A stretch of 64,000 nt of DNA, from contig NZ_JASNNW010000001.1 of assembly GCF_030165005.1 (NCBI RefSeq), positions 1-64,000 on the forward strand. Direction: 5' to 3'. Each line of letters begins with the position of its first letter. Within the stretch, counting starts at the first letter, position 1. The position numbers and the translations under genes were made by a program. Origin of the DNA: Blastococcus capsensis. Its GTDB lineage: Bacteria > Actinomycetota > Actinomycetes > Mycobacteriales > Geodermatophilaceae. This document shows positions 1 through 64,000 of the stretch, one piece after another. The notes below the pieces were generated by a model. The model was not told the origin of the DNA, did not search any database, and saw only the letters and a list, made by a program, of their open reading frames with translations.

Positions 1-398
1 CCGAGGCCCTCGGCGACCCGGGCGACGGTCAGGTGCTGGCAGACGATGCCTTCCAACGCCCACCGCAGACCTCGGCGGGACAGCTTCGCCCGCGGCTCGG
101 CCGCCTTGCTGGTGTCTTGGCGCCACACGTGCCCACAACCCGAGCATCGGTAGCGGCGGACCGTGATCAGCAGCGTGGTGGGTCGCCAGCCCAGCGGTGC
201 GTGGGCCAGCGACCGGGTCACGGTGTCCCGCGGCGCGCCTTCGCACCCGCAGCGACGGCACCACCGGTCGGGTTCGACGACCCGGCAGGCCAGGACCGCA
301 CGGTCAGGAGCCAGCCGCTGCCCGACGACCTCCAGACCCAGCTCATCCACGCCGGCGAACGTGGTCAGGTCAGGGCAGCCGAAGGTAGCGTCAGGCAC
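1..398 (-). CDS. ISL3-family transposase, N-terminal part only
   Basis: A GTG start at 398 opens a frame that runs off the left edge (about 132 residues visible). It starts with a hydrophobic stretch containing FAGVDELGLEVVGQRL, followed by a four-cysteine zinc-finger arrangement: CRRCGCEG, then CSGCGHVW about 35 residues later. It continues into a basic segment ending RGLRWALEGIVCQHLTVARVAEGLG. The paired CxxC zinc ribbon and helix-turn-helix region is the classic N-terminus of ISL3 (IS1167/IS204) transposases. The DDE catalytic core would lie outside the window, so activity cannot be judged. Open frames on the plus strand over this stretch are shadows of this gene. Confidence 0.85.
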   Translation of the reverse strand, partial: MPDATFGCPDLTTFAGVDELGLEVVGQRLAPDRAVLACRVVEPDRWCRRCGCEGAPRDTVTRSLAHAPLGWRPTTLLITVRRYRCSGCGHVWRQDTSKAAEPRAKLSRRGLRWALEGIVCQHLTVARVAEGL

Positions 399-508
399 GT
401 CGAGGTCTTCCGGATGGGCAGTGTGAGAACTTCCATCCTCGGGAGGCCTCGACCTCTATCCCGGGACCGACGCGCCAGCCCTACCTACACCCTCAACTGC
501 GAAGAGCC
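1..508 (-). mobile_element. ISL3-family insertion sequence, left part cut by window edge
   Basis: The minus strand carries the start of an ISL3-type transposase. Beyond it, at about 487-508, lies a terminal inverted repeat which on the minus strand begins GGCTCTTCGCAGTTGAGGG, the usual ISL3-family end. The element therefore ends at about 508 and the rest lies left of the window. ISL3 elements usually duplicate 8 bp of target, but the second copy cannot be seen here. The insertion abuts the truncated 5' side of an endonuclease VII-like gene. Family identity is confident; the exact end base is uncertain by 1-2 nt. Confidence 0.85.
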
Positions 509-1112
509 CCTATGTGGAGGTCAGAAGGAGCGCTTCGAACGAGGAAAAGTCTGTCGGCCCTGCCGGCCCTGGCTTCGATACGCCGCCTCGCTCCGTCAGT
601 TCGGACTCACTCCGGCGGAGTATGTAGCGATCTTCAATGCGCAAGGAGGTCGTTGCTACGTATGTGGCGCGCCGCCGCAGAGGGTCCGCTTGTGTATCGA
701 TCACGATCATTCGATTCCGGAGACTCGAAGAGCTATTCGTGGCCTTCTGTGCGGTGAATGTAACTACAATAGGCTGCCGCGGTTTCAGGACAACGCGGTC
801 ATGCTGCGGAACGCAGCTAACTATCTGATCGACCCGCCGGCGCAGACGGTTCTTTCCGCCCTACCTTCTGGCTTGCCAGCGCCCCCGTCTCCAGAGGGTC
901 TCGTGTTTTTCCCCGAGGTGACGGTGGCCGACGATCGCAGGCTCAGTGGCGAAGCTTCTCGCGTTGCCGGCCAGCACCACGGGGCCAGCCGGCCCGGGGA
1001 GCCGCCGGTAGGGTCGCAGCGACGTCCGGGGACGCGCGGCGAAGACTTGCGCGGACTCGGCCGAGAACAGCGGTCACGCCGGCGCAAGACGGCGGGAGAG
1101 GTGGATGGGTGA
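509..1112 (+). pseudogene. endonuclease VII-like HNH protein, 5'-truncated by the ISL3 element
   Basis: The readable protein resembles recombination endonuclease VII (His-Me finger) proteins. It has CRPCRPWLRYAASLRQFG, then LTPAEYVAIFNAQGGRCYVCG, the catalytic-type segment CIDHDHS, and GLLCGECNYN. These provide the CxxC zinc pair, the D-H-D-H core and a second CxxC. The N-terminal leader normally ahead of the first zinc cysteines is missing, and homology stops at the insertion-sequence end. Base composition at 510-850 (many A/T-ending codons such as AAT, TAT, GTA) is unlike the neighbours and suggests transfer. The frame stays open to a TGA overlapping the prcB GTG start (GTGA), so translation was probably coupled to prcB. 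My recollection is that Streptomyces also has an endonuclease VII-like gene between pup and prcB. Without its start this copy is probably inactive unless the insertion sequence supplies one. Confidence 0.75.
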
Positions 1113-1966
1113 ACGAGTCGTCAGCCGGCCGGAGCGGGTTCCCGCCCGCCTACCTGGACCGGGTGGGTTCCTCGTTCACGGACTTCCTGTCCACGGCCGC
1201 GCCGGACCTGCTGCCCGGCCGGCGGCCGGCGCCGCAGCTGCCCGTGGGTGACATCGCGCCGCACGGCACCACGATCGTCGCGGTCACCTACGACGGCGGC
1301 GTCCTCATGGGCGGTGACCGGCGGGCCACGATGGGCAACCTGATCTCCAGCCGCGACATCGAGAAGGTCTACCCGGCCGACTCCTACAGCGTCATCGGCA
1401 TCGCCGGCGCCGCCGGCATCGCCATCGAGATGGTGAAGCTGTACCAGGTCGAGCTCGAGCACTACGAGAAGATCGAGGGGCTCACCATGTCCCTCGACGG
1501 CAAGGCCAACCGGCTGGCCCAGATGATCCGCGGCAACCTCGGCGCGGCGCTCCAGGGTCTCGCCGTCGTCCCGCTGTTCGCCGGCTTCGACCTCGACGCC
1601 GCGTCCGACACCGCCCCCGGGCGGATCTTCAGCTACGACGTCACCGGCGGGAACTACGAGGAGCGCGGCTACGCCGCCGTCGGCTCCGGCTCGCTGTTCG
1701 CGAAGAACTCGCTGAAGAAGACCTGGCGGTACGGACTCCCTGCCGACGAGGCCACCCGCACCGTCGTCGAGGCCCTCTACGACGCCGCCGACGACGACTC
1801 CGCCACCGGCGGCCCCGACCCGGTGCGCCGGCTGTACCCGATCGTCTACCGCGTCGACGCCGAGGGTGCCGTCCGGCTCACCGACGCCGAGGTGGCCGCC
1901 GTCGCCGACCAGATCGTCACCGAGCGCGCGGCCGCCGACCGGCAGAACACCGAGCGGGGGGCCTGA
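1109..1966 (+). CDS. prcB: proteasome beta subunit
   Basis: Encodes the catalytic beta subunit of the actinobacterial 20S proteasome, which degrades pupylated proteins in the cytoplasm. A propeptide of 53 residues ends in HG and is followed by the catalytic threonine at residue 54 ([11 protein letters not shown]). In mature numbering Asp17 (GGDRRA, residue 70) and Lys33 (IEKVYP, residue 86) complete the usual T1/D17/K33 active site. The length of 285 aa fits the family. The GTG start is chosen because it leaves a full propeptide and overlaps the upstream stop by GTGA. prcA follows after 3 nt, so the two are co-transcribed. Confidence 0.97.
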
Positions 1967-1969
1967 GCC

Positions 1970-2845
1970 ATGACCATGCCGTACTACGCCTCCGCCGAGC
2001 AGGTCATGCGGGACCGCTCGGAGTACGCCCGCAAGGGCATCTCCCGCGGCCGCAGCGTCGCCGTCCTCACCTACGCCGACGGCGTCCTGCTCATCGCCGA
2101 GAACCCCAGCTCCACGCTGCACAAGATCGGCGAGATCTACGACCGGATCGGCTTCGCCGCCGTCGGCCGCTACAGCGAGTTCGAGAGCCTGCGCGTGGCC
2201 GGCGTGCGCCTGGCCGACGTCCGCGGCTACTCCTACAACCGCCGCGACGTCACCGGCCGGGTCATCGCCAACGCCTACGCGCAGACCCTGGGCGCCATCT
2301 TCACCGAGCAGATGAAGCCCTACGAGGTGGAGCTCTGCGTCGCCGAGGTGGGGGAGACCCCGGAGCAGGACCAGCTCTACCGGCTGACCTTCGACGGCTC
2401 CGTCGTCGACGAGCCCGACTTCGTCGTCATGGGTGGGCAGGCCGAATCCGTCACCTCCCACCTGCGGGAGAACTTCCACGCCGGCATGGGCCTGGCCGAC
2501 GCGCTGAAGGTCGGGGTCGACGCGCTGTCGGCCGTCAGCCCCGCCACCAGCGGCGCCGGCAACGGCGGACCCGGCCGCCTGGACGCCCAGCAGCTCGAGG
2601 TCGCCGTCCTCGACCGGCGGCGGCCCAAGCGCGCCTTCCGCCGGATCGTCGGCGCCGCCCTGCACACCCTCCTGGGCGACGGCGAGACCGGTCCCGCCCC
2701 GTCGCCGGCGCACACGCACACCCCCAGCCACCCTGCGCCGGGGACCCCCGCCGGTCTCGGCGACCCGGCGGCCCCGGACACGGCCGGCGGCGCAGCCCAC
2801 ACCGGCGAGGCGCATCCGCAGACCGGGGACGATCCGGGCGACTGA
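1970..2845 (+). CDS. prcA: proteasome alpha subunit
   Basis: Forms the outer heptameric rings of the 20S proteasome and gates substrate entry; it has no catalytic threonine. The N-terminus [20 protein letters not shown] is the conserved actinobacterial PrcA gate and H0 helix, followed by [20 protein letters not shown]. After the core at about residue 225 comes an Ala/Pro/His-rich tail of roughly 45 residues rich in THT and PAPG, with acidic residues at the extreme end. Such low-complexity tails vary between species. It starts 3 nt after the prcB stop and is certainly in the same operon. The ATPase partner and pup lie outside the window. Confidence 0.97.
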
Positions 2846-2873
2846 TCCGCGCTCGCGGGGTAGGGGTGCGGGC

Positions 2874-3224
2874 ATGCCGAACTACGAGGTCAACGACGAC
2901 GCCGTCGCCCATGCTCGCACGCTGATCGACGCCGGCACCTACGACGACCGGACGGAGTGGTCCGACGCCGCCCCCTCGGCCGACGACGGCAACACCGAGA
3001 TCGAGAAGCACGGCTGGGACGGCTACGCCGCCTGGCACCTCGCCGTCGACCCGGAGGCGAACGAGGAGACCAAGAAGCGCTACCACTTCCCGTACGGCGA
3101 CTTCTCGACGGTGAACCGGGCCGCGCTCATCCACGGCAAGCAACGGGCGTCCCAGAACGGGCACGACGAGATCGAGCAGGCGCTCGACGACCTGCTGCAG
3201 CGGCTCGACGACAAGCGCGCGTGA
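2874..3224 (+). CDS. small conserved protein of unknown function
   Basis: A 116-residue hydrophilic protein with no signal peptide or membrane segment. It opens MPNYEVNDDAVAHARTLI and has a central aromatic patch (KHGWDGYAAWHLAV), then KKRYHFPYGDFSTVNRAALI and a C-terminal charged helix. The RYHFPYGDF-x-x-VNRAALI block looks like a conserved family signature, but I cannot name the function. ATG at 2874 follows a GGGGTAGGGG ribosome-binding stretch. It lies 28 nt after prcA in the same direction and may be the last gene of that operon. I see no proteasome-related motif, so a role there would be guesswork. Confidence 0.8.
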   Translation: MPNYEVNDDAVAHARTLIDAGTYDDRTEWSDAAPSADDGNTEIEKHGWDGYAAWHLAVDPEANEETKKRYHFPYGDFSTVNRAALIHGKQRASQNGHDEIEQALDDLLQRLDDKRA

Positions 3225-3421
3225 CCGGCAGTAGAGCGGGTCGGCGGTCCGACTTCCGCGGCACCGCGGTCGACCGGTCCGCGCGCTGCCGCACTGTGCG
3301 ACACCTCCGGCGTCCCGTCGGACGTTGCGATGGCATGACGATCAGGGCAGCCCGAGGTGGTACCGGGCCGACCGGGTAGGTCCGTCGCGACCTCATCGCG
3401 CCCCCGCCGAACGGAGAAACC

Positions 3422-3976
3422 ATGGCCTCCTCAGAAACGCATGCGGATACGCACGGCCTCCACCGCAGCGCCCGTGCGACGAAGTACTCGCCGAACCTGA
3501 CGGTGGACCAGCTACTGACCCGGGGCGTGGCCGCCGGTCTCACCGGCGGCCAGGTGTTCATCGTCGCCAACATGTACTTCGCGTTCAGCCAGGGCGCTCC
3601 GCCCGTCGCACCTTTCCTGGCGATCTCCACGATCTTCCGGTTCTCCGACATGCCGATGATGGGCCCACCGGAGGTCATCATCGGCCTGGTCACCCATCTG
3701 ACGCTGTCCATCCTCTTCGGCATCATCTTCGCGCTGATCGCGCCGCTGCTGCGCAGCGCGCTGGCTTTGATCGCGGGCGGGCTCGTCTACGGCCTGCTGC
3801 TCTACGTCGTCAACTTCCAGGTGTTCGGGCGGCTCCTGTTCCCGTGGTTCACCAACCCGCAGGGCCCGAACCAGATCCTGGAGCTGATCCTCCACCCGCT
3901 GGCCTTCGGGTTGTTCCTGGTGCCCTTCTTCCTGGCCGTCGCGTGGCCGCGCCCCGGCACCCGGACCCGCGACTGA
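3422..3976 (+). CDS. multi-pass membrane protein of unknown function
   Basis: A 184-residue integral membrane protein. After about 30 polar residues it shows roughly four hydrophobic segments: about residues 36-58 (GLTGGQVFIVANMYF), 82-105, 106-130 (ALALIAGGLVYGLLLYVVNF) and 150-172 (LHPLAFGLFLVPFFLAVAW). No transporter or enzyme motif is recognisable. A GGAGAAACC ribosome-binding site precedes the ATG. It stands alone between the proteasome genes and pafA with about 200 nt upstream, so it probably has its own promoter. Naming it as a transporter would not be supported. Confidence 0.8.
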   Translation: MASSETHADTHGLHRSARATKYSPNLTVDQLLTRGVAAGLTGGQVFIVANMYFAFSQGAPPVAPFLAISTIFRFSDMPMMGPPEVIIGLVTHLTLSILFGIIFALIAPLLRSALALIAGGLVYGLLLYVVNFQVFGRLLFPWFTNPQGPNQILELILHPLAFGLFLVPFFLAVAWPRPGTRTRD

Positions 3977-4079
3977 GCACGTGCCGAGGAGCCGTCGGCG
4001 GAGCGGACCCGGGCGCAGGGAACACCGGTTTCCGCGCGGAAGACAGCTCCCCGTCGCTCCCGGCGCCTAGTCTCGGGGC

Positions 4080-5438
4080 GTGGACCGACGGATCTTCGGG
4101 ATCGAGACCGAGTACGGCGTCACGTGCACCTTCAAGGGGCAGCGCCGGCTGTCGCCGGACGAGGTCGCCCGGTACCTGTTCCGGCGCGTGGTGTCCTGGG
4201 GGCGGAGCTCCAACGTCTTCCTGCGCAACGGCTCCCGGCTCTACCTCGACGTGGGCAGCCACCCCGAGTACGCCACCGCCGAGTGCGACGACCTCACCGA
4301 GCTGGTCGTCCACGACAAGGCGGGCGAGCGCATCCTCGAAGGCCTGCTGGTCGACGCCGAGCAGCGGCTGGCCGAAGAGGGCGTCACCGGCGACATCTAC
4401 CTGTTCAAGAACAACACCGACTCGGCCGGCAACAGCTACGGCTGCCACGAGAACTACCTCGTGGGCCGGCACGGCGAGTTCGGCCGGCTGGCCGACGTGC
4501 TGATCCCGTTCCTGGTGAGCCGGCAGATCGTGGTCGGCGCCGGCAAGGTGCTGCAGACGCCGCGCGGCGCGCTCTACTGCGTCAGCCAGCGCGCCGAGCA
4601 CATCTGGGAGGGCGTCTCCAGCGCCACCACCCGGTCCCGCCCGATCATCAATACCCGGGACGAGCCGCACGCCGACGCCGAGCGCTACCGGCGGCTGCAC
4701 GTCATCGTCGGCGACTCGAACATGAGCGAGACGACGACGCTGCTCAAGGTCACGATGACCGACCTGGTGCTGCGGATGATCGAGGCCGGCGTGCCGATCA
4801 AGGACATGACGCTGGAGAACCCGATCCGGGCCATCCGGGAGATCAGCCACGACATCACCGGCCGCCGCAAGGTCCGGCTGTCCAGCGGCCGCGAGATGTC
4901 GGCCCTGGAGATCCAGTCCGAGTACCACAGCCGGGCGATGGAGTTCGTCGACCGTGAGGGCTGCACGCCCGTGCACCGGCAGATGCTCGAGCTGTGGGGC
5001 CGGGTGCTCAAGGCCGTCGACAGCGAGGACCTGAGCCTCATCGACCGCGAGATCGACTGGGCCATCAAGTACAGCCTGCTCGAGCGGTACCGCGCCAAGC
5101 GCGAGCTGCCGCTGAGCTCTCCGCGCATCGCCCAGATGGACCTCGCCTACCACGACATCAGCCGCACCCGGGGGCTGTACTACCTGCTCGAGCGCAGCGG
5201 CCACGTCGAGCGGGTCACCCACGAGCCGCAGGTGTTCGAGGCGAAGAACGTGCCGCCGCAGACCACCCGCGCCAAGCTGCGCGGCGAGTTCATCCGCAAA
5301 GCCCAGGAGAAGCGCCGTGACTTCACCGTCGACTGGGTGCACCTCAAGCTCAACGACCAGGCCCAGCGCACCGTCCTCTGCAAGGACCCGTTCAAGTCCG
5401 TCGACGAACGCGTGGAGAAGCTCATCGCGAGCATGTGA
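4080..5438 (+). CDS. pafA: Pup--protein ligase
   Basis: Attaches the small protein Pup to lysines of target proteins, using ATP to activate the Pup C-terminal glutamate, and so marks them for the proteasome. The N-terminus carries the glutamine-synthetase-like nucleotide and magnesium site (FGIETEYGV, Glu9). Asp57 in [13 protein letters not shown] matches the catalytic aspartate of PafA. The length of 452 aa is normal, and the C-terminus ends [14 protein letters not shown] as in other PafA proteins. The GTG at 4080 is the only start leaving the conserved N-terminus intact. Short distance to prcBA and co-orientation match the standard Pup-proteasome locus. Confidence 0.97.
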
Positions 5439-5504
5439 TCGACGAGCCGTCCGACACACCAGTGCCCGGCTGGTCGCAAGCCCCGCAGGTCGCCGCGGCA
5501 TGAT

Positions 5505-6260
5505 GTGGGCGTGGGAGCCCGCACCGTGCTCGTGACCGGGGTGAGCCGCCGTGCAGGCATCGGCTTCGCCATCGCCCGACGTCTACTCGCCGACGGCCAC
5601 CGCATTGTCGTCCACTCGTGGTCGGCGCACGACGCCGAGCAGCCGTGGGGCTCCGACGACCTGGCGGCCGTCCTGGCGGAACTCGGGGACCCACCGCACG
5701 TCGCGTCCGACCTGGCCGACTCCCTGGCTCCTGCCCGGGTCGTCCGCGAGGCGCGGTCGCTCGCCGGTCCGCTCGACGCGCTCGTCGCCAACCACGCCCG
5801 GAGCAGCTCCGGGGGGCTGGCGGAGGTCACCGCCGCCGAGCTCGACCGGTCCTTCGCCGTCAACACCCGCGCGACGGTCCTGCTCGTCCAGGCCTTCGCA
5901 GCCCAACACCGCGGCGCGACAGGCGAGGGGGCCGTCGTGCTCATGACCTCCGGTCAGCACCGTGGCGCGATGCCGGGCGAGCTGGCCTACGTCCTCAGCA
6001 AGGGAGCGGTCCAGCAGGTCACCGCCACGCTCGCCGCCGAGCTGGCCGGTCAGGGCATCGGGGTGGTGTGCGTCAACCCCGGACCGGTCGACACCGGCTA
6101 CGCCGACGACGCCACCCGCGCGGCCGTCGCGGCGCGTTTCCCGACCGGTCGGTGGACGGCACCCCATGACACGGCCGACATCGTTGCCTGGCTCACCGGT
6201 CCGGCCGCCATGGCACTGACGGGGACGACCATCGACGCTGAGCACGGCTTCCGCCGGTGA
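5505..6260 (+). CDS. SDR-family oxidoreductase
   Basis: A short-chain dehydrogenase of 251 residues with an N-terminal Rossmann motif TGVSRRAGIG (11-20), the structural Asn120, and the catalytic set Ser149, Tyr162, Lys166 (AYVLSK). The G-x(5)-G-I-G type of nucleotide loop is seen in fabG/rhlG-like members, usually NADP(H)-dependent. The substrate cannot be inferred. The GTG at 5505 gives the natural Rossmann start; a second GTG at 5511 is an alternative. It is inserted between pafA and the DUF3866 gene and has no obvious link to pupylation. Confidence 0.9.
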   Translation: MGVGARTVLVTGVSRRAGIGFAIARRLLADGHRIVVHSWSAHDAEQPWGSDDLAAVLAELGDPPHVASDLADSLAPARVVREARSLAGPLDALVANHARSSSGGLAEVTAAELDRSFAVNTRATVLLVQAFAAQHRGATGEGAVVLMTSGQHRGAMPGELAYVLSKGAVQQVTATLAAELAGQGIGVVCVNPGPVDTGYADDATRAAVAARFPTGRWTAPHDTADIVAWLTGPAAMALTGTTIDAEHGFRR

Positions 6261-6311
6261 CCGCGGACGGCTGCCGCGACGCGTAGGCCTGCGGGCCCCA
6301 CTCGGCTCGAT

Positions 6312-7472
6312 TCACGTACCGGTGCCGTCCCCGGCTTCCACGTGCACGCCGGCCTCGTCCTCCGCGCCCGGCAGGGGTACCTGGAGGGCGGCGTAGCGGC
6401 CGGCCGCCGCGGCGGCCAGGAAGTACGCCCGCTCCTCGGGGTACCCGCGGCCCATGGTGCGCAGCGGTACGGGGGACAGCCCCAGGGCGGTGTCCAGCCC
6501 GTCGGTGTCCACCCAGACCACGACGTTGCGCTCCGGCTGGCCCGCCAGGTCCTCGTCCACCTGGCCACCCAGCTCCGAGGAGAGACCGCGCGGCGCGACC
6601 AGCGTGACGCCGCCGAGCGCCACCCGGCCGAACGCGGTCAGCGAGTGGTGCGAGACGCCACGGTGGCGGGGGCGCGGATCGGCGTCGGAGATGCGCAGCG
6701 CGCCCACGGCCAGGCCGCCGAGCACGCTCACGGCATTGCACGCCTCGCCCGCCGCGACGCCGGAGAAGCCCCACGGCGTCCCGGTGCCCAGATTGCCCGG
6801 GCCCTGGGTGACGATCGCCAGATCGGCGTTCAGCACGTGCCTGGCCGCCAGCAGACCGGTGTGCAGCGTGACCGCCTCGAGGTCGCCGCCGAACGCCTGC
6901 CCGACGGTGACCACCCCGGCCAGCGAGTTCTTCAGCGTGCCCACCGTGCGGGAGAACGCCGCGGGCAGTGCGCCGCCGTCGGTCATCACGTAGGCCACCC
7001 GCAGGTCGGGGTCGGTGGCCAGCATGCCGATGAGCACCGCCGGCAGCGCCGAGTGAAGGTCGGCCACGACGACGGGCATGCCGGCCAGGTCGGCGGCGGC
7101 GGCGATCGCCGCGTGGTGCTCGGTGTCCTGCTCGTCGACGCCCTGCACGGTCACCTGCAGCGGCGTGTACCGCGCCTTGACCAGGTGCCCGGGGGTCTCC
7201 GGGTCCGGCGGCAACCGGTCGGGGACGGCGACGACGAGCGCGTAGCCGCCGGTGCCGAGGTTCTGCGCCAGCGCCGTCGTGTTGAGCAGCACGTCGTCGC
7301 CGACCTCGGGAACGCCGACCAGCGACGGGTAGGCGAGCGCCTGCAGCTCGCCGTCGCCGGGCACCTCGACGCTCAGCTCGAGGGCGTCGCGCCACGAACG
7401 GCCGGTGGCGCTGACCCGCCCGCGGCGCCACCGGATGCGCGAGGTGGGCACGGATCCGGCTGCGCTGCTCAT
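6312..7472 (-). CDS. DUF3866 family protein
   Basis: A 386-residue protein matching the actinobacterial DUF3866 family, which as I recall is often found beside pafB/pafC. Conserved segments include ALAQNLGTGGYALVVA, MPVVVADLHSALPAVLIG, TLKNSLAGVVTVGQAFGGDLEAVTLHTGL, VTQGPGNLGTGTPWGFSG and RGVSHHSLTAFG. The TQGPGNLGTGT and RHRGVSHHSL motifs look like ligand- or phosphate-binding loops, but no biochemical function is known to me. It is divergent from pafB with 76 nt between the ATG starts, so the two probably share a regulatory region. An ATG start is used. Confidence 0.88.
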   Translation of the reverse strand: MSSAAGSVPTSRIRWRRGRVSATGRSWRDALELSVEVPGDGELQALAYPSLVGVPEVGDDVLLNTTALAQNLGTGGYALVVAVPDRLPPDPETPGHLVKARYTPLQVTVQGVDEQDTEHHAAIAAAADLAGMPVVVADLHSALPAVLIGMLATDPDLRVAYVMTDGGALPAAFSRTVGTLKNSLAGVVTVGQAFGGDLEAVTLHTGLLAARHVLNADLAIVTQGPGNLGTGTPWGFSGVAAGEACNAVSVLGGLAVGALRISDADPRPRHRGVSHHSLTAFGRVALGGVTLVAPRGLSSELGGQVDEDLAGQPERNVVVWVDTDGLDTALGLSPVPLRTMGRGYPEERAYFLAAAAAGRYAALQVPLPGAEDEAGVHVEAGDGTGT

Positions 7473-7548
7473 ACCGGCAGGCTAGCGAGCGGACCGGGAG
7501 GCGGCCGGGCGACGACGGCCGACCCGGAGGCTGACTAGCCTGAGGGGC

Positions 7549-8526
7549 ATGGCGGCCAAGCGGGCGGAACGACTGGTCAACCTGGTCATCGCGCTGCTCA
7601 GCACCCGGCAGTTCGTCACGGCCGCGCGGATCCGGGCCACCGTGCCCGGCTACGAGGCCGACGACGGCACCGCCCGCGCCGACGAGGCGTTCAAGCGCAT
7701 GTTCGAGCGGGACAAGGCCGAGCTCCGCGAGATGGGCGTGCCGCTGGAGACCGGCCGCACCAGCGTCTTCGACACCGAGGACGGCTACCGCATCGCCCGC
7801 GCCGACTACGAGCTGCCCGAGATCCATCTCACCGGCGAGGAAGCCGCGGCGGTGGGCCTGGCACTGCGACTGTGGGAGTCCGCGCAGCTGGCTGGCGCCG
7901 CCCAGAGCGCGCTGGTGAAGCTCCGGGCCGCCGGCGTCGACGTCGACACCTCCCGCACCCTCCCGATCCAGCCGCGGCTGGACCGGGGAGAGGCCGCGTT
8001 CGAGCCCTGCTACGCCGCTGCCCGCGACCGTCGCCGGCTGCAGTTCGACTACCGCCGTCCCGACGAGGACACCGCCGTCCGCCGGGACGTGCAGCCGTGG
8101 GGCGTCGTCGCCTGGCACGGCCGCTGGTACCTGGTGGGGCACGACCGCGACCGGCAGGCCCCGCGGGTGTTCCGGCTCGGCCGCGTCGTCGGCACCCCGA
8201 AGGCCGTCGGGCCGGCCGGGGCGTTCGAACCTCCCGCCGACCTGGACCTCACCGCGGTCGTCGCCGGTCAGGCCGGGGGAGAGGAGCAGCTGGTCGTGGT
8301 GCGGGTGCGGCCGGGCACCGCCGTGGGCCTCCGGCGGCACGCCACCTCGTTGGGCCCGGCCGGCGACGGCGACGACCGGCTGCAGCTGCGCACCACCGAG
8401 CCGTGGGCGCTGGCCGACCAGCTGGCCGCCTACGGGGCCGACGTGGTGGTGGAGGCGCCCACCGGGATGCGGGACGCGGTCATCGCCCGGCTGACCCGCC
8501 TGGCCGCGATGGGGGTCCCCGCATGA
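7549..8526 (+). CDS. pafB: WYL-domain regulator PafB
   Basis: One half of the PafBC heterodimer, the transcriptional activator of the LexA-independent DNA-damage response in mycobacteria. The N-terminus (AERLVNLVIALLSTRQFVTA) is a winged helix-turn-helix with an actinobacterial extension. A second region holds the WYL domain with GRWYLVGHDRD near residues 191-201, and a WCX-like C-terminal domain ends near residue 320. It overlaps pafC by 4 nt (ATGA), so the subunits are made together. Despite the name, the family does not act on Pup; linkage to pafA is positional. Confidence 0.93.
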   Translation: MAAKRAERLVNLVIALLSTRQFVTAARIRATVPGYEADDGTARADEAFKRMFERDKAELREMGVPLETGRTSVFDTEDGYRIARADYELPEIHLTGEEAAAVGLALRLWESAQLAGAAQSALVKLRAAGVDVDTSRTLPIQPRLDRGEAAFEPCYAAARDRRRLQFDYRRPDEDTAVRRDVQPWGVVAWHGRWYLVGHDRDRQAPRVFRLGRVVGTPKAVGPAGAFEPPADLDLTAVVAGQAGGEEQLVVVRVRPGTAVGLRRHATSLGPAGDGDDRLQLRTTEPWALADQLAAYGADVVVEAPTGMRDAVIARLTRLAAMGVPA

Positions 8527-9506
8527 CCAGCTCGGGTACCACCGACCGGATGACCCGGCTGCTCGCCCTGGTCCCGTACCTGTCCGCCCGCGTGGAGGGG
8601 GTGGCCGTGGCCGAGGCGGCCCGCGACTTCGGCGTGACCGAGCGCCAGCTCCGCAGCGACCTGGAGCTGCTGTGGATGTGCGGGTTGCCCGGCTACGGCC
8701 CCGGCGACCTCATCGACGTCGCCTTCGAGGGCGACCGGGTGCGGGTCACCTTCAGTGCCGGCATGGTCAGGCCGCTGCGGCTGACCACCGACGAGGCGGT
8801 GGCGCTGGTGGTCGCGCTGCGCACGCTGCTCGAGCTGCCAGGGCTGGCGGAGCGGGACGCGGTCAGCCGGGCCCTGGCCAAGGTGTCGGCGGCGGCCGGC
8901 GAGGCGGCCGACCGGGTCACCCCCGTCGCCGTGAGCGTCGACGCCCGCGAGGAGACCCTCGCCGAGGTCCGGACCGCGCTGGAGGACGGCCGTGCCCTCC
9001 ACCTCCACTACTACGTGCCCACCCGGGACGAGCGCACCGAGCGCACCGTCGATCCGATGCGGCTGCTGCTGGTCGACGGCCGGTGGTACCTCGAGGCCTG
9101 GTGCCGCCGGGCGGAGGGCGTCCGGCTGTTCCGCCTGGACCGGGTCGACGACGTCGTCGCGCTCGACGAGCCCGCGGCCCCACCGCCCCAGGCCACCGGC
9201 CGCAACGTCGACAACGGCGTCTACCAGCCCGGCCCCGACGCACCCCAAGTCCGGCTCCGCCTGGCCCGCAGCGCCCGCTGGGTGGCCGACTACTACCCCG
9301 TGGAGGACGTCGCCCCGGTCGACGAGCCGCCCGGCGGCCTGGCGGTCACCGTGCGCACCGCCGACCTGGCCTGGGCGCGCCGGCTGGTCGCGACCCTCGG
9401 CGGGAACGCCGTCGTCGAGGAGCCGGCCGAGATCGGCGCCCAGGTGGCCGCCGAGGCCCGGGCCGCGCTGGCCCGGTACGGGATCGCGCCCGGCACGGAC
9501 GGCTAG
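8523..9506 (+). CDS. pafC: WYL-domain regulator PafC
   Basis: Partner of PafB. The N-terminal helix-turn-helix reads MTRLLALVPYLSARVEG then FGVTERQLRSDLELLWMCG. The WYL domain carries GRWYLEAWCRRAEGVRLFRLD near residues 186-206, followed by a C-terminal WCX domain. The length is 327 aa. The start ATG at 8523 lies within the pafB stop (ATGA), which supports translational coupling; longer upstream frames read through pafB in a shifted phase and are not real. In mycobacteria PafBC senses single-stranded DNA and directs RNA polymerase to repair-gene promoters. Confidence 0.93.
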   Translation: MTSSGTTDRMTRLLALVPYLSARVEGVAVAEAARDFGVTERQLRSDLELLWMCGLPGYGPGDLIDVAFEGDRVRVTFSAGMVRPLRLTTDEAVALVVALRTLLELPGLAERDAVSRALAKVSAAAGEAADRVTPVAVSVDAREETLAEVRTALEDGRALHLHYYVPTRDERTERTVDPMRLLLVDGRWYLEAWCRRAEGVRLFRLDRVDDVVALDEPAAPPPQATGRNVDNGVYQPGPDAPQVRLRLARSARWVADYYPVEDVAPVDEPPGGLAVTVRTADLAWARRLVATLGGNAVVEEPAEIGAQVAAEARAALARYGIAPGTDG

Positions 9507-9516
9507 GGTTTCCGCC

Positions 9517-9723
9517 GTGGTGTTCTGGATCGTGCTCGCCGTGGTCGTCGTCCTGGCACTGGTGACCCTCGGGGTCGTCGCGTACGGCGTGCTGGGGGCC
9601 TTCGGCCGGCTCGACCGAGAGCTGGCGGCGGCCGAGCGGGACATCGCGCCCGTGCGCGCGGAGATCCAGCAGTCCGCCGAGCGCGCCGCGCAGGTCCGGA
9701 ACGAGCGGGCGACCGCCGGCTGA
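9517..9723 (+). CDS. small single-pass membrane protein
   Basis: A 68-residue protein starting at GTG 9517, 10 nt after the pafC stop. It has one N-terminal membrane helix (residues about 2-29, VFWIVLAVVVVLALVTLGVV) followed by a charged amphipathic helix with RLDRELAAAERDIAPVRAEI, likely facing the cytoplasm. This architecture resembles TatB or other small scaffold proteins and the gene lies just before tatA, but it lacks the TatB proline and glutamate signature. I treat it as unknown. A role with the Tat machinery is only suggested by position. Confidence 0.75.
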   Translation: MVFWIVLAVVVVLALVTLGVVAYGVLGAFGRLDRELAAAERDIAPVRAEIQQSAERAAQVRNERATAG

Positions 9724-9832
9724 CCGCGGTCGGGCCCGTCACCGCCCGCCCGCGGACATCCGCCGGCACCCCGGGAACGAACGCTCCCCGGCGTAGCATC
9801 GCCGGAGCCACCCGACTTCTGGAGGACGTGCC

Positions 9833-10156
9833 ATGGGACTCGGCCCGCTCGAGATCGGCCTGATCATCCTGGCCATCCTGCTGCTCTTCGGCTACAAGAA
9901 GCTGCCCGACGCCTCGCGCTCGCTGGGGCGCTCGCTGCGCATCTTCAAGGGCGAGATGAAGGGCATGAAGGACGACGACGTCCGTACCCGGGACGCCGCC
10001 ACCACCACCCCGGTCCGCGGTGAGATCGCTCCCGCGTCGGCTCCGTCGGACGAGCTGAACACGCGCCTGCAGGACGAGGCCCGGGCCGCCGAGCTCCGGG
10101 CCGCGGAGCTGCGGGCCCGCGCCGAGCAGGCGCGCACGGCCGACGGCCCCCGCTGA
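9833..10156 (+). CDS. tatA: twin-arginine translocase subunit TatA
   Basis: Pore-lining component of the Sec-independent export system for folded proteins. The N-terminal helix (LEIGLIILAILLLFGYKKLP, about residues 6-25) ends in the FG-x-KKLPD hinge and continues into an amphipathic helix with RSLGRSLRIFKGEMKGM. The C-terminal half is charged, Ala/Glu/Arg-rich and dispensable in the family. The length of 107 aa is typical. An excellent ribosome-binding site (TGGAGGACG) precedes the ATG, and a TAGCAT box about 35 nt upstream may be a -10 element. tatC follows after 19 nt. Confidence 0.95.
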   Translation: MGLGPLEIGLIILAILLLFGYKKLPDASRSLGRSLRIFKGEMKGMKDDDVRTRDAATTTPVRGEIAPASAPSDELNTRLQDEARAAELRAAELRARAEQARTADGPR

Positions 10157-10175
10157 CCTCCCGGGAGTTCGAGCG

Positions 10176-11090
10176 GTGAGCGGGGCGACCCGCGGCGCAC
10201 CCCGCCGGCGGCGCCCTCCCCGGGACGCCGAGGCCACCATGACGCTGATCGCGCACCTCACCGAGCTGCGCAACCGGATCGCCAAGGCGCTGCTCGCGCT
10301 GGTGGTGGCCACGGCGGTCTGCTTCTGGTGGTACGAGCACGGCCTCGGCGAGTTCATCCGCGCCCCGTACTGCGGGCTGCCGGAGGACCTGCGGTTCGCC
10401 AGCGGCGACGAGCTCGAGTGCGGGCTACTGATCACCGACGTCCTGGGCGGGGTGTTCATCCGCCTCAAGGTCGCCTTCCTCGCCGGGGCGGTGCTCTCCG
10501 CACCCTTCTGGCTCTACCAGCTGTGGGCGTTCGTCACGCCGGGGCTGAAGAAGAACGAGAAGGGCTACGGCATCGCCTTTGTGGCGGTCTCCTCGACGCT
10601 GTTCGCCCTGGGTGCGGCGCTGGCCTACATCTCGCTGTCCGCCGGCCTCGAGCTGCTGCTCGGGCTGGCCGGCAGCGGCACGGTGATCGCGTTGACCGCG
10701 CAGGACTACATCGGTTTCGCGATCTCGCTGCTGATCGCGTTCGGGGTCAGCTTCGAGGTTCCGCTGGTCGCCGTCGCGCTCAACCTGGTCGGGGTCCTGA
10801 GCTACGACGTGCTCCGGAGGAGCCGTCGGTGGATCTTCTTCCTCACCATCGTCTTCGCCGCGTTCGTCACGCCCACCCAGGACCCGTTCACCATGCTCGT
10901 GATGGCCGGGCCGATGATCGTGCTGTTCGAGCTCGCCATCCAGGTGGCCCGCTTCGTAGACCGGCGGCGTGCCCGGCGGGACGCCCTGGCGCACTTCCAC
11001 GACCTCGGCGACGACGAGGCCTCGCCGCTCGACGCCCACCCCTCGGCCCTCGACGCGCCCGTCGACTCCTCGCCGTCCCCACGCAGCTGA
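10176..11090 (+). CDS. tatC: twin-arginine translocase subunit TatC
   Basis: Six-helix membrane receptor for twin-arginine signal peptides. After a basic N-terminal leader comes the conserved MTLIAHLTELRNRIAKAL, with the HLxELRxR motif needed for signal-peptide binding. This is followed by a periplasmic loop, FWLYQLWAFVTPGLKKNEKGY (the conserved W-F-x-x-PGL segment), and helices up to about residue 255. The last 45 residues are a polar tail. The GTG at 10176 lies 19 nt after tatA; the internal ATG in MTLIAH is a possible alternative start. The tatA-tatC-helY order matches mycobacteria. Confidence 0.95.
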   Translation: MSGATRGAPRRRRPPRDAEATMTLIAHLTELRNRIAKALLALVVATAVCFWWYEHGLGEFIRAPYCGLPEDLRFASGDELECGLLITDVLGGVFIRLKVAFLAGAVLSAPFWLYQLWAFVTPGLKKNEKGYGIAFVAVSSTLFALGAALAYISLSAGLELLLGLAGSGTVIALTAQDYIGFAISLLIAFGVSFEVPLVAVALNLVGVLSYDVLRRSRRWIFFLTIVFAAFVTPTQDPFTMLVMAGPMIVLFELAIQVARFVDRRRARRDALAHFHDLGDDEASPLDAHPSALDAPVDSSPSPRS

Positions 11091-11183
11091 GCCGACCAGT
11101 GGCCGCCGAGCGCCGATGATCAACCGGAGGTGAGGGCCGGCGCTCGCCCGGTCGGTGTCCCCGCCAGCGCCTAACGTGGGGGC

Positions 11184-14018
11184 ATGTCCAGCCCCGCAGA
11201 GCAGTACGCCGCTGCCCGCAGGCGGACCTCCCACCCGACGCTGGGCGACTTCACCGCCGGGCTCGGCTTCTCCCTGGACCCCTTCCAGGTGGAGGCCTGC
11301 GAGACGCTGGAGGAGGGCTCGGGGGTCCTGGTCTGCGCGCCCACCGGTGCCGGCAAGACGGTGGTGGGCGAGTTCGCCGTGCACAAGGCTCTCGCCGAGG
11401 GGCGCAAGGCGTTCTACACGACGCCGATCAAGGCGCTGTCCAACCAGAAGTACAACGACCTGGTCGAGCGGTACGGCGCCGACCGGGTGGGGCTGCTCAC
11501 CGGGGACAACGCGGTCAACGGCGACGCCCCCGTGGTCGTGATGACCACCGAGGTGCTGCGCAACATGCTCTACGCCGAGTCCCCGGCGCTGCACGGTCTC
11601 GGCTACGTCGTCATGGACGAGGTCCACTACCTCGCCGACCGCTTCCGCGGTGCGGTGTGGGAGGAGGTGATCATCCACCTGCCGCCGTCGGTCACGCTGA
11701 TCTCGCTCTCGGCGACGGTGAGCAACGCCGAGGAGTTCGCCGACTGGCTGGTCACCGTCCGCGGCGACACGGAGGTCGTGGTCAGCGAGGTCCGGCCGAT
11801 CCCGCTGTGGCAGCACATGCTCGTCGGCAACCGGGTGTTCGACCTGTTCTCGCTGCGCCCCGCCGCGCATGCCGCGGAGCAGGGGAACAGCCCCCGGCCG
11901 CTGTCCACGCGGGAGCGCGGCGCCTCCGTCGTCGACCCGGAGCTGGTCCGGTACGTGCGCGAGCACGAGCGCCGGATCGACAGCTGGGGCGGCTCCGGCC
12001 GCCGGGAGAGCCACCACCGGCCCCGGTACCGTCCGCCGGCCCGCTCCGACGTCATCGAGCGGCTCGACCGCGCGGGCCTCCTGCCGGCCATCACGTTCGT
12101 GTTCAGCCGCAACGGCTGCGACGCGGCCGTGCACCAGTGCCTGATGAGCGGGCTGCGGCTCACCGACGAGGTCGAGCGGGCGGAGATCGCCGCCATCATC
12201 GACGAGCGCACCGGCTCGCTGCCTGAGGAGGACCTGCACGTCCTCGGCTTCTGGGAGTGGCGCGAGGGCCTGCTCGCCGGTCTCGCCGCCCACCACGCCG
12301 GGCTGGTGCCGGCGTTCAAGGAGACCGTCGAGGAGTGCTTCGTGCGGGGCCTGGTCAAGGCCGTCTTCGCCACCGAGACCCTCGCGCTGGGCATCAACAT
12401 GCCGGCCCGCACCGTGGTCCTCGAGCGGCTGGTGAAGTGGAACGGCGAGGCGCACGTCGACGTCACGCCGGGGGAGTACACCCAGCTCACCGGGCGGGCC
12501 GGTCGCCGGGGCATCGACGTCGAGGGCCACGCGGTGGTCATCTGGGCGCCGAGCATGGACCCCTCGGTGGTCGCCGGGCTGGCCAGCACCCGCACGTACC
12601 CGCTGAAGTCCTCCTTCCGGCCCAGCTACAACATGGCGGTCAACCTGGTGGGCTCGTTCGGCCGCGCCCGCGCCCGGGAACTGCTGGCCAGCTCCTTCGC
12701 CCAGTTCCAGGCCGACCGGTCGGTGGTGGGCCTGGCCCGGGCCGCGGCCCGGCACGAGCGGGACGCCGCGCAGTTCGCCGCGGAAATGCGTTCGGACCGG
12801 GGCGACGTCGGTGCCTACGCCCAGCTGCGCCGCGAGATCGCCGACCGCGAGAAGGAGCTGTCCCGCGACTCCCAGGCCAAGCGTCGAGCGGAGGCCGCCG
12901 ACGCGCTGGCCGCGCTGCGCCCGGGAGACGTCATCCGGGTGCCGTCGGGGCGGCGCCAGGGGCTCGCCGTCGTCCTGGACCCGGGGATCACCGACCTCGC
13001 CGATCCGCGGCCGCTGGTGCTCACCGAGGACAAGTGGGCCGGGCGGCTGGGCTCGGTGGACTTCCCCGGCCCGGTGACGGCGCTGGCCCGGGTGCGCGTG
13101 CCCAAGAACTTCAACCACCGCAGCCCGCACGCCCGGCGCGACCTCGCCTCGACCCTGCGCAACGCGCGCGTCGAGCACGACCTGGGTGCCCGGCGGACCA
13201 GGCACCGCTCGGCCGCCGCCGACGACCCGGTGCTCGCCGACCTCCGGCAGGCGCTGCGCAACCACCCGGTGCACCAGCTGCCCGACCGCGAGGAGCGGGT
13301 GCGGGTGGCCGAGCGCTGGCTGCGGGCGGTGCGCGAGGCGGAGTCGCTGCAGCGCACCATGGCCGAGCGCACCGGCTCGCTCACCCGGCAGTTCGACCGC
13401 ACCTGCGACGTGCTGGAGGAGCTGGGCTACCTGGTGCCGGAGGCAGCGCCTCTGGTGCCCGCCGACACCGCGGTCCTCGGTGCCGCCGATGACGTTCCGG
13501 TGGTGACCGACGACGGCCGCCGGCTGGCGCGGATCTGGTCGGAGTCGGACCTGCTGGTCGCCGAGTGCCTGCGGGCCGGGGTGTGGCGCGGGCTGACCCC
13601 GGCGGAGCTGGCGGCCGCGGTGTCGACGCTGGTCTTCGAGGCCCGCCGGGACACCCCCGGCCTGCCCGCGGTACCGGCCGGCGCGGTGGCCGACGTCATC
13701 GGGCGGATGCGCGGCATCCGCTCGCGGCTGCAGGACGTCGAGCTCCACCTCGGCGTACCGGCCAGCCGCGACCTCGACCTGGGCTTCGCCTGGGCGGCCT
13801 ACCGCTGGGCCGACGGGCAGAACCTCGACCGGGTGCTCGCCGGTGCCGAGCAGGCCGGCACGGAGCTCTCCGGCGGCGACTTCGTCCGCTGGACCCGGCA
13901 GCTGCTCGACCTGCTCGACCAGCTCGGGAAGGTCGCCGACGACGCGGTCGCGCGCACCGCCCGGAGCACCGTCGAGCGGATGCGGCGAGGAGTGGTCGCC
14001 GTCGCGGTCGGCGGTTGA
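11184..14018 (+). CDS. helY: DEAD/DEAH-box (Ski2/Mtr4-like) RNA helicase
   Basis: A 944-residue superfamily 2 helicase. Walker A is APTGAGKT (52-59), Walker B is the DEVH box (145-148), motif III is SLSAT, and the C-terminal RecA domain carries the QLTGRAGRRGID motif VI. A long accessory region (about residues 520-900) holds helical and DSHCT-like sequence ending DLLDQLGKVADD. This matches HelY (Rv2092c in M. tuberculosis), an Mtr4/Dob1 relative proposed to act in RNA processing. The ATG at 11184 is preceded by a purine-rich GGGGGC. The long open frame on the opposite strand is a codon shadow. Confidence 0.93.
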   Translation: MSSPAEQYAAARRRTSHPTLGDFTAGLGFSLDPFQVEACETLEEGSGVLVCAPTGAGKTVVGEFAVHKALAEGRKAFYTTPIKALSNQKYNDLVERYGADRVGLLTGDNAVNGDAPVVVMTTEVLRNMLYAESPALHGLGYVVMDEVHYLADRFRGAVWEEVIIHLPPSVTLISLSATVSNAEEFADWLVTVRGDTEVVVSEVRPIPLWQHMLVGNRVFDLFSLRPAAHAAEQGNSPRPLSTRERGASVVDPELVRYVREHERRIDSWGGSGRRESHHRPRYRPPARSDVIERLDRAGLLPAITFVFSRNGCDAAVHQCLMSGLRLTDEVERAEIAAIIDERTGSLPEEDLHVLGFWEWREGLLAGLAAHHAGLVPAFKETVEECFVRGLVKAVFATETLALGINMPARTVVLERLVKWNGEAHVDVTPGEYTQLTGRAGRRGIDVEGHAVVIWAPSMDPSVVAGLASTRTYPLKSSFRPSYNMAVNLVGSFGRARARELLASSFAQFQADRSVVGLARAAARHERDAAQFAAEMRSDRGDVGAYAQLRREIADREKELSRDSQAKRRAEAADALAALRPGDVIRVPSGRRQGLAVVLDPGITDLADPRPLVLTEDKWAGRLGSVDFPGPVTALARVRVPKNFNHRSPHARRDLASTLRNARVEHDLGARRTRHRSAAADDPVLADLRQALRNHPVHQLPDREERVRVAERWLRAVREAESLQRTMAERTGSLTRQFDRTCDVLEELGYLVPEAAPLVPADTAVLGAADDVPVVTDDGRRLARIWSESDLLVAECLRAGVWRGLTPAELAAAVSTLVFEARRDTPGLPAVPAGAVADVIGRMRGIRSRLQDVELHLGVPASRDLDLGFAWAAYRWADGQNLDRVLAGAEQAGTELSGGDFVRWTRQLLDLLDQLGKVADDAVARTARSTVERMRRGVVAVAVGG

Positions 14019-14106
14019 CCGGCGGGGCGCCGCGCGTGGCCAGGGCGGTCGGTGCGACAGAATGCCGGCACGTCCCGACGGGGCGTCAGGCACCTCGGGA
14101 GCGACG

Positions 14107-14796
14107 ATGACGAACCCGCCGCACGGCGACGCCGAACCCGACGGGTCGCCGGTGCCGGGGCCGGGCGGCCGGCCGCCGGGGGCCGGGCAGCCGCCGGCGG
14201 GGTCGCCCCCGTACGGCGCGCCCGCCTGGGGCCAGCACCCCTGGCCGCAGCCCGGCGCCGCTCCGGGTGGGCCGCCGTTCGGCGCCACCCAGCCCTACGG
14301 GCAGCTCCCGGCGGACTTCGGACCGCGGGGACAGCTCCCGCTGCCCCCGCGGGGGCAGCAGTACGGGCAGCGGCAGCAGTACGGGCAGCCGCCGGCCGGC
14401 TTCGGCCCGCCGGTTCCGCCGGGTGGTGCGCCGTACGGCGTCCCCGGCTACGGCGCTCCTGGCCACGGAGGTCCCTGGCAGGCGCCGGCGCGGCGGCGGA
14501 TCCGAGCGAGCCTGTTCGCCGCCCTGACCGCCCTCGCCGTCCTGATCGGCATCGCGGTGCTCGCCCTGTCCACCGGCCCCACCGTGCTGTCCCGGGCCGC
14601 GGTCGAGCAGGACGTCGCGGCGCAGTTCGAGCGGCGCGAGGGCGTGGCCGTCGATCTCCAGTGCGCGCAGGAGATGGCGGTGGAGGAAGGGTCGACCTAC
14701 GAGTGCACCGGCGTCACGGCCGACGACGAGCAGGTCACCCTCCAGATCGAGATCACCGACGAGGACGGCGCCCACTACACCTGGACCGAGCCCTGA
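14107..14796 (+). CDS. DUF4333 membrane-anchored protein with proline-rich cytoplasmic tail
   Basis: A 229-residue protein in three parts. Residues 1-128 are a Pro/Gly/Gln/Tyr-rich low-complexity tail with repeats such as QYGQ and PYG. Residues about 134-156 form one membrane helix (SLFAALTALAVLIGIAVLAL). The remaining 70 residues are an extracytoplasmic domain with two cysteines (LQCAQEM, YECTGV) and the pattern of DUF4333. The proline-rich, tyrosine-containing tail resembles tails of other actinobacterial envelope proteins. Function is unknown. It ends 6 nt from the convergent exonuclease gene. Confidence 0.85.
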   Translation: MTNPPHGDAEPDGSPVPGPGGRPPGAGQPPAGSPPYGAPAWGQHPWPQPGAAPGGPPFGATQPYGQLPADFGPRGQLPLPPRGQQYGQRQQYGQPPAGFGPPVPPGGAPYGVPGYGAPGHGGPWQAPARRRIRASLFAALTALAVLIGIAVLALSTGPTVLSRAAVEQDVAAQFERREGVAVDLQCAQEMAVEEGSTYECTGVTADDEQVTLQIEITDEDGAHYTWTEP

Positions 14797-14802
14797 GGAC
14801 GC

Positions 14803-15729
14803 TCAGCCCACGACGTCCTCGCGCCAGCCGAGGGCGGCGCCGAGCCGGCTGAGCGAGGATTGCAGCCCGTGCGCCCGGGCCAGCGCGGCGAGGGCGCCGG
14901 CGTCGGCAGGGGAGCGGGGGAGGGGGCCCTCGACCGGGGGCAGATCGATGTCCCTGGCCACGGCCACCACGACCGGAGCCGCGTCGAGGTAGCCCGCCGC
15001 GGCGTGCAGCTTCTTCAGGACGGCCGCGGTGAGCGGCGGCTTCGGCACGACGGTCCGCGCGACCGCCGCCCGGATGCCGGCCAGGTCGCCGAACTCGTCG
15101 ATCAGCGCTGCGGCGGTCTTGGCCCCGACCCCGGCCACGCCGGGCAGCCCGTCGCTGGGGTCCCCGCGCAGCACGGCGAAGTCGGCGTAGGCCCGCCCCG
15201 GGATGCCGTACTTGGCGGTGACCGTGGCCTCGTCGACGAACTCCAGGTCGGCGATGCCGCGGGCGGTGTAGAGCACCCGCACGGCCCGGGCGTCGTCCAC
15301 CAGCTGGAAGAGGTCCCGGTCCCCGGTGACGACGTCGACCGGTCCGCGCGCCCGGGTGGCCAGCGTCCCGATCACGTCGTCGGCCTCGTAGCCGGGGGCG
15401 CCGACCCGGGCCAGGCCGGCCGCGGCCAGCACCTCGACGAGGATCGGTACCTGAGGGCCGAGCTCCTCGGGGGTCTCCTCCCCGCCGTCGGCAGCCAGCC
15501 GGTGCGCCTTGTACGACGGCAGCGCCTCGACGCGGAAGGCCGGCCGCCAGTCGTCGTCCCAGCAGGCGACGAGGTGGTCGGGGCCGTGCGCCGTCACCAG
15601 GCGGGCGGTCATGTCCAGGAAGCCCCGGACGGCGTTGATCGGCCGCCCGTCGGGGGTGGTGACGCTCGTGGGCACCCCGTAGAACGCGCGGAAGTACAGC
15701 GACGCGGCGTCCAGCAGCATGGTGGTCAC
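14803..15729 (-). CDS. 5'-3' exonuclease (PolA N-terminal-type FEN nuclease)
   Basis: A stand-alone flap/5'-nuclease of about 308 residues. It opens MLLDAASLYFRAFYG with the first metal-binding aspartate, then NAVRGFLDMTARLV, YKAHR, GYEADDVIGTLA, VVTGDRDLFQL and the helix-hairpin segment GDPSDGLPGVAGVGAKTAAALI. All acidic clusters of the FEN family are present, while the polymerase domain of Pol I is absent. It corresponds to the gene between helY and pepE in mycobacteria (Rv2090). The start is either GTG 15729 (MTTMLLD) or ATG 15720; neither has a clear ribosome-binding site. Role: probably primer or flap removal and repair. Confidence 0.92.
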   Translation of the reverse strand: MTTMLLDAASLYFRAFYGVPTSVTTPDGRPINAVRGFLDMTARLVTAHGPDHLVACWDDDWRPAFRVEALPSYKAHRLAADGGEETPEELGPQVPILVEVLAAAGLARVGAPGYEADDVIGTLATRARGPVDVVTGDRDLFQLVDDARAVRVLYTARGIADLEFVDEATVTAKYGIPGRAYADFAVLRGDPSDGLPGVAGVGAKTAAALIDEFGDLAGIRAAVARTVVPKPPLTAAVLKKLHAAAGYLDAAPVVVAVARDIDLPPVEGPLPRSPADAGALAALARAHGLQSSLSRLGAALGWREDVVG

Positions 15730-15858
15730 GAGCGCTGCCCGCGCACGCTCGCCCGTCCCGTGCTCCTGCCTGACCTCGCCCGCTCGCTCACGATGGCGGA
15801 CGGTAGCGGTCTGGCAACGATTGCGGGCAACGGCGGTCCCCGTCGCTACTCTGCGCTG

Positions 15859-17013
15859 GTGGGAAACGCGACAGCTCCGCACGGATCCGACCCGCTCGTG
15901 ACCATCGACCGGGTGCACGCCGCCCGGTCGGTCGCCGCGGAGCTGGGGGTGGACCTGCTCGTGCTCACCCCCGGCGCCGATCTGCGCTACCTGTGCGGGT
16001 ACGACGCCCACGCGATGGAACGCCTCACCGCGCTGGCCGTGCCGCGCAGCGGGGAGCCGTTCCTGGTGGTGCCGCGGCTGGAGGCGCCGATGGTCGACGC
16101 CGGCCCGGCCGGCGCGCTGGGGCTGGAGCTGCTGGCCTGGGACGAGACCGACGACGCGTTCGCGGTGCTCGCCGGTGCCGCCACGGCACGGCTCGGCACC
16201 GCACCCGCGCGGGTCGCCGTCGGCTCGCGCACCTGGGCCGAGCACGCCCTGGGCGTGCACCGGGCGCTCCCCGGCTCGGCCCTGGAGCTGGCCGCACCCG
16301 TCGTCGACCGGCTGCGCATGGTGAAGACGCCCGCCGAGATCGAGGAGCTGGCCCTGGCCGGCGCCGCGATCGACCGGGTGCACGCGCGGATGGGGGAGTG
16401 GCTGACCGTCGGCCGCACGGAGGCCGAGATCGGGGCGGACATCGCCGCGGCGATCCGTGCCGAGGGGCACGTCGGCGTCGACTTCACCATCGTCGGGTCG
16501 GGGCCGAACGGAGCCAGCCCGCACCACGAGCTCTCCGACCGCAGGGTGCAGGCCGGCGAGCTCGTCGTCGTCGACATCGGTGGGGAGACGGCGACCGGCT
16601 ACCGGTCGGACTGCACCCGCACCTACGTCGTCGGCGGCAGCGCGTCCGCCGAGGTCGCCGAGTGGTACGGCGTCCTGCACGCCGCGCAGCAGGCCGCGAC
16701 GGCGGCCGTGCGGCCGGGCGTGACCGCCGAGCAGATCGACGCCGCCGCGCGCGAGGTGATCAGCGACGCCGGGTGGGGCGAGTACTTCATCCACCGCACC
16801 GGCCACGGCATCGGTCTGGACACCCACGAGGCGCCCTACATCGTGGCCGGCAACGCCCTGCCACTGGAGCCGGGCATGGCGTTCTCCGTGGAGCCCGGCA
16901 TCTACCTGCCCGGCCGCCACGGCGCCCGCATCGAGGACATCGTCGTCTGCACCGACGACGGGGTCCGCGTCCTGAACAACGGTCCCCGTGAGCTCGTCGA
17001 ACTCCCCGGCTGA
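15859..17013 (+). CDS. pepE: M24-family Xaa-Pro dipeptidase-like peptidase
   Basis: A metallopeptidase of 384 residues with a creatinase-like N-terminal domain and a pita-bread catalytic domain. The five metal ligands are visible in order: VVDIGGE and YRSDCTRTY (two Asp), GHGIGLDTHEAPYI (His), FSVEPGIYLPG (Glu) and GARIEDIVV (Glu). It probably cleaves dipeptides with C-terminal proline. The GTG at 15859 is preceded closely by TACTCT, so a very short leader is possible; GTG 15898 is an alternative. The gene order exonuclease-pepE is as in M. tuberculosis. Its end overlaps the Lrp gene by 26 nt. Confidence 0.92.
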   Translation: MGNATAPHGSDPLVTIDRVHAARSVAAELGVDLLVLTPGADLRYLCGYDAHAMERLTALAVPRSGEPFLVVPRLEAPMVDAGPAGALGLELLAWDETDDAFAVLAGAATARLGTAPARVAVGSRTWAEHALGVHRALPGSALELAAPVVDRLRMVKTPAEIEELALAGAAIDRVHARMGEWLTVGRTEAEIGADIAAAIRAEGHVGVDFTIVGSGPNGASPHHELSDRRVQAGELVVVDIGGETATGYRSDCTRTYVVGGSASAEVAEWYGVLHAAQQAATAAVRPGVTAEQIDAAAREVISDAGWGEYFIHRTGHGIGLDTHEAPYIVAGNALPLEPGMAFSVEPGIYLPGRHGARIEDIVVCTDDGVRVLNNGPRELVELPG

Positions 17014-17461
17014 GGCCGGCGGCGTCGCTGTTGACGTCGACCGTGCGCTGATGGCGGCCCTGGCCCGCGACGGGCGGGCGAGCTACACCGAGCTCGCCGA
17101 ACGGGTCGGGCTGTCGGTGTCGGCGGTGCACCAGCGGGTCCGCCGGCTCGAGCAGCGCGGGCTGATCACCGGCTACCGGGCGACCCTGGACGCCAGGCAG
17201 CTGGGTCTGCCACTGACGGCCTTCGTGTCGATCACCCCGTCCGATGCGCAGACCGACGACGCGCCGGCCCTGCTGGCGCACCTCGACGCAATCGAGGAGT
17301 GCCACGCGGTCGCCGGGGTGGAGAGCTACATCCTCAAAGTGCGGGTGGCCTCGCCCGACGCCCTGGAGGCGCTGCTCAAGGAGATCCGGTCCGCGGCGAA
17401 CGTGACGACCCGGACGACGGTCGTCCTCTCCACGCCGTACGAGGCCCGCCCGCCGATCTGA
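16988..17461 (+). CDS. Lrp/AsnC-family transcriptional regulator
   Basis: A 157-residue regulator. The N-terminal helix-turn-helix contains LMAALARDGRASYTELAERVGLSVSAVHQRVRRLEQRGLI in the usual AsnC layout, and the C-terminal RAM domain (LTAFVSITPSDA, VAGVESYILKVRVAS) binds amino-acid effectors and drives oligomerisation. The GTG at 16988 lies inside pepE; the overlap of 26 nt suggests co-expression with the proline peptidase and perhaps control of amino-acid use. The effector is unknown. Later starts would delete part of helix 1. Confidence 0.92.
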   Translation: MSSSNSPAEAGGVAVDVDRALMAALARDGRASYTELAERVGLSVSAVHQRVRRLEQRGLITGYRATLDARQLGLPLTAFVSITPSDAQTDDAPALLAHLDAIEECHAVAGVESYILKVRVASPDALEALLKEIRSAANVTTRTTVVLSTPYEARPPI

Positions 17462-17477
17462 TCCGCTGGACATCCGT

Positions 17478-17493
17478 TCGAACGCATGTTCGG
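17478..17493 (+). promoter_or_regulatory. LexA-type SOS box
   Basis: TCGAACGCATGTTCGG matches the actinobacterial SOS box TCGAAC-N4-GTTCGA at 11 of 12 fixed positions. It ends 9 nt before the ATG of the radical SAM gene, and GGATAG overlapping its end could be the -10 element, so LexA binding would block transcription directly. As I recall, the M. tuberculosis relative Rv2578c is also listed among LexA-regulated genes. Confidence 0.8.
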
Positions 17494-17502
17494 ATAGGTG
17501 CC

Positions 17503-19137
17503 ATGCGGTGGGAGGCCCAGCGGATCGATGTCGAGGACACCTCGGCGCTGCCGGGCATGTCGTCTGTCCGCGGTCTGCTGCGCAGCGTGCAGGTGCCGGA
17601 GTTCCCGGGGCTGACCTTCCACGAGGTGCGGGCGCGCAGCGCCCTCAACAAGGTGCCCGGCGATTCGGCCATGCCGTTCCCGTACACGATCAATCCGTAC
17701 CGGGGATGCAGCCATGCCTGTACCTACTGCGTCTCGGGCGATACCCAGGTCCTCATGGCCGACGGAAGCCAGCGGCCGATCGCGGATCTGCGGGTCGGCG
17801 ACCACATCGTCGGCACGGAGGAGCGTGGCCGATACCGCTACTACGTCATGACAGAAGTGCTCGATCACTGGTCCACGGTGAAGCCCGCATATCAGGTCGA
17901 CCTCGCGGATGGGACGGAGATCGTCGCGAGTGCGGACCACCGATTCCTCACCGGTCGAGGGTGGAAGCACGTGACCGGGGCGATGCGCGGTCCTGATCAG
18001 CGCCCACATCTCACGACGAACGACAGCCTGCTGGGGTTCGGCCGCACAGTCGCAACGCTCGAGGTGTCTGCGGACCATCGGCGGGGCCATCTGACGGGCA
18101 TGGTCCGAGGAGACGCACTTCGTGTCCTGTCGGTCGAGGCATTGGGGCTTGACCTGCCGATGTACGACATCACCACCGGAACCGGGGACTTCGTCGCCAA
18201 CGGCGTCATCAGTCACAACTGCTTCGCTCGCCGGACGCACGAATGGCTCGAGTTCGACTCCGGCCGCGACTTCGACACCCAGATCGTGGTGAAGACGAAT
18301 CTCGTCGACGTCCTGCGCAAGGAGCTCGCCCGGCCGTCGTGGCGGCGCGAGCACGTGGCCCTGGGCACGAACACCGACCCGTACCAGCGCGCGGAGGGGC
18401 GGTACCGGCTGATGCCCGGCGTCATCCGGGCCCTCGCCGACTCCGGCACCCCGTTCTCGATCCTGACCAAGGGCACGCTGCTGCGCCGTGACGTGCCGCT
18501 GCTGGCGGAAGCCTCACGGCGGGTGCCGATCGGGCTCGGCATCTCCATGGCGATCTGGGAGGACGCACTGCACGCGGATCTGGAGCCCGGTGTGCCCACG
18601 CCGCGGGCCCGGCTGGACCTCGTCCGCACGCTGGCCGACGCCGGCCTGCCGTGCGGCGTCTTCCTCGCCCCGGTCCTGCCCGGGCTCACCGACGACGAGG
18701 CGAGCCTGGATGCGGCCATCCGCGCCATCGCGGCCGCCGGCGCGGCCGGGGTCACCGTCATCCCGCTGCACCTGCGCCCGGGTGCACGGGAGTGGTTCAT
18801 GGCCTGGCTGGCCGGCGCCCATCCCGAGCTGGTGCCGCGCTACGAGCGGCTGTACGCCCGCCGGCCGTACGTGCCGACGGAGTACCGCAGCTGGCTGTCC
18901 CGGCGGGTGGCCCCGCTGCTGGCGCGGCACTGTCTGGACCGCCGCTCCGGGGGCGCCGCGCGGCGGGTCGACGAGCCGGTCGCCACCGGGGTGCCCGGCG
19001 ACGAGGAGGTCGGGTTCCCCGACGGCAGCCTCCCTACGGGTGCTCTGCCCGGCGTCCAGGCGCCCGACCCGTCCTGGCGGTCGGTCGGGACCGTGCACGA
19101 GGACGCCGGCGGACCGGAGCAGCTGAGACTGCTGTGA
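17503..19137 (+). CDS. Rv2578c-family radical SAM protein containing an intein
   Basis: A precursor of 544 residues that after removal of a 164-residue intein would give a 380-residue radical SAM protein. The CxxxCxxC iron-sulfur motif begins at Cys69 and Cys73 (GCSHACTY). Its third cysteine is supplied either by Cys240 after splicing (CFARRTHEWLEF) or, in the unspliced form, by the intein's own Cys76. The mature protein has the family order: NPYRGCSHACTYC, then LGTNTDPYQRAEGRY and FSILTKGTLLRRD. It resembles SplB-like and Rv2578c proteins, proposed DNA-damage-related radical SAM enzymes. An SOS box sits directly upstream, in line with such a role. The substrate is not known. Start ATG 17503. 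Confidence 0.93.
   Translation: MRWEAQRIDVEDTSALPGMSSVRGLLRSVQVPEFPGLTFHEVRARSALNKVPGDSAMPFPYTINPYRGCSHACTYCVSGDTQVLMADGSQRPIADLRVGDHIVGTEERGRYRYYVMTEVLDHWSTVKPAYQVDLADGTEIVASADHRFLTGRGWKHVTGAMRGPDQRPHLTTNDSLLGFGRTVATLEVSADHRRGHLTGMVRGDALRVLSVEALGLDLPMYDITTGTGDFVANGVISHNCFARRTHEWLEFDSGRDFDTQIVVKTNLVDVLRKELARPSWRREHVALGTNTDPYQRAEGRYRLMPGVIRALADSGTPFSILTKGTLLRRDVPLLAEASRRVPIGLGISMAIWEDALHADLEPGVPTPRARLDLVRTLADAGLPCGVFLAPVLPGLTDDEASLDAAIRAIAAAGAAGVTVIPLHLRPGAREWFMAWLAGAHPELVPRYERLYARRPYVPTEYRSWLSRRVAPLLARHCLDRRSGGAARRVDEPVATGVPGDEEVGFPDGSLPTGALPGVQAPDPSWRSVGTVHEDAGGPEQLRLL
17728..18219 (+). other. mini-intein inside the radical SAM Fe-S motif
   Basis: Residues 76-239 of the precursor. Block A starts with the nucleophile Cys76 (CVSGDTQVLMADGSQRPIAD). 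Block B has the S-A-D-H variant of the TxxH motif (IVASADHRFLTGRGW). Block F is LPMYDITTGTGDFVANG and block G ends ISHN, followed by +1 Cys240. All residues for class 1 splicing are therefore present. At 164 residues it is too short for a complete homing endonuclease, but HLTGMVRGDA (about 196-205) resembles the first LAGLIDADG helix and then jumps directly to block F, so it looks like an endonuclease deletion relic. GC content and codon choice are visibly lower than in the exteins. Confidence 0.93.
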
Positions 19138-19144
19138 GAGCCGG

Positions 19145-19990
19145 TCAGCCGGCCTCACGGGCGGCCCTGGCCGTGGCGCGGTTCGCCCGGACCACGCCAC
19201 GCGCGGCCACCGGCGGGGCGCCCGCGGCGAGCGCCAGCCTGCGGTAGGAGTCGTAGGAGAGCGTCCGGTAGGCGGCGGCCAGCTCCTCGACGGCGTCCCG
19301 GCGGGACGGCGGGGCCGTCGCCCGCAGGTCCCGCACGGTGTTCCGCACGTGCTTGGTGAACGTGGCCTGCAGTGCCTGGTTGGAGAGTCGTCCACCGATC
19401 CGGGACTCCAGGCCCGGACCGCGGCGCAGCGCCGGCAGCACCCAGGGGCTGGCCGCCAGCGCGGGATACCGTCCACGAGCCGTCTCCCACGCGTGCCAGG
19501 CGATGTTGGCGCCGGGCACCGCCCAGTCGCCGTCGTCGGTGGAGACCAGCAGCCGGCGCGCCGTGGCCCGCACCTGGTCCCGGCGCAGCGAACGGAACAT
19601 CCCCACCGGAGCGGGCCATCCCAGCGCGAGGGCGCACCAGGCCGTGGAGCGGAGGTGCTCGGGGTCGTCTCCGCGCAGCTGGGTGAGCGGCCGCAGGTCG
19701 AGCGCCGGCGGATCCGGCTCCGGCGTGGCAGGGAGGGGCAGCGCGAGGCCGCCGTAGCGGGCGACCTTGCTGTACAGCGCCACGGTCGCCGGCTTCCAGC
19801 CGCGGGCGCCGGCGATGACGTCCAGGCCCACCCCGGCCAGGTCGTCCGGACCGAGTCCCAGCTCCAGGGACGCATCGGCCAAGCGCCGCCACTGCACCTC
19901 GTAGCCGGGAGGCGCGGAGAGCCGCGCCCAAGCGCGGACCGGTGGGACCGACGGCATGGCGGGCAGCGGCTGCTGCCAGGCGCGTGGCAT
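19145..19990 (-). CDS. uncharacterised protein, possibly a degenerate tyrosine-recombinase-like protein
   Basis: A 281-residue protein I do not recognise with certainty. The order of segments recalls tyrosine recombinases: an N-terminal helical part with GWKPATVALYSKVARYGG, then LRSTAWCALALGWPAPVGMFRSLRRDQVRATARRLLVS (like the first catalytic box, LxxxTGLRxxEL), and a later helix pair RLSNQALQATFTKHVRNTVRDL. The R..H-x-x-R and Tyr catalytic residues are not evident, so if related it would be non-catalytic. The ATG at 19990 lies 11 nt downstream of a repeated 20-bp element on the same strand. It converges with the radical SAM gene (7 nt apart). Confidence 0.7.
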   Translation of the reverse strand: MPRAWQQPLPAMPSVPPVRAWARLSAPPGYEVQWRRLADASLELGLGPDDLAGVGLDVIAGARGWKPATVALYSKVARYGGLALPLPATPEPDPPALDLRPLTQLRGDDPEHLRSTAWCALALGWPAPVGMFRSLRRDQVRATARRLLVSTDDGDWAVPGANIAWHAWETARGRYPALAASPWVLPALRRGPGLESRIGGRLSNQALQATFTKHVRNTVRDLRATAPPSRRDAVEELAAAYRTLSYDSYRRLALAAGAPPVAARGVVRANRATARAAREAG

Positions 19991-20001
19991 GCCGTCAATC
20001 T

Positions 20002-20021
20002 ACCGTTATCCCCAACAATAA
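20002..20021 (-). repeat. dispersed element, copy 1 (TTATTGTTGGGGATAACGGT)
   Basis: On the minus strand this reads TTATTGTTGGGGATAACGGT, identical over 20 bp to copy 2 at 37096-37115 and over 16 bp to copy 3 at 57856-57871. It is embedded in AT-rich DNA, ends 11 nt before the ATG of the unknown gene at 19990, and could include a promoter -10 (GATAAC). Read as ACCGTTATCCCCAACA it points toward the dif site. Confidence 0.8.
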
Positions 20022-20137
20022 TTCAATTCAAAATTGTCGGCACCTGCCGTTGACGACCACCAGCGCCCTCCGAGCGCCGAAGCACCAACACAGGAGGCCG
20101 AGCGAGAACAGCGCTGCACGACGCCCCGGCGACCCGG

Positions 20138-21325
20138 ATGATGGGTCCGATGCGAACCATGGGCGTCGAGGAAGAACTGCTGGTCGTCGATGCCGACGGT
20201 GTGCCCGTACCCGAGGGCCCCGAGGCGCTGGCCGTCGCTGCACGGCGCGGTGAGGGGGAGGACGTCGAACAGCACGACCGCGCGGACCGAGGAGAGGCCG
20301 TCGCTGCCCCGGAGACGGCCCACCTGGCGCCCGAGCTCAAAGCGCAGCAGGTCGAGCTGGGGACGCCGGTCTGCGCGACGCTCGCCGAGGTGGAGAGCCA
20401 GCTGCGCCACTGGCGACAGCGCGCCGACGCCGCCGCGGTGGCCGTCGGAGCACGGATCGCGGCGCTGGCCACCTCTCCGGTCGCCGTCGAGCCGGTTCCG
20501 ACCGAGGGGGAGCGCTACGGGCGGCTGATGGACGCCTTCGGCCAGACCGCCCGCGACGGGCTCACCTGCGGGTGCCACGTGCACGTCTCGGTCGCCGACG
20601 ACGAGGAAGGCGTGGCCGTTCTCAACCGCATCCGGATATGGCTGCCGGTGCTCACCGCGATGACCGCCAACTCCCCGTTCTGGCAGGGGCAGGACACCGC
20701 CTACGCCAGCTTCCGGTCGCAGGTGTGGCAGCGGTGGCCCTCGGCCGGCCCCACCGGGCCCTTCGCCGCCGCGGCGGACTACCACCGGCTCGTCGACGCC
20801 ATGCTGCAGACCGGGACGGTCCTGGACGCCGGCATGGTCTACTTCGACGCCCGGCTCTCGGCACGCTGGCCGACCGTGGAGGTGCGTTCGGCCGACGTCG
20901 CCCTCCGGGTCGAGGACGCCGTGACGCTGGCCGGCCTGGTGCGGGGGCTGGTCGAGACGGCCGCCCGGGATGCGGGCGGCGGGGGAGCGGTGCCGGAGAT
21001 GCGACCGGAGCTCCTGCGCCTGGCCGCCTGGCGGGCCGGGCGCTCCGGCCTGTCCGGAGAGCTCGTCCACCCGCGCACCGGCCGCCCGGCCGCGGCCGCC
21101 GACGTCCTCACCGACCTCCTCGACCACGTCCGCCCCGCACTCGCCGACGCCGGCGACGAGCAGCGCGTCTCCGACGGGGTGGCGGCCCTGCTCTCCCGGG
21201 GCACCGGCGCCGACCTCCAGCACCGTGTGCACCAGGAGACCGGCGACCTCACCGCTGTCGTCCGGGCCGCGGTCGCCGCCACCGCGGGAGGGGACCCTCG
21301 GGCGACCGTCGGGGCCAGCCGCTAG
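20138..21325 (+). CDS. carboxylate-amine ligase (YbdK/glutamate-cysteine ligase type 2 family)
   Basis: A 395-residue GCS2-family protein. It opens MRTMGVEEELLVVDADG, the ATP and glutamate-binding start of the family, and continues with APELKAQQVELGTPVCATLAE, TCGCHVHVSVADDEEGV (the HVHV metal motif), MTANSPFWQGQDTAYASFRS and RWPTVEVRSADVALRVEDA. Members catalyse weak glutamate-cysteine or other amide ligation; the physiological product is uncertain, and dedicated mycothiol or ergothioneine genes are not adjacent. Starts at 20138 or 20150 are possible. The gene is divergent from the recombinase-like gene, with copy 1 of the dispersed element between. Confidence 0.9.
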   Translation: MMGPMRTMGVEEELLVVDADGVPVPEGPEALAVAARRGEGEDVEQHDRADRGEAVAAPETAHLAPELKAQQVELGTPVCATLAEVESQLRHWRQRADAAAVAVGARIAALATSPVAVEPVPTEGERYGRLMDAFGQTARDGLTCGCHVHVSVADDEEGVAVLNRIRIWLPVLTAMTANSPFWQGQDTAYASFRSQVWQRWPSAGPTGPFAAAADYHRLVDAMLQTGTVLDAGMVYFDARLSARWPTVEVRSADVALRVEDAVTLAGLVRGLVETAARDAGGGGAVPEMRPELLRLAAWRAGRSGLSGELVHPRTGRPAAAADVLTDLLDHVRPALADAGDEQRVSDGVAALLSRGTGADLQHRVHQETGDLTAVVRAAVAATAGGDPRATVGASR

Positions 21326-21334
21326 ATTCCGCGC

Positions 21335-22195
21335 ATGTACACCGCGAGCTGGCGTGACGTCGTCCGTCCCGGGCTGTTCGGTGCCGCACCCGACCCACGG
21401 GACAAGCCCTACCGGTTCGTCATCCGGATCGCGCTGGTCGTCTTCCGGCTGCTGCGCTTCCGGTTCGACGTCCGCGGCGCCGAGCACGTCCCCGCGACCG
21501 GCGGCGCGATCATCTGCAGCAACCACGTCAGCTTCTTCGACTTCACCTTCCTCGGCCTGGGTGCGCTGCCGCAGCACCGTCTGGTGCGGTTCATGGCGAA
21601 GTCGGCGGTGTTCGACCACGGGTTCGCCGGCCCGTTCATGCGGGCCATGAACCACATCCCGGTCGACCGGAAGGCCGGTTCCGCCGCCTTCGAGACCGCC
21701 GTGCGCGCGCTCAAGGACGGCGAGATCGTCGGGATCTTCCCCGAGGCGACGATCAGCACCAGCTTCACGGTGAAGGGGCTCAAGGCCGGCGCGGCCCGCA
21801 TGGCCATCGACTCCGGCGTGCCGATCATCCCCGCCGCCGTGTGGGGCGGGCACCGGGTGGCCACGAAGAACCACAAGGTGGAACTGCGTCGCGGCGTCCC
21901 CGTGACGGTGATCCTGGGTGAGCCGATCGTCGCCGAGCCCGGTGTGCAGATCCCGGCCCTCCTGGGGCGCGTGCGCACGGCCATGGAGGCGCTGCTGGAC
22001 GAGGCGCAGCGCACCTACCCCGACCAGCCGGCCGGCGACGACGACCGGTGGTGGCAACCGGCCCACCTCGGCGGCACCGCCCCCACCCCGTCCGAGGCGG
22101 CCGCCGCCGACTCGGTGCGCGCCGCCGGGCGGGAGACGCGGGCCACCAAGCGGACGCTCGGCCGGCGGATCAGCGGCCTGCTGCGGCGCCGCTGA
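21335..22195 (+). CDS. 1-acyl-sn-glycerol-3-phosphate acyltransferase (PlsC family)
   Basis: A 286-residue lysophosphatidic-acid-type acyltransferase. It contains the catalytic NHVSFFD (NHx4D), the binding block FMAKSAVF, the GPFMRAMNHIPVDRKAGS region, the FPEATIS motif (equivalent to FPEGTRS) and IPAAVWGGH. It likely adds the second acyl chain during phospholipid synthesis or acts on a related acceptor. An Ala/Arg-rich C-terminal tail of about 40 residues is not part of the catalytic fold. It starts 9 nt after the ligase gene and is probably co-transcribed. A second member of the family lies at 30843-31733. Confidence 0.92.
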   Translation: MYTASWRDVVRPGLFGAAPDPRDKPYRFVIRIALVVFRLLRFRFDVRGAEHVPATGGAIICSNHVSFFDFTFLGLGALPQHRLVRFMAKSAVFDHGFAGPFMRAMNHIPVDRKAGSAAFETAVRALKDGEIVGIFPEATISTSFTVKGLKAGAARMAIDSGVPIIPAAVWGGHRVATKNHKVELRRGVPVTVILGEPIVAEPGVQIPALLGRVRTAMEALLDEAQRTYPDQPAGDDDRWWQPAHLGGTAPTPSEAAAADSVRAAGRETRATKRTLGRRISGLLRRR

Positions 22196-22198
22196 AGA

Positions 22199-22723
22199 TC
22201 ACTCGACCACGACGGGTGCCATGAGCCGGAACGCTTCGAGCTCGACGTCGTACCAGCGGGTCATCCGGCCCAACGGTGTCATCCCCAGCCGCCTGCAGAC
22301 CGCCATCGACGGCGCGTTGCCGGGCCGCACGACGGCGTAGACCTCGGGCAGGCCGAACTCGAACGCGCGGTCCACCACCGCCCGCGCGGCCTCTGTGGCG
22401 TAACCGCGTCCCCACGAGTCGGGGTGGAGGTGCCAGCCGACCTCGATCTCCCCGACCCCGTTCGGCAGCGGCTTGAGCAGCACCGTCCCGGCCGACACGC
22501 CGTCGGGCCGCTCGATGGCCCAGCAGAGGAAGCGGGGGTCGAGCTGGTGCACCGCGGTCCAGCGGGCCACGAGCTCGTCCGGTGGCACGGAGGGGCCGCC
22601 GCCCAGCCACCTGGTCACCTCGTCGCGGCCGTAGATGTCGGCCAGCCGGGCGAGGTCCGCGGCACCGGTGGTCCACGGCCGGAGCCGTAGCCGCTCCGTG
22701 CACACCTGCTCGACCACGTCCAT
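22199..22723 (-). CDS. GNAT-family N-acetyltransferase (RimJ/RimL type)
   Basis: A 174-residue acetyltransferase starting MDVVEQVCTERLRLRPWT, the usual opening of RimJ/RimL-type GNAT proteins. It has LKPLPNGVGEIEVGWHLHPDSWGRGYATEAARAVVDRAF (beta-bulge and acetyl-CoA loop, W-G-x-G-Y-A-T-E-A) and NAPSMAVCRRLGM at the end of the fold. It acetylates an amino group on an unknown protein or small molecule. It converges with the acyltransferase, 3 nt apart. The C-terminus MTRWYDVELEAFRL is typical of the family. Confidence 0.92.
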   Translation of the reverse strand: MDVVEQVCTERLRLRPWTTGAADLARLADIYGRDEVTRWLGGGPSVPPDELVARWTAVHQLDPRFLCWAIERPDGVSAGTVLLKPLPNGVGEIEVGWHLHPDSWGRGYATEAARAVVDRAFEFGLPEVYAVVRPGNAPSMAVCRRLGMTPLGRMTRWYDVELEAFRLMAPVVVE

Positions 22724-22913
22724 CCCTCCTGCTTACCGTCGCCGCGGGGCCGTGGCCACCTGGGAACGCCGGGTACCCCGGCGGTTGCAGCGTCAGCAGC
22801 GGGCAACACGGCGGCCGCCCGGCCGGAGGCGCGCCCGTCGACCGTGGTCTGCTGTGTGTCCGGAGCACCGCCGTCCCCGGGCGGGGCCACGAGGCGGAAG
22901 GACGGCGGCGGAC

Positions 22914-24458
22914 GTGACCGGTTCCGGCAGGAACGCGCAGGTGCGCGGATCCCTGCTGCTCACCGACGTGACCGTCGGCGACCGGCCTGGCAGAGCGGTG
23001 CAGGTCGTCGACGGCCGGATCGCCTGGCTGGGCGCAGCCGCCGACGCCCCTGCCGCCGGCCGGGTGGTCGGGGGAGAGGGGGCGCTGCTCACACCCGCCT
23101 TCGTCGACGCCCACGTGCACGCGACCGCCACCGGACTCGCGCTGACCGGTCTCGACCTCCACTCGAGCCTGAGCCTTGCCGACGCGGTGGCGTCGTTGCG
23201 GGCGCACGTCGCCGGAGTGCCCGTCGGCATCGTCCTGGGCACCGGCTGGGACGAGACCGGCTGGCCGGAGCGTCGCGGTCTCACCCGGGCCGATCTCGAC
23301 GCGGTGGCGGGGAGCCGGCCGGTCTACCTGGCGCGGGTCGACGTCCACTCCGCCACGGTCTCGACCGCGCTGCTCGACCTCGTCCCGGGCATCACCGGCC
23401 TGCCGGGCTTCTCGTCCGACGGCAGGCTGCGCCTGGACGCCCACCACGCCGCCCGCCAGGCGGCGTACGGTGCGGTCGGGCCGGCCCAGCGCCGCGCTGC
23501 GCAGCGGGCCACCCGGGCGGCCGCCGCCGCTCTGGGCATCGGCAGCCTGCACGAGATGGCCGGGCCGGAGGTCTCTTCGGCCGATGACCTGTCGGAGCTG
23601 CTGCTCCTGGCCGGCGACGAGCCGGGCCCGCGGGTGCTCGGCTACTGGGGTGAGCTCTCCGAGCGCGGTGGCCTGGAGCTCGTCCGCGAGCTCGCCCTGG
23701 CCGGCGCAGGGGGAGACCTGTTCTGCGACGGCGCACTCGGTTCGCACACCGCGGCCCTGAGCAGCCCGTACCACGACCGGCTGGACACGTCCGGCGTGCT
23801 TCGGTTCGAGACGGCGTCGCTCGTGGCGCACGTGCGGGCCTGCACGGCGGCCGGCATCCAGGCGGGCTTCCACTGCATCGGCGACGCCGCCGTCGGCCAG
23901 GTGCTGGACGCGGTGGCCGCGGTCGTCGCAGAGCTCGGCGTCGCCGCCGTCCGTTCCTGCCGGCACCGCCTCGAGCACCTGGAGATGCCCTCGGCCCAGG
24001 TGGTGGAGCGGATGGCCGAGTGGCACATGGTCGCGAGCGTGCAGCCGGCCTTCGACGCCGCCTGGGGTGGGGACGCGGGTATGTACGCGGAGCGGCTGGG
24101 CGTGGAGCGCGCCCTGGCCACCAACCCGTTCGCCGACCTCGCCGACGGCGGCGTCGCCCTGGCGCTGGGCAGCGACGCACCGGTGACAGCACTGGACCCG
24201 TGGGGTGGCGTGCACGCCGCCGTCGACCACCGGACGCCCGGCTCGGGCCTGCGCCCGTTCGACGCGTTCGACGCCGCGACCCACGGCGGCTGGGTCGCCG
24301 CCCGCTCCGAGCACCCCGCGGGCCCCCTCGCCGTCGGCGCAGCGGCCGACCTCGCCCTGTGGGCGACCGGGAACGGGCTGTCGCGGGTCCTGGCGGACCG
24401 GTCCCGCCTGGGCTGCCGGCTGCTGCTCGTCGACGGCGTCCCGGTCGGGAACTCCTGA
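22914..24458 (+). CDS. amidohydrolase-family protein (YtcJ-like)
   Basis: A 514-residue metal-dependent hydrolase. The HxH metal motif is seen in TPAFVDAHVHATATGL; later segments are LGTGWDETGWPERRG, FCDGALGSHTAALSSPY, FHCIGDAAVGQVLDA (second metal histidine), HRLEHLEM and ALGSDAPVTALDPWGG (C-terminal metal aspartate). The layout matches the YtcJ/NfdA branch of amidohydrolases, which hydrolyse N-acyl or formamide substrates. The substrate is not predictable. The GTG at 22914 is the first start giving the N-terminal beta sandwich (LLTDVTVGD). It stands alone, divergent from the GNAT gene. Confidence 0.9.
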   Translation: MTGSGRNAQVRGSLLLTDVTVGDRPGRAVQVVDGRIAWLGAAADAPAAGRVVGGEGALLTPAFVDAHVHATATGLALTGLDLHSSLSLADAVASLRAHVAGVPVGIVLGTGWDETGWPERRGLTRADLDAVAGSRPVYLARVDVHSATVSTALLDLVPGITGLPGFSSDGRLRLDAHHAARQAAYGAVGPAQRRAAQRATRAAAAALGIGSLHEMAGPEVSSADDLSELLLLAGDEPGPRVLGYWGELSERGGLELVRELALAGAGGDLFCDGALGSHTAALSSPYHDRLDTSGVLRFETASLVAHVRACTAAGIQAGFHCIGDAAVGQVLDAVAAVVAELGVAAVRSCRHRLEHLEMPSAQVVERMAEWHMVASVQPAFDAAWGGDAGMYAERLGVERALATNPFADLADGGVALALGSDAPVTALDPWGGVHAAVDHRTPGSGLRPFDAFDAATHGGWVAARSEHPAGPLAVGAAADLALWATGNGLSRVLADRSRLGCRLLLVDGVPVGNS

Positions 24459-25031
24459 CCCACCCGGGACTTCCTGGACAGCAGGTCTCCCCGGTGGCCG
24501 GACAAGATGTGTCGGGGACAACGATCAGTAACGATCCGGTCACACTGCGGCTCGCAGCTCTCCGGGGTCTCGATCTCTGGGCGCCGTGGTTCTTACAGTG
24601 CCTGCAGTTCCTGACCGGACGCACCGCCTGAGTGCTCTCCCGGCAGGCGCGCCAGGCCCCCCGGCCGGCGTGGCCGGCAGCCGCCGGCCACGCCCCCGGG
24701 TCGTGGGGGACGGGCGTGCCGCCGGCGGACGCGGAGGCGGGCATCCCGGCGGAGCCCACGCCGACCCGCGCCATCAGACAACGGTCGCGCCCCTCGCCGC
24801 CAGCGAGTGGCCGTCCGGCCCGAAGGTGCGTCGCCCGCGTGCGGCGACCGCTGGCGCGACCCGTGCAGGAGATCCGGAGCCCGGACAGGTGGTGTGGGGA
24901 ACGTCCGCTCACCCGCCGGGCGTAGATGGGATGCTGGGTCAGGACCGCGCGGAACCGCCGGTCCGGACCCTGCCCGAGCGGTGCGGGGACGATCCGCCCC
25001 TCGGGGCGCCGGCACCTCCCGGAGGCTCTGC
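24459..25031 (+). other. intergenic region before lnt with one candidate small ORF
   Basis: No conserved gene is recognisable over 573 bp. One GTG-started frame at 24509-24631 would give a 40-residue peptide with an amphipathic aromatic C-terminus (LRGLDLWAPWFLQCLQFLTG), in a segment less GC-rich than its surroundings; there is no good ribosome-binding site. The right-hand half is GC-rich leader DNA with short palindromic stretches (CGGAACCGCCGGTCCGG). GGAGG at 25021 is the ribosome-binding site of lnt. Confidence 0.45.
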
Positions 25032-26678
25032 GTGCCCGTAGGCGATGCTGGGCCGGCGACGGGCACGCTCGCCCGGCCGACCGGCCCCGACGTCGCCGCC
25101 CACCCGGGCGCGGCTGCGCGCCGCGCGCTGCGGGCGCCGTGGCGCACGCTGCTGGCCGCTGCCGGTGGGCTGGCGATGTTCCTGTCCTTCCCCGGTCACG
25201 ATCTGACCACCCTCGCCGTCCTGGGGCCGGCCGCGCTGGCCGTGGCGGTCCGGGGCGTCCGGGTGCGCACCGGGCTCTGGCTGGGCCTGGTCATGGGACT
25301 CGCGTTCTTCGTGCCGCTGCTCTCCTGGACCGGCATCTACGTCGGGGCGTTCCCGTGGCTGGCCCTCGCGCTCAGCCAGGCGCTCTACCTGGCGCTGCTC
25401 GGTGCGGCGACAGCACTCACCTCCCGGCTGCCGGCGTGGCCGGTGTGGGCGGCCGCGCTCTGGGTCGCCGACGAGGCGATCCGGGGGCGCTTCCCCTTCG
25501 GTGGCTTCCCGTGGGGCCGGCTCGGGTTCTCCCAGAGCGAGGGACCGCTGCTCGCGCTGGCCGCCTACGGCGGCGTGCCCCTCGTCAGCTTCGCGGTCGC
25601 CCTCGTGGGCGCCCTGCTGGCTGCCGCGGCGCTCGCCCTCGGCCGGGCCTGGCGTGCCGGAGCGGCCTCGGCGGGGGAGCAGCGGGGCGCCGTCCGCTCG
25701 GCGCTGCGGCTCGCCGCCCTCGTGCTGGCCGTGCCGCTGATCGGTGCGCTGGCCTGGCTGCCCCTGCCCGGTGACTCGCTGACGGCGGGCGGGCCGACCG
25801 CCGCGGTCGCGGTCATCCAGGGCGACGTCCCCCGCGCGGGACTGGACTTCAACGCCCAGCGCCGGGCCGTGCTGGACAACCACGTCCGGCAGACCCTGCA
25901 GCTGGCCGCCGACGTGGCCGCGGGGGAGCAGCCGCAGCCCGACGTCGTCCTGTGGCCGGAGAACAGCTCCGACATCGATCCCTACACCAACGCCGACGCG
26001 GCCACGCAGATCCAGCGGGCCGCCGACGCCGTCGACGCGCCGATCCTGGTCGGGGCCGTCGTGGACGGTCCCGGGCGGTACATCAGCAACACCGCGATCG
26101 TCTGGACGCCGGAGAACGGCCCCGGCGACACCTACGTCAAGCGCCATCCGGTGCCCTTCGCCGAGTACGTGCCGGCGCGGGACTTCTTCCGCTTCTTCAG
26201 CGAGAAGGTGGACCTGGTCCGCCGGGACTTCGCCGCGGGCGACGAGGTGGGCCTGCTCGAGGTGGGCGGCATCCGGCTGGGCGACCTGATCTGTTTCGAG
26301 GTGGTCTACGACGGCCTGGTCCGCGACGTCGTGGACGCGGGCGCCGGCATGCTCGTCGTCCAGACCAACAACGCGACGTTCGGCTACACCGACGAGAGCG
26401 CCCAGCAGCTGGCGATGAGCCGGCTGCGCGCCGTCGAGTACGGGCGGACGGTGGCGGTCGCCGCGACCAGCGGTATCTCCGCGATCGTGGCACCCGACGG
26501 CACCGTCGTCCGGTCCTCGGAGCTGTTCGAGCCCGCGATCTTCGTCGAGGAGATCGCACAGCGCGACGGCGCCACGGTGGCGCTGCGCCTCGGCTCCGCC
26601 CCGGAGTGGGTGCTCACGGCGCTGGGACTGGCGGCACTGCTCTGGGCGGTCCGGGCACGACGGGGGAGCGCGGCGTGA
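25032..26678 (+). CDS. lnt: apolipoprotein N-acyltransferase
   Basis: Transfers an acyl chain to the N-terminal cysteine of lipoproteins in the membrane. About eight hydrophobic segments lie in residues 40-245, then the periplasmic nitrilase domain with its triad: Glu in VVLWPENSSDID, Lys in YVKRHPVPFAEYVP and Cys in LGDLICFEVVYDG. A final membrane helix ends the protein at residue 548. The GTG at 25032 is chosen because GGAGG stands 6 nt upstream; the frame extends further 5' but as non-conserved GC-rich translation. It overlaps the ppm gene (GTGA). In M. tuberculosis the two functions are fused in Ppm1; here they are separate coupled genes. Confidence 0.94.
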   Translation: MPVGDAGPATGTLARPTGPDVAAHPGAAARRALRAPWRTLLAAAGGLAMFLSFPGHDLTTLAVLGPAALAVAVRGVRVRTGLWLGLVMGLAFFVPLLSWTGIYVGAFPWLALALSQALYLALLGAATALTSRLPAWPVWAAALWVADEAIRGRFPFGGFPWGRLGFSQSEGPLLALAAYGGVPLVSFAVALVGALLAAAALALGRAWRAGAASAGEQRGAVRSALRLAALVLAVPLIGALAWLPLPGDSLTAGGPTAAVAVIQGDVPRAGLDFNAQRRAVLDNHVRQTLQLAADVAAGEQPQPDVVLWPENSSDIDPYTNADAATQIQRAADAVDAPILVGAVVDGPGRYISNTAIVWTPENGPGDTYVKRHPVPFAEYVPARDFFRFFSEKVDLVRRDFAAGDEVGLLEVGGIRLGDLICFEVVYDGLVRDVVDAGAGMLVVQTNNATFGYTDESAQQLAMSRLRAVEYGRTVAVAATSGISAIVAPDGTVVRSSELFEPAIFVEEIAQRDGATVALRLGSAPEWVLTALGLAALLWAVRARRGSAA

Positions 26679-27448
26679 CCGATCGCGTCCTGGTGGTCAT
26701 CCCGACGTACAACGAGGTCGACAACCTGGCAGAGGTGCTGGAGCGGCTGCACGCCAGCAACCCGGACGCGCACGCCCTCGTGGTGGACGACGGCTCACCC
26801 GACGGCACCGGAGCGCTCGCCGACACGCTCGCCGCCCACGACCCGCGCATCCACGTCCTGCACCGCACCGCGAAGGCCGGGCTCGGCCGCGCCTACGTGG
26901 CCGGGTTCCGCTGGGCCCGCGAACGTGGCTACGACGTGCTGGTCGAGATGGACGCCGACGGCTCGCACCCGCCCGAGCAGCTGCCCCGCCTGCTCGCCGC
27001 GCTGGCCGACGCCGACCTCGTGCTCGGCTCGCGGTACGTCGACGGTGGCCGGGTCGAGGACTGGCCGCTGCACCGGCTGCTCCTCTCCCGCATGGGCAAC
27101 AGCTACACCCGCCGGGCGCTGCGCCTGCCGCTGCACGACGCCACCGGCGGCTTCCGCGCCGCCCGCGGCGAGCTGATCGACCGGCTGCCCTTCGACGAGG
27201 TCGCCAGCGAGGGGTACTGCTTCCAGGTGGACTGGGCGTGGCGGGCGGTGCGGGCCGGCGCCCGGGTCACCGAGGTACCGATCACCTTCTCCGAGCGCAT
27301 CCTCGGCCGGAGCAAGATGAGCGGCTCGATCGTTGGAGAGGCGTGGGTACGGGTGACGGTGTGGGGCGTGCAGGACCGGCTGGCCGGCTGGCTGCCGGGC
27401 CGGGTGCCGCCGCCGCTGCCCCGCCCGGCCGAGGAGCCCGGGCAGTGA
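26675..27448 (+). CDS. ppm: polyprenol-phosphate mannosyltransferase
   Basis: A GT2-family enzyme of 257 residues that makes polyprenyl-phospho-mannose from GDP-mannose, the mannose donor for lipoglycans and protein O-mannosylation. It begins DRVLVVIPTYNEVDNLAEVL, has VVDDGSPDGTG, the DxD-type VEMDADGSHPPEQLP, DLVLGSRYVDGG and the C-terminal ITFSERILGRSKMSGSIV typical of dolichol-phosphate mannose synthases. There is no membrane anchor of its own, so it probably depends on the neighbouring Lnt, as the fused mycobacterial protein does. The GTG start overlaps the lnt stop by 4 nt. Confidence 0.94.
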   Translation: MTDRVLVVIPTYNEVDNLAEVLERLHASNPDAHALVVDDGSPDGTGALADTLAAHDPRIHVLHRTAKAGLGRAYVAGFRWARERGYDVLVEMDADGSHPPEQLPRLLAALADADLVLGSRYVDGGRVEDWPLHRLLLSRMGNSYTRRALRLPLHDATGGFRAARGELIDRLPFDEVASEGYCFQVDWAWRAVRAGARVTEVPITFSERILGRSKMSGSIVGEAWVRVTVWGVQDRLAGWLPGRVPPPLPRPAEEPGQ

Positions 27449-27511
27449 CCCACAGCCGGCGGGACCGCCGCCGGGCCGAGAAGGGGCTCCGGCCCCGGAG
27501 GAGGGATCGTC

Positions 27512-28036
27512 GTGGCTGACCTGCTGCGCCGGCGGCTGCGCCTGGTCGTCGGGTTGACCGCGCTGGCCGAACTGGTCGTCTTCGTGCTCGTGGCCGCCTG
27601 GATCGGGGTGGGCTGGACGGTCCTCGCCATGCTGGCCACCAGCGCGCTCGGCTGGATCCTGCTGGCCCGGCAGGGCCGACGTGCGCTGACCGACCTCCGG
27701 GCCCGGGCCGCGTCGCGGCAGGCGCCCGGGAAGGAACTCGGTGACGCCGGCCTGGCCGCCGTCGGCGGCCTGCTGATGGTGCTGCCCGGGTTCATCGGCG
27801 ACCTGCTGGGCCTGCTGTGCCTGCTGCCCGGCACGCGTGGGCTGCTGCGCCGGGTGCTGTCACGGGTCGTCCTCGCCCGGCTGCCCGATCACGTGCGCGG
27901 CCCGGTCCGGGTCGGCAGCACCCGCAGCGGGCACGTGCCGCCGGCCGGCCCGTCCGGGAGCACCGGCACCGGAGAGCCCCTGGTGCTCGAGGGTGAGGTC
28001 GTCGACGGCCCGACGACGGACCGCCCGCGGAACTGA
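27512..28036 (+). CDS. fxsA: FxsA-family membrane protein
   Basis: A 174-residue protein with two to three membrane helices: about 10-35 (LVVGLTALAELVVFVLVAAW), 38-55 (WTVLAMLATSALGWILL) and about 82-105 (AAVGGLLMVLPGFIGDLLGLLCLLPG). The LPGFIGDLLGLLCLLPGTR block is the FxsA signature. In E. coli FxsA overproduction blocks phage T7 exclusion by the F plasmid; the native role is unclear. The GTG at 27512 follows a strong GGAGGAGGG ribosome-binding site. Neighbourhood with ppm and rbpA is shared with mycobacteria (Rv2050-Rv2053). Confidence 0.9.
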   Translation: MADLLRRRLRLVVGLTALAELVVFVLVAAWIGVGWTVLAMLATSALGWILLARQGRRALTDLRARAASRQAPGKELGDAGLAAVGGLLMVLPGFIGDLLGLLCLLPGTRGLLRRVLSRVVLARLPDHVRGPVRVGSTRSGHVPPAGPSGSTGTGEPLVLEGEVVDGPTTDRPRN

Positions 28037-28047
28037 CCGCAGACGCG

Positions 28048-28084
28048 GAACGGCCCCGGTGGATAATTTCCACCGGGGCCGTTC
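28048..28084. terminator. bidirectional intrinsic terminator between fxsA and rbpA
   Basis: A perfect 16-bp inverted repeat: GAACGGCCCCGGTGGA, 5-nt loop TAATT, then its exact complement. It sits between convergent fxsA (ends 28036) and rbpA (ends 28132), so it can stop both transcripts. There is no long U tract, as is common in actinobacteria. Confidence 0.9.
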
Positions 28085-28131
28085 GAGAGCTGATCAATCG
28101 GCCCGCCTCCAGGGGAGAGGCGAGCCGTTCT

Positions 28132-28476
28132 TCAGCTGGCCCGGGTGCGCCGGCCGCGGAGCACCTCGAGGCGCTCGGCCAGGACCTCCTCGAGGTCCTC
28201 GACGCTGCGACGCTCGAGCAGCATGTCCCAGTGGGTACGCGGAGGCTTCACCTTCTTGGGCGCCGGCTCGGCCCCGCCGATCAGCTTGGCCGCGCCACCG
28301 TCGAACTTGCACTCCCACGTGTCGGGGAGCTCGGCGTCGTCGGCGAACGGCACCGTGAACAGGTGGCCGGAAGCGCACCGGTACTCCGCGTACTGCCGCT
28401 CGATCGGAGCGGTGTTCCGCTCGGTCTCGTAGCTGACGCTGCCCAGTCGGCTGCCGCGCAAGGAACGCTCACCCAT
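28132..28476 (-). CDS. rbpA: RNA polymerase-binding protein RbpA
   Basis: A 114-residue actinobacterial transcription factor that binds the primary sigma factor and promoter DNA and stabilises open complexes. It has the conserved RGSRLGSVSYETERNTAPIER basic linker region, a zinc-finger-like core (YRCASGHLFTVPFADDAELPDTWECKFDG) and the sigma-interacting C-terminus RTHWDMLLERRSVEDLEEVL. AGAGGACGG precedes the ATG. It is an essential gene in mycobacteria. An intrinsic terminator at 28571-28592 separates it from the upstream thymidine kinase gene. Confidence 0.96.
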   Translation of the reverse strand: MGERSLRGSRLGSVSYETERNTAPIERQYAEYRCASGHLFTVPFADDAELPDTWECKFDGGAAKLIGGAEPAPKKVKPPRTHWDMLLERRSVEDLEEVLAERLEVLRGRRTRAS

Positions 28477-28570
28477 GGCACACCGTCCTCTCGTCTTGTG
28501 TCGGTCGGGACTCGACGTCCGATCGCCGGGGCCTTACCCAGACGACCGAGGAGTCAGAGAGATGAACGAC

Positions 28571-28592
28571 CAAAAAGGCGGAGAGATTCCGC
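28571..28592 (-). terminator. intrinsic terminator downstream of thymidine kinase gene
   Basis: Read on the minus strand: GGCGGA, loop ATCTC, TCCGCC, then TTTTT. This is a classical hairpin plus U run, unusual in such GC-rich DNA. It lies 73 nt beyond the tdk stop and ahead of rbpA, so it should isolate rbpA from tdk read-through. Confidence 0.8.
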
Positions 28593-28664
28593 CGAATCGG
28601 CTGCTCATCATCGCATGGGGTGGGATCCGGGCTGTCGGCGGCCCCCACACGGGTGAGAGCAGGC

Positions 28665-29420
28665 TCAGGGCTGGCTTAGCTGTTCCCGGCCCGCCGCCGT
28701 GGGGCCCAGCTCACCGCGCGCGTAGTGCCGTCGGCACAGCACCTGGTACCGGACGGCGGGGGAGGGGCCGGTCGCCTCCCCGGGCAGCTCGGGCGGAGCG
28801 GTGTCGGCGACGACGACGGTCTCGCCCGTGCGCACCATGATCCCGTCGACCACGCGTGCGTTGAGCAGCCCGGGCAGGCCGCACCAGCACAGCACCTCGA
28901 CCTGGATGCGCTGGATGTCGTCGGCCACCTCCAGCAGCCGCTGGGTGCCGGGGAACAGCCGGGTGCGGAAGTCGGTGGTCAACCCGAACGCGTATACGTC
29001 GACGTGCGATTCGTCCACGACCTCGGCGAGCTGGTCGACCTGGCCGCGGGAGAGGAACTGCGCCTCGTCGACGATCAGGTAGTCCACGCGGTGGCCGTCC
29101 GCCCAGCGGTCCCGGACGAGCAGCCGCAGATCGGTACCGCTGTCGATGCCGAGCGCCTCCCGGCACAACCCCACCCGGGAGCTGATCTGCGGCGCGGCGG
29201 AGCGGTCCCCCTGGGTGACCAGCAGCCCGTGCCGGCCCTGCCGGCTCTGGTTGTGGTCGACCTGCAGCGCCAGCGTCGACTTCCCGCAGTCCATGGGTCC
29301 GTGGAAGAAGCGCAGGTGCGCCGGAGCGGGATTCCGGCGGTGGTCCCCGGACGTGGGCACCGCGGCCGGGGACGACAGCGGCAGGGGAATGGTCGGGGAG
29401 CCGGACTCGCCCGCGGTCAC
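28665..29420 (-). CDS. tdk: thymidine kinase (type II)
   Basis: Phosphorylates thymidine for salvage. After a 40-residue non-conserved leader come the P-loop FFHGPMDCGKSTLAL, the DEAQF Walker B (YLIVDEAQFLSRGQ), the FGLTTDFRTRLFPG segment with the catalytic-region fold, VEVLCWCG (zinc-binding cysteines), and the lasso-end VRYQVLCRRHY. The length of 251 aa is slightly long because of the leader; a start nearer the P-loop is possible. The GTG at 29420 overlaps the stop of the transporter gene by 4 nt (GTGA), so the two are coupled. Confidence 0.9.
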   Translation of the reverse strand: MTAGESGSPTIPLPLSSPAAVPTSGDHRRNPAPAHLRFFHGPMDCGKSTLALQVDHNQSRQGRHGLLVTQGDRSAAPQISSRVGLCREALGIDSGTDLRLLVRDRWADGHRVDYLIVDEAQFLSRGQVDQLAEVVDESHVDVYAFGLTTDFRTRLFPGTQRLLEVADDIQRIQVEVLCWCGLPGLLNARVVDGIMVRTGETVVVADTAPPELPGEATGPSPAVRYQVLCRRHYARGELGPTAAGREQLSQP

Positions 29421-30790
29421 ACGCGCTCCGGTGGGGTGTTGCCGGCCTCGACGATCGCCTGGCGCAGGTCCAGCTTGGCGAGCAGGTAGAAGCCGGCGAC
29501 GAAGAAGAAGATCAAACTGAAGATGGCGTACCGGTAGGAGTCGGTCAGCTGGTAGGTCAGGGCGAACAGGAACGGGCCGAGCCAGCTGGTCCCGCGGTCG
29601 CTGATCTCGTAGAAGCCGAAGTACTCGGCCTCCTTGCCCGGTGGGATCAGCTGGCTGAACATCGACCGGGACAGCGCCTGCGTGCCGCCCTGCACGAACC
29701 CGATCACCGAGGCGAGCAGGTAGAACCCGACGACGGCGCCGGCCTCGAGGAAGTACGCCGCCACGAGCACGCCGGTCCATGCCACGAGCGCGCCGAGCAC
29801 CGTGCGCTTCGCGCCGATCACGGCCGCCGCCCGGCCCAGCGTCAGCGCACCGAAGAAGGCCACCACCTGCACGAGGAGGATCGCCGAGACCAAGGTGGTC
29901 TGGCTCAGCTCCAGCTGCTCGGCGCCGTACTGCGCCGAGACGCCGATGATGGTCTGGACGCCGTCGTTGTAGAGCAGGTACGCCGCGAGGAACCACAGGG
30001 TCAGCCGGTACCGCCGCATGTCCCGGAGCGTCGCACCGAGCTGCCGGAAGCTGGCCCCGACCGCACCGGCCCGCGGGCCGGCCGGGACGACGTCTCGTGG
30101 CCGGCGGTTGCGCAGCAGCGAGACGCTGACCACGGTGAAGCCGGCCCACCAGACGCCGGCCGAGGCCAGGGAGATCCGCACCGCCTCACCCTCGGTGAGA
30201 CCGAGGCTCTCGTGCTGCGTGAACAGGGCCAGGTTGGCCGCCAGCAGCAGCGCCCCGCCGAGGTAGCCGAACGCCCAGCCCCGGCTGGAGACGGCGTCCC
30301 GCTCCTCCGGGCCGGCGAGGTCTGGCAGCCAGGAGTAGTAGACGACGGTGGCCGCGCCGAAGCAGAGGTTGGCGACGATGAACAGCGCCGCGCCGAGCAG
30401 ATAACGGGCGTCGGCCACGAAGAACATCGCCATCGTGCACAGCGAGCCCAGCGTGGCGAAGCCGGCGAGCAGCTGCCGCTTGTGGCCGGTGCGGTCGGCG
30501 ATCGCGCCGGTCAGCGGCAGCACGAGGACCTGCAGGAGCACCGACAGGGAGAGCACGTAGCCGAAGAAGCTGCCCGACGGGACGCTGATGCCCAGCGGGT
30601 GGATCCGGTCGTCGGCGTCCGCGGCCGCCTCGGCGATCGAGGTGAGGTAGGGCGCCAGGAAGACGGTCGTCACCGAGGTGTTGAAGACCGACATCGCCCA
30701 GTCGTAGGAGTACCAGCCGAGGCGCTCGCGCCGGAGCGCGCGGTCGACCGGCGGCACCGACGGACCGGTGGCGGGCGGGGCGGTGGTCAC
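29417..30790 (-). CDS. UMF1/Atg22-type MFS transporter
   Basis: A transporter with 12 predicted helices (about 457 residues). It opens with ERLGWYSYDWAMSVFNTSVTTVFLAPYLT, the conserved W-x-x-YD-W-A-x-S-x-F signature of UMF1 (vacuole effluxer Atg22-like) permeases. Typical loops are GAIADRTGHKRQLL, PDLAGPEERDAVSSRGWAFGYLGG and FVQGGTQALSRSMFSQLIPPGKEAEYFGFYEISDRG. Substrates of bacterial members are unknown, possibly amino acids or nucleosides; coupling to thymidine kinase would fit the latter but is only inference. The start is taken as GTG 30790; GTG 30829 is in frame. Confidence 0.9.
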   Translation of the reverse strand: MTTAPPATGPSVPPVDRALRRERLGWYSYDWAMSVFNTSVTTVFLAPYLTSIAEAAADADDRIHPLGISVPSGSFFGYVLSLSVLLQVLVLPLTGAIADRTGHKRQLLAGFATLGSLCTMAMFFVADARYLLGAALFIVANLCFGAATVVYYSWLPDLAGPEERDAVSSRGWAFGYLGGALLLAANLALFTQHESLGLTEGEAVRISLASAGVWWAGFTVVSVSLLRNRRPRDVVPAGPRAGAVGASFRQLGATLRDMRRYRLTLWFLAAYLLYNDGVQTIIGVSAQYGAEQLELSQTTLVSAILLVQVVAFFGALTLGRAAAVIGAKRTVLGALVAWTGVLVAAYFLEAGAVVGFYLLASVIGFVQGGTQALSRSMFSQLIPPGKEAEYFGFYEISDRGTSWLGPFLFALTYQLTDSYRYAIFSLIFFFVAGFYLLAKLDLRQAIVEAGNTPPERV

Positions 30791-30842
30791 CGCGGCAGAT
30801 TCCCAGGCCGTTCCGGCGCGGTCCAGCACCGGGGCGACGCCC

Positions 30843-31733
30843 TCACGGGATGTCGTCCGGCACGATCCCGCCGGGGAACGCGGCGACAGCCGTCGTCGGG
30901 CGCGTCGGGTCGTCGAAGGCCGGGGCGTCGAGCTCGTCGGCGCGCAGCCGGCGCAGGCCGCGGGTCAGCGCCGCGGCGATGCGCAGGCGGGCCCGGTTGG
31001 CATCCCCGACCCGTCCCATCTGCAGGTCGTCGAAGACGACGGGCGGGCCGACGTGGACCCGCAGCGCCGGACGCCGCACGACGGCCCGCAGGAGCGTGCG
31101 CAGCTTCCCCCAGTCGTTGCCGTACTGCAGCACCTCGTGCGCGCCCCACTGGCTCACCGGGATCACCGGGACCTGCAAACCGAGAGCCAGCCGGGCCATG
31201 CCGGTGCGCCCGCGTTCGGGCCAGAAGTCCGGCGCCAGTCCCACCCGTCCCTCGGGATAGGCGACGACGTGGCCGCCGTGGACCAGCGCCACCTCGGTCA
31301 CCCGGACCGCGTGCCGGGCCAGCTCCGTGCCCCGCTCGACGCGGATGGCGCCGGTGCGCTCGATCAACGGCCCGGCCACCGGCGCGGAGACGATGCCGCC
31401 GGTGGTCATGATCCGCGGCGCCACGCCGAGCTTGCTGAGCGCGACGGCGATGACGACCGGATCGAAGTCGCCGATGTGGTTGGCAGCCAGCAGCAGCGGT
31501 CCGCGGCGCAGCTCCTCGGGGATGCTGCCGGTCACCTCCACCCGGCCGAAGAGGCCCACCAGCCAGGAGAAGCGGCGCAGCAGGAGACGCCACACCCACC
31601 ACGGCGGCGCGACGGCGATGGCCAGTTCGCGCGCGAACCACTCCGGATCCCCGGGCCGGACGAGGTCGGCGAGATCCTGCGGCAGCGGCGGAGTGCGCGG
31701 GTGCCAGCTCTGCAGCCGCGCGCCGATGCTCAC
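30843..31733 (-). CDS. lysophospholipid acyltransferase-family protein (PlsC-like)
   Basis: A 296-residue acyltransferase. Catalytic block LLLAANHIGDFDPVVIAVAL contains NHx4D; further blocks are MTTGGIVSAPVAGPLIERTGAIRVERG, VVAYPEGRVGLAPDFWPERGRTGMARLAL (the PEGR phosphate-binding motif) and VPVIPVSQWGAHEV. It acylates a glycerol-phosphate or glycolipid acceptor. The GTG start at 31733 overlaps the stop of the glycerophosphodiesterase gene (GTGA). The pair suggests linked lipid turnover: the diesterase frees glycerol-3-phosphate and the acyltransferase re-acylates it. That link is inference. Confidence 0.9.
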   Translation of the reverse strand: MSIGARLQSWHPRTPPLPQDLADLVRPGDPEWFARELAIAVAPPWWVWRLLLRRFSWLVGLFGRVEVTGSIPEELRRGPLLLAANHIGDFDPVVIAVALSKLGVAPRIMTTGGIVSAPVAGPLIERTGAIRVERGTELARHAVRVTEVALVHGGHVVAYPEGRVGLAPDFWPERGRTGMARLALGLQVPVIPVSQWGAHEVLQYGNDWGKLRTLLRAVVRRPALRVHVGPPVVFDDLQMGRVGDANRARLRIAAALTRGLRRLRADELDAPAFDDPTRPTTAVAAFPGGIVPDDIP

Positions 31734-32506
31734 CGCGGCGCCCACTGGCCGCGCTTCTCCAGCAACTCGCGCAGCATGGCCGGCCGGTCGGTCATGATCC
31801 CGTCGACACCGAGATCGAGCATCGCCTCGGCCTCCACCGGGTCGTCCACGGTCCACACGTGCACCTGCAGGCCACGGGCGTGGGCGGCGGCCACGAACCG
31901 CTCGTCGACCAGTGCCCGGCCACCGAGCTGCAGGGGCACCTGCGCGCAACCGGCGGAGATGCGCACCAGGCCCGCGGCCCGCGGGGAGTAGGACGACAGC
32001 CGCAGCGCGGCGACCCCGCGCGGTCCCAGCGAGGTGCACACGGCGGGGCCGAACAGCCGCCGGGCTGCGGCGATCCGTGCGTCCGAGAAGGAACCCAGGC
32101 AGATGCGGTCGGTCACCGCCATGCGGCGGGTGAGCCGCACCAGGGGAGCCAGCACGCCGGCCGCCTTGATGTCGAGGTTGAACCGTACGTCGGGCCAGGC
32201 GGCCAGCAGGTCCTCCAGGCGCACGATCGGCTGCCGGCCGCCGATGCGGGCCTCGCACACCTGAGCCCACGTCAGCCCGTCGATCCGCCCGGTGCCGTCG
32301 GTGATCCGCTCGAGGGTGGGATCGTGGAAGGCCACCAGCACGCCGTCGGCGGTGACCTGGACGTCGGTCTCGAGGTAGCGGTAGCCGAGGTCCACGCAGG
32401 CCTGGAAGGCCGGCATGGTGTTCTCCAGGTGCTCGATGGCCCCGCCCCGGTGCGCCATGGCCAACGGTGTCGGCCCGTCGAGAAAGGGGAACCGCGCGGC
32501 AGGCAC
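31730..32506 (-). CDS. glycerophosphodiester phosphodiesterase
   Basis: Hydrolyses glycerophosphodiesters to glycerol-3-phosphate and an alcohol. The TIM-barrel signature is complete: MAHRGGAIEHLENTMPAF (catalytic His and the Glu-Asn pair), YLETDVQVTADGVLVAFHDPTLERITDGTG (second His, metal Glu/Asp), FNLDIKAAG and the C-terminal VHVWTVDDPVEAEAMLDLGVDGIMTDRP. The length of 258 aa is normal and there is no signal peptide, so it is cytoplasmic. A GTG start at 32506 is used. It is translationally coupled to the acyltransferase downstream. Confidence 0.95.
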   Translation of the reverse strand: MPAARFPFLDGPTPLAMAHRGGAIEHLENTMPAFQACVDLGYRYLETDVQVTADGVLVAFHDPTLERITDGTGRIDGLTWAQVCEARIGGRQPIVRLEDLLAAWPDVRFNLDIKAAGVLAPLVRLTRRMAVTDRICLGSFSDARIAAARRLFGPAVCTSLGPRGVAALRLSSYSPRAAGLVRISAGCAQVPLQLGGRALVDERFVAAAHARGLQVHVWTVDDPVEAEAMLDLGVDGIMTDRPAMLRELLEKRGQWAPR

Positions 32507-32550
32507 GCGTTCACGCTAGTGGGGGCGCGCCCGGTCCGTGCGGGGCCCTG

Positions 32551-33729
32551 TCAGGCCCGTCCCAGCGCCGCGGCCATCCGCTCGACCATGGCGGTGAGCA
32601 GCGGCCTCGACGTCGCGAAGTTCAGCCGCACGTAGCCCGGGGCGCCGCACTCCGCGCCGTCGACCAGGGCGACCCCCGCCTGCTCCAGGAAGAAGTCGCC
32701 GGCACGGCCCGCCAGGCGCAGCTCACGGCAGTCCAGCCAGGCCAGGTAGGTGCCCTCGGGAGGCTCGAACCCGATGGCCGGGATCTGCCGGGCCAGCAGG
32801 TCGGCCAGGACCCGGCGGTTGCCGGCGAGGTAGTCGAGCACCCCGTCCAGCCACGGCCCGCCCTCGGCGTAGGCGACGGTGGCCGCGAGCACGCCGGGGG
32901 TGGCGGCTCCGTGCCCGGCCAGGAAGCCGACCCGCGCCCAGTGCTCGGCGTCCGCGGCGGTGGAGACGATCAGCTGGGCGGCCTTCAGCCCCGGCAGGTT
33001 CCACGCCTTCGACGCCGACGTCGCCGTGACGGTGTGGCCCGCGGTGACCGGGCTGAGCGAGGCGTAGGGGCGGTGGGCTGCTCCCGGCAGGACCAGCGGC
33101 GCGTGGATCTCGTCGGAGAACACCCGCGCACCGGAGCGGTCGACGACGTCGGCCAGCTCGAGCTGCTCGGCGGTGCTGAACACCCGCCCCGTGGGGTTGT
33201 GCGGATTGCAGTGCACGAGCAACCGGCCGCCCTGGTCGAACGCGCGCCCGATCCCGTCGAGGTCGTAGGTCAGGCGCCCCTCGCGCCGGACCATCGGCAC
33301 CTCGATCAGCTCCCGGCCCAGCAGGCTCGGAACGCTGCGGAAGGGCATGTAGGCGGGCGTGGGCAGGACGACCGGGCTCCCGGCGGGGGTGAAGTGCTCG
33401 ATCGCCGCCTGGAACCCGGCCAGGACGTCGGGCAGCGGGGTCACCCACTCCGGCGGCACCGCCCAGCCGTACCGGTCGGCCTGCCACCGCGCGCAGGCCT
33501 CCGCCATGTCGGTGGCGGCTCCGGGCGTGAGGTAGCCGAAACGGCCGGCCTCCACCGCGGCGGCCAGGGCGCGGGTGACCACCGGCGCCGTTCCGAAGTC
33601 CATCTCGGCCACGAAGGCGCCCAGGGCCCCGGTGTACCGGGTCCACTTGAGGCTGCCGGCGGCACGCAGTCCCTCCTCGCTGAGCGCGTCGAAGACCGGG
33701 GAGAGGTCCTCCTGCGAGGGATGGGTCAT
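32551..33729 (-). CDS. MalY/PatB-family PLP-dependent aminotransferase or C-S lyase
   Basis: A fold-type I PLP enzyme of 392 residues. The opening SLKWTRYTGALGAFVAEMDFGTAPVVTRAL, the HCNPHNPTGRVF motif, FSDEIHAPLVLPGAAHRPYASL and the lysine segment TATSASKAWNLPGLKAAQLI match MalY/PatB cystathionine beta-lyases rather than classical transaminases. It probably cleaves cystathionine or another sulfur amino acid, with an aminotransferase role less likely. The C-terminal GYVRLNFATSRPLL contains the substrate-carboxylate arginine. An ATG start is used. Confidence 0.92.
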   Translation of the reverse strand: MTHPSQEDLSPVFDALSEEGLRAAGSLKWTRYTGALGAFVAEMDFGTAPVVTRALAAAVEAGRFGYLTPGAATDMAEACARWQADRYGWAVPPEWVTPLPDVLAGFQAAIEHFTPAGSPVVLPTPAYMPFRSVPSLLGRELIEVPMVRREGRLTYDLDGIGRAFDQGGRLLVHCNPHNPTGRVFSTAEQLELADVVDRSGARVFSDEIHAPLVLPGAAHRPYASLSPVTAGHTVTATSASKAWNLPGLKAAQLIVSTAADAEHWARVGFLAGHGAATPGVLAATVAYAEGGPWLDGVLDYLAGNRRVLADLLARQIPAIGFEPPEGTYLAWLDCRELRLAGRAGDFFLEQAGVALVDGAECGAPGYVRLNFATSRPLLTAMVERMAAALGRA

Positions 33730-33800
33730 CTCGGACCTTCCGTGCGGTGTCCTGGCGTGTCACCGGAAGCTGTCGGCAGCGGCGTCTACCGTGCGCAGTC

Positions 33801-34208
33801 GTGGCACAGCAGCACGCGTCCGGCAGCGTCACCTCGGCGCCCCTCGTTCCCCTCCCCAGCCGGGGGAGTGACGACCAGCGGCGCTGCGGGTGGTGCCGAC
33901 GGGTCCTCCCGCAGCAGGGGTCGGTGGGCCGTCCCCGCCTGTACTGCGGCCAGGCGTGCCGGCAACGGGCTTACGAGCAGCGGTCGGCGACGGCCAAGGC
34001 GGGGCTGCCGGGCGACGTCGTCCTGGTGTCGCGGGCGGAACTGGACGGTCTGCAGGACCGGCTGTTCCAGTTGCGTTGCGCCCTCGAGGACGTCCAGACC
34101 CTGCTCCAGGAGCGGCCGACCAAGGCCGAACTGGAGCGTTCGCTGGCCGAACTCGTGCACTCGACCGGCCGGCTCGACCGGCTCTGGGTCACCGAACGCT
34201 CCAACTGA
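33801..34208 (+). CDS. small zinc-ribbon-like protein
   Basis: A 135-residue protein with a four-cysteine cluster RRCGWCRRVLPQQ then RLYCGQACRQRAYEQR, consistent with one zinc site. This is followed by a helical segment (LVSRAELDGLQDRLFQLRCALEDVQTLL) likely to form a coiled coil. It resembles small actinobacterial proteins of unknown function that combine a zinc finger with a coiled coil. The GTG at 33801 is chosen because the conserved part begins shortly after; it is divergent from the PLP enzyme with 71 nt between. DNA or RNA binding is possible but unproven. Confidence 0.75.
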   Translation: MAQQHASGSVTSAPLVPLPSRGSDDQRRCGWCRRVLPQQGSVGRPRLYCGQACRQRAYEQRSATAKAGLPGDVVLVSRAELDGLQDRLFQLRCALEDVQTLLQERPTKAELERSLAELVHSTGRLDRLWVTERSN

Positions 34209-34221
34209 GCCAGGCGATGGC

Positions 34222-34452
34222 TCAGTCCGGGTCGATGGCGTCCTCGTCGGTGCCCTGGCCGGGCTCCCGGTTGCTGTTGTCCGGCAGGTTCTCCCGGTCG
34301 GCTTCCTCCGGGTCGACCGTCTCCACGACCTCATCTGTCGAGCCGTCGTTGCGGTCGAGCCCGGCCGGGTCACCGCAGGCGCTCAGCGAGGCCGCTCCGC
34401 CGAACAGTGCCAGCGAGGTCATCAGTGCGGCGAACGGTCGTCGGATTCTCAT
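34222..34452 (-). CDS. small secreted lipoprotein
   Basis: A 76-residue protein with a lipoprotein signal peptide: basic MRIRRPF, hydrophobic AALMTSLALFGGAA, and lipobox SLSAC with the lipidated cysteine at residue 26. The mature part is about 50 acidic, Asp/Glu/Asn-rich residues without a fold signature (VDPEEADRENLPDNSN). It would be processed by Lgt, LspA and the Lnt encoded at 25032. Function unknown. It is the last gene before the gene-poor interval that contains dif. Confidence 0.75.
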   Translation of the reverse strand: MRIRRPFAALMTSLALFGGAASLSACGDPAGLDRNDGSTDEVVETVDPEEADRENLPDNSNREPGQGTDEDAIDPD

Positions 34453-34886
34453 GGTGCGACCCTACGAACGCCGACGGCCGGCCGCCCGTCGAACGACGGA
34501 CACCACACCAGTTGCGTCACAGTGACGCTATCTGGCTGGTCACGGCGGTAGGGGGGAGAGACCTCTGGAGATGTCCACCCTGCGCCAACATTGCGTCCGG
34601 CCGGCACCCGCTGGTGAGGGGTCAGGCGATCTTGATCGCTTGTTGATCATGACAGGGGAGTCGTGGACCGATGTGGTGGAGCGGTCGGCCCCCCGAGGCG
34701 CCGGGTCCAGGATCGATCGCACCCGGCCGGCCGTGGCGGTGTTCGTCCGGGAGTTCGGCGCGGGACCGGCGAGGCGGCGTCGAGGACGAGGACGGCGGCG
34801 ACGATTCCTGGAGGCACACGCTGGTCCGCCGGTCCGGCCAGCGTGTGTAGGACAAGATCGACAACCCCTTCCGGCGCTCGGGGTCT
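34453..34886. other. gene-free interval left of dif
   Basis: About 430 bp without a convincing gene. Open frames at 34571-34897 (plus) and 34647-34904 (minus) have low-complexity Arg/Pro translations with no recognisable domain. A less GC-rich patch occurs at 34620-34660 (CTTGATCGCTTGTTGATCATGACA). I see no terminator or clear promoter besides the leader of the lipoprotein gene at the left end. Confidence 0.5.
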
Positions 34887-34914
34887 GGCGCCGATAATCC
34901 ACATTATGTCAACT
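34887..34914 (+). other. dif: dif site for XerC/XerD chromosome dimer resolution
   Basis: The 28 bp consist of an 11-bp arm GGCGCCGATAA, a 6-bp centre TCCACA and an 11-bp arm TTATGTCAACT. Against E. coli dif the left arm keeps GG, GC and ATAA, and the right arm keeps TTATGT and most of the rest; the ATAA-N6-TTATGT core is exact. It is a single intergenic copy in AT-richer DNA. If correct, this is the replication terminus. A mobile element that exploits Xer sites is the alternative, but no second copy was found in the window. Confidence 0.85.
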
Positions 34915-34930
34915 AACGAGGCAAAGGCCG

Positions 34931-35185
34931 CTACGTGAGCACCAGGACGTCGTAATCGGCGAAGCGTCGATCCGCCGTCACGAGGACGAGCCCTCGTCGC
35001 ATGGCTTGAGCAATCAGGATCCGGTCGAAAGGATCGGCATGATGTCGAGGTAGCGCGCCGGCCGCCAGACCGTCCTCCACGGTGATCGGGATGGCGGCGA
35101 AGCCTTGGCGCTCGAGTTCCTCGGCCAGGTCGTCCGGGATCGCCAGCTTTCCGATAAGGCGGACTAAGTCAACGTTCCGCAGCGA
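34931..35185 (-). pseudogene. VapC-type PIN-domain toxin, C-terminal remnant
   Basis: The minus-strand frame from about 35185 to the TAG at 34931 reads LIGKLAIPDDLAEELERQGF, AIPITVEDGLAAGALPRHHADPFDRILIAQA and LVLVTADRRFADYDVLVL, the C-terminal two thirds of a VapC-type PIN ribonuclease (HHADPFDRILIAQA with its acidic residues). The N-terminus with the first metal aspartate and the cognate antitoxin are missing: upstream sequence is non-homologous and runs into the next gene. The frame is open to 35326 but nothing there resembles a PIN start. It ends 16 nt from the dif site. Inactive remnant. Confidence 0.8.
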
Positions 35186-35285
35186 GTTGGATCCGCACGC
35201 GGTCCCGGCCCCCCGGATCAGCGATCTACGACCGTCGGCGACGGTGACAGCGTTGCCGCACGAGCCCCTGCGGGAGGATGGCGGC

Positions 35286-35876
35286 ATGCCACCCGCCTGG
35301 ACGCACGTCGGCCGCTGCTGGACCAACGGCGAGCCGTTCCTCGCCCTGGACGGCGATCTGCTCCCCGCCTGGCGGGGCCTCTCCGACCAGGCCTACGAGG
35401 CCCTGGTGCCGCAGCTGGGGTACCAGCTGACCGGCATCCCGGTCGGCGCCAGCACCGCGGCGGTCGTGCTCACCGACCCGGATGTCGGTGACGAAGGCTG
35501 GCTGGAGGTCTTCCGGGGCGACGACGGCAGCGTCGCCGTCGTGCAGGCCAGCGCCGGCGACTACCGCGGCACACTTGCCGCCGCGCTGGCGTTCCCGGCG
35601 GCCGGCGACCACATCGGCGACCTGGTGACGGTGCCCAGCGGCCGGCTGGCCTTCATCAGCGCGGCTCTGGACGGTACCGGCGAAAACGGGGCTTTCCTTC
35701 TCCCCGAGTCCCCGGGGCCGACGCCGTCGTCGGACCGGCTGGACGACGACGACGCCACCGATGCCAGCCCGATCCTGGTCGTGCCACCGGGGACCTTCCG
35801 GCTGTCGGTTCTCTGGTGCACGGAGCTGTACCAGGACGCCGTCTTCGCCCGCTGGCTGTTCACCCGCCAGGACTGA
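35286..35876 (+). CDS. uncharacterised acidic protein
   Basis: A 196-residue acidic soluble protein with no signal peptide. It opens AWTHVGRCWTNGEPFLALDGDLLPAWRG and continues as alternating beta-rich segments (STAAVVLTDPDVGDEGWLEVFRGDDGSVAVVQ), ending in a variable linker (PTPSSDRLDDDDATDAS) and VLWCTELYQDAVFARWLF. The overall look recalls small immunity-type or SUKH-like proteins, but I find no defining motif. The ATG at 35286 follows GGAGGATGGC. It is possibly part of the variable DNA around dif. Confidence 0.6.
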   Translation: MPPAWTHVGRCWTNGEPFLALDGDLLPAWRGLSDQAYEALVPQLGYQLTGIPVGASTAAVVLTDPDVGDEGWLEVFRGDDGSVAVVQASAGDYRGTLAAALAFPAAGDHIGDLVTVPSGRLAFISAALDGTGENGAFLLPESPGPTPSSDRLDDDDATDASPILVVPPGTFRLSVLWCTELYQDAVFARWLFTRQD

Positions 35877-35908
35877 GCGCTCAACTGCCGCACACCGGGC
35901 GGTCGACC

Positions 35909-36390
35909 ATGCAGCGGGACTGCTCGACCGACCTCTCCCCCGGAGTTCCCGGGTTCCCCACCGGGCGCCCGATCCTCGTCACGCCGGTCCTCGAGCGCCT
36001 GCCCTCATACGTCGGCCTGTTCGACGCTCAGGCGACCGACCGCTTCCCCCAGAAGGGCCCGCTGTTCCACCTCGGGCTCCGTCTCGGGAACTCCGGGCTC
36101 GGGCTCACGGCCGATTCCGCGGTCGGGACGGGCTTCCCGGGCCGGGTGCTGCTCAACGTCGAGGTGCCCGACGTCGACGCAGTCATCCCCCGCGTCGCCG
36201 GCCTCGGCGGTACCGCACCGTCTGGGGCGAACGACATGCCCTGGGGCGCGTCGCCCACGTCACCGACCCCGACGGCAACGCGGTGAACCTGACCCAGCAG
36301 CTGTCCAGAAGTTCTCCGATTCCACCGCCGCCCGGGGGTAGCACCCGGGCGACCGGATCAGCGAGCCGGAGCGGGAGGCCGCGGGTCTGA
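35909..36390 (+). pseudogene. VOC (glyoxalase-like) family protein with a frameshift
   Basis: From ATG 35909 the frame reads LVTPVLERLPSYVGLFDAQ, FHLGLRLGNSGLGL, VLLNVEVPDVDAVIPRVAGLGGTAPSGANDMPWG, a typical VOC domain, and then loses homology at about 36242. The expected ending RVAHVTDPDGNAVNLTQQL continues in another frame, consistent with one missing base after CCCTGGGG; the first frame stops at 36286 and the second at 36390. Either the gene is broken or the sequence has a 1-nt error in a G run. Possible role when intact: a dioxygenase- or glyoxalase-type enzyme or antibiotic-binding protein. Confidence 0.8.
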
Positions 36391-36404
36391 GCCCTCTCCA
36401 GGCC

Positions 36405-36667
36405 CTACCGAGGCCGGTCGGCGGCGTCCTCGTCGCTCTCGGGAATCCTGCTGAAGGTCGCCAGCGCGCCCTTCTCCGAGAAGGCTGCCCAGAGGTTGAA
36501 CCCGATGATGGCGATGCCGGCGACGCACCACAGGACGAGGAAGGCTAGCCCTCCCCGTCCAGGCCACTGCTCACCATCGTGACGACGCCGAAGACCAGCA
36601 GGGCCAGGCCGAAGGCCGCTCCGAAGATCGCCAGGGGCTTGCTGGGCTTGTACCGGTAGCTGCTCAC
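36405..36667 (-). pseudogene. small two-helix membrane protein with a frameshift
   Basis: GTG 36667 begins SSYRYKPSKPLAIFGAAFGLALLVFGVVTMVSSGLDG, one membrane helix, and then hits a TAG at 36545-36547. In the shifted frame the protein clearly continues GLAFLVLWCVAGIAIIGFNLW, a second helix, and AAFSEKGALATFSRIPESDEDAADRPR to a TAG at 36405. One base missing from the G run near 36553-36556 explains the break. As with the nearby VOC gene, this is either a real mutation or a homopolymer sequencing error. Function unknown; paralogues of this kind are common in actinobacteria. Confidence 0.75.
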
Positions 36668-36841
36668 CGGGTCTTCCTCTCCCGTGCTGCGCGACCGGCT
36701 CCGGTGTCCCCCTCCGGCCCCGGCGATCGTGGCACTCCCCCGCCGGCTGCGCGCGGTGGCGACGCGTGCAGCCGGCCCGGGTAGGTGTCCGGCCCGGGCA
36801 GCCGGGTAGCGCCCCGCAGATACCTACGACTGGAGACGCTC

Positions 36842-37030
36842 ATGACCGAACGGCATCCCGACACCGACAACAGAGGCGAACCGGGCGGCACGCCCACCCC
36901 CGGACCGGACGACCTCATCGACAAGCCGACCACCCCCGGTGCCGGGAACGGCGGGACTGTGACGCCCGGGGTCTACGACGCCGACGAGGACGATCGGGAG
37001 CGCGGCAAGGCGGCCAAGCCGGGCAACTGA
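36842..37030 (+). CDS. small hydrophilic protein of unknown function
   Basis: A 62-residue protein with no hydrophobic segment, rich in Gly, Asp, Pro and Thr (TERHPDTDNRGEPGG, TPTPGPDDLIDKPTTPGAGN) and a charged end DEDDRERGKAAKPGN. It is probably intrinsically disordered. ATG 36842 is preceded by GGAGA at good spacing, which supports expression. Such short disordered proteins are often stress-related, but no family can be named. Confidence 0.6.
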   Translation: MTERHPDTDNRGEPGGTPTPGPDDLIDKPTTPGAGNGGTVTPGVYDADEDDRERGKAAKPGN

Positions 37031-37095
37031 GGCCGGACGCCGGTGTTGTTTCTTCCGTCGTGTTCGTGTTGCTCGTAGCGGATGGTTTTGTTGTC

Positions 37096-37115
37096 TTATT
37101 GTTGGGGATAACGGT
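37096..37115 (+). repeat. dispersed element, copy 2 (TTATTGTTGGGGATAACGGT)
   Basis: Identical over 20 bp to copy 1 at 20002-20021 (opposite strand), and the following bases are also similar (both have ATnGACGGC a few nt downstream). It sits in an AT-rich 50-bp patch in the 138-bp gap before the membrane peptidase gene. A GTTT 15 nt before GGGGAT would fit a SigB-like promoter. It lies 2.2 kb right of dif. Confidence 0.8.
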
Positions 37116-37168
37116 GCATCGACGGCGGATGGCCACCGGAACGCCGCCGGCTCCGGCTCTGCGATCCT

Positions 37169-37906
37169 GTGCGGGACCCCCGGCGCGACGGAGGAGACAT
37201 CCTGGAGCGGCTGCAGCGCTGGTGGGCGCAGGTGAGCGCGACGGTCCCCGATCTGTCCCCCGGCCTGCTGTGGGGCAGCGCCGCCGTGGCGGCGCTCCTG
37301 GTCGGCTCCCCCGCGGCGTGGCGGCTCACCCGCAACGTCGTGACGATCGCCCACGAGGGGGCGCACGGCCTGGTGGCCGCGGCCGTGGGCCGCCGGCTGG
37401 CCGGCATCCGGCTGCACTCCGACACCTCCGGGCTGACCGTCTCCGCCGGCCGCCCCACCGGGATCGGCATGGTGCTCACCTGCGCGGCCGGTTACACCGG
37501 CCCCGCACTGTTCGGCCTGGGCGCGGCCGCGCTCCTGACCGCGGGCCACGCCGTCGGCCTGCTCTGGGCCCTGCTGGCCCTCCTGGCACTGCTGCTGGTC
37601 CAGATCCGCAACTGGTACGGCCTGTGGTCGGTGCTGGTCACCGGCGGGATCGTCTTCGCGGCCACCTGGTGGCTGCCGCCGGCGGGCCAGGCGCTGTTCG
37701 GGGCGGTGGCCACCTGGTTCCTGCTGCTGGCCGCGCCGCGCGCGGTGCTGGAGCTGCACGGGGCCCGGCGCCGCCGGGCCGCACCGGACTCCGACGCCGA
37801 CCAGCTCGCCCGCCTGACCCGCCTCCCGGCTCCCCTCTGGGTCGGCTTCTTCCTCGCCGTCGACGTCGGGGCGCTCGCGTTGGGCGCCCGCTGGCTGATC
37901 AGCTGA
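37169..37906 (+). CDS. M50-like membrane metallopeptidase
   Basis: A 245-residue polytopic protein with about five to six membrane helices. The HExxH zinc motif appears as HEGAH within VVTIAHEGAHGLVAAAVG at the start of the second helix. A later NWYGLWSVLVTGG segment could hold the third zinc ligand or structural Asn. This matches the M50B-like family common in actinobacteria (intramembrane peptidase or inactive relative). No PDZ domain is present, so it is not a classical RseP or Rip1. GTG 37169 is used. Substrate unknown. Confidence 0.85.
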   Translation: MRDPRRDGGDILERLQRWWAQVSATVPDLSPGLLWGSAAVAALLVGSPAAWRLTRNVVTIAHEGAHGLVAAAVGRRLAGIRLHSDTSGLTVSAGRPTGIGMVLTCAAGYTGPALFGLGAAALLTAGHAVGLLWALLALLALLLVQIRNWYGLWSVLVTGGIVFAATWWLPPAGQALFGAVATWFLLLAAPRAVLELHGARRRRAAPDSDADQLARLTRLPAPLWVGFFLAVDVGALALGARWLIS

Positions 37907-40313
37907 GCCGCTCGCTGTCCTTGGCCGACGGGCGCACGGCCGGTGTGCTCCGGGACCGGGTCCGCCGCCGGGGCTCGCACCCCGGTGGCTGGGAGACCGG
38001 CTCGACGTCCGGCGGCTTCGGGATGTCCAGCACGACGTCCTCGTGGTCGATGGTCACCTGCTGCCCGTGGTGGCGGATGTCCAGCGGATCGCCGTCGACC
38101 AGCCGGTAGGTGGCCCGTGCCGGCTCCACCGTCACGGTCAGCTTTCGCCCGCGGTAGACCATGCGGAAGCAGAGCCGGGTGATCCGCGGGGGCAGCCGCG
38201 GGGCGAACGCCAGCTGCCCGTTGTGGTCGCGCATCCCACCGAACCCGGCCACGGCGACGGTCCAGGCGCCCGCCAGCGAGGCGATGTGCAGCCCGTGACC
38301 GGAGTTGAGGTGCAGGTTCTGCAGGTCGGTCAGCGCCACCTCCGCCCAGTAGTCGTAGGCGAGCTGTAGGTGCCCGGTCTCGGCGGCGACGACGGCCTGC
38401 TGGCTCGCCGACAGCGACGAGTCCCGGGTGGTGCGGGCCTCGTAGTAGGCGAAGTCGGCGATCTTCTCCTCGAGCGTGAAGGCGTCGCCGCGCAGGTGCA
38501 GCGCCATCACCAGGTCGGCCTGCTTGGTGACCTGCTTGCGGTAGATGTCGAAGTACGGGTAGTGCAGGAGCAGCGGGTAGTCCGAGCGCGGGGTGTTCTC
38601 GAAGTCCCACTCCTCGTGGTGGGTGAAGCCGTCGGACTGCATGTGCACCCCGCGCCGGGTGTCGTACGGCACCGCCATCAGCGAGGCCGCGCGCAGCCAC
38701 GTCTCCACCTCGTCCTCCGACACCTCGAGCCGGCCGGCCACGTCGGGCTGGCGGCGCACCGCCGCGGCCGCCTCGCGCAGGTTCCGCTGCGCCATCAGGT
38801 TCGTGTACACGTTGTTGTCGACCACGGCCGTGTACTCGTCCGGGCCGGTCACGCCGTCGATGCGGAACCCGTGCTCGGTGTCGAAGTGGCCGAGCGAGGC
38901 CCACAGCCGGGCGGTCTCGACGAGCAGTTCGGTGCCGAAGTCGCGGTCGAAGTCGTCGTCCAGGGTGGCGTTGAAGTAGCGGACGACCGCGTCGGCGATG
39001 TCGGCGTTGATGTGGAAGGCCGCGGTCCCCGCCGGCCAGTAGCCGGAGGTTTCCTCGCCGCGGATCGTGCGCCAGGGGAAGGCCGCCCCCTGCATGCCGA
39101 GCACGCGGGCGCGCTCCCGGGCCTTGTCGAGGATCGAGTGCCGCCAGCGCAACGCGTCCCGGGCCGCCTGCGGAGCGGTGTAGGTCAGCACCGGCAGCAC
39201 GTAGGTCTCGGTGTCCCAGAAGGTGTGGCCGTCATAGCCGGGGCCGGTGAGCCCCTTGGCCGGGATCGGCTGCCGTTCCCCGCGCAGGCCGGCCTGCAGG
39301 AGGTGGAACATGCCCACCCGCACCGCCTGCTGGAGCTCGTCGTCGCCCTCGATCTCGACGTCGGCATCCTCCCAGTGCTGGTCCAGCAGCTCGCGTTGCT
39401 CGCGCAGCAGGCGGTCGAACCCGGCCAGCTTGGCGGTGGCCAGGGCGCCCTCGACCTGGTCGCGCACCGCCGGGGCCGACCGGCGCGAGGACCAGCCGTA
39501 GGCGAGGAACTTGGTCAGCGTCAGCACGCCGTGCGGCGGGATGCGGGCGGCCAGGGCGTAGCGGGCGAGGTCGCCGCTGGCCTCGAGGTCCTCGGTGCTG
39601 GTGTCGGGGATCTCGATCAGGTGGTCCATGCCGGCGGCGACGCGCAGCCGGCTGCGCTTGGTGCGGTGCACGAGGACCGCCCGCCGGCCACGCCCGGCGG
39701 CCAGCTCGCACTCCAGCGGCTCGGCCAGTGCGGCCGCCGCCCGGGGATCGCCGTCGACGGTGCTCTGGCCGGCGGTCTCGTTGGCCAGCAGGTCCGACTG
39801 CAGGGAGACGTACAGGTCGCCCAGGTCGTCGATGAGCTCGACCTGGTACTGGATGGCCGCGACCGACCGGCGGACCAGGGAGACCAGCCGGGTGCTGGTG
39901 ATCCGCACCGTCCGCCCGCCCGGGGAGCGCCACTCCGTGGCCCGGCGGAGGACCCCGCCCCGCAGGTCGAGGGTCCGCCGGTGGTCGATGATCTCGCCGT
40001 AGTTCAGGTCCAGCGGCGAGTCCTTGACCAGCAGGCGGATGAGCTTGCCGTCGGTCACGTTCACGACGGTCTGGCCCTGCTCCGGGAACCCGTAGCCGAC
40101 CTCGGCGTAGGGCAGCGGCCGCTGCTCGTAGAACCCGTTGAGGTACGTACCGGGGACGGCGACCGGCTCCCCCTCCTCGAACGACCCGCGCATCCCGATG
40201 TGCCCGTTGGCCAGCGAGAACACCGACTCGTGCACCGCGAGGGAGGCATGGTCCAGCCCGACCTCGGTCAGCGCCCAGGGTTCGATGGGGAACGAGGCCC
40301 GGCCCTCGGTCAC
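37899..40313 (-). CDS. glycoside hydrolase family 65 phosphorylase
   Basis: An 804-residue GH65 enzyme, most likely a maltose, trehalose or kojibiose phosphorylase producing beta-glucose-1-phosphate. Domains: N-terminal beta-sandwich to about residue 290 ([18 protein letters not shown]), linker helices, then an (alpha/alpha)6 barrel with [44 protein letters not shown] and the catalytic acid in [19 protein letters not shown]. The C-terminal beta-sheet is followed by a 40-residue Arg/Pro tail. Phosphate-loop details separating the activities cannot be resolved by eye. It starts at GTG 40313, overlapping pgmB by GTGA: phosphorylase and mutase act in succession. Confidence 0.92.
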
Positions 40314-41059
40314 CCGTCCTCCTCCCCCAGCAGCTCGGCGAGGTCCTGCACCACGACGTCGGCGCCGGACTCCCGGAGTCCGCCGGCGTGCCCGACCCGG
40401 TCGACTCCGACCACGAAGGCGAAGCCACCCGCCCGTCCGGCGGCCACCCCGGCGAGGGCGTCCTCGAACACGACCGCCTCCTCCGGTGGTACGCCGAGGG
40501 CTCGGGCACCGGCGAGGAACGTGTCGGGGGCGGGCTTGCCGCGCAGCTGGTCGCGCGTGGCCACGACCCCGTCGATCCGGACGTCGATCAGGTCGGCGAA
40601 CCCACCGGCCCGCATCACCTGCTCGCCGTTGGCCGAGGCGGTCACCACGGCCGTCGCCAGCCCGGCGTCCCGCACGGCACGCAGGTAGCGGATCGAGCCC
40701 TCGTAGACCTCGACCCCGTGCTCGTCGAGCTCGGCCAGCACCAGCTCGTTCTTCCGGCTGGCGACCGCCTGGACGGTGGCGGCGTCGGCCGGGTCGCCGG
40801 GGCCACCCTCGGGCAGGGTGATGCCCCGGCTGGCGAGGAAGTCCCGCACCCCGTCGGCCCGTGGCTTCCCGTCGACGTGCTCGTTGTAGTCCTCCTGCGA
40901 GAACTCCGGCGCTCCGGGGTCGCGCGAGCGCAGGAACTCGTCGAAGGTGCGCTTCCAGGCCGCCATGTGGACCGTCGCGGTGCGGGTGAGGACGCCGTCG
41001 AGGTCGAACAGGCAGGCACGGACGCCGTCGGGGAGACCGACCGATCGCGGAGTGGCCAC
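40310..41059 (-). CDS. pgmB: beta-phosphoglucomutase (HAD superfamily)
   Basis: A 249-residue HAD phosphatase-fold mutase. Motif I is [16 protein letters not shown] with the nucleophile Asp and acid/base Asp in DLDGV; motif II is [11 protein letters not shown]; motif III/IV is [17 protein letters not shown] then [17 protein letters not shown]. The helical cap includes the [16 protein letters not shown] segment typical of beta-PGM. It converts beta-glucose-1-phosphate from the adjacent GH65 enzyme to glucose-6-phosphate, completing disaccharide phosphorolysis. GTG start at 41059; the stop overlaps the GH65 start. Confidence 0.92.
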
Positions 41060-41239
41060 GGTGCGACGCTACCGGCGACGAGCCCGGTCCACGTGTCCGG
41101 ACCTGCGGTCCCGCATCCCGGGGTATCTCTGCGGCGGCCCCCGTCGACGGGCGCCGCCGTCCTCGGCTGCCTAGGGTCCGACGGAGGACGCTGCGCGCAT
41201 CCGGCCAGCCGTTCACCGCTACCGAGGGAGAGGACCACC

Positions 41240-41785
41240 ATGGCCGACCGGCCCACCCCGCCGAACCCGTACGACTTCCTGCCGAAGGTGCCGGGCTTTT
41301 CTGTCACCAGCAGCGACGTGTCCGACGGGCAGCCGCTGCCGATGCCGCACGTCAGCGGCGTCATGGGCGCCGGCGGCGAGGACCGGTCCCCGCAGCTGTC
41401 CTGGTCCGGTTTCCCGGAGGGCACCCGCAGCTTCGCCGTCACCGTCTACGACCCCGATGCACCGACGGCCAGCGGGTTCTGGCACTGGGCGGTGGCGAAC
41501 ATCCCGGCCTCGGTCACCGAGCTGCCCTCCGGCGCCGGCGACAAGGAGACCCCGCGGCTGCCCGACGGGGCCCTCCAGCTGCGCAACGACGGTGGCTTCG
41601 CCGGCTACGTGGGTGCCGCTCCGCCGGCCGGCCACGGCCCGCACCGGTACTTCGTGGTGGTGCACGCGGTCGACATCGACCGGCTCGACGTCGATGCCGA
41701 CGCCACGCCCGCCGTGCTTGGCTTCAACCTCTTCTTCCACACGCTGGCGCGGGCCACGCTGATCGCCACCTACGAGCAGCAGTGA
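41240..41785 (+). CDS. YbhB/YbcL family (PEBP-like) protein
   Basis: A 181-residue protein of the phosphatidylethanolamine-binding (Raf kinase inhibitor-like) family. It has [40 protein letters not shown] with the D-P-D-A-P and W-H-W ligand-pocket residues, then [24 protein letters not shown] (G-x-x-P-P-x-G-x-x-H). There is no signal peptide. The cellular role in bacteria is unknown. A GGGAGAGG ribosome-binding site precedes the ATG. It stands alone in this orientation after pgmB. Confidence 0.93.
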
Positions 41786-41895
41786 GGCGCTGCCGCTGTG
41801 CAGCCGCCTGGTTGCACAGCGGCACGGCCGCCCGCTGGTCCCGAACGGATCGGGCTTCCCCGGATGAGCCACCGGTCGGCGGGTAGCGGTCAGAT

Positions 41896-42813
41896 GTGTC
41901 CCATCCGATTGCCCCGCACCGATCGCGGTCCGCAAGGATCTCGGCACTCGCGGTCCTGCTCACCGGGGTCCACCTGCTCGCGCTGGTGCTGGCCATCCCC
42001 GGGCGGGCCACGACCGGCGGCGGGCCTCCGGACAGCCTCGTGACCGACGCGGTGCGTGCCCACGGCGGGGCCGGCACGCTCGCCGTCGTGGTCGCCCGTC
42101 AGCACACTCGCGCCACCGAGGGCAGCATCCGTGCGATCGAGGCACGCGCGGCCCGCCGGGCCGCCTACGGCTCCGACAACGGCCCGGTGAGCGACCGGCC
42201 GTTCCCGACCGCGTCGATGGTCAAGCTCTTCATGGCCGAGGACATCCTCACCCGGGCACGCGACGGCTCGATCGAACTCACGGCCCGCGAATCCGACCTG
42301 TTGGCCGCTATGATTCGGCGGTCGGACGATCCGGCCGCCTCCCTGCTCTGGGTGCGGTTCGACGGCAGTCAGATGGTGCGCGACGTCGCTGCCCGGTACG
42401 ACCTGGCGGGCACCCGCCCGCCGCCGGCGGAGATCCCGGGCCAGTGGGGGCAGGCGGTCACGACGGCGCAGGATCTGGCCCGGTTCCTCGCGCTGCTGCC
42501 CGTGGTCGCCCACCCCCAGGACGCGAGCACCTTGCTGAGCTGGATGCGGGGGACGACACCCCAGGCCGCCGACGGCTTCGACCAGCGGTTCGGGCTGTTC
42601 GGCACGCTCCCGGGCGATCCAGCCGTGAAGCAGGGGTGGATGTGCTGCGTCGACGGCCAGCGGCACCTGCACTCGGTCGCCGTCCTCGGCTCCCGGGTGG
42701 TCGTGCTGCTCAGCGAGGTCCCGCGGTCGGCGGACTACGGCTCCGCGCGCAGGGCCCTCACCGCGGCCGGGGCGGCGATCGCCGCCGGCTTCGAGACCCC
42801 CGGCGACAGGTGA
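41896..42813 (+). CDS. exported serine hydrolase (beta-lactamase/penicillin-binding fold)
   Basis: A 305-residue protein with an N-terminal signal or anchor helix (residues 14-34, [20 protein letters not shown]). The catalytic SxxK motif is [15 protein letters not shown] (Ser-Met-Val-Lys), with a possible SxN-equivalent in [14 protein letters not shown] and a KxG-type KQGWMCC near the C-terminus. It resembles class A beta-lactamase-like serine hydrolases of actinobacteria, not a classical resistance enzyme: the E166 omega-loop is not evident. GTG 41896 is the start; an ATG at 41894 is out of frame. Likely acts in the envelope. Confidence 0.85.
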
Positions 42814-42826
42814 GCCGTCGGCCGGG

Positions 42827-43642
42827 TCACTCCCCCGGCGCCTGCAGCTCGGCGACGCCGGTGGTGGCGATGCGGGCGAACCCGATCCGCTCGTAGACGC
42901 GGGCGACGTCGTCGTCACCAGCGGCCAGGAACACCAGGTCGGCAGTCTCGCGAGCGTGCGCGGCCAGCGCGGAGGCGATGCCGGCGCCCAGGCCCCGCCC
43001 GCGGAGCCTGGGCAGGGTCGCCACCCCCACGATCTCGCTGACCTCGGTCCCGTCGACGTCGACCGGCTGGTGCCAGCCCACCGCGACCGGCTTGCCGTGC
43101 TCGATGGCGACCATCATGACGGTGCGCCCGTCGGCGATGCGCTCCCGCAGCACGGCGGTGCGCCGCGCGGCCTCAGCCGAATCGTCGAGCAGCACCTCCT
43201 CGACGTCGACCGCGCCACCCGGATGCGCGAACGCGACCGTGGCCACCTGCTGGTAGCGCGGCAGCTCGGGGTCGTCTCCTCCTACGAGGAACAGTCGCAC
43301 ACCCGCCGGGAGCACCACGTCGACCGGGTCGGCGGCCACCAGCAGCGGCAGCTCCTCCACCGTCATCCCCGCGGCCCGGGCGACGCCACCCACCTCGGGC
43401 GAGCACTCCGGAACCCATTCCAGGGCGGCCGGAAGGCCCGCCGCCCGCTGCAGCGCGACGGCGGCGCGGACGTCGTCGACGGTGACCGGATCGCCGTCCC
43501 ACCGGGGGCGCGCCGGGTAGGGCCAGGCCGGATCGGCGATCGGGACATCGAGCGTCCCGGCCGTCTCGATGCGCGCATCCGGCAGCGGCGCGGCGGCGAA
43601 GTACCGCTCGATGCACTCGAGCAGCCCCGGGTGGGAAGACAC
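42827..43642 (-). CDS. GNAT-family N-acetyltransferase
   Basis: A 271-residue protein with a variable N-terminal half and a C-terminal GNAT domain: [31 protein letters not shown] (acetyl-CoA R-x-x-G-x-G loop) then [27 protein letters not shown]. The N-terminal region ([24 protein letters not shown]) is typical of actinobacterial two-part GNAT proteins of unknown substrate. A GTG start at 43642 is used. It converges with the serine hydrolase and is divergent from coaA. Confidence 0.9.
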
Positions 43643-43756
43643 GGGACGACCCTAGACGGGCGCCGTCCCGGCCGGGTCCCGCGCCGGCGCTCCGGCGGCC
43701 CCTGCCCACCCGCGCGGGTGACCCGCGCGCAGGTCGCTCCCGGGCGGGACGGCACG

Positions 43757-44719
43757 ATGGGCACTGTGACGGCTGGGACGCGTGGCTCCATCTCGCCCTA
43801 CGCGGTGTTCGACCGCGACTCGTGGCGAGCGCTCGCGGCCGGGTCCAGCCTGCCGCTGGACGCCGCCGACCTGGATGCCCTCGCCTCCCTCGGTGACCGC
43901 ATCGACCTCGGCGAGGTGGCGACGGTCTACCTCCCGCTGGCCCGGCTCCTGGGTCTGCACGTCGCCGCCAGCCGCCGCCTGTGGGCGGCGCAGAGCGAGT
44001 TCCTCGGCGACACCACCGCCAAGGTTCCCTTCGTCATCGCCGTCGCCGGCAGCGTCGCCGTCGGCAAGAGCACCACCGCCCGCCTCCTGCAGACCCTGCT
44101 GGCGGCGACCCCGGGCGCCCACCGGGTCGACCTGGTCACCACCGACGGCTTCCTGCTGCCCAACGCGGTCCTGGAGGAGCGTGGCCTGCTCGGCCGCAAG
44201 GGCTTTCCGGAGAGCTACGACCGACGGGCCCTGCTGCGGTTCCTCGCCGACGTGAAGTCCGGTCGGGAGGAGGTGTTCGCGCCGGTGTACGACCACCAGT
44301 CCTACGACATCGTGCCCGGGCGGGTGCAGGCGGTCGACCGGCCGGACATCCTCGTGCTCGAGGGGCTCAACGTGCTGCAGGCCGGACGGCGCACGGACGG
44401 ATCGGCTCCCGACATCTTCCTGTCGGACTTCTTCGACTTCTCCGTCTACGTCGATGCCGCCGAGGGCGACATCCAGCGCTGGTACGTCGAGCGCTTCCTG
44501 GCGCTGCGGCGGACCGCGTTCCAGGACAGCACCGCCTACTTCCACCGCTTTGCCGACATCACCGACGAGCAGGCCCGGGAGACGGCGCTGGACATCTGGG
44601 CCGCGGTGAACGGGCCGAACCTGCGGCACAACATCGCCCCGACCCGCTCCCGGGCGCGGCTGGTCCTGCAGAAGTCCGCGGACCACTCGGTGCGGCGGGT
44701 CCTGCTCCGCAAGCTGTGA
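43757..44719 (+). CDS. coaA: type I pantothenate kinase
   Basis: Catalyses the first, committed step of coenzyme A synthesis. The 320-residue protein starts with [17 protein letters not shown], has the P-loop [18 protein letters not shown] (98-106 core), [29 protein letters not shown] with the substrate Asp, [12 protein letters not shown] and the lid segment [17 protein letters not shown]. The C-terminus [35 protein letters not shown] is diagnostic of CoaA. ATG start at 43757. It is monocistronic, 114 nt downstream of the divergent GNAT gene. Confidence 0.96.
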
Positions 44720-44927
44720 GCGGAGCCGGTCGACACGCCGATCGCACGGCGTCACCCATGCGCTGCTGCGGAGCACCATGGCAGGACCTGACGACCCGGA
44801 CGGGTGACTCGGTGACCTGGATCACGTGACCTGAGCCCCGTTCGTGCCGACACTGATGGAGTCCGGTAATCGGATGCGTACCACCAGTGACTGCCGGCTT
44901 CCTCCCGGCGAAACGGAAGTGACTGCC

Positions 44928-45131
44928 ATGTGCACCCACCGCACCCCCTGCCCCGAGCCCGCCAGCGACGCCCGTGACCTGGCCGCTGTAGTGAGCAGCC
45001 ACCCCGAGCAGGGCTGGCGGCTGCTCTGCAACGGCGTCGTGCTCTTCGACGACGACGGGGCGCTGCTGCCCGACGGCCGCGCCGTTGCCGACCACCACGT
45101 CTGGCTGGCCCCGCAGCCGGTCAGCGCCTGA
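44928..45131 (+). CDS. DUF5999-like small protein
   Basis: A 67-residue protein: MCTHRTPCPEPASDARDLAAVV then HPEQGWRLLCNGVVLFDDDGALLPDGRAVA. The pattern C-x-H-x3-C-P plus QGW-x-LLCNGV-x-FDD-x-G-LLPDG corresponds to short conserved proteins of actinobacteria (I assign DUF5999 from memory). Two N-terminal Cys and one His could bind a metal. Upstream, CCGGCTTCCTCCCGG forms a small hairpin before the start. Function unknown. Confidence 0.8.
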   Translation: MCTHRTPCPEPASDARDLAAVVSSHPEQGWRLLCNGVVLFDDDGALLPDGRAVADHHVWLAPQPVSA

Positions 45132-45165
45132 GTCCTCGGGCCGGCAGGACGGCATGGCACGCCCA

Positions 45166-45212
45166 TGCGCGTGGATGCGGTCATGCGCGCCGGATAACCG
45201 CATCCAGGCGCA
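45166..45212. terminator. hairpin between DUF5999 gene and gcvP
   Basis: Left arm TGCGCGTGGATGCGGT and right arm ACCGCATCCAGGCGCA pair over 16 bp with one mismatch, with a 15-nt loop. The position between two convergent genes fits a bidirectional terminator. There is no U tract. Confidence 0.7.
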
Positions 45213-45275
45213 TATCAGCGGATCGGCGCAGCCACGGCCCAGCTTCTCGGCGTCGGCGTGCAGCGGCGCGCCGGG

Positions 45276-48293
<3,018 letters not shown>

Positions 48294-48502
48294 TGGCAGA
48301 ACGCTACCAGCGGGATGTCCCGACGAGCGGGGGCCCGGAGGGCTCCCCGAGGAGGGACGGGGTGGAAGACGAAGACGCTATGACTCCGTCGTCCTACCGG
48401 ACGACACCGCGACCAGGTGCCGTCCCGACACCGCTGAGCCGCTACGTCGTGCCTGCGCGGACCCCTCCGGGGCCCACTCGGCGCGACAGGACCGAAAACC
48501 AA

Positions 48503-49072
48503 CTACATGGCGCGGCGTCGACGGCGCATCGACAGCTCGTCGTCGGACGGGACGACCTGGCCACCGTCGATCCGCTCGGCAGGCAGCTCGGCCAGCTCGC
48601 CGGAGAGCTCGCGCAGGGCCCCGGAGACGGCGATGCCGAACACGCCCTGACCGCCGGCGAGCAGGTCGACAACCTCCTCGGCGGAGGTGCACTCGTAGAC
48701 GGTCGCACCGTCGGAGAAGAGCGTGACGTTGGCCAGCTCCTTCACCCCGCGCTGGCGCAGGTGGTCGACGGCCTTGCGGATGTTCTGCAGCGAGACACCG
48801 GTGTCCAGCAGCCGCTTGACGACCTTGAGCACCAGGATGTCGCGGAAGGAGTAGAGCCGCTGGGTGCCCGACCCGGTGGCACTGCGCACCGACGGGGCGA
48901 CCAGACCGGTACGGGCCCAGTAGTCCAGCTGGCGGTAGGTGATGCCGGCAGCGGCGCAGGCGGTCGGGCCCCGGTACCCGACGAGGTCGGTGTCGACCTC
49001 GTCGTACGCGGGAGCCCCGACGGCGGCGTCGCTGAACAGCTGACCCTGCGAGCCGTTGCTCTGGTCGCTCAC
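48503..49072 (-). CDS. MerR-family regulator (Rv1830-like)
   Basis: A 189-residue MerR protein: a glycine/acidic lead, then GYRGPTACAAAGITYRQLDYWARTGLVAPSVRSATGSGTQRLYSFRDILVLKVVKRLLDTGVSLQNIRKAVDHL, a complete winged-helix domain. The C-terminal part contains TLFSDGATVYECTSAEEVVDLLAGGQGVFGIAVSGA. It matches the second MerR gene of the conserved garA-ftsR-DUF151-merR block (Rv1830, called glnR- or BldC-like by some authors). The effector is unknown. Its location before gcvP suggests control of glycine cleavage or cell-cycle genes. Confidence 0.92.
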   Translation of the reverse strand: MSDQSNGSQGQLFSDAAVGAPAYDEVDTDLVGYRGPTACAAAGITYRQLDYWARTGLVAPSVRSATGSGTQRLYSFRDILVLKVVKRLLDTGVSLQNIRKAVDHLRQRGVKELANVTLFSDGATVYECTSAEEVVDLLAGGQGVFGIAVSGALRELSGELAELPAERIDGGQVVPSDDELSMRRRRRAM

Positions 49073-49310
49073 GTCAGCGTCCTCCTCTGTCCCGCCACGC
49101 CTGCGGCAGGTCGACGGCTGGTCACCCGCTGTTCTCAGGTGTCACACCGTTGTTGTTCGCCGACGGTAAGCCGGGCCGGGAGGGCGGTCAACCGAGCGGG
49201 TCGGCGTGTCGCCACACCAGCCCCATTTCGGGTGAGGATCCGGCCCGGCCTGCCGATAGCCAGGAGTTGGCCTCTTCCGGTCACCGCCCGCCGGCCGACC
49301 GGGGAGCCGG

Positions 49311-49805
49311 TCAGGAGGACGGTCCCCCACCGGAACCCGAACCGGCCCCGAAGTCCTCCGGTGAGATCTGGTCGAGGAACTCGCGGAACTTCTCCACCTC
49401 GTCCTCCTGCTCGTCCGGGATCTCGATCCCGGCCTCGTCGAGCAAGTCGTCGGCCCCGAAGATGGGCGCCCCGGTGCGCACGGCGAGGGCGACCGCGTCC
49501 GACGGGCGGGCGCTGACGACGCGGTCGTCGCCGAACACCAGCTCGGCGATGTAGATCCCGTCCCGCATCTCGGTGATGTTGACGGCCTCCAGCTCCGCGC
49601 CCAGCGTCCGCACCACCTCGCGGAGCAGGTCGTGCGTCATCGGGCGGGCCGGGCGCACGCCCTGCTGCTCGAACGCGATCGCGGCCGCCTCGACCGCACC
49701 GATCCAGATCGGCAGGTAGCGCTCCCCCTGCGTCTCCTTGAGCAGCAGGATCGGCTGGTTGCCGGGCAGCTCGACGCGGACGCCGACGACTCGAAGCTCC
49801 TGCAC
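49311..49805 (-). CDS. bifunctional nuclease family protein (DUF151)
   Basis: A 164-residue DUF151 protein starting MQELRVVGVRVELPGNQPILLLKETQGERYLPIWIGAVEAAAIAF, with THDLLREVVRTLGAELEAVNITEMRDGIYIAELVF and SARPSDAVALAVRTGAPIF, the family core. In plants and some bacteria members have weak DNase/RNase activity; the role in actinobacteria (Rv1829) is not established. A 30-residue acidic and glycine-rich tail follows. GTG 49805 is selected because the frame further upstream is not conserved. Confidence 0.92.
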   Translation of the reverse strand: MQELRVVGVRVELPGNQPILLLKETQGERYLPIWIGAVEAAAIAFEQQGVRPARPMTHDLLREVVRTLGAELEAVNITEMRDGIYIAELVFGDDRVVSARPSDAVALAVRTGAPIFGADDLLDEAGIEIPDEQEDEVEKFREFLDQISPEDFGAGSGSGGGPSS

Positions 49806-49921
49806 GGTGCGGCTCCCTCGGCTGCGGCCCTGGACTCGGGCGGGACGGTGGTGGTCGGGCGGCCGGTGACGGGTCGGTACGTCGGTCGTCTCGGCCGGCG
49901 AGGGCTCCACGGTACGCCGCG

Positions 49922-50650
49922 TCAGGGGCGCAGGAGGTCGCGCAGGCGCGTCTCCAGCAAGGCGGTGTGCAGCTGCGCCGACAGCGCGGCGAGTTCGGCG
50001 AGCTTCTCGGTCGCGCGGGTGCGCGCCTCGTCGGACCGGGCGCGCAGGACCGGCGCCACCAGCTGTTCCACGAGCCCGGCCTCGCGCTCCACGGCGGACC
50101 GGTAGACCCGCAGGTGCCGCGGTTCGATGCCGTGCCGGGCGAGGCCCGCCGCGGCGCGCGCGATCGGCAGGTCGGTGGCCGGGTGCCGGCCCTGCGCGTC
50201 GGTGGACAGCAGCCCGAACTGCACGCAGTCGGCCAGCTGGTCCGGCTCGAGGCCGGCCGCGCGGGCGAACTGCTCCGCGGTCAACGGGGCGTCGGCTCCC
50301 TCCGGCGTCGACGCCGGGGGCAGCGGCGCGGGCCCCCCAGCGGCACCCGGAACCGGCTCCCCCCGGTCCAGCGCGTCGAGGTGGTCCTTGATCACCCGCA
50401 GCGGCAGGTAGTGGTCCCGCTGGGCCGTGAGCACGTACCGCAGCCGGCTCACGTCGGCCCGCGAGAACTTGCGGTACCCCGACGGCGTGCGCTGCGGGTG
50501 GACCAGGTCCTCGGACTCCAGGTAACGGATCTTGCTGATCGTCACGTCGGGGAAGTCGTCGCGAAGAACAGCCAGCACCTCGCCGATGGTCAGGCGTGGC
50601 GCGTGCTGGTCGCCGGCGTCCCCGAGCGCACGCTCGGGCACGGCGGTCAC
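49922..50650 (-). CDS. ftsR: MerR-family regulator FtsR
   Basis: A 242-residue MerR protein. The DNA-binding half is LTIGEVLAVLRDDFPDVTISKIRYLESEDLVHPQRTPSGYRKFSRADVSRLRYVLTAQRDHYLPLRVIKDHLDAL. The second half is a helical effector or dimer domain (LTAEQFARAAGLEPDQLADCVQFGLL). It is orthologous by context and sequence to Rv1828 and to corynebacterial FtsR, an activator of ftsZ. Start GTG 50650 (TAVPERALGDAG); the longer frame to 50701 is less likely. It lies between garA and the DUF151 gene, as in mycobacteria. Confidence 0.92.
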   Translation of the reverse strand: MTAVPERALGDAGDQHAPRLTIGEVLAVLRDDFPDVTISKIRYLESEDLVHPQRTPSGYRKFSRADVSRLRYVLTAQRDHYLPLRVIKDHLDALDRGEPVPGAAGGPAPLPPASTPEGADAPLTAEQFARAAGLEPDQLADCVQFGLLSTDAQGRHPATDLPIARAAAGLARHGIEPRHLRVYRSAVEREAGLVEQLVAPVLRARSDEARTRATEKLAELAALSAQLHTALLETRLRDLLRP

Positions 50651-50726
50651 GCCCCTCTCTCGCCGGGATCCCGTCGCGGGATCCCGGGCTGCGGTCCCCA
50701 CATGCGGAAGATCGCCGGACGGTGCA

Positions 50727-51242
50727 CTAGCGAGCGGCCGGCTCGCCCGTGCGCGGGCCGGTCAGGTAGACGAGGCGGAACTTGCCGATCTGCACCTCGT
50801 CCCCACCGGCCAGGGTGGCGACGTCGACCGGCTCGCGATTGACGTAGGTGCCGTTCAGGCTGCCGACGTCGTGCACGGAGAAGCCGCCGCCCTCGCGGTG
50901 GAATTCGACGTGCCGGCGGCTGACCGTCACGTCGTCGAGGAAGATGTCGCTGTCGGGGTGCCGGCCGGCCGTGGTGACGTCCTGGTCGAGCAGGAAGCGG
51001 CTACCCGCGTTGGGGCCACGCTTGACCACCAGGAGCGCCGAACCCGCAGGCAGGGACTCGACGGCGCCGGCGTGTGCGTCCGCGCCGTCGACGACCTCCG
51101 GCTGGTCGCCGGAGTCCTCGCCACCGACCTTGGGGATCACGCTGGTCGCCTCGCCGATCCGCTCGGGGCTGAGCGCCGCACCGCACTGCGCGCAGAAGCG
51201 ACTGCCCTCGGGGTTCTCGTGGCCACATCGAGTGCAGTGCAC
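50727..51242 (-). CDS. garA: FHA-domain regulator GarA/OdhI-like
   Basis: A 171-residue protein with an N-terminal zinc ribbon (CTRCGHENPEGSRFCAQCG), a phosphorylation segment and a C-terminal FHA domain (TAGRHPDSDIFLDDVTVSRRHVEF, VHDVGSLNGTYVN). In relatives it inhibits 2-oxoglutarate dehydrogenase and adjusts glutamate metabolism; phosphorylation by PknG/PknB on a Thr-Thr motif releases it. Here that motif reads EATSV (residues 31-35): the first threonine is replaced by alanine and only the second is kept. Start GTG 51242. It neighbours gcvH and ftsR as in other actinobacteria. Confidence 0.93.
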   Translation of the reverse strand: MHCTRCGHENPEGSRFCAQCGAALSPERIGEATSVIPKVGGEDSGDQPEVVDGADAHAGAVESLPAGSALLVVKRGPNAGSRFLLDQDVTTAGRHPDSDIFLDDVTVSRRHVEFHREGGGFSVHDVGSLNGTYVNREPVDVATLAGGDEVQIGKFRLVYLTGPRTGEPAAR

Positions 51243-51507
51243 GTTGCGTCTCCTCCGGTACGAGGGGCCAGCCGCGGGGCCTCGAACGGGCCGCGGGCGG
51301 CCGGCGGACGGTGGGCCGGGCGGCCCGCCGTGGGACGGCCGCCGCGGGAGGGCGGCGGACCGTGGGTCATGGAACCAGCCGGTCGGCCCGAGGGTCAACC
51401 GGACGTGCGGAGCCGGGGCGGGCGGTTTCCCCGCAGGTCCTCCGCCGTTCCCGGTACCAGCGCGATCATAGTGAGCGACGCCGGGAGCAGCCTCCCGGCG
51501 GCCCCGG

Positions 51508-51912
51508 CTACGAGCCCTCGATCAGCGCCTGGTAGGCGGCCGCGTCGAGCAGCAGGCCGATCGGGTCGCCGACCTCCACCGGGACGGCGATGTCGACCAG
51601 CCAGCCCGCGCCGTACGGATCGGCGTTGATGGTCTCCGGCGCGTCGGTGAGCCGCTCGTTCACCGCCGCGACCACGCCCTTCACGGGGGCATAGATGTCG
51701 GAGACGGACTTCGTCGACTCGACCTCGCCGATGGCCGTCCCGGGGGCCACCTCCGCACCCACCTCGGGCAGCTGGACGAAGACGATGTCGCCCAGCGCGT
51801 CCTGGGCGTGGTGGGTGATCCCGACCCGGACGACGGGCGACGTGCCGTCGGTGCCCTGCACCAGTGCCCACTCGTGCTGGTCGGTGTAGCGGCGGTCGTC
51901 CGGTGTTGCCAT
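51508..51912 (-). CDS. gcvH: glycine cleavage system H protein
   Basis: A 134-residue lipoyl carrier that shuttles the aminomethyl group from GcvP to GcvT. It contains YTDQHEWALVQG, VGITHHAQDALGDIVFVQLPEVGAEV and the lipoylation site VESTKSVSDIYAPVKG (Lys in ESTKS). The end DPYGAGWLVDIAVPVEVGDPIGLLLDAAAYQALI is standard. ATG 51912 is preferred over 51927 because it begins directly at the conserved MATPDDRRYTDQHEW. gcvP lies 3.2 kb downstream, separated by the regulator genes. Confidence 0.96.
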   Translation of the reverse strand: MATPDDRRYTDQHEWALVQGTDGTSPVVRVGITHHAQDALGDIVFVQLPEVGAEVAPGTAIGEVESTKSVSDIYAPVKGVVAAVNERLTDAPETINADPYGAGWLVDIAVPVEVGDPIGLLLDAAAYQALIEGS

Positions 51913-51994
51913 GTGATGCGTCTCCAATGGGTGCTACGGCCTGCCTGCAGGGGCCGCCGCGAGCATGCGAGCGGTGGGGCAGAAAGGTCCTCGA

Positions 51995-52780
51995 TCAGTC
52001 GCCGGTGTCGGGCGCAGCGTATTGAGGGCGGTCCAGCGGCCGCAACGCGTCCACGACCAGAGCGGGCGACTGGGCGATCTCCACGGTGCCGCCCACCCGC
52101 TCGATGCTCTGGACGATGCCTCCCGGGATGAACATGGCCGTCTCCATGTTCTGCGGCTCCCCCAGGACGACGAACTCGTAGGGCGCCCGCAGCGGCGTGC
52201 CGTCGACCCGGAGCCGGCCCGGCTGTCCCGTGACGGCGCTGGACAACCCGATGCGGACGCCGTCGACCTGCATCGTCTCGGCGCCGGCACCGCGCAGTTC
52301 CTGGACGATGTCGATGATGTCGGACACCCCGACCTCGTCGGAGGGGTCCCGGACGGTGAGCGTCAGCCCGGGTCCCTGCGCCGGCAGCGTGCCGTTCAGG
52401 GTCCCCAGGGCCTCGGCCCGGCGGCGCGCCTCCTGCAGGGCCGTGGCCGTCCGGCTGTCGGAACCGGTCAGCTCCCGAAGGGCCGCACGCTGGTCGGCCA
52501 GCTGGGACCGCAGCCGGTCCTCCCGGCCGTCGAGCTCGTCGAGGATGCGCACGAGGTCCTCCTCCCGTGCGCCGGCCAGCATCTGGGCCTCGTCGGCGTT
52601 GCGGACCTGGACGGCGAGCGCGAAGCCGAGCAGCAGGGTGAGGACGCCGATCAGCGCAGCGGCCAGCGGGTCCCGGCCCCGCCGCCGCGCCGTCGCGGTG
52701 GCCGTCGGGTCCCCGGGAGGAGCCCCGGCGTCCGCCCCGTCGGCGGGTGCCGGGGCGTCGGGCCGTTCGGCGTCGGTCAT
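51995..52780 (-). CDS. DUF881 family membrane protein
   Basis: A 261-residue protein with a disordered N-terminal part (Ala/Pro/Asp-rich), one membrane helix (DPLAAALIGVLTLLLGFALAVQV, about residues 37-59), a coiled coil ([23 protein letters not shown]) and the DUF881 domain (GPGLTLTVRDPSDEVGVSDIIDIVQELRGAGAETMQVDGVRIG). It corresponds to Rv1825 of M. tuberculosis. The family resembles FtsQ/DivIC-like or YlxW sporulation proteins; the function is unproven, with envelope or division links. It overlaps the small basic protein by 4 nt. Confidence 0.92.
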   Translation of the reverse strand: MTDAERPDAPAPADGADAGAPPGDPTATATARRRGRDPLAAALIGVLTLLLGFALAVQVRNADEAQMLAGAREEDLVRILDELDGREDRLRSQLADQRAALRELTGSDSRTATALQEARRRAEALGTLNGTLPAQGPGLTLTVRDPSDEVGVSDIIDIVQELRGAGAETMQVDGVRIGLSSAVTGQPGRLRVDGTPLRAPYEFVVLGEPQNMETAMFIPGGIVQSIERVGGTVEIAQSPALVVDALRPLDRPQYAAPDTGD

Positions 52781-53109
52781 GCCCGGAACACGTGCCGCCG
52801 GATGGCCGCGGCGTTGCCGAAGATGCGGATGCCGAGCACCACGACGACCGCCGTCGACAGCTGGGCGCCGACGCCGAGCTGGTCGCCGAGGAAGACGATG
52901 AGCGCGGCGACCACGACGTTGGAGACGAACGAGATGACGAACACCTTGGCGTCGAAGATGCCGTCGAGCCGGGCGCGGAAGCCACCGAACACCGCGTCCA
53001 GCGCGGCGACCACGGCGATCGGCAGGTAGGGCTGCAGCCACAGCGGGACGGTGGGGTCGAAGAGCAGGCCCAGGAGGACGCCGGCCGCCAGTCCGAGGAT
53101 GGGGATCAC
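52777..53109 (-). CDS. sbp: small basic family protein (DUF1290)
   Basis: A 110-residue membrane protein with three helices: IPILGLAAGVLLGLLF, YLPIAVVAALDAVFGGFRA and VFVISFVSNVVVAALIVFLGDQLGVG. The LDAVFGGFRARLDGIFDAKVF segment is the DUF1290 signature. It corresponds to Rv1824 and to Bacillus SbpA, found beside DUF881 genes and ftsZ-related clusters. GTG 53109. Function unknown; probably forms a complex with the DUF881 proteins on both sides. Confidence 0.93.
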   Translation of the reverse strand: MIPILGLAAGVLLGLLFDPTVPLWLQPYLPIAVVAALDAVFGGFRARLDGIFDAKVFVISFVSNVVVAALIVFLGDQLGVGAQLSTAVVVVLGIRIFGNAAAIRRHVFRA

Positions 53110-53113
53110 GGCG

Positions 53114-54019
53114 TCAGCCTCCGGGGGTGGGATCGGCACCGGTGCCCGCGCCGGGATCGACCGGTTCGGCGGAGCGGAGCTCGGGCGGGCTGGCGGCGGG
53201 CAGGGACAGCTCGTCCTCCTTGGCGAAGTCGAACCGGAGACCGAAGTTGAGCGAGTCCTCGGCCAGGGCCTGGACCTGCGGGCTGAGGAGGAAGGCGTTG
53301 GCGAGCTCGTCCGGGTCTCCGACGGCACTGATCTCGTACGGGTCGGTGACCGGCCGGAAGTTGACCAGTACCGCCTCCCCGGCGAAGCGGATGGCGCTGG
53401 TGGGCCCCAGTCGCTGGCCGTTGATGCTGATCGCCTCCGCGCCTGCGGCCCAGAGTGCGTTGACCACGCGCTGCAGGTCCCCGTCCTGGACCCGGCCGAG
53501 GGGGTCGGCCACCACCGAACCGCCGCCCACGAGGTCGTCGTCGGGCTCCGCCTCGGCGTTGGCCAGGGTGACGAGCAGCCCGGGCCCGGTGACGGCGACC
53601 GCCGCGGTGCCCTGCTCGGCACGCGCCAGGGCGTCCCGTGCCCGTTGCCCCACCGCGGTGGCGTCGAGCAGGTCGTCTCTGGTCCGGCTGACCTCGGCCC
53701 GGAGCTCGGCGAGCTGGTCGACCAGTTCGTCGCTGACCGCCGATGCCTGCTGGATGTCGCGCACGAGGGCGGCGCGGATCTCCTGCCGGCCCTGCGCCCG
53801 GTCGGCCGCCAGTCCGTAGGTCACGGCGGCGAGCAGTCCGGCCACGGCCATCGCGAGGGCGACCAGCACCCGCCCGCGCCCGCGGCGCGGGGGTTCCGCT
53901 CGGGCGGTCCGCGCGGCGGCCGCCTGGGCGTACGCCGGGTCCAGCGTCTCGGCGAGGACGTCGTCGAGCAGCGAGGCGCCCAGCGACCGCACCCCGCCCG
54001 GCGGCCGTCGGTCGGTCAC
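53114..54019 (-). CDS. DUF881 family membrane protein (second copy)
   Basis: A 301-residue protein with a soluble start (VRSLGASLLDDVLAETLDPAYAQAAAAR), one membrane helix (VLVALAMAVAGLLAAVTYGLA), a coiled coil (SAVSDELVDQLAELRAEVSRTRDDLLDA) and a DUF881 domain (GPGLLVTLANAEAEPDDD, RVVNALWAAGAEAISINGQRLGPTSAI). It corresponds to Rv1823. It is a diverged paralogue of the protein at 51995-52780 and has a distinct acidic, proline-rich C-terminus. It starts by GTGA overlap with the CDP-alcohol transferase gene and lies 4 nt from sbp, so all are one operon. Confidence 0.92.
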   Translation of the reverse strand: MTDRRPPGGVRSLGASLLDDVLAETLDPAYAQAAAARTARAEPPRRGRGRVLVALAMAVAGLLAAVTYGLAADRAQGRQEIRAALVRDIQQASAVSDELVDQLAELRAEVSRTRDDLLDATAVGQRARDALARAEQGTAAVAVTGPGLLVTLANAEAEPDDDLVGGGSVVADPLGRVQDGDLQRVVNALWAAGAEAISINGQRLGPTSAIRFAGEAVLVNFRPVTDPYEISAVGDPDELANAFLLSPQVQALAEDSLNFGLRFDFAKEDELSLPAASPPELRSAEPVDPGAGTGADPTPGG

Positions 54020-54681
54020 GACCGGCGTCCGGGGCCCGCGGGCCGCTCGGCGGCCAGCAGTCCGACCACCTGGATGACGTAGAAGACGCCCGCGAGCAGG
54101 TACAGCGCGGTGCCCCAGATGGTGAGTGCCCAGGCGAACGGCGCGGCGACGGTCGCCAGCAGGCCGTCGCCGTCGGCCAGCAGCAGCCCGGGGAAGGCGT
54201 AGAGGAGCAGCAGCGTCGCCGCCTTGCCCAGGTAGTGCACCTGCAGCGGTGGCCAGCCGTGCGCCCGCAGGACCAGCAGCACCACGCCGAGGACGAGATC
54301 GCGGCCCAGGAGCAGCGCCACCATCCAGACCGGCACGACGTCGCGCAGGGCCAGCGCCACCAGCGTCGAGACGATGTAGAGCCGGTCCGCGGCCGGATCC
54401 AGGAGCGTGCCCAGGCGGCTGCCCTGGTCCATCCAGCGGGCGATCTTGCCGTCGAGCCAGTCGGTGAAGCCGGCGACCATGAGGACGACGACGGCCCAGC
54501 CGTCCTCCTCGGGACCGAGCAGGAGCCACAGGAACAGGGGGACGCCCAGCAGCCGGAGCACCGACAGCGCGTTCGGCACCGTCCAGATCCGGTCCGGCAG
54601 CGCCTCCCGGTCGATCCCTGCGCGAGGCGTCCCGGCGCCGGGTACGGGCGCGGGAGCCGACGGCCCGCTCGACGACGTCAC
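54016..54681 (-). CDS. CDP-alcohol phosphatidyltransferase (PgsA-like)
   Basis: A 221-residue membrane enzyme with about six helices. The CDP-alcohol motif D-G-x2-A-R-x8-G-x3-D-x3-D is complete in DGKIARWMDQGSRLGTLLDPAADR. The preceding WTVPNALSVLRLLGVPLFLWL is the classic PgsA start, so phosphatidylglycerophosphate synthase is the most likely activity; phosphatidylinositol-phosphate or cardiolipin synthesis cannot be excluded. In M. tuberculosis the gene at this position is pgsA2 (Rv1822). GTG 54681. First gene of the DUF881-sbp-gcvH run. Confidence 0.9.
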   Translation of the reverse strand: MTSSSGPSAPAPVPGAGTPRAGIDREALPDRIWTVPNALSVLRLLGVPLFLWLLLGPEEDGWAVVVLMVAGFTDWLDGKIARWMDQGSRLGTLLDPAADRLYIVSTLVALALRDVVPVWMVALLLGRDLVLGVVLLVLRAHGWPPLQVHYLGKAATLLLLYAFPGLLLADGDGLLATVAAPFAWALTIWGTALYLLAGVFYVIQVVGLLAAERPAGPGRRS

Positions 54682-54794
54682 GTTCCCTCCAGCCCCTGCA
54701 CCACCGTGCCCGAGGCTAGCTGAAGGACCCCGTCCCTCTCACCGCTCACAAGCTCGCGGCGAGCCTCTGGACGGGGCCACTGGGCACGGGGCCG

Positions 54795-56876
54795 TCAGGC
54801 GGGCACGGCCACCCCCGCCGGAGCGGGCTCGTAGCCCAGCGGGCCGCGGTCGAAGGTGGCCGTCCCGTGCGTGACCGAGCGGAGGACGCCGGGGTAGCCG
54901 AGCAGCTCGACCTCCGGCACCTCCGCGCGCACCGTGGTGCGGTCCCGGCCGTCCTGGGCCTCCGAGCCGGTCACCCGGGCGCGCCGGGAGGACAGGTCGC
55001 TCATCACCGCGCCCACGTACTCGCTGGGCGCCTCCACCTCGATCTGGCACCAGGGCTCCAGCACCCGGGTCCCGACCGCGGCCACCAGCTCCCGCAGCGC
55101 CAGCGCTCCCGCCGCCTGGAACGCGGCGTCGGAGGAGTCGACCGAGTGCGCCTTGCCGTCGACCAGGGTCACCCGGACGTCCACCAGCGGCCGGTCACCG
55201 TTCACCCCTCGCTCGGCCTGGGCCCGGATGCCCTTCTCCACGCTGCCGTGGAACTGGGAGGGCACCGTCCCCCCGACGATCCGCTGCTCGAACACGATGC
55301 CCGAGCCGGGCGGGCCCGGCTCCCCCTCCACCACGACCACGGCGTACTGCCCGTGCCCGCCGGACTGCTTGACGTGCCGGCCGGTCACGCGGGCCGGGCC
55401 GCACAGCGTCTCCACCAGCGGCACCCGCACCGGCACGGTGGTGACCGCGACGCCGTGCCGGGTGCTCAGCCGCTCCAGGAGGACCTCGGCGTGCGCGTCG
55501 CCGACGCACCACAGGAGCAGCTGACCGGTGGCGGCCCGTCGTTCCAGCCGCACCGTGGGATCCTCGGCGACCAGCCGGGCGAGCGCGGTGGCCAGTCGGT
55601 CCTCGTCGGCCCGCGAGGCCGCCTCCACCGCGACCGGGAGCTGCGGCACGGGCAGCTGCCACGGCGGGACCAGCCGCGGCTCCTCGGGACTGCTCAGGGT
55701 GTCGCCGGTCTCCGCGGTGGTCAGCCGGCTCACCGCGCAGATGTCGCCCGCCGGGCACGCCGCCACCGGGCGCAGCGCGGCACCCAGCGGCGCGGACAGG
55801 ACGCCGATCCGCTCGTCGGCATCGTGATCGGGGTGGCCCCGTTCGGCCATCCCGTGACCGGAGACGTGCACGGCGACGTCGGGTCGCAGCGTGCCGGAGA
55901 AGACCCGGACCAGGGAGACCCGGCCGACGTAGGGGTCGGTGGTCGTCTTCACGACCTCGGCCACCAGCGGGCCGTCCGGGTCGCAGGCCAACGGCGGCGC
56001 GGCCGAACCGTGGAGGTGCGTGACCGGCGGGCAGCCGTGCTCGGCGGGGCAGGGAAGGGCGGAGACCAGCAGGTCGAGCAGCTCGCGGACGCCGACGCCG
56101 GTCACCGGTGAGGCGCAGAGGACCGGGTGGAAGTGCCCCCGGGCGACAGCGGTCTCGAGGTCGGCCACGAGGTCGGCGACCGCCAACTCCTCGCCGGCGA
56201 GGTAACGCTCCATCAGCGTCTCGTCCTCGCTGTCGCCGATGATGCCCTCGATCAGCTCGCCGCGGAGCCGGTCGGCGTCCTGGTCCCCGACCGGCACGGA
56301 GTCGACGTCCGGCTCCAGCAGCGACACCAGCCCCCGGGCCGCCCCGTCGGGACCGCGCTCGACCAGGTGCAGGGGGTAGACCCCCTCCCCCAGCATCAGC
56401 TGGCAGAGCCGGACGGCCTCGGCCACGTCGGCGCGCGGCCGGTCGATCTGGCTGAGGACGACGGCGCGCGGCATCCCGACCGCGGCGCACTCCTCCCACA
56501 GCTGCACGGTGGCGGCGTCCACCCCGGCCACGGCGGAGACCACGAAGAGCGCGGAGTCCGCGGCCCGGAGCCCGGCCCGCAGCTCCCCGACGAAGTCCGG
56601 CGAGCCGGGGGTGTCGAGCAGGGTCAGCCGGTGGCCGGCGTGCTCGACGGTGGCGACACCGAGGGACACCGAGCGCTGCTGGCGGACCTCGACCTCCTCG
56701 CTGTCCAGGCACGTGGTGCCGTCTTCCACGCGGCCGGCGCGGGGCACCGCTCCCGTCGCGGCCAGCAGCGCCTCGGCGAGCGTGGTCTTCCCGGCGCCCG
56801 CCCGTCCGACGAGCGCGACGTTGCGCACCGTCGCGGCCGGGCGGGGGGCGGGAGCCGGGGGGATGTCCTTGCCCAT
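54795..56876 (-). CDS. fusA2: EF-G2, elongation factor G-like GTPase
   Basis: A 693-residue translational-type GTPase. G1 is LVGRAGAGKTTLAEALL, G3 is LLDTPGSPDFVGEL, and the G4 motif is SQIDRP instead of the usual NKxD, as in the EF-G2 branch (Rv0120c type). Domains II-V follow with GGHGQYAVVVVE (domain IV), FEQRIVGGTVPSQFHGSVEKGIRAQAERGV and the C-terminal EFG_C fold (EAPSEYVGAVMSDLSSRRARVTG). Such proteins bind GTP and ribosomes but do not replace EF-G in elongation; the role is undefined. ATG 56876. Isolated gene. Confidence 0.93.
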   Translation of the reverse strand: MGKDIPPAPAPRPAATVRNVALVGRAGAGKTTLAEALLAATGAVPRAGRVEDGTTCLDSEEVEVRQQRSVSLGVATVEHAGHRLTLLDTPGSPDFVGELRAGLRAADSALFVVSAVAGVDAATVQLWEECAAVGMPRAVVLSQIDRPRADVAEAVRLCQLMLGEGVYPLHLVERGPDGAARGLVSLLEPDVDSVPVGDQDADRLRGELIEGIIGDSEDETLMERYLAGEELAVADLVADLETAVARGHFHPVLCASPVTGVGVRELLDLLVSALPCPAEHGCPPVTHLHGSAAPPLACDPDGPLVAEVVKTTTDPYVGRVSLVRVFSGTLRPDVAVHVSGHGMAERGHPDHDADERIGVLSAPLGAALRPVAACPAGDICAVSRLTTAETGDTLSSPEEPRLVPPWQLPVPQLPVAVEAASRADEDRLATALARLVAEDPTVRLERRAATGQLLLWCVGDAHAEVLLERLSTRHGVAVTTVPVRVPLVETLCGPARVTGRHVKQSGGHGQYAVVVVEGEPGPPGSGIVFEQRIVGGTVPSQFHGSVEKGIRAQAERGVNGDRPLVDVRVTLVDGKAHSVDSSDAAFQAAGALALRELVAAVGTRVLEPWCQIEVEAPSEYVGAVMSDLSSRRARVTGSEAQDGRDRTTVRAEVPEVELLGYPGVLRSVTHGTATFDRGPLGYEPAPAGVAVPA

Positions 56877-57020
56877 GGGGCGTCACCTCGGGCGTGGTCG
56901 CCGGGGACGGCGGCCCGTGCGCGGCGCACGGCGTCTCCCGGCTCGCTGACGTGTCGTGGATCACAGCCTGCCGTCTCGCGCGAACCCCGACAAGCCCTCC
57001 GGGCGTCTTCGGCGGCCTGT

Positions 57021-57545
57021 TCAGCTCCTGCGCAGGGCGCTGGATGCGAGGCGCCGTGCTCCACGGCGGTGGAGCAGCCAGCCACCCACGAGCAGGAGCG
57101 CCCCGGACGCCAGGAAGCCGAGGTCCCAGCTCAGCGGCGCGCCGAGGTCGTCGCGGACGTGGTGCACGCCGAGGATCTGGTGGTCGACGAGCCCTTCGAC
57201 GAGGTTGAACAGCCCCCACCCGGCCAGCACCAGGCCGAAGTGGAAGCTCCAGCTGGGTGCCAGGCGGCCCTGCCGCCAGGCGATCAGGGCGGTGATCGTG
57301 CCGGCGAAGGCCAGCATCCAGGTGGCCACGTGGAAGAAGCCGTCGGCCAGGGTGTTGATCTCCAGGCCGGCCAGCGTGGTCGGCTCCCACCGCTCCACGT
57401 CGCTGACCATGTGGTGCCACTGCAGGATCTGGTGCAGCACGATGCCGTCGACGAACCCGCCGAAGCCGAGCCCGTAGAGCAGCCCAGGTGACCTCGTGGG
57501 CATGCGTGCGACCCGGTCGGGAGCCGTCTCGGGAGCGGTGGCCAT
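57021..57545 (-). CDS. DUF2243 family membrane protein
   Basis: A 174-residue membrane protein with four helices. It starts PGLLYGLGFGGFVDGIVLHQILQWHHM, continues ADGFFHVATWMLAFAGTITALIAWRQG and GWGLFNLVEGLVDHQILGVHHVRDD. The several conserved His (LHQILQWHH, VDHQILGVHHV) are characteristic of DUF2243 and may bind a metal. The gene is 144 nt downstream of the EF-G2 start in the same direction. Function unknown. Confidence 0.92.
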   Translation of the reverse strand: MATAPETAPDRVARMPTRSPGLLYGLGFGGFVDGIVLHQILQWHHMVSDVERWEPTTLAGLEINTLADGFFHVATWMLAFAGTITALIAWRQGRLAPSWSFHFGLVLAGWGLFNLVEGLVDHQILGVHHVRDDLGAPLSWDLGFLASGALLLVGGWLLHRRGARRLASSALRRS

Positions 57546-57599
57546 GCCGCTGCGCTACCCCACTGCCGCCCCGGCACGCCCGCGACGCATGCTGGGTGC

Positions 57600-57800
57600 A
57601 TGACGACCGACCACGCGGCGGGCCGCGATCAGGCGACGGGGCGGGCGCACGCCGTCCTCCGCACCACCGCCGACCTGCCGGCCCCCTGGGCCGCGCTGTG
57701 CGGCGCCTCGGTCGGGGTGGTGCAGGGGCGCTGGGACGGCCCCCGCGGGACCGGCTCGGCCGACCCCTGCCCGGAGTGCCTTCTCCTCACGACCGGTTGA
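57600..57800 (+). CDS. small protein of unknown function with a CxxC motif
   Basis: A 66-residue protein, ATG 57600 to TGA 57800. Its second half has WAALCGASVGVVQGRW and a final CPECLL, so three cysteines could bind one zinc. Similar short W-x-x-L-C-G ... C-P-x-C proteins with such spacing are common actinobacterial hypotheticals. No ribosome-binding site is obvious. Moderate confidence that it is coding; no function can be given. Confidence 0.55.
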   Translation: MTTDHAAGRDQATGRAHAVLRTTADLPAPWAALCGASVGVVQGRWDGPRGTGSADPCPECLLLTTG

Positions 57801-58179
57801 CGGCCGACCCTTCTCGTCGTGGCGTGTCGTGAGCCGGTCGGAATCTTTGCGCAGCTGTTGGGGATAACGGTCGATCCGGATCGGGACCGCGGCACGACTC
57901 CGTCACCTGGCGGGCTACCGGGCCCGCCCCCGGACGAGATCCTCGAGGATCTGACCCGCACATCTGGAGCCCGGGCAACCGCATCGAGGGCTTCCGTGTG
58001 GGTTCACGTCCGGCGACCTCGGCCCCACCGGGAAGTGGCGGCAGGAGCTGCTGCGGAACCCGGCCTGGGATCCTGCCCGTCAGCGCGTCCCCCGTCCGGC
58101 CCCGCGGCCGGCCCTGCCACGACCGGAGAGACATGACGACCACCCGGCCACTCGCTCCTCGTCCTCCTCGGAGCGTCCG
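57801..58179. other. intergenic region with copy 3 of the dispersed element
   Basis: About 380 bp without a convincing gene. Apart from the element at 57856-57871 it contains GC-rich DNA with short inverted stretches (CGGGCTACCGGGCCCG near 57912). Frames in both directions are short and low-complexity. GGAGAGACATG at 58128 could start a frame that ends after 16 codons at the folD remnant and is not convincing. Confidence 0.5.
57856..57871 (+). repeat. dispersed element, copy 3 (TGTTGGGGATAACGGT)
   Basis: The 16-bp core TGTTGGGGATAACGGT is identical to copies 1 and 2; the next bases CGATC resemble copy 2 (GCATC). It lies 22.9 kb right of dif in the same orientation as copy 2. No gene start follows within 300 bp except the folD remnant at 58180. 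Confidence 0.75.
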
Positions 58180-58320
58180 ATGACCGCGCGGACCATCGAC
58201 GGGACCGCCGTCGCCAGGAAGGTGCGGGAGGACGTGGCGGACGGCGGCCCGATGACGATCGCCATGCTGCTGGCCAACACCCTCGTCGCGGCCCGGGCCC
58301 AGCAGGGCATCGGGAACTGA
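58180..58320 (+). pseudogene. folD: folD remnant with a large internal deletion
   Basis: A 46-codon frame reads like both ends of FolD joined together. TARTIDGTAVARKVREDVAD resembles the FolD N-terminus (M-x-A-x-x-DG-x-A-x-A-x-x-IR), and GGPMTIAMLLANTLVAARAQ resembles its C-terminus (GVGPMTIAMLxxNTxxAA). About 230 internal residues, including the folate site and NADP domain, are missing, yet the frame is preserved. It ends TGATG, overlapping the pabB start by one base, so it may still be translated as a leader. The enzyme function (methylene-THF dehydrogenase/cyclohydrolase) is lost at this locus; a second folD may exist elsewhere. Confidence 0.75.
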
Positions 58321-60137
58321 TGAGCCGGCCCTGGGCGCGGTTCGACGACCTGCGCGCGGGCGAGGCGCTGCACTGCCCGCCGCCCTCGCGGATCCTCACC
58401 GCGGCGCGGCCCGACGAGGTCGCCGGGGTGCTGCAGCAGGTCCACGACGCGACGGACCAGGGCAGCTGGGCGTTCGGGTACGTCGCCTACGAGGCGGCCG
58501 TGGGCCTGGATCCGCAGCTGCCGGGCGGGCACCCGCCGGCCGGAGACCTGCCGCTGGTGTGGTTCGGGCTGTGCGACGAGCCCGCCCGAGTCGCGTCGGT
58601 CGCCCCACCGGTCACGAGGGCACCGCCGACGTCGACCTGGGCCGCGGACTGGACCGACGCCGAGCACGCCGACGCCGTCGCCCGGGTCCGGGAGCAGATC
58701 GCGGCGGGCGAGACCTACCAGTGCAATTTGACCGACCGGCTGCGCTCCACCGTCACCGAGGATCCCCGGGACCTCTACGCCCGCCTGGCGCTCGCCCAGC
58801 GCGGCGCCTACAACGCCTACCTGGACCTCGGCCGGCACGTCGTGGCCAGCGCCAGCCCCGAGCTGTTCTTCGAGTGGTCGGGGGACGTCGTCCGGACGCG
58901 GCCCATGAAGGGCACCGCACCTCGCGGGCGCACCACCGCCGAGGACCGGGAGCAGAGCGGGCTCCTGCGGTCCAGCAGCAAGGAGCAGGCGGAGAACCTC
59001 ATGATCGTCGACCTGCTCCGCAACGACCTCGGCAAGGTCGCCGAGCTCGGCAGCGTGGGAGTGGACGAGCTGTTCACCCTCGAGCGCTACCCCACGGTCT
59101 GGCAGCTGACCTCGCAGGTCAGCGCCCGGATACCGGCCGGCACCGGGCTGCTGGACCTGTTCCGGGCGCTGTTCCCGTGCGGATCGGTCACCGGCGCCCC
59201 GAAGCACCGGACCATGCAGCTGATCGACCAGCTGGAGCCGATGCCGCGCGGCGTCTACTGCGGCGCCGTGGGGCTGGTCGCTCCCCCGACCGCGGCGTTC
59301 CGGGCGCGGTTCAACGTCGCGATCCGGACGGCCGTGGTCGACCGGACGACCGGGGACGCGGTGTACGGAGCCGGTGGCGGCATCACCTGGGGGTCCGAAG
59401 CGGCGCGGGAACGCGCGGAGCTGCACGCCAAGGCCGCGGTCCTCTCCCACGACGTCACCGAGCACCGCCTCCTGGAGACGCTGGCGTTCGTCCCCGGCGA
59501 GGGGCTGCGCAACCTCGAGCGGCACCTGGCCCGGATGGCCGACTCGGCCGACTGGGCCGGCTTCTCCTGCGATCGGGCGGCGGTCCGGGACGCCGTCCAC
59601 CGGGCCGTCTCCGGGCGCGCCGGCGCGCGGCGGGTACGGGTGCTGCTCTCCCGGGACGGGGACGTCGAGGTCGGGGTGGAGGCGCTGCCCCCGGCCGTCG
59701 AGCGGCCGGTCCGGCTGGCGCTGGACGACGATCCCGTGGACGCCGGCAACCCGTGGCTGCAGCACAAGAGCACCCGCCGCGACGTCTACCTGACCCGGGC
59801 GCTGCGCCACCCCGAGGCCGACGACGTCGTCCTGGTCAACCAGCACGGCGAGCTCACCGAGACCACCATCGCGAACCTCGCCCTGCGCCTCGGGGACCGG
59901 TGGTGGACCCCGCCCACGAGCTCCGGCTGCCTCCCGGGCGTCGAGCGCGCCCGGCTGCTGGAGTCCGGCCGGCTGCACGAGCGCGTGCTCTCCGCCGGTG
60001 ACCTGCGCGACGCCGAGGCGATCGCCGTGGTGAGCTCGCTGCGGGGCTGGCGCGAGGCCCGGCTGGTCAGCGGACGCGCAGTCGCGCACGACCGGCCCGA
60101 GGCCGCCGTCGACACCTCTTCCGTGGGTGGACCGTGA
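58320..60137 (+). CDS. pabB: aminodeoxychorismate synthase component I fused to class IV aminotransferase/lyase domain
   Basis: A 605-residue PabB-PabC fusion for p-aminobenzoate (folate precursor) synthesis. Residues about 1-370 form the chorismate-binding domain: GETYQCNLTDRL, YNAYLDLG, ASPELFFEW, the ADC-synthase motif RPMKGTAPRG, LLRSSSKEQAENLMIVDLLRNDLGKV and GSVTGAPKHRTMQLIDQLE. Residues about 385-600 are a class IV PLP domain (LLETLAFVPGEGLRNLERHLARM, LQHKSTRRDVYL with the PLP lysine, ELTETTIANLAL). It could convert aminodeoxychorismate to pABA and pyruvate itself. The ATG overlaps the folD remnant stop and the stop overlaps the next GTG. Confidence 0.93.
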   Translation: MSRPWARFDDLRAGEALHCPPPSRILTAARPDEVAGVLQQVHDATDQGSWAFGYVAYEAAVGLDPQLPGGHPPAGDLPLVWFGLCDEPARVASVAPPVTRAPPTSTWAADWTDAEHADAVARVREQIAAGETYQCNLTDRLRSTVTEDPRDLYARLALAQRGAYNAYLDLGRHVVASASPELFFEWSGDVVRTRPMKGTAPRGRTTAEDREQSGLLRSSSKEQAENLMIVDLLRNDLGKVAELGSVGVDELFTLERYPTVWQLTSQVSARIPAGTGLLDLFRALFPCGSVTGAPKHRTMQLIDQLEPMPRGVYCGAVGLVAPPTAAFRARFNVAIRTAVVDRTTGDAVYGAGGGITWGSEAARERAELHAKAAVLSHDVTEHRLLETLAFVPGEGLRNLERHLARMADSADWAGFSCDRAAVRDAVHRAVSGRAGARRVRVLLSRDGDVEVGVEALPPAVERPVRLALDDDPVDAGNPWLQHKSTRRDVYLTRALRHPEADDVVLVNQHGELTETTIANLALRLGDRWWTPPTSSGCLPGVERARLLESGRLHERVLSAGDLRDAEAIAVVSSLRGWREARLVSGRAVAHDRPEAAVDTSSVGGP

Positions 60138-60240
60138 GCGGCGGGGGGAACGGTCGCGACGACGTCGATCGCCAGTCGCTCGGCGGGTTCCTCGGCCGGC
60201 TGGCCGCGCGCATGGCCGCGCCCGGAGCGGGCGCCACCGC
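60134..60240 (+). pseudogene. truncated cyclodeaminase/cyclohydrolase (FTCD_C, FchA-like) remnant
   Basis: From GTG 60134 (overlapping the pabB stop as GTGA) the frame reads SLGGFLGRLAARMAAPGAGATAAVEAAL, the N-terminus of FTCD_C/methenyl-THF cyclohydrolase proteins (G-x-FL-x-x-LAAR-x-PAPGGG-x-AA). The normal PGGG is PGAG here. Homology stops after about 35 residues; the frame continues antisense into the 3' end of the cyclo-ligase gene up to 60478 without meaning. The rest of the gene (about 150 residues) is gone. End coordinate is approximate. Confidence 0.65.
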
Positions 60241-60309
60241 CGCGGTGGAGGCGGCGCTGTCGGCATCCCCCACCCGGCTGGACCTGGGGCACCAGGCAGC
60301 GGTCCCCGC

Positions 60310-60909
60310 TCAGCCGCCGTGGGGCGGGGCCAGGTCTTCCCAGCCGCCGGACGGCGTCACCACCGCCGTCACGGGGCGGTCGTGCACCTCGCGCGGCAGC
60401 TCGTCGACCCGTTCGTCGTCGAAGACGACGGTGACGAGCACGGCGTCCGGCCGCGCGTGCACCAGCGCCCGGTCGTAGTAGCCACCACCCCGGCCCAGCC
60501 GGATCCCGGTGCGGTCCACCGCCAGCGCCGGTACGACGACGGCGTCGGCCTGCCCGATCGCGGTGGGACCCAGCCGCGGTCCGGTGGGGTGCGACAACCC
60601 GAACCGGCCGGTCTCCAGTTCGCCGGTGCAGAGCCCCCACTCCAGCACCCGGCCCCGGACGGGCACGACCGGCAGCAGGATCCGGGCCCCGAGCCCGGCG
60701 TAGGCGTCCGGCAGCCGGCCGGTTCCCGGTTCGGTGGGATCCGGGACGAAGGCGGCCAGCGTGCGGACGCCGGCCAGCCCGGTGAGCAGCGCGGCGGCGA
60801 CCGCGTCGGCGGCCGCGACGCGGTCGGTCATCGGGCGGGCCCGCCGCCGGGCGAGCAGGTTCTCGCGCAGCACGACCTTCGTCAGGACCGGATCCGCCGG
60901 CTCCACCAT
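60310..60909 (-). CDS. 5-formyltetrahydrofolate cyclo-ligase
   Basis: Converts 5-formyl-THF to 5,10-methenyl-THF with ATP. The 199-residue protein has KVVLRENLLARRRARP (N-terminal substrate helix), LPVVPVRGRVLEWGL, ADAVVVPALAVDRTGIRLGRGGGYYDRAL (the signature RxGxGxGYYDR) and VFDDERVDELPREVHDRPV (normally PxxxHDxxxD). ATG 60909 is chosen, since the extension to 60957 is not conserved. It converges with the pabB/fchA-like strand. With folD and fchA-like remnants it forms a one-carbon folate neighbourhood. Confidence 0.93.
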   Translation of the reverse strand: MVEPADPVLTKVVLRENLLARRRARPMTDRVAAADAVAAALLTGLAGVRTLAAFVPDPTEPGTGRLPDAYAGLGARILLPVVPVRGRVLEWGLCTGELETGRFGLSHPTGPRLGPTAIGQADAVVVPALAVDRTGIRLGRGGGYYDRALVHARPDAVLVTVVFDDERVDELPREVHDRPVTAVVTPSGGWEDLAPPHGG

Positions 60910-61162
60910 CCCGGCAGCATAGGGATCTGGGCCCGGCGGGATGGTGCGGCCGACCACGGCGGGGCTGCGCCGGCCACGCTGCGCGTCGCTGGAACGGGCG
61001 ACCGCGCGGCACCCAGTCTCATGGTCGGGGCGTCCGGGCAGGGCTCCAGGAGACCCCCCTTGAGGGGAGATCAGCCGGCAGGGGCTTCATTACCGTCGCC
61101 CGCCTGCCGACCACGAATTGAAAGGTCCGCACGGGCGCGGGTCTCGAACGCGGGAGACAGAC

Positions 61163-61825
61163 ATGGCACTCATCGAGGGACTCGCGGCGCTCGCCGCCAA
61201 GATCGCCGGCGTCGGCACCGTGGCACAGGCCACCGCAGGGCTGGGCATCGCCGTTGCCGGCGTGACCGGTGCGGGCGCGGCGGGGGCACTGCCCGAGCCG
61301 ATCCAGGACTCCGTGGCCGCCGCCGTGGAGACGGTCTCGCCGTTCGACCTGCCGGACTCCGACGACGCCGGCGAGACCGACGACTCGGGTCTGGAGCGGC
61401 CGGGCGCCCTGCCTGACGTCGACGACTCCGACAGCGACGACTCCGACAGCCTCGACGACGGCGACACTCCGCAGCGGCTGGCCGAGAAGGCGGAGGAGGA
61501 GGCCCGGGAGGCCGCCGAAGAGGCGGAGGAGGAGGCCCGGGAGGCCGCCGAAGAGGCCGAGGAGCAGGCCCGCGAGGCCGCCGAAGACGCCGAGGAGGAC
61601 GCCCGCGAAGCCGCCGAAGAAGCCGACGAGCAGGCCCGCGAAGCCGAGGAAGAGGCCCGTGAAGCCGCCGAGGAGGCCGAGGAGCGAGCCCGCGAGGCGG
61701 CCGAGGAGGCCGAGGAGGCCGAGGAGCAGGCCCGCGAGGCGGCCGAGCGCGAGAATTCCGGCTCCGGCTCGGAGGACTCGGGTCCCGGCGGTGGGGACGA
61801 CTCCAGCGATTCGGATGACGACTGA
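61163..61825 (+). CDS. coiled-coil protein with hendecad repeats
   Basis: A 220-residue acidic protein. Residues 1-55 are an Ala/Gly-rich hydrophobic N-terminus (ALAAKIAGVGTVAQATAGLGIAVAG), possibly a membrane-inserting or signal-like segment, then an Asp/Ser-rich linker (DDSDSDDSDSLDDGD). Residues about 105-196 are one long helix built from 11-residue units of the form EEAEEEAREAA, at least five in phase and then with 7- and 14-residue steps. Hendecads give a right-handed or nearly straight coiled coil. The C-terminus is Ser/Asp-rich. GGGAGA precedes the ATG and a strong terminator follows. Function unknown. Confidence 0.8.
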   Translation: MALIEGLAALAAKIAGVGTVAQATAGLGIAVAGVTGAGAAGALPEPIQDSVAAAVETVSPFDLPDSDDAGETDDSGLERPGALPDVDDSDSDDSDSLDDGDTPQRLAEKAEEEAREAAEEAEEEAREAAEEAEEQAREAAEDAEEDAREAAEEADEQAREAEEEAREAAEEAEERAREAAEEAEEAEEQAREAAERENSGSGSEDSGPGGGDDSSDSDDD

Positions 61826-61846
61826 CAGCTGCACGTCGTCGTGAAC

Positions 61847-61882
61847 CAGCAGGGCCCCGCTCGCTCGAGCGGGGCCCTGCTG
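61847..61882 (+). terminator. intrinsic terminator of the coiled-coil gene
   Basis: Perfect 17-bp stem CAGCAGGGCCCCGCTCG and its complement with a 2-nt centre, 21 nt after the TGA at 61825. It is followed by CATCG and no U tract, so it is an I-shaped actinobacterial terminator. Confidence 0.88.
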
Positions 61883-62136
61883 CATCGTCCCCGTATCGAA
61901 TATCGCTGACCAACTGGTGGCCGAGCACCCATGGAGGTCGGGACGGCGCCGGCAGCAGTCCTGGCGCGCAGCGCTGAGCCCTCCCCCGTGAGGCGACCGG
62001 AGAGGGCCCGCAACGCTGATCGTGGGTGACTGGATCACTCCGTGACAGCCGACCGGTATGTCGCCATCTCGGCGACTGCACTTCACCGGACGGGGTAGTG
62101 CGCCACCATCCCCCTCGGACGAAATGGGAGAGGTTC

Positions 62137-62424
62137 ATGGCAGAGCAGCCAGGCACAGCGAACGTTACTCAGCCGGTCACCGACGACAGCATCCGCGTTC
62201 GGCAACTCAGTCACTACCAGTTCTCCTGGGTCGCCCAGGAACCGGGAGCACCGGGTGTGTTCACCCTCCAGCTCGTGCTCGACCAGGGCGCCTGGGAGGA
62301 AGTCGTCACCGTCTCTGCGGAGGACGCGGATGTCCTCCAGGATCTCCTCCGGGACAGCAAGAACGCCCACTACGACGTTGGCCGTCGAACGCTCATGTTC
62401 GGGACGACACCAATCGACGGATAG
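62137..62424 (+). CDS. small uncharacterised protein
   Basis: A 95-residue soluble protein: VTQPVTDDSIRVRQLSHYQFSWVAQEPGAPGVFTLQLVLDQGAWEEVVTVSAEDADVLQDLL, ending SKNAHYDVGRRTLMFGTTPI. It alternates beta strands with one helix and has no signal peptide. GGGAGAGG precedes the ATG and a good hairpin terminator follows, so it is probably a real single-gene transcript. No family is recognised. Confidence 0.75.
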   Translation: MAEQPGTANVTQPVTDDSIRVRQLSHYQFSWVAQEPGAPGVFTLQLVLDQGAWEEVVTVSAEDADVLQDLLRDSKNAHYDVGRRTLMFGTTPIDG

Positions 62425-62452
62425 CCGACCGGACTCCTCGTCGATCTCGTCG

Positions 62453-62487
62453 CTGAGCCCCGCTGTCTTCTCGACGGCGGGGCTCAG
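62453..62487 (+). terminator. intrinsic terminator after the 95-residue gene
   Basis: CTGAGCCCCGCTGTC, 5-nt loop TTCTC, then GACGGCGGGGCTCAG: a 15-bp stem with one G-T wobble, followed by TTCTTGG. It is 28 nt after the stop at 62424. Confidence 0.85.
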
Positions 62488-62870
62488 TTCTTGGTGCCGC
62501 CAGGTTCAGTCGGCATCACTGCGTCCGGCTCAACACGTGGGAACGCTGCTGTCCGTGGAGGAGCGCTGGATGACATCAGCGCCCCGGTGATCGGCGCCGG
62601 CAGCCCCTGCCCGCGTCTGCTCACTGGCGGCGGCGGAGACCCGCGGGCCGGACAGAAGTGGCGACGACAACGCGGCGCGACGGCGAGCGGTCGTGGAGGA
62701 CGGCGAAGTCCAGCGGCGCACCTGCCTGGTGTCGGCCGGCGGGCCCACGAGACCGGTACGGCGAGCGGTGCCAGGCCGAGCCGGGTGGCGGCGGACCCAC
62801 TCACCACGACTCCCGGATGTCGTTCGGCACCTCCCCGCGGAGGACGGGTCGTCGGCGACGTCGGGAGGCT
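62488..62870. other. gene-free interval before the glycosyltransferase 3' end
   Basis: About 380 bp with only low-complexity frames (Arg/Gly/Pro) in both directions. No promoter, hairpin or repeat stands out. It separates the small hypothetical gene from the convergent glycosyltransferase. Confidence 0.5.
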
Positions 62871-63941
62871 TCACGGTGGATCCCCGGATCCCGTGCGCTG
62901 CGCGCGATCCAGGACGGCGAAGGTCCGCTCGGCCATCAGGCCGGCGTCCATCTCGCGGACCGCGCGCCGGCGGGCCCGGGTGCCCAGGACCGCGCGGCGG
63001 CCGGGATCGGACAACACGGCGGTGAGCGCCGCGGACAGCGCCGTCACGTCACCGGGCGGGACGACCAGGGCGTCCTCCCCCACGGCCACGGCCACGTCCC
63101 CCACGTCGGTCGCCACGCACGGCAGGCCCTCGGCCATCGCCTCGAGCAGTACCAGGGGCAGGGCTTCATGGCGTGAGGACAGGCAGAACACGTCGAGGCC
63201 GGCGAGAAACACGCGGACGTCGGTCACGAAGCCGCAGAAGGTCACCGGCAGCCCAGCCGCCGCGGCGCGCAGCGCGGCCTCGTCCCGACCGGCACCCCCG
63301 ATGACCGCCTCCACCGGCCTCCCGTCCGCGACCAACGACCGGACCGCCTGGATCAGGACGTCGAAGCCCTTCTGCCCGGTCAGCCGGCCGAGTGCCCCGA
63401 CCCGGGGCACCAAGCGGCCGGCCGGTCCGCTGGGGACGGCGGGGACGGCGACACCGTTGGGGACGACGTGCACCCGCTCGGCGGCCACGCCCAGCTCGGA
63501 CGTCACCTGCCGGCGGCCCTCCACCGAGGGGCTCACCACGGCCGCAAGGCGCCGGTACAGCGCCGCGAGCGCGCTCCGTCGCTCCCCGGACCCGGTGTCC
63601 CCGGCCAGGTGGAGGACCCCCACGGTCGGCGCGACCGCGAGCCCGGCGGCGAGGGCGGCTGCGTTGGAGGGCGGGTCCACGAGGTTGACCGCCACGACGT
63701 CCGGATGCCGCGCCGCGACGGCGGCGCGGATCGCCGGGGCCTCGGGCCGGTGCCGGGCCAGCGGCACGGCGGTGAGCCGGTCCGACGGGACCATCGCGGC
63801 GAAGCGTTCGGCCACGGGCTCGGCGCAGACCAGTGAGGCCGCCCACCCGTTGGCCTCCGCCCGCCCCATCAGGTGGGTCAGGTACACCTCGGCACCGCCC
63901 CAGGCGTCGCTGTCGGCGACGAAGCAGACGCGGGGACTCAC
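62871..63941 (-). CDS. glycosyltransferase family 4 protein
   Basis: A 356-residue GT4 (GT-B fold) enzyme. N-terminal domain: CFVADSDAWGGAEVYLTHLMGRAEANGW (acceptor side, with the glycine loop). C-terminal nucleotide-sugar domain: VHVVPNGVAVPAVP, GALGRLTGQKGFDVLIQAVRSL, CGFVTDVRVFLAGLDVFCLSSRHEALPLVLLEAMAEGLPCVATDVG with the E-x7-E motif, and VVPPGDVTAL. It transfers a sugar with retention of configuration, probably to a cell-surface polysaccharide or lipid; the acceptor is unknown. GTG 63941 overlaps the stop of the upstream gene, so it belongs to an operon entering from the right. Confidence 0.92.
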   Translation of the reverse strand: MSPRVCFVADSDAWGGAEVYLTHLMGRAEANGWAASLVCAEPVAERFAAMVPSDRLTAVPLARHRPEAPAIRAAVAARHPDVVAVNLVDPPSNAAALAAGLAVAPTVGVLHLAGDTGSGERRSALAALYRRLAAVVSPSVEGRRQVTSELGVAAERVHVVPNGVAVPAVPSGPAGRLVPRVGALGRLTGQKGFDVLIQAVRSLVADGRPVEAVIGGAGRDEAALRAAAAGLPVTFCGFVTDVRVFLAGLDVFCLSSRHEALPLVLLEAMAEGLPCVATDVGDVAVAVGEDALVVPPGDVTALSAALTAVLSDPGRRAVLGTRARRRAVREMDAGLMAERTFAVLDRAQRTGSGDPP

Positions 63942-64000
63942 CCGACCCCCTCGTCGAGCAGGTCGCGGGCTGCCGCGAGCACGTCCGCGGGGCGGACCGA
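63938..64000 (-). CDS. 3' end of a gene entering from the right edge
   Basis: About 20 codons, ending RPADVLAAARDLLDEGVG and a TGA that overlaps the glycosyltransferase GTG (GTGA). Too short for identification; by context probably another sugar-transfer or polysaccharide gene. Confidence 0.5.
   Translation of the reverse strand, partial: SVRPADVLAAARDLLDEGVG

Follow-up and report, generated by a model that had tools for sequence, protein, structure and literature searches.

The window analyzed here, a 64,000-nucleotide stretch of the Blastococcus capsensis genome, carries three exact copies of the 16-mer TGTTGGGGATAACGGT, at 20002–20017 (minus strand), 37100–37115 (plus strand), and 57856–57871 (plus strand), as the initial annotation had reported. 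The 20 bp TTATTGTTGGGGATAACGGT is common to copies 1 and 2, again as described there. Each copy consists of an asymmetric core of about 16 bp, and we refer to the copies as ter-like site 1 on the left arm and ter-like sites 2 and 3 on the right arm. The dif core CGATAATCCACATTATGTCA, identified by sequence likeness as the chromosome dimer resolution site and used as the terminus marker, occupies 34892–34911 (plus strand) between sites 1 and 2, and the proposed polarity toward dif holds for all three copies. Site 2 is located upstream of an M50B peptidase gene (37169–37906). With a rough GC3-based ORF caller, none of the three sites fell inside a gene-like ORF, in agreement with their earlier description as intergenic. 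Site 1 overlaps the putative promoter of the gene for P0001 (19145–19990, minus strand), an unannotated, strongly basic protein of 281 aa (pI 10.97) that we consider a putative replication terminator protein. This gene lies directly downstream of site 1 and is present in one copy in the genome.

Recurrence of the element by chance had been called very unlikely. Allowing up to three mismatches, the window contained four matches against a shuffle mean of 0.07, the fourth being at 24510 with three mismatches. Across the whole genome (4.39 Mb, 51 contigs), the 16-mer was found exactly three times, always in this window, and the reversed-control 16-mer gave no exact match in the same 51 contigs. 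At a tolerance of three mismatches, the genome yielded 21 matches, comprising the three exact copies, one match with two mismatches at C21:19613 (plus strand), and 17 with three mismatches. Since the reversed control yielded 10 matches at the same tolerance, the three-mismatch matches are mostly background. Random orientation with no change in density near dif had been named as the outcome that would remove a terminus role; instead, all three copies flank dif.

Conservation among relatives, the check proposed earlier, was evident within Geodermatophilaceae. The 13-mer core was found in 92 of 112 genomes, with 363 exact copies in total and 1 to 10 per element-bearing genome. A plus copy to the left of a minus copy would leave DNA unreplicated, so a minus-left, plus-right order is the rule of a fork trap. 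On the 77 contigs bearing both strands, which hold 323 of the 363 copies, none of the 406 opposite-strand pairs broke this order; the remaining 40 copies, on 37 contigs, do not allow a judgment. Taking one contig per genus, this order has a probability of about 1e-8 under random strands, and the genomes are related, such that site counts are not counts of independent events. A weaker rule, that copies face dif, is obeyed by 292 of 302 copies and broken by 10. All 10 exceptions are members of short inverted pairs that keep the trap order, with copies 137–167 bp apart and 10–23 kb from dif. In genus g2, two opposed sites are separated by 165–167 bp, and dif lies about 20 kb away. Clustering at the terminus was strong, with 284 of the 302 copies within 50 kb of dif. 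When one mismatch was allowed, all 76 copies, found in 10 of 12 genomes searched, were on the arm predicted from their strand, including all 10 that lie more than 100 kb away, and the reversed control gave three matches in total in the 12 genomes. The distance from dnaA to dif was 46–53% of the chromosome in nine genomes, measured to the trap center instead of dif in one of them. GC skew near the trap, followed over 180 kb in each of four genomes whose site pair sits about 20 kb from dif, was too weak to locate the switch marking the termination point.

The distribution of the P0001 family follows that of the element. The family was found in 93 of the 112 genomes, in the very 8 of 12 genera that bear the element, and the 19 genomes without the protein gene contained no exact core. 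A site copy with at most two mismatches was present in 77 of 79 distinct regions upstream of the gene, the two remaining regions being tiles cut inside the gene. The core overlaps a -10-like sequence before the gene and ends 12–15 bp from the start codon among the cases listed. In B. capsensis, this sequence is the hexamer TAGATT (19997–20002, minus strand), at the end of site 1 and 6 bp before the ATG, a pattern common to relatives. This spacing suggests that the P0001 gene would give a leaderless transcript. A TANNNT sequence follows the core in 52 of 53 distinct exact copies adjoining the gene but in only 3 of 73 other copies, which speaks against the suggestion that the copies are promoters of one alternative sigma factor. 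Among 397 genomes of the order, 68 matched the protein, 67 of them within the family, and the lone match outside it (E 9.6e-4, 61 positions) was taken as chance. Among 396 genomes sampled across the phylum, only that of B. capsensis itself matched; among the rows listed, six candidates were scored per genome, a depth at which distant relatives could escape. A search for a phage or plasmid origin gave nothing above chance level.

Neither Pfam, searched up to E 10, nor the PDB sequences contained a match to P0001, and 24 family members compared with Pfam gave three stray non-RTP matches only, at E 0.046 or worse. Profile comparison with hhalign was more informative. The P0001 family aligned with 13 recombinases at a score of 45.2, with the best of 60 shuffles reaching 23.1. 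The match to the tyrosine-recombinase profile is colinear over residues 28–218 (E 7.9e-6 for one comparison) and covers the core-binding and catalytic domains, leaving roughly the last 60 residues unaligned. The signal weakened when the profile was built from 4 recombinases, and 4 single recombinase sequences searched with the protein profile were not separated from 35 unrelated proteins. Only alignments of recombinases gave a signal, and its strength varies with how deep the recombinase profile is. When the C-terminal residues 195–281 were compared with recombinases, shuffles did as well as the protein. The structure model was poor (mean pLDDT 60.9, pTM 0.36) and showed helices, three short strands, and helices, a layout that fits the tyrosine-recombinase fold. 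In all 24 members, the column of the catalytic Arg-I holds A, P, or T, and no tyrosine occurs past residue 249. This comparison suggests that P0001 has a tyrosine-recombinase fold without the catalytic Arg-I or the C-terminal Tyr. We infer, with moderate support, that P0001 would be a tyrosine recombinase that has lost catalysis and was co-opted as a roadblock.

The strict trap order, the clustering at the terminus, and the co-occurrence with a dedicated protein strongly support the fork-arrest element put forward in the initial annotation, as far as sequence can indicate. Several asymmetric sites surround a terminus opposite oriC, their order would let forks enter and not leave, and adjacency and co-occurrence point to a dedicated putative terminator gene with a site in its promoter. 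Very probably, the element is a polar ter-like site, the protein of the adjoining gene is its terminator protein, and together they form a fork trap around dif. In such a system, binding of the protein to the site would be asymmetric. A fork that started at oriC would approach sites on its own arm from the GGT end and pass, and it would approach those on the other arm from the TGTTG end and stop. The promoter copy would allow autorepression of the protein gene, of the kind reported for both tus and rtp.

The clustering at the terminus and the polarity by arm would likewise fit a polar unloader, where the protein and its sites would unload or stop another translocase, such as SMC/condensin coming from oriC, and replisomes would pass freely. 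The remote recombinase profile of the protein recalls XerD, which PMC12322038 describes as a sequence-specific SMC unloader. However, an order without exceptions, kept even in the 137–167 bp inverted pairs, is necessary for fork blocks and apparently not for unloading, and a site in the gene's own promoter resembles both known terminator genes; we regard this explanation as unlikely. The initial annotation had also suggested a translocase guide. FtsK/SpoIIIE guides (KOPS or SRS) occur in many copies along the chromosome, all directed toward dif. That 292 of 302 copies face dif agrees with such a role, but the element does not show this pattern as a whole. Its 1 to 10 exact copies per genome are too few, the ten wrong-way copies still stand in trap order, and the copies co-occur with one dedicated protein, leaving a guide function highly improbable.

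An ordinary regulon, with the element as an operator or promoter under the control of the protein, would account for the copy overlapping the protein's own putative promoter and for the finding that, although called coding DNA makes up 72% of the sequence, 33 of the 39 copies checked lie outside it. Nothing in a regulon requires its sites to keep a strand order along the chromosome, and copies remote from the gene lack a -10 sequence apart from the 3 of 73 noted above; we consider this very unlikely. The element also contains TTATCCCCA, which is one base off a DnaA box, and it has GATAA in common with dif, such that a DnaA-box cluster or a relic of a dif arm could be imagined. Conservation extends beyond the 9-mer, however, and variants such as TTGGGCATAACGG alter the box itself. 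The dif-arm resemblance, seen by eye, was rejected as no better than shuffles, since shuffled sites attained it in 7% and 68% of cases. Either identity is scarcely credible.

The precise function of the fork trap has been called enigmatic (PMC4999828). The Geodermatophilaceae system is best explained as a chromosomal fork trap that evolved independently; seemingly unrelated to the Tus/Ter and RTP/Ter traps, it may be the third known. We lean toward a fuller version of the fork-trap reading, in which this third independently evolved trap would be the first in Actinomycetota, a tyrosine recombinase lacking its catalytic residues would serve as a one-way roadblock, and the trap of g2 would have shrunk to two sites. 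No fork trap in Actinomycetota appeared in the literature searched, a search that most subscription papers fell outside. If correct, a third independent origin would provide a new natural comparison, with the gene kept by 93 of the 112 genomes of one family and undetected in four of its genera. Polar fork arrest here may use a new mechanism, as the protein resembles recombinases and not Tus or RTP. With traps 165–167 bp wide and about 20 kb off dif, the point at which forks fuse could be told apart from that of dimer resolution.

Among known systems, matS, the site of MatP, is palindromic and without polarity; it was rejected as a counterpart of the element, which is asymmetric with a strict strand order. 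RTP sites consist of two dimer-bound half-sites, unlike the single asymmetric core here. Polar sites nevertheless surround the terminus both in Bacillus and here, and no RTP homologue (PF02334) was matched among the candidate protein and its family members. The promoter of the Bacillus RTP gene contains a ter site (PMC10331603), paralleling the site before the P0001 gene. Tyrosine recombinases (XerC/XerD and phage integrases) share the colinear profile with P0001, whose family differs in its missing catalytic residues. XerD of B. subtilis, cited in PMC12322038 as an SMC unloader in the terminus region, is a recombinase-type protein of that region, as P0001 is predicted to be, but P0001 appears dedicated and dead, with strictly ordered sites. 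The Tus/Ter system belongs to Enterobacterales and relatives, and the present one to another phylum, Actinomycetota. A Tus homologue (PF05472) was found in none of 108 family genomes, with E. coli positive among 14 control genomes, and the likeness of the element to E. coli TerB, noticed by eye, was at chance level, with 40% of shuffled sites reaching its local score. In both systems, the asymmetric sites that flank dif follow the trap order. E. coli tus has a same-strand site just upstream, as the P0001 gene has site 1, and PMC8707476 describes that site as TerB, which autoregulates tus. The same source describes narrow two-site and multi-site forms of the Tus/Ter trap, types I and II, and both narrow two-site and multi-site traps are also seen in Geodermatophilaceae.

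The three exact copies of the 16-mer reported by the initial annotation were confirmed at 20002-20017 (minus), 37100-37115 (plus) and 57856-57871 (plus). The dif site was located first by a trial pattern and then by a family-wide pattern, CGATAATNNACNTTATGTCA, placing the dif core at 34892-34911. The proposed polarity toward dif also stood, with the minus-strand copy 1 to the left of dif and the plus-strand copies 2 and 3 to its right. Throughout the 4.39 Mb genome (51 contigs), these were the only exact copies, all within the window. A fourth near-copy, with two mismatches to the 16-mer and an exact 13-mer core, lies on a contig outside the window (C21:19613-19628). Allowing three mismatches gave 17 further matches genome-wide, versus 10 for the reversed control. 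The dif pattern was present in 100 of the 112 family genomes, singly in 99 and twice in one (G033). It also occurs in g8, a genus without the trap.

Conservation in related genomes, a point raised by the initial annotation, was borne out. The 13-mer core, TTGGGGATAACGG, was found in 92 of the 112 family genomes, and its reversed control matched none of the 112. The gene beside copy 1 (19145..19990, minus), which encodes the putative terminator protein, was found in 93/112 genomes, which fall in 8 of the 12 genera, exactly those carrying the core. Each genome gave one match, except G016, with two frames, and G094, with a fragment only. In G016 (C2:58827-59661), the gene appears as two overlapping pieces in different frames, from a frameshift or an assembly error. 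All 19 genomes without the gene also lacked the exact core; G035 is the only genome with the gene yet without the exact core, and it carries a copy with two mismatches immediately upstream of that gene. Gene and exact core were both missing from the 18 genomes of genera g5-g8 (G066-G083), by either loss or original absence. One g9 genome (G097, 72% complete) likewise has neither. A 15-mer, GTTGGGGATAACGGT, matched at least 118 stretches in a 257-Gb collection, with Geodermatophilus, Blastococcus and Modestobacter among the named records, which suggests that the family is Geodermatophilaceae; the remaining matches among those listed come from assorted unrelated bacteria and appear to be chance, given the size of the collection. 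An order-level search matched 68 of 397 genomes, 67 of them in the family, and the sole outside match, which is marginal, was taken as chance. In a phylum-wide sample of 396 genomes, our own genome was the only match, and tblastn of the protein against phages and plasmids gave one chance-level match each.

Strand order was counted over 363 exact core copies in 92 genomes, with per-genome numbers matching those of the family-wide core search. Order could be judged for 323 copies on the 77 contigs carrying both strands; the other 40 sit on 37 contigs where it cannot be judged. For the single-contig chromosome of G093, treated as circular, one copy was shifted across the record start. Among the resulting 406 opposite-strand pairs, a plus copy never lay left of a minus copy (0/406). 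If strands were random, the chance of this order would be about 1e-62 across all contigs, a figure that exaggerates their independence; taking a single contig from each genus, it would be about 1e-8. Twelve genomes were searched with one mismatch allowed. In ten of them every copy (76/76) lay on the arm predicted by its strand, and this held for all 10 copies located over 100 kb from dif; reversed-control matches numbered 3 across the 12 genomes. This count uses a rounded genome length for G021 and the trap centre as reference for G107, where dif was not found. It leaves out G023 and G031, in each of which one copy falls on the wrong side with dif as reference; both genomes carry two copies in trap order (minus left, plus right) on one side of dif. 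In nine genomes, dnaA and dif (in G107, dnaA and the trap centre) are separated by 46-53% of the chromosome. Most copies (284/302) lay less than 50 kb from dif, with a median of 17 kb. The median innermost minus-to-plus gap between exact copies was 19 kb, 18 kb and 28 kb in g1, g3 and g9, respectively, and 166 bp in g2.

There are 78 contigs with dif as well as copies of the element; of the 302 copies on them, 292 pointed toward dif and 10 pointed away. All 10 exceptions belong to inverted pairs situated next to the terminator gene and 10-23 kb away from dif, with a partner that is exact in eight cases and has one mismatch in two (G026, G028). Eleven exact inverted pairs, 137-167 bp apart, were found in all, and every inverted pair, with or without a mismatch, is minus-left, plus-right. 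A translocase guide sequence, one of the functions initially proposed, would have to lead to dif, unlike these pairs, which lie away from dif in trap order. A fork trap may sit off dif but never in reversed order, and we take the trap-ordered exceptions as the strongest argument for fork arrest. A fork from oriC would pass the sites on its own arm, which it approaches from the GGT end, and would stop at the opposite arm's first site, which it approaches from the TGTTG end. Fork fusion would thereby be held between the innermost opposed sites.

The copies had also been considered promoters of one alternative sigma factor. Copy 1 ends 11 bases before the ATG of the 281-residue reading frame, on the same strand, and among the examples listed the core stops 12-15 bp short of the start codon. 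An exact same-strand copy lies within 200 bp upstream of 69 of the 92 genes compared (G035 left out). At up to two mismatches, a copy is present in 77 of 79 distinct upstream regions: 53 are exact, 21 carry one mismatch and 3 carry two. The remaining two regions come from tiles ending within the gene, and one further tile was too short to be read. Of 53 distinct exact copies adjacent to the gene, 52 have a -10-like TANNNT after the core, versus 3 of 73 other copies. The site is thus not itself a promoter and overlaps a putative one at the terminator gene, an arrangement suggestive of autorepression. The hexamer lies 6 bp before the start codon in the window (19990-20002) and in relatives, a closeness suggesting a leaderless transcript. 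A weakly conserved YCG at -9 to -11 from the core, present both at copies beside the gene and at those elsewhere, may belong to the binding site.

The protein is strongly basic (pI 10.97, 35 arginines). Searched at E values up to 10, Pfam gave nothing for the window protein, nor did NCBIfam or the PDB sequences match it; 24 family members gave stray weak matches alone (best E 0.046 in Pfam, 0.028 in PHROGs). Tus (PF05472) was found in 0 of 108 family genomes examined, with E. coli positive. A structure model from nine sequences was poor overall (pLDDT 60.9, pTM 0.36), with a helical N-terminal part and then three short strands that have helices before and after them, an order seen in tyrosine recombinases. 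A profile of the 24 members matched a profile built from 13 tyrosine recombinases, with 186 columns aligned colinearly (probability 83.8, E 7.9e-6 for a single comparison, score 45.2); the best of 60 column shuffles scored 23.1 and the reversed profile 14.4. Residues 1-110 outscored 30 shuffles, as did residues 95-281, and residues 195-281 and 215-281 did not. With just 4 recombinases the E-value was 0.001-0.01, and 4 single recombinases were not separated from 35 unrelated proteins against the protein profile. In 24 of 24 members, the column aligned with XerD Arg-I is A, P or T, and no tyrosine occurs beyond residue 249. We propose with moderate confidence that the protein has a catalytically dead recombinase fold.

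Our literature search returned no paper on replication termination in Geodermatophilaceae or on the Geodermatophilus dif site, and the accessible text of two reviews (PMC10331603, PMC7174701) names no fork trap for actinobacteria. Narrow two-site traps are described for Tus in Toft et al. 2021 (PMC8707476). According to PMC10331603, tus and rtp each have a ter site in their promoter area. In the E. coli K-12 genome, tus is immediately preceded by a Ter site on its own strand, matching the layout in our window.
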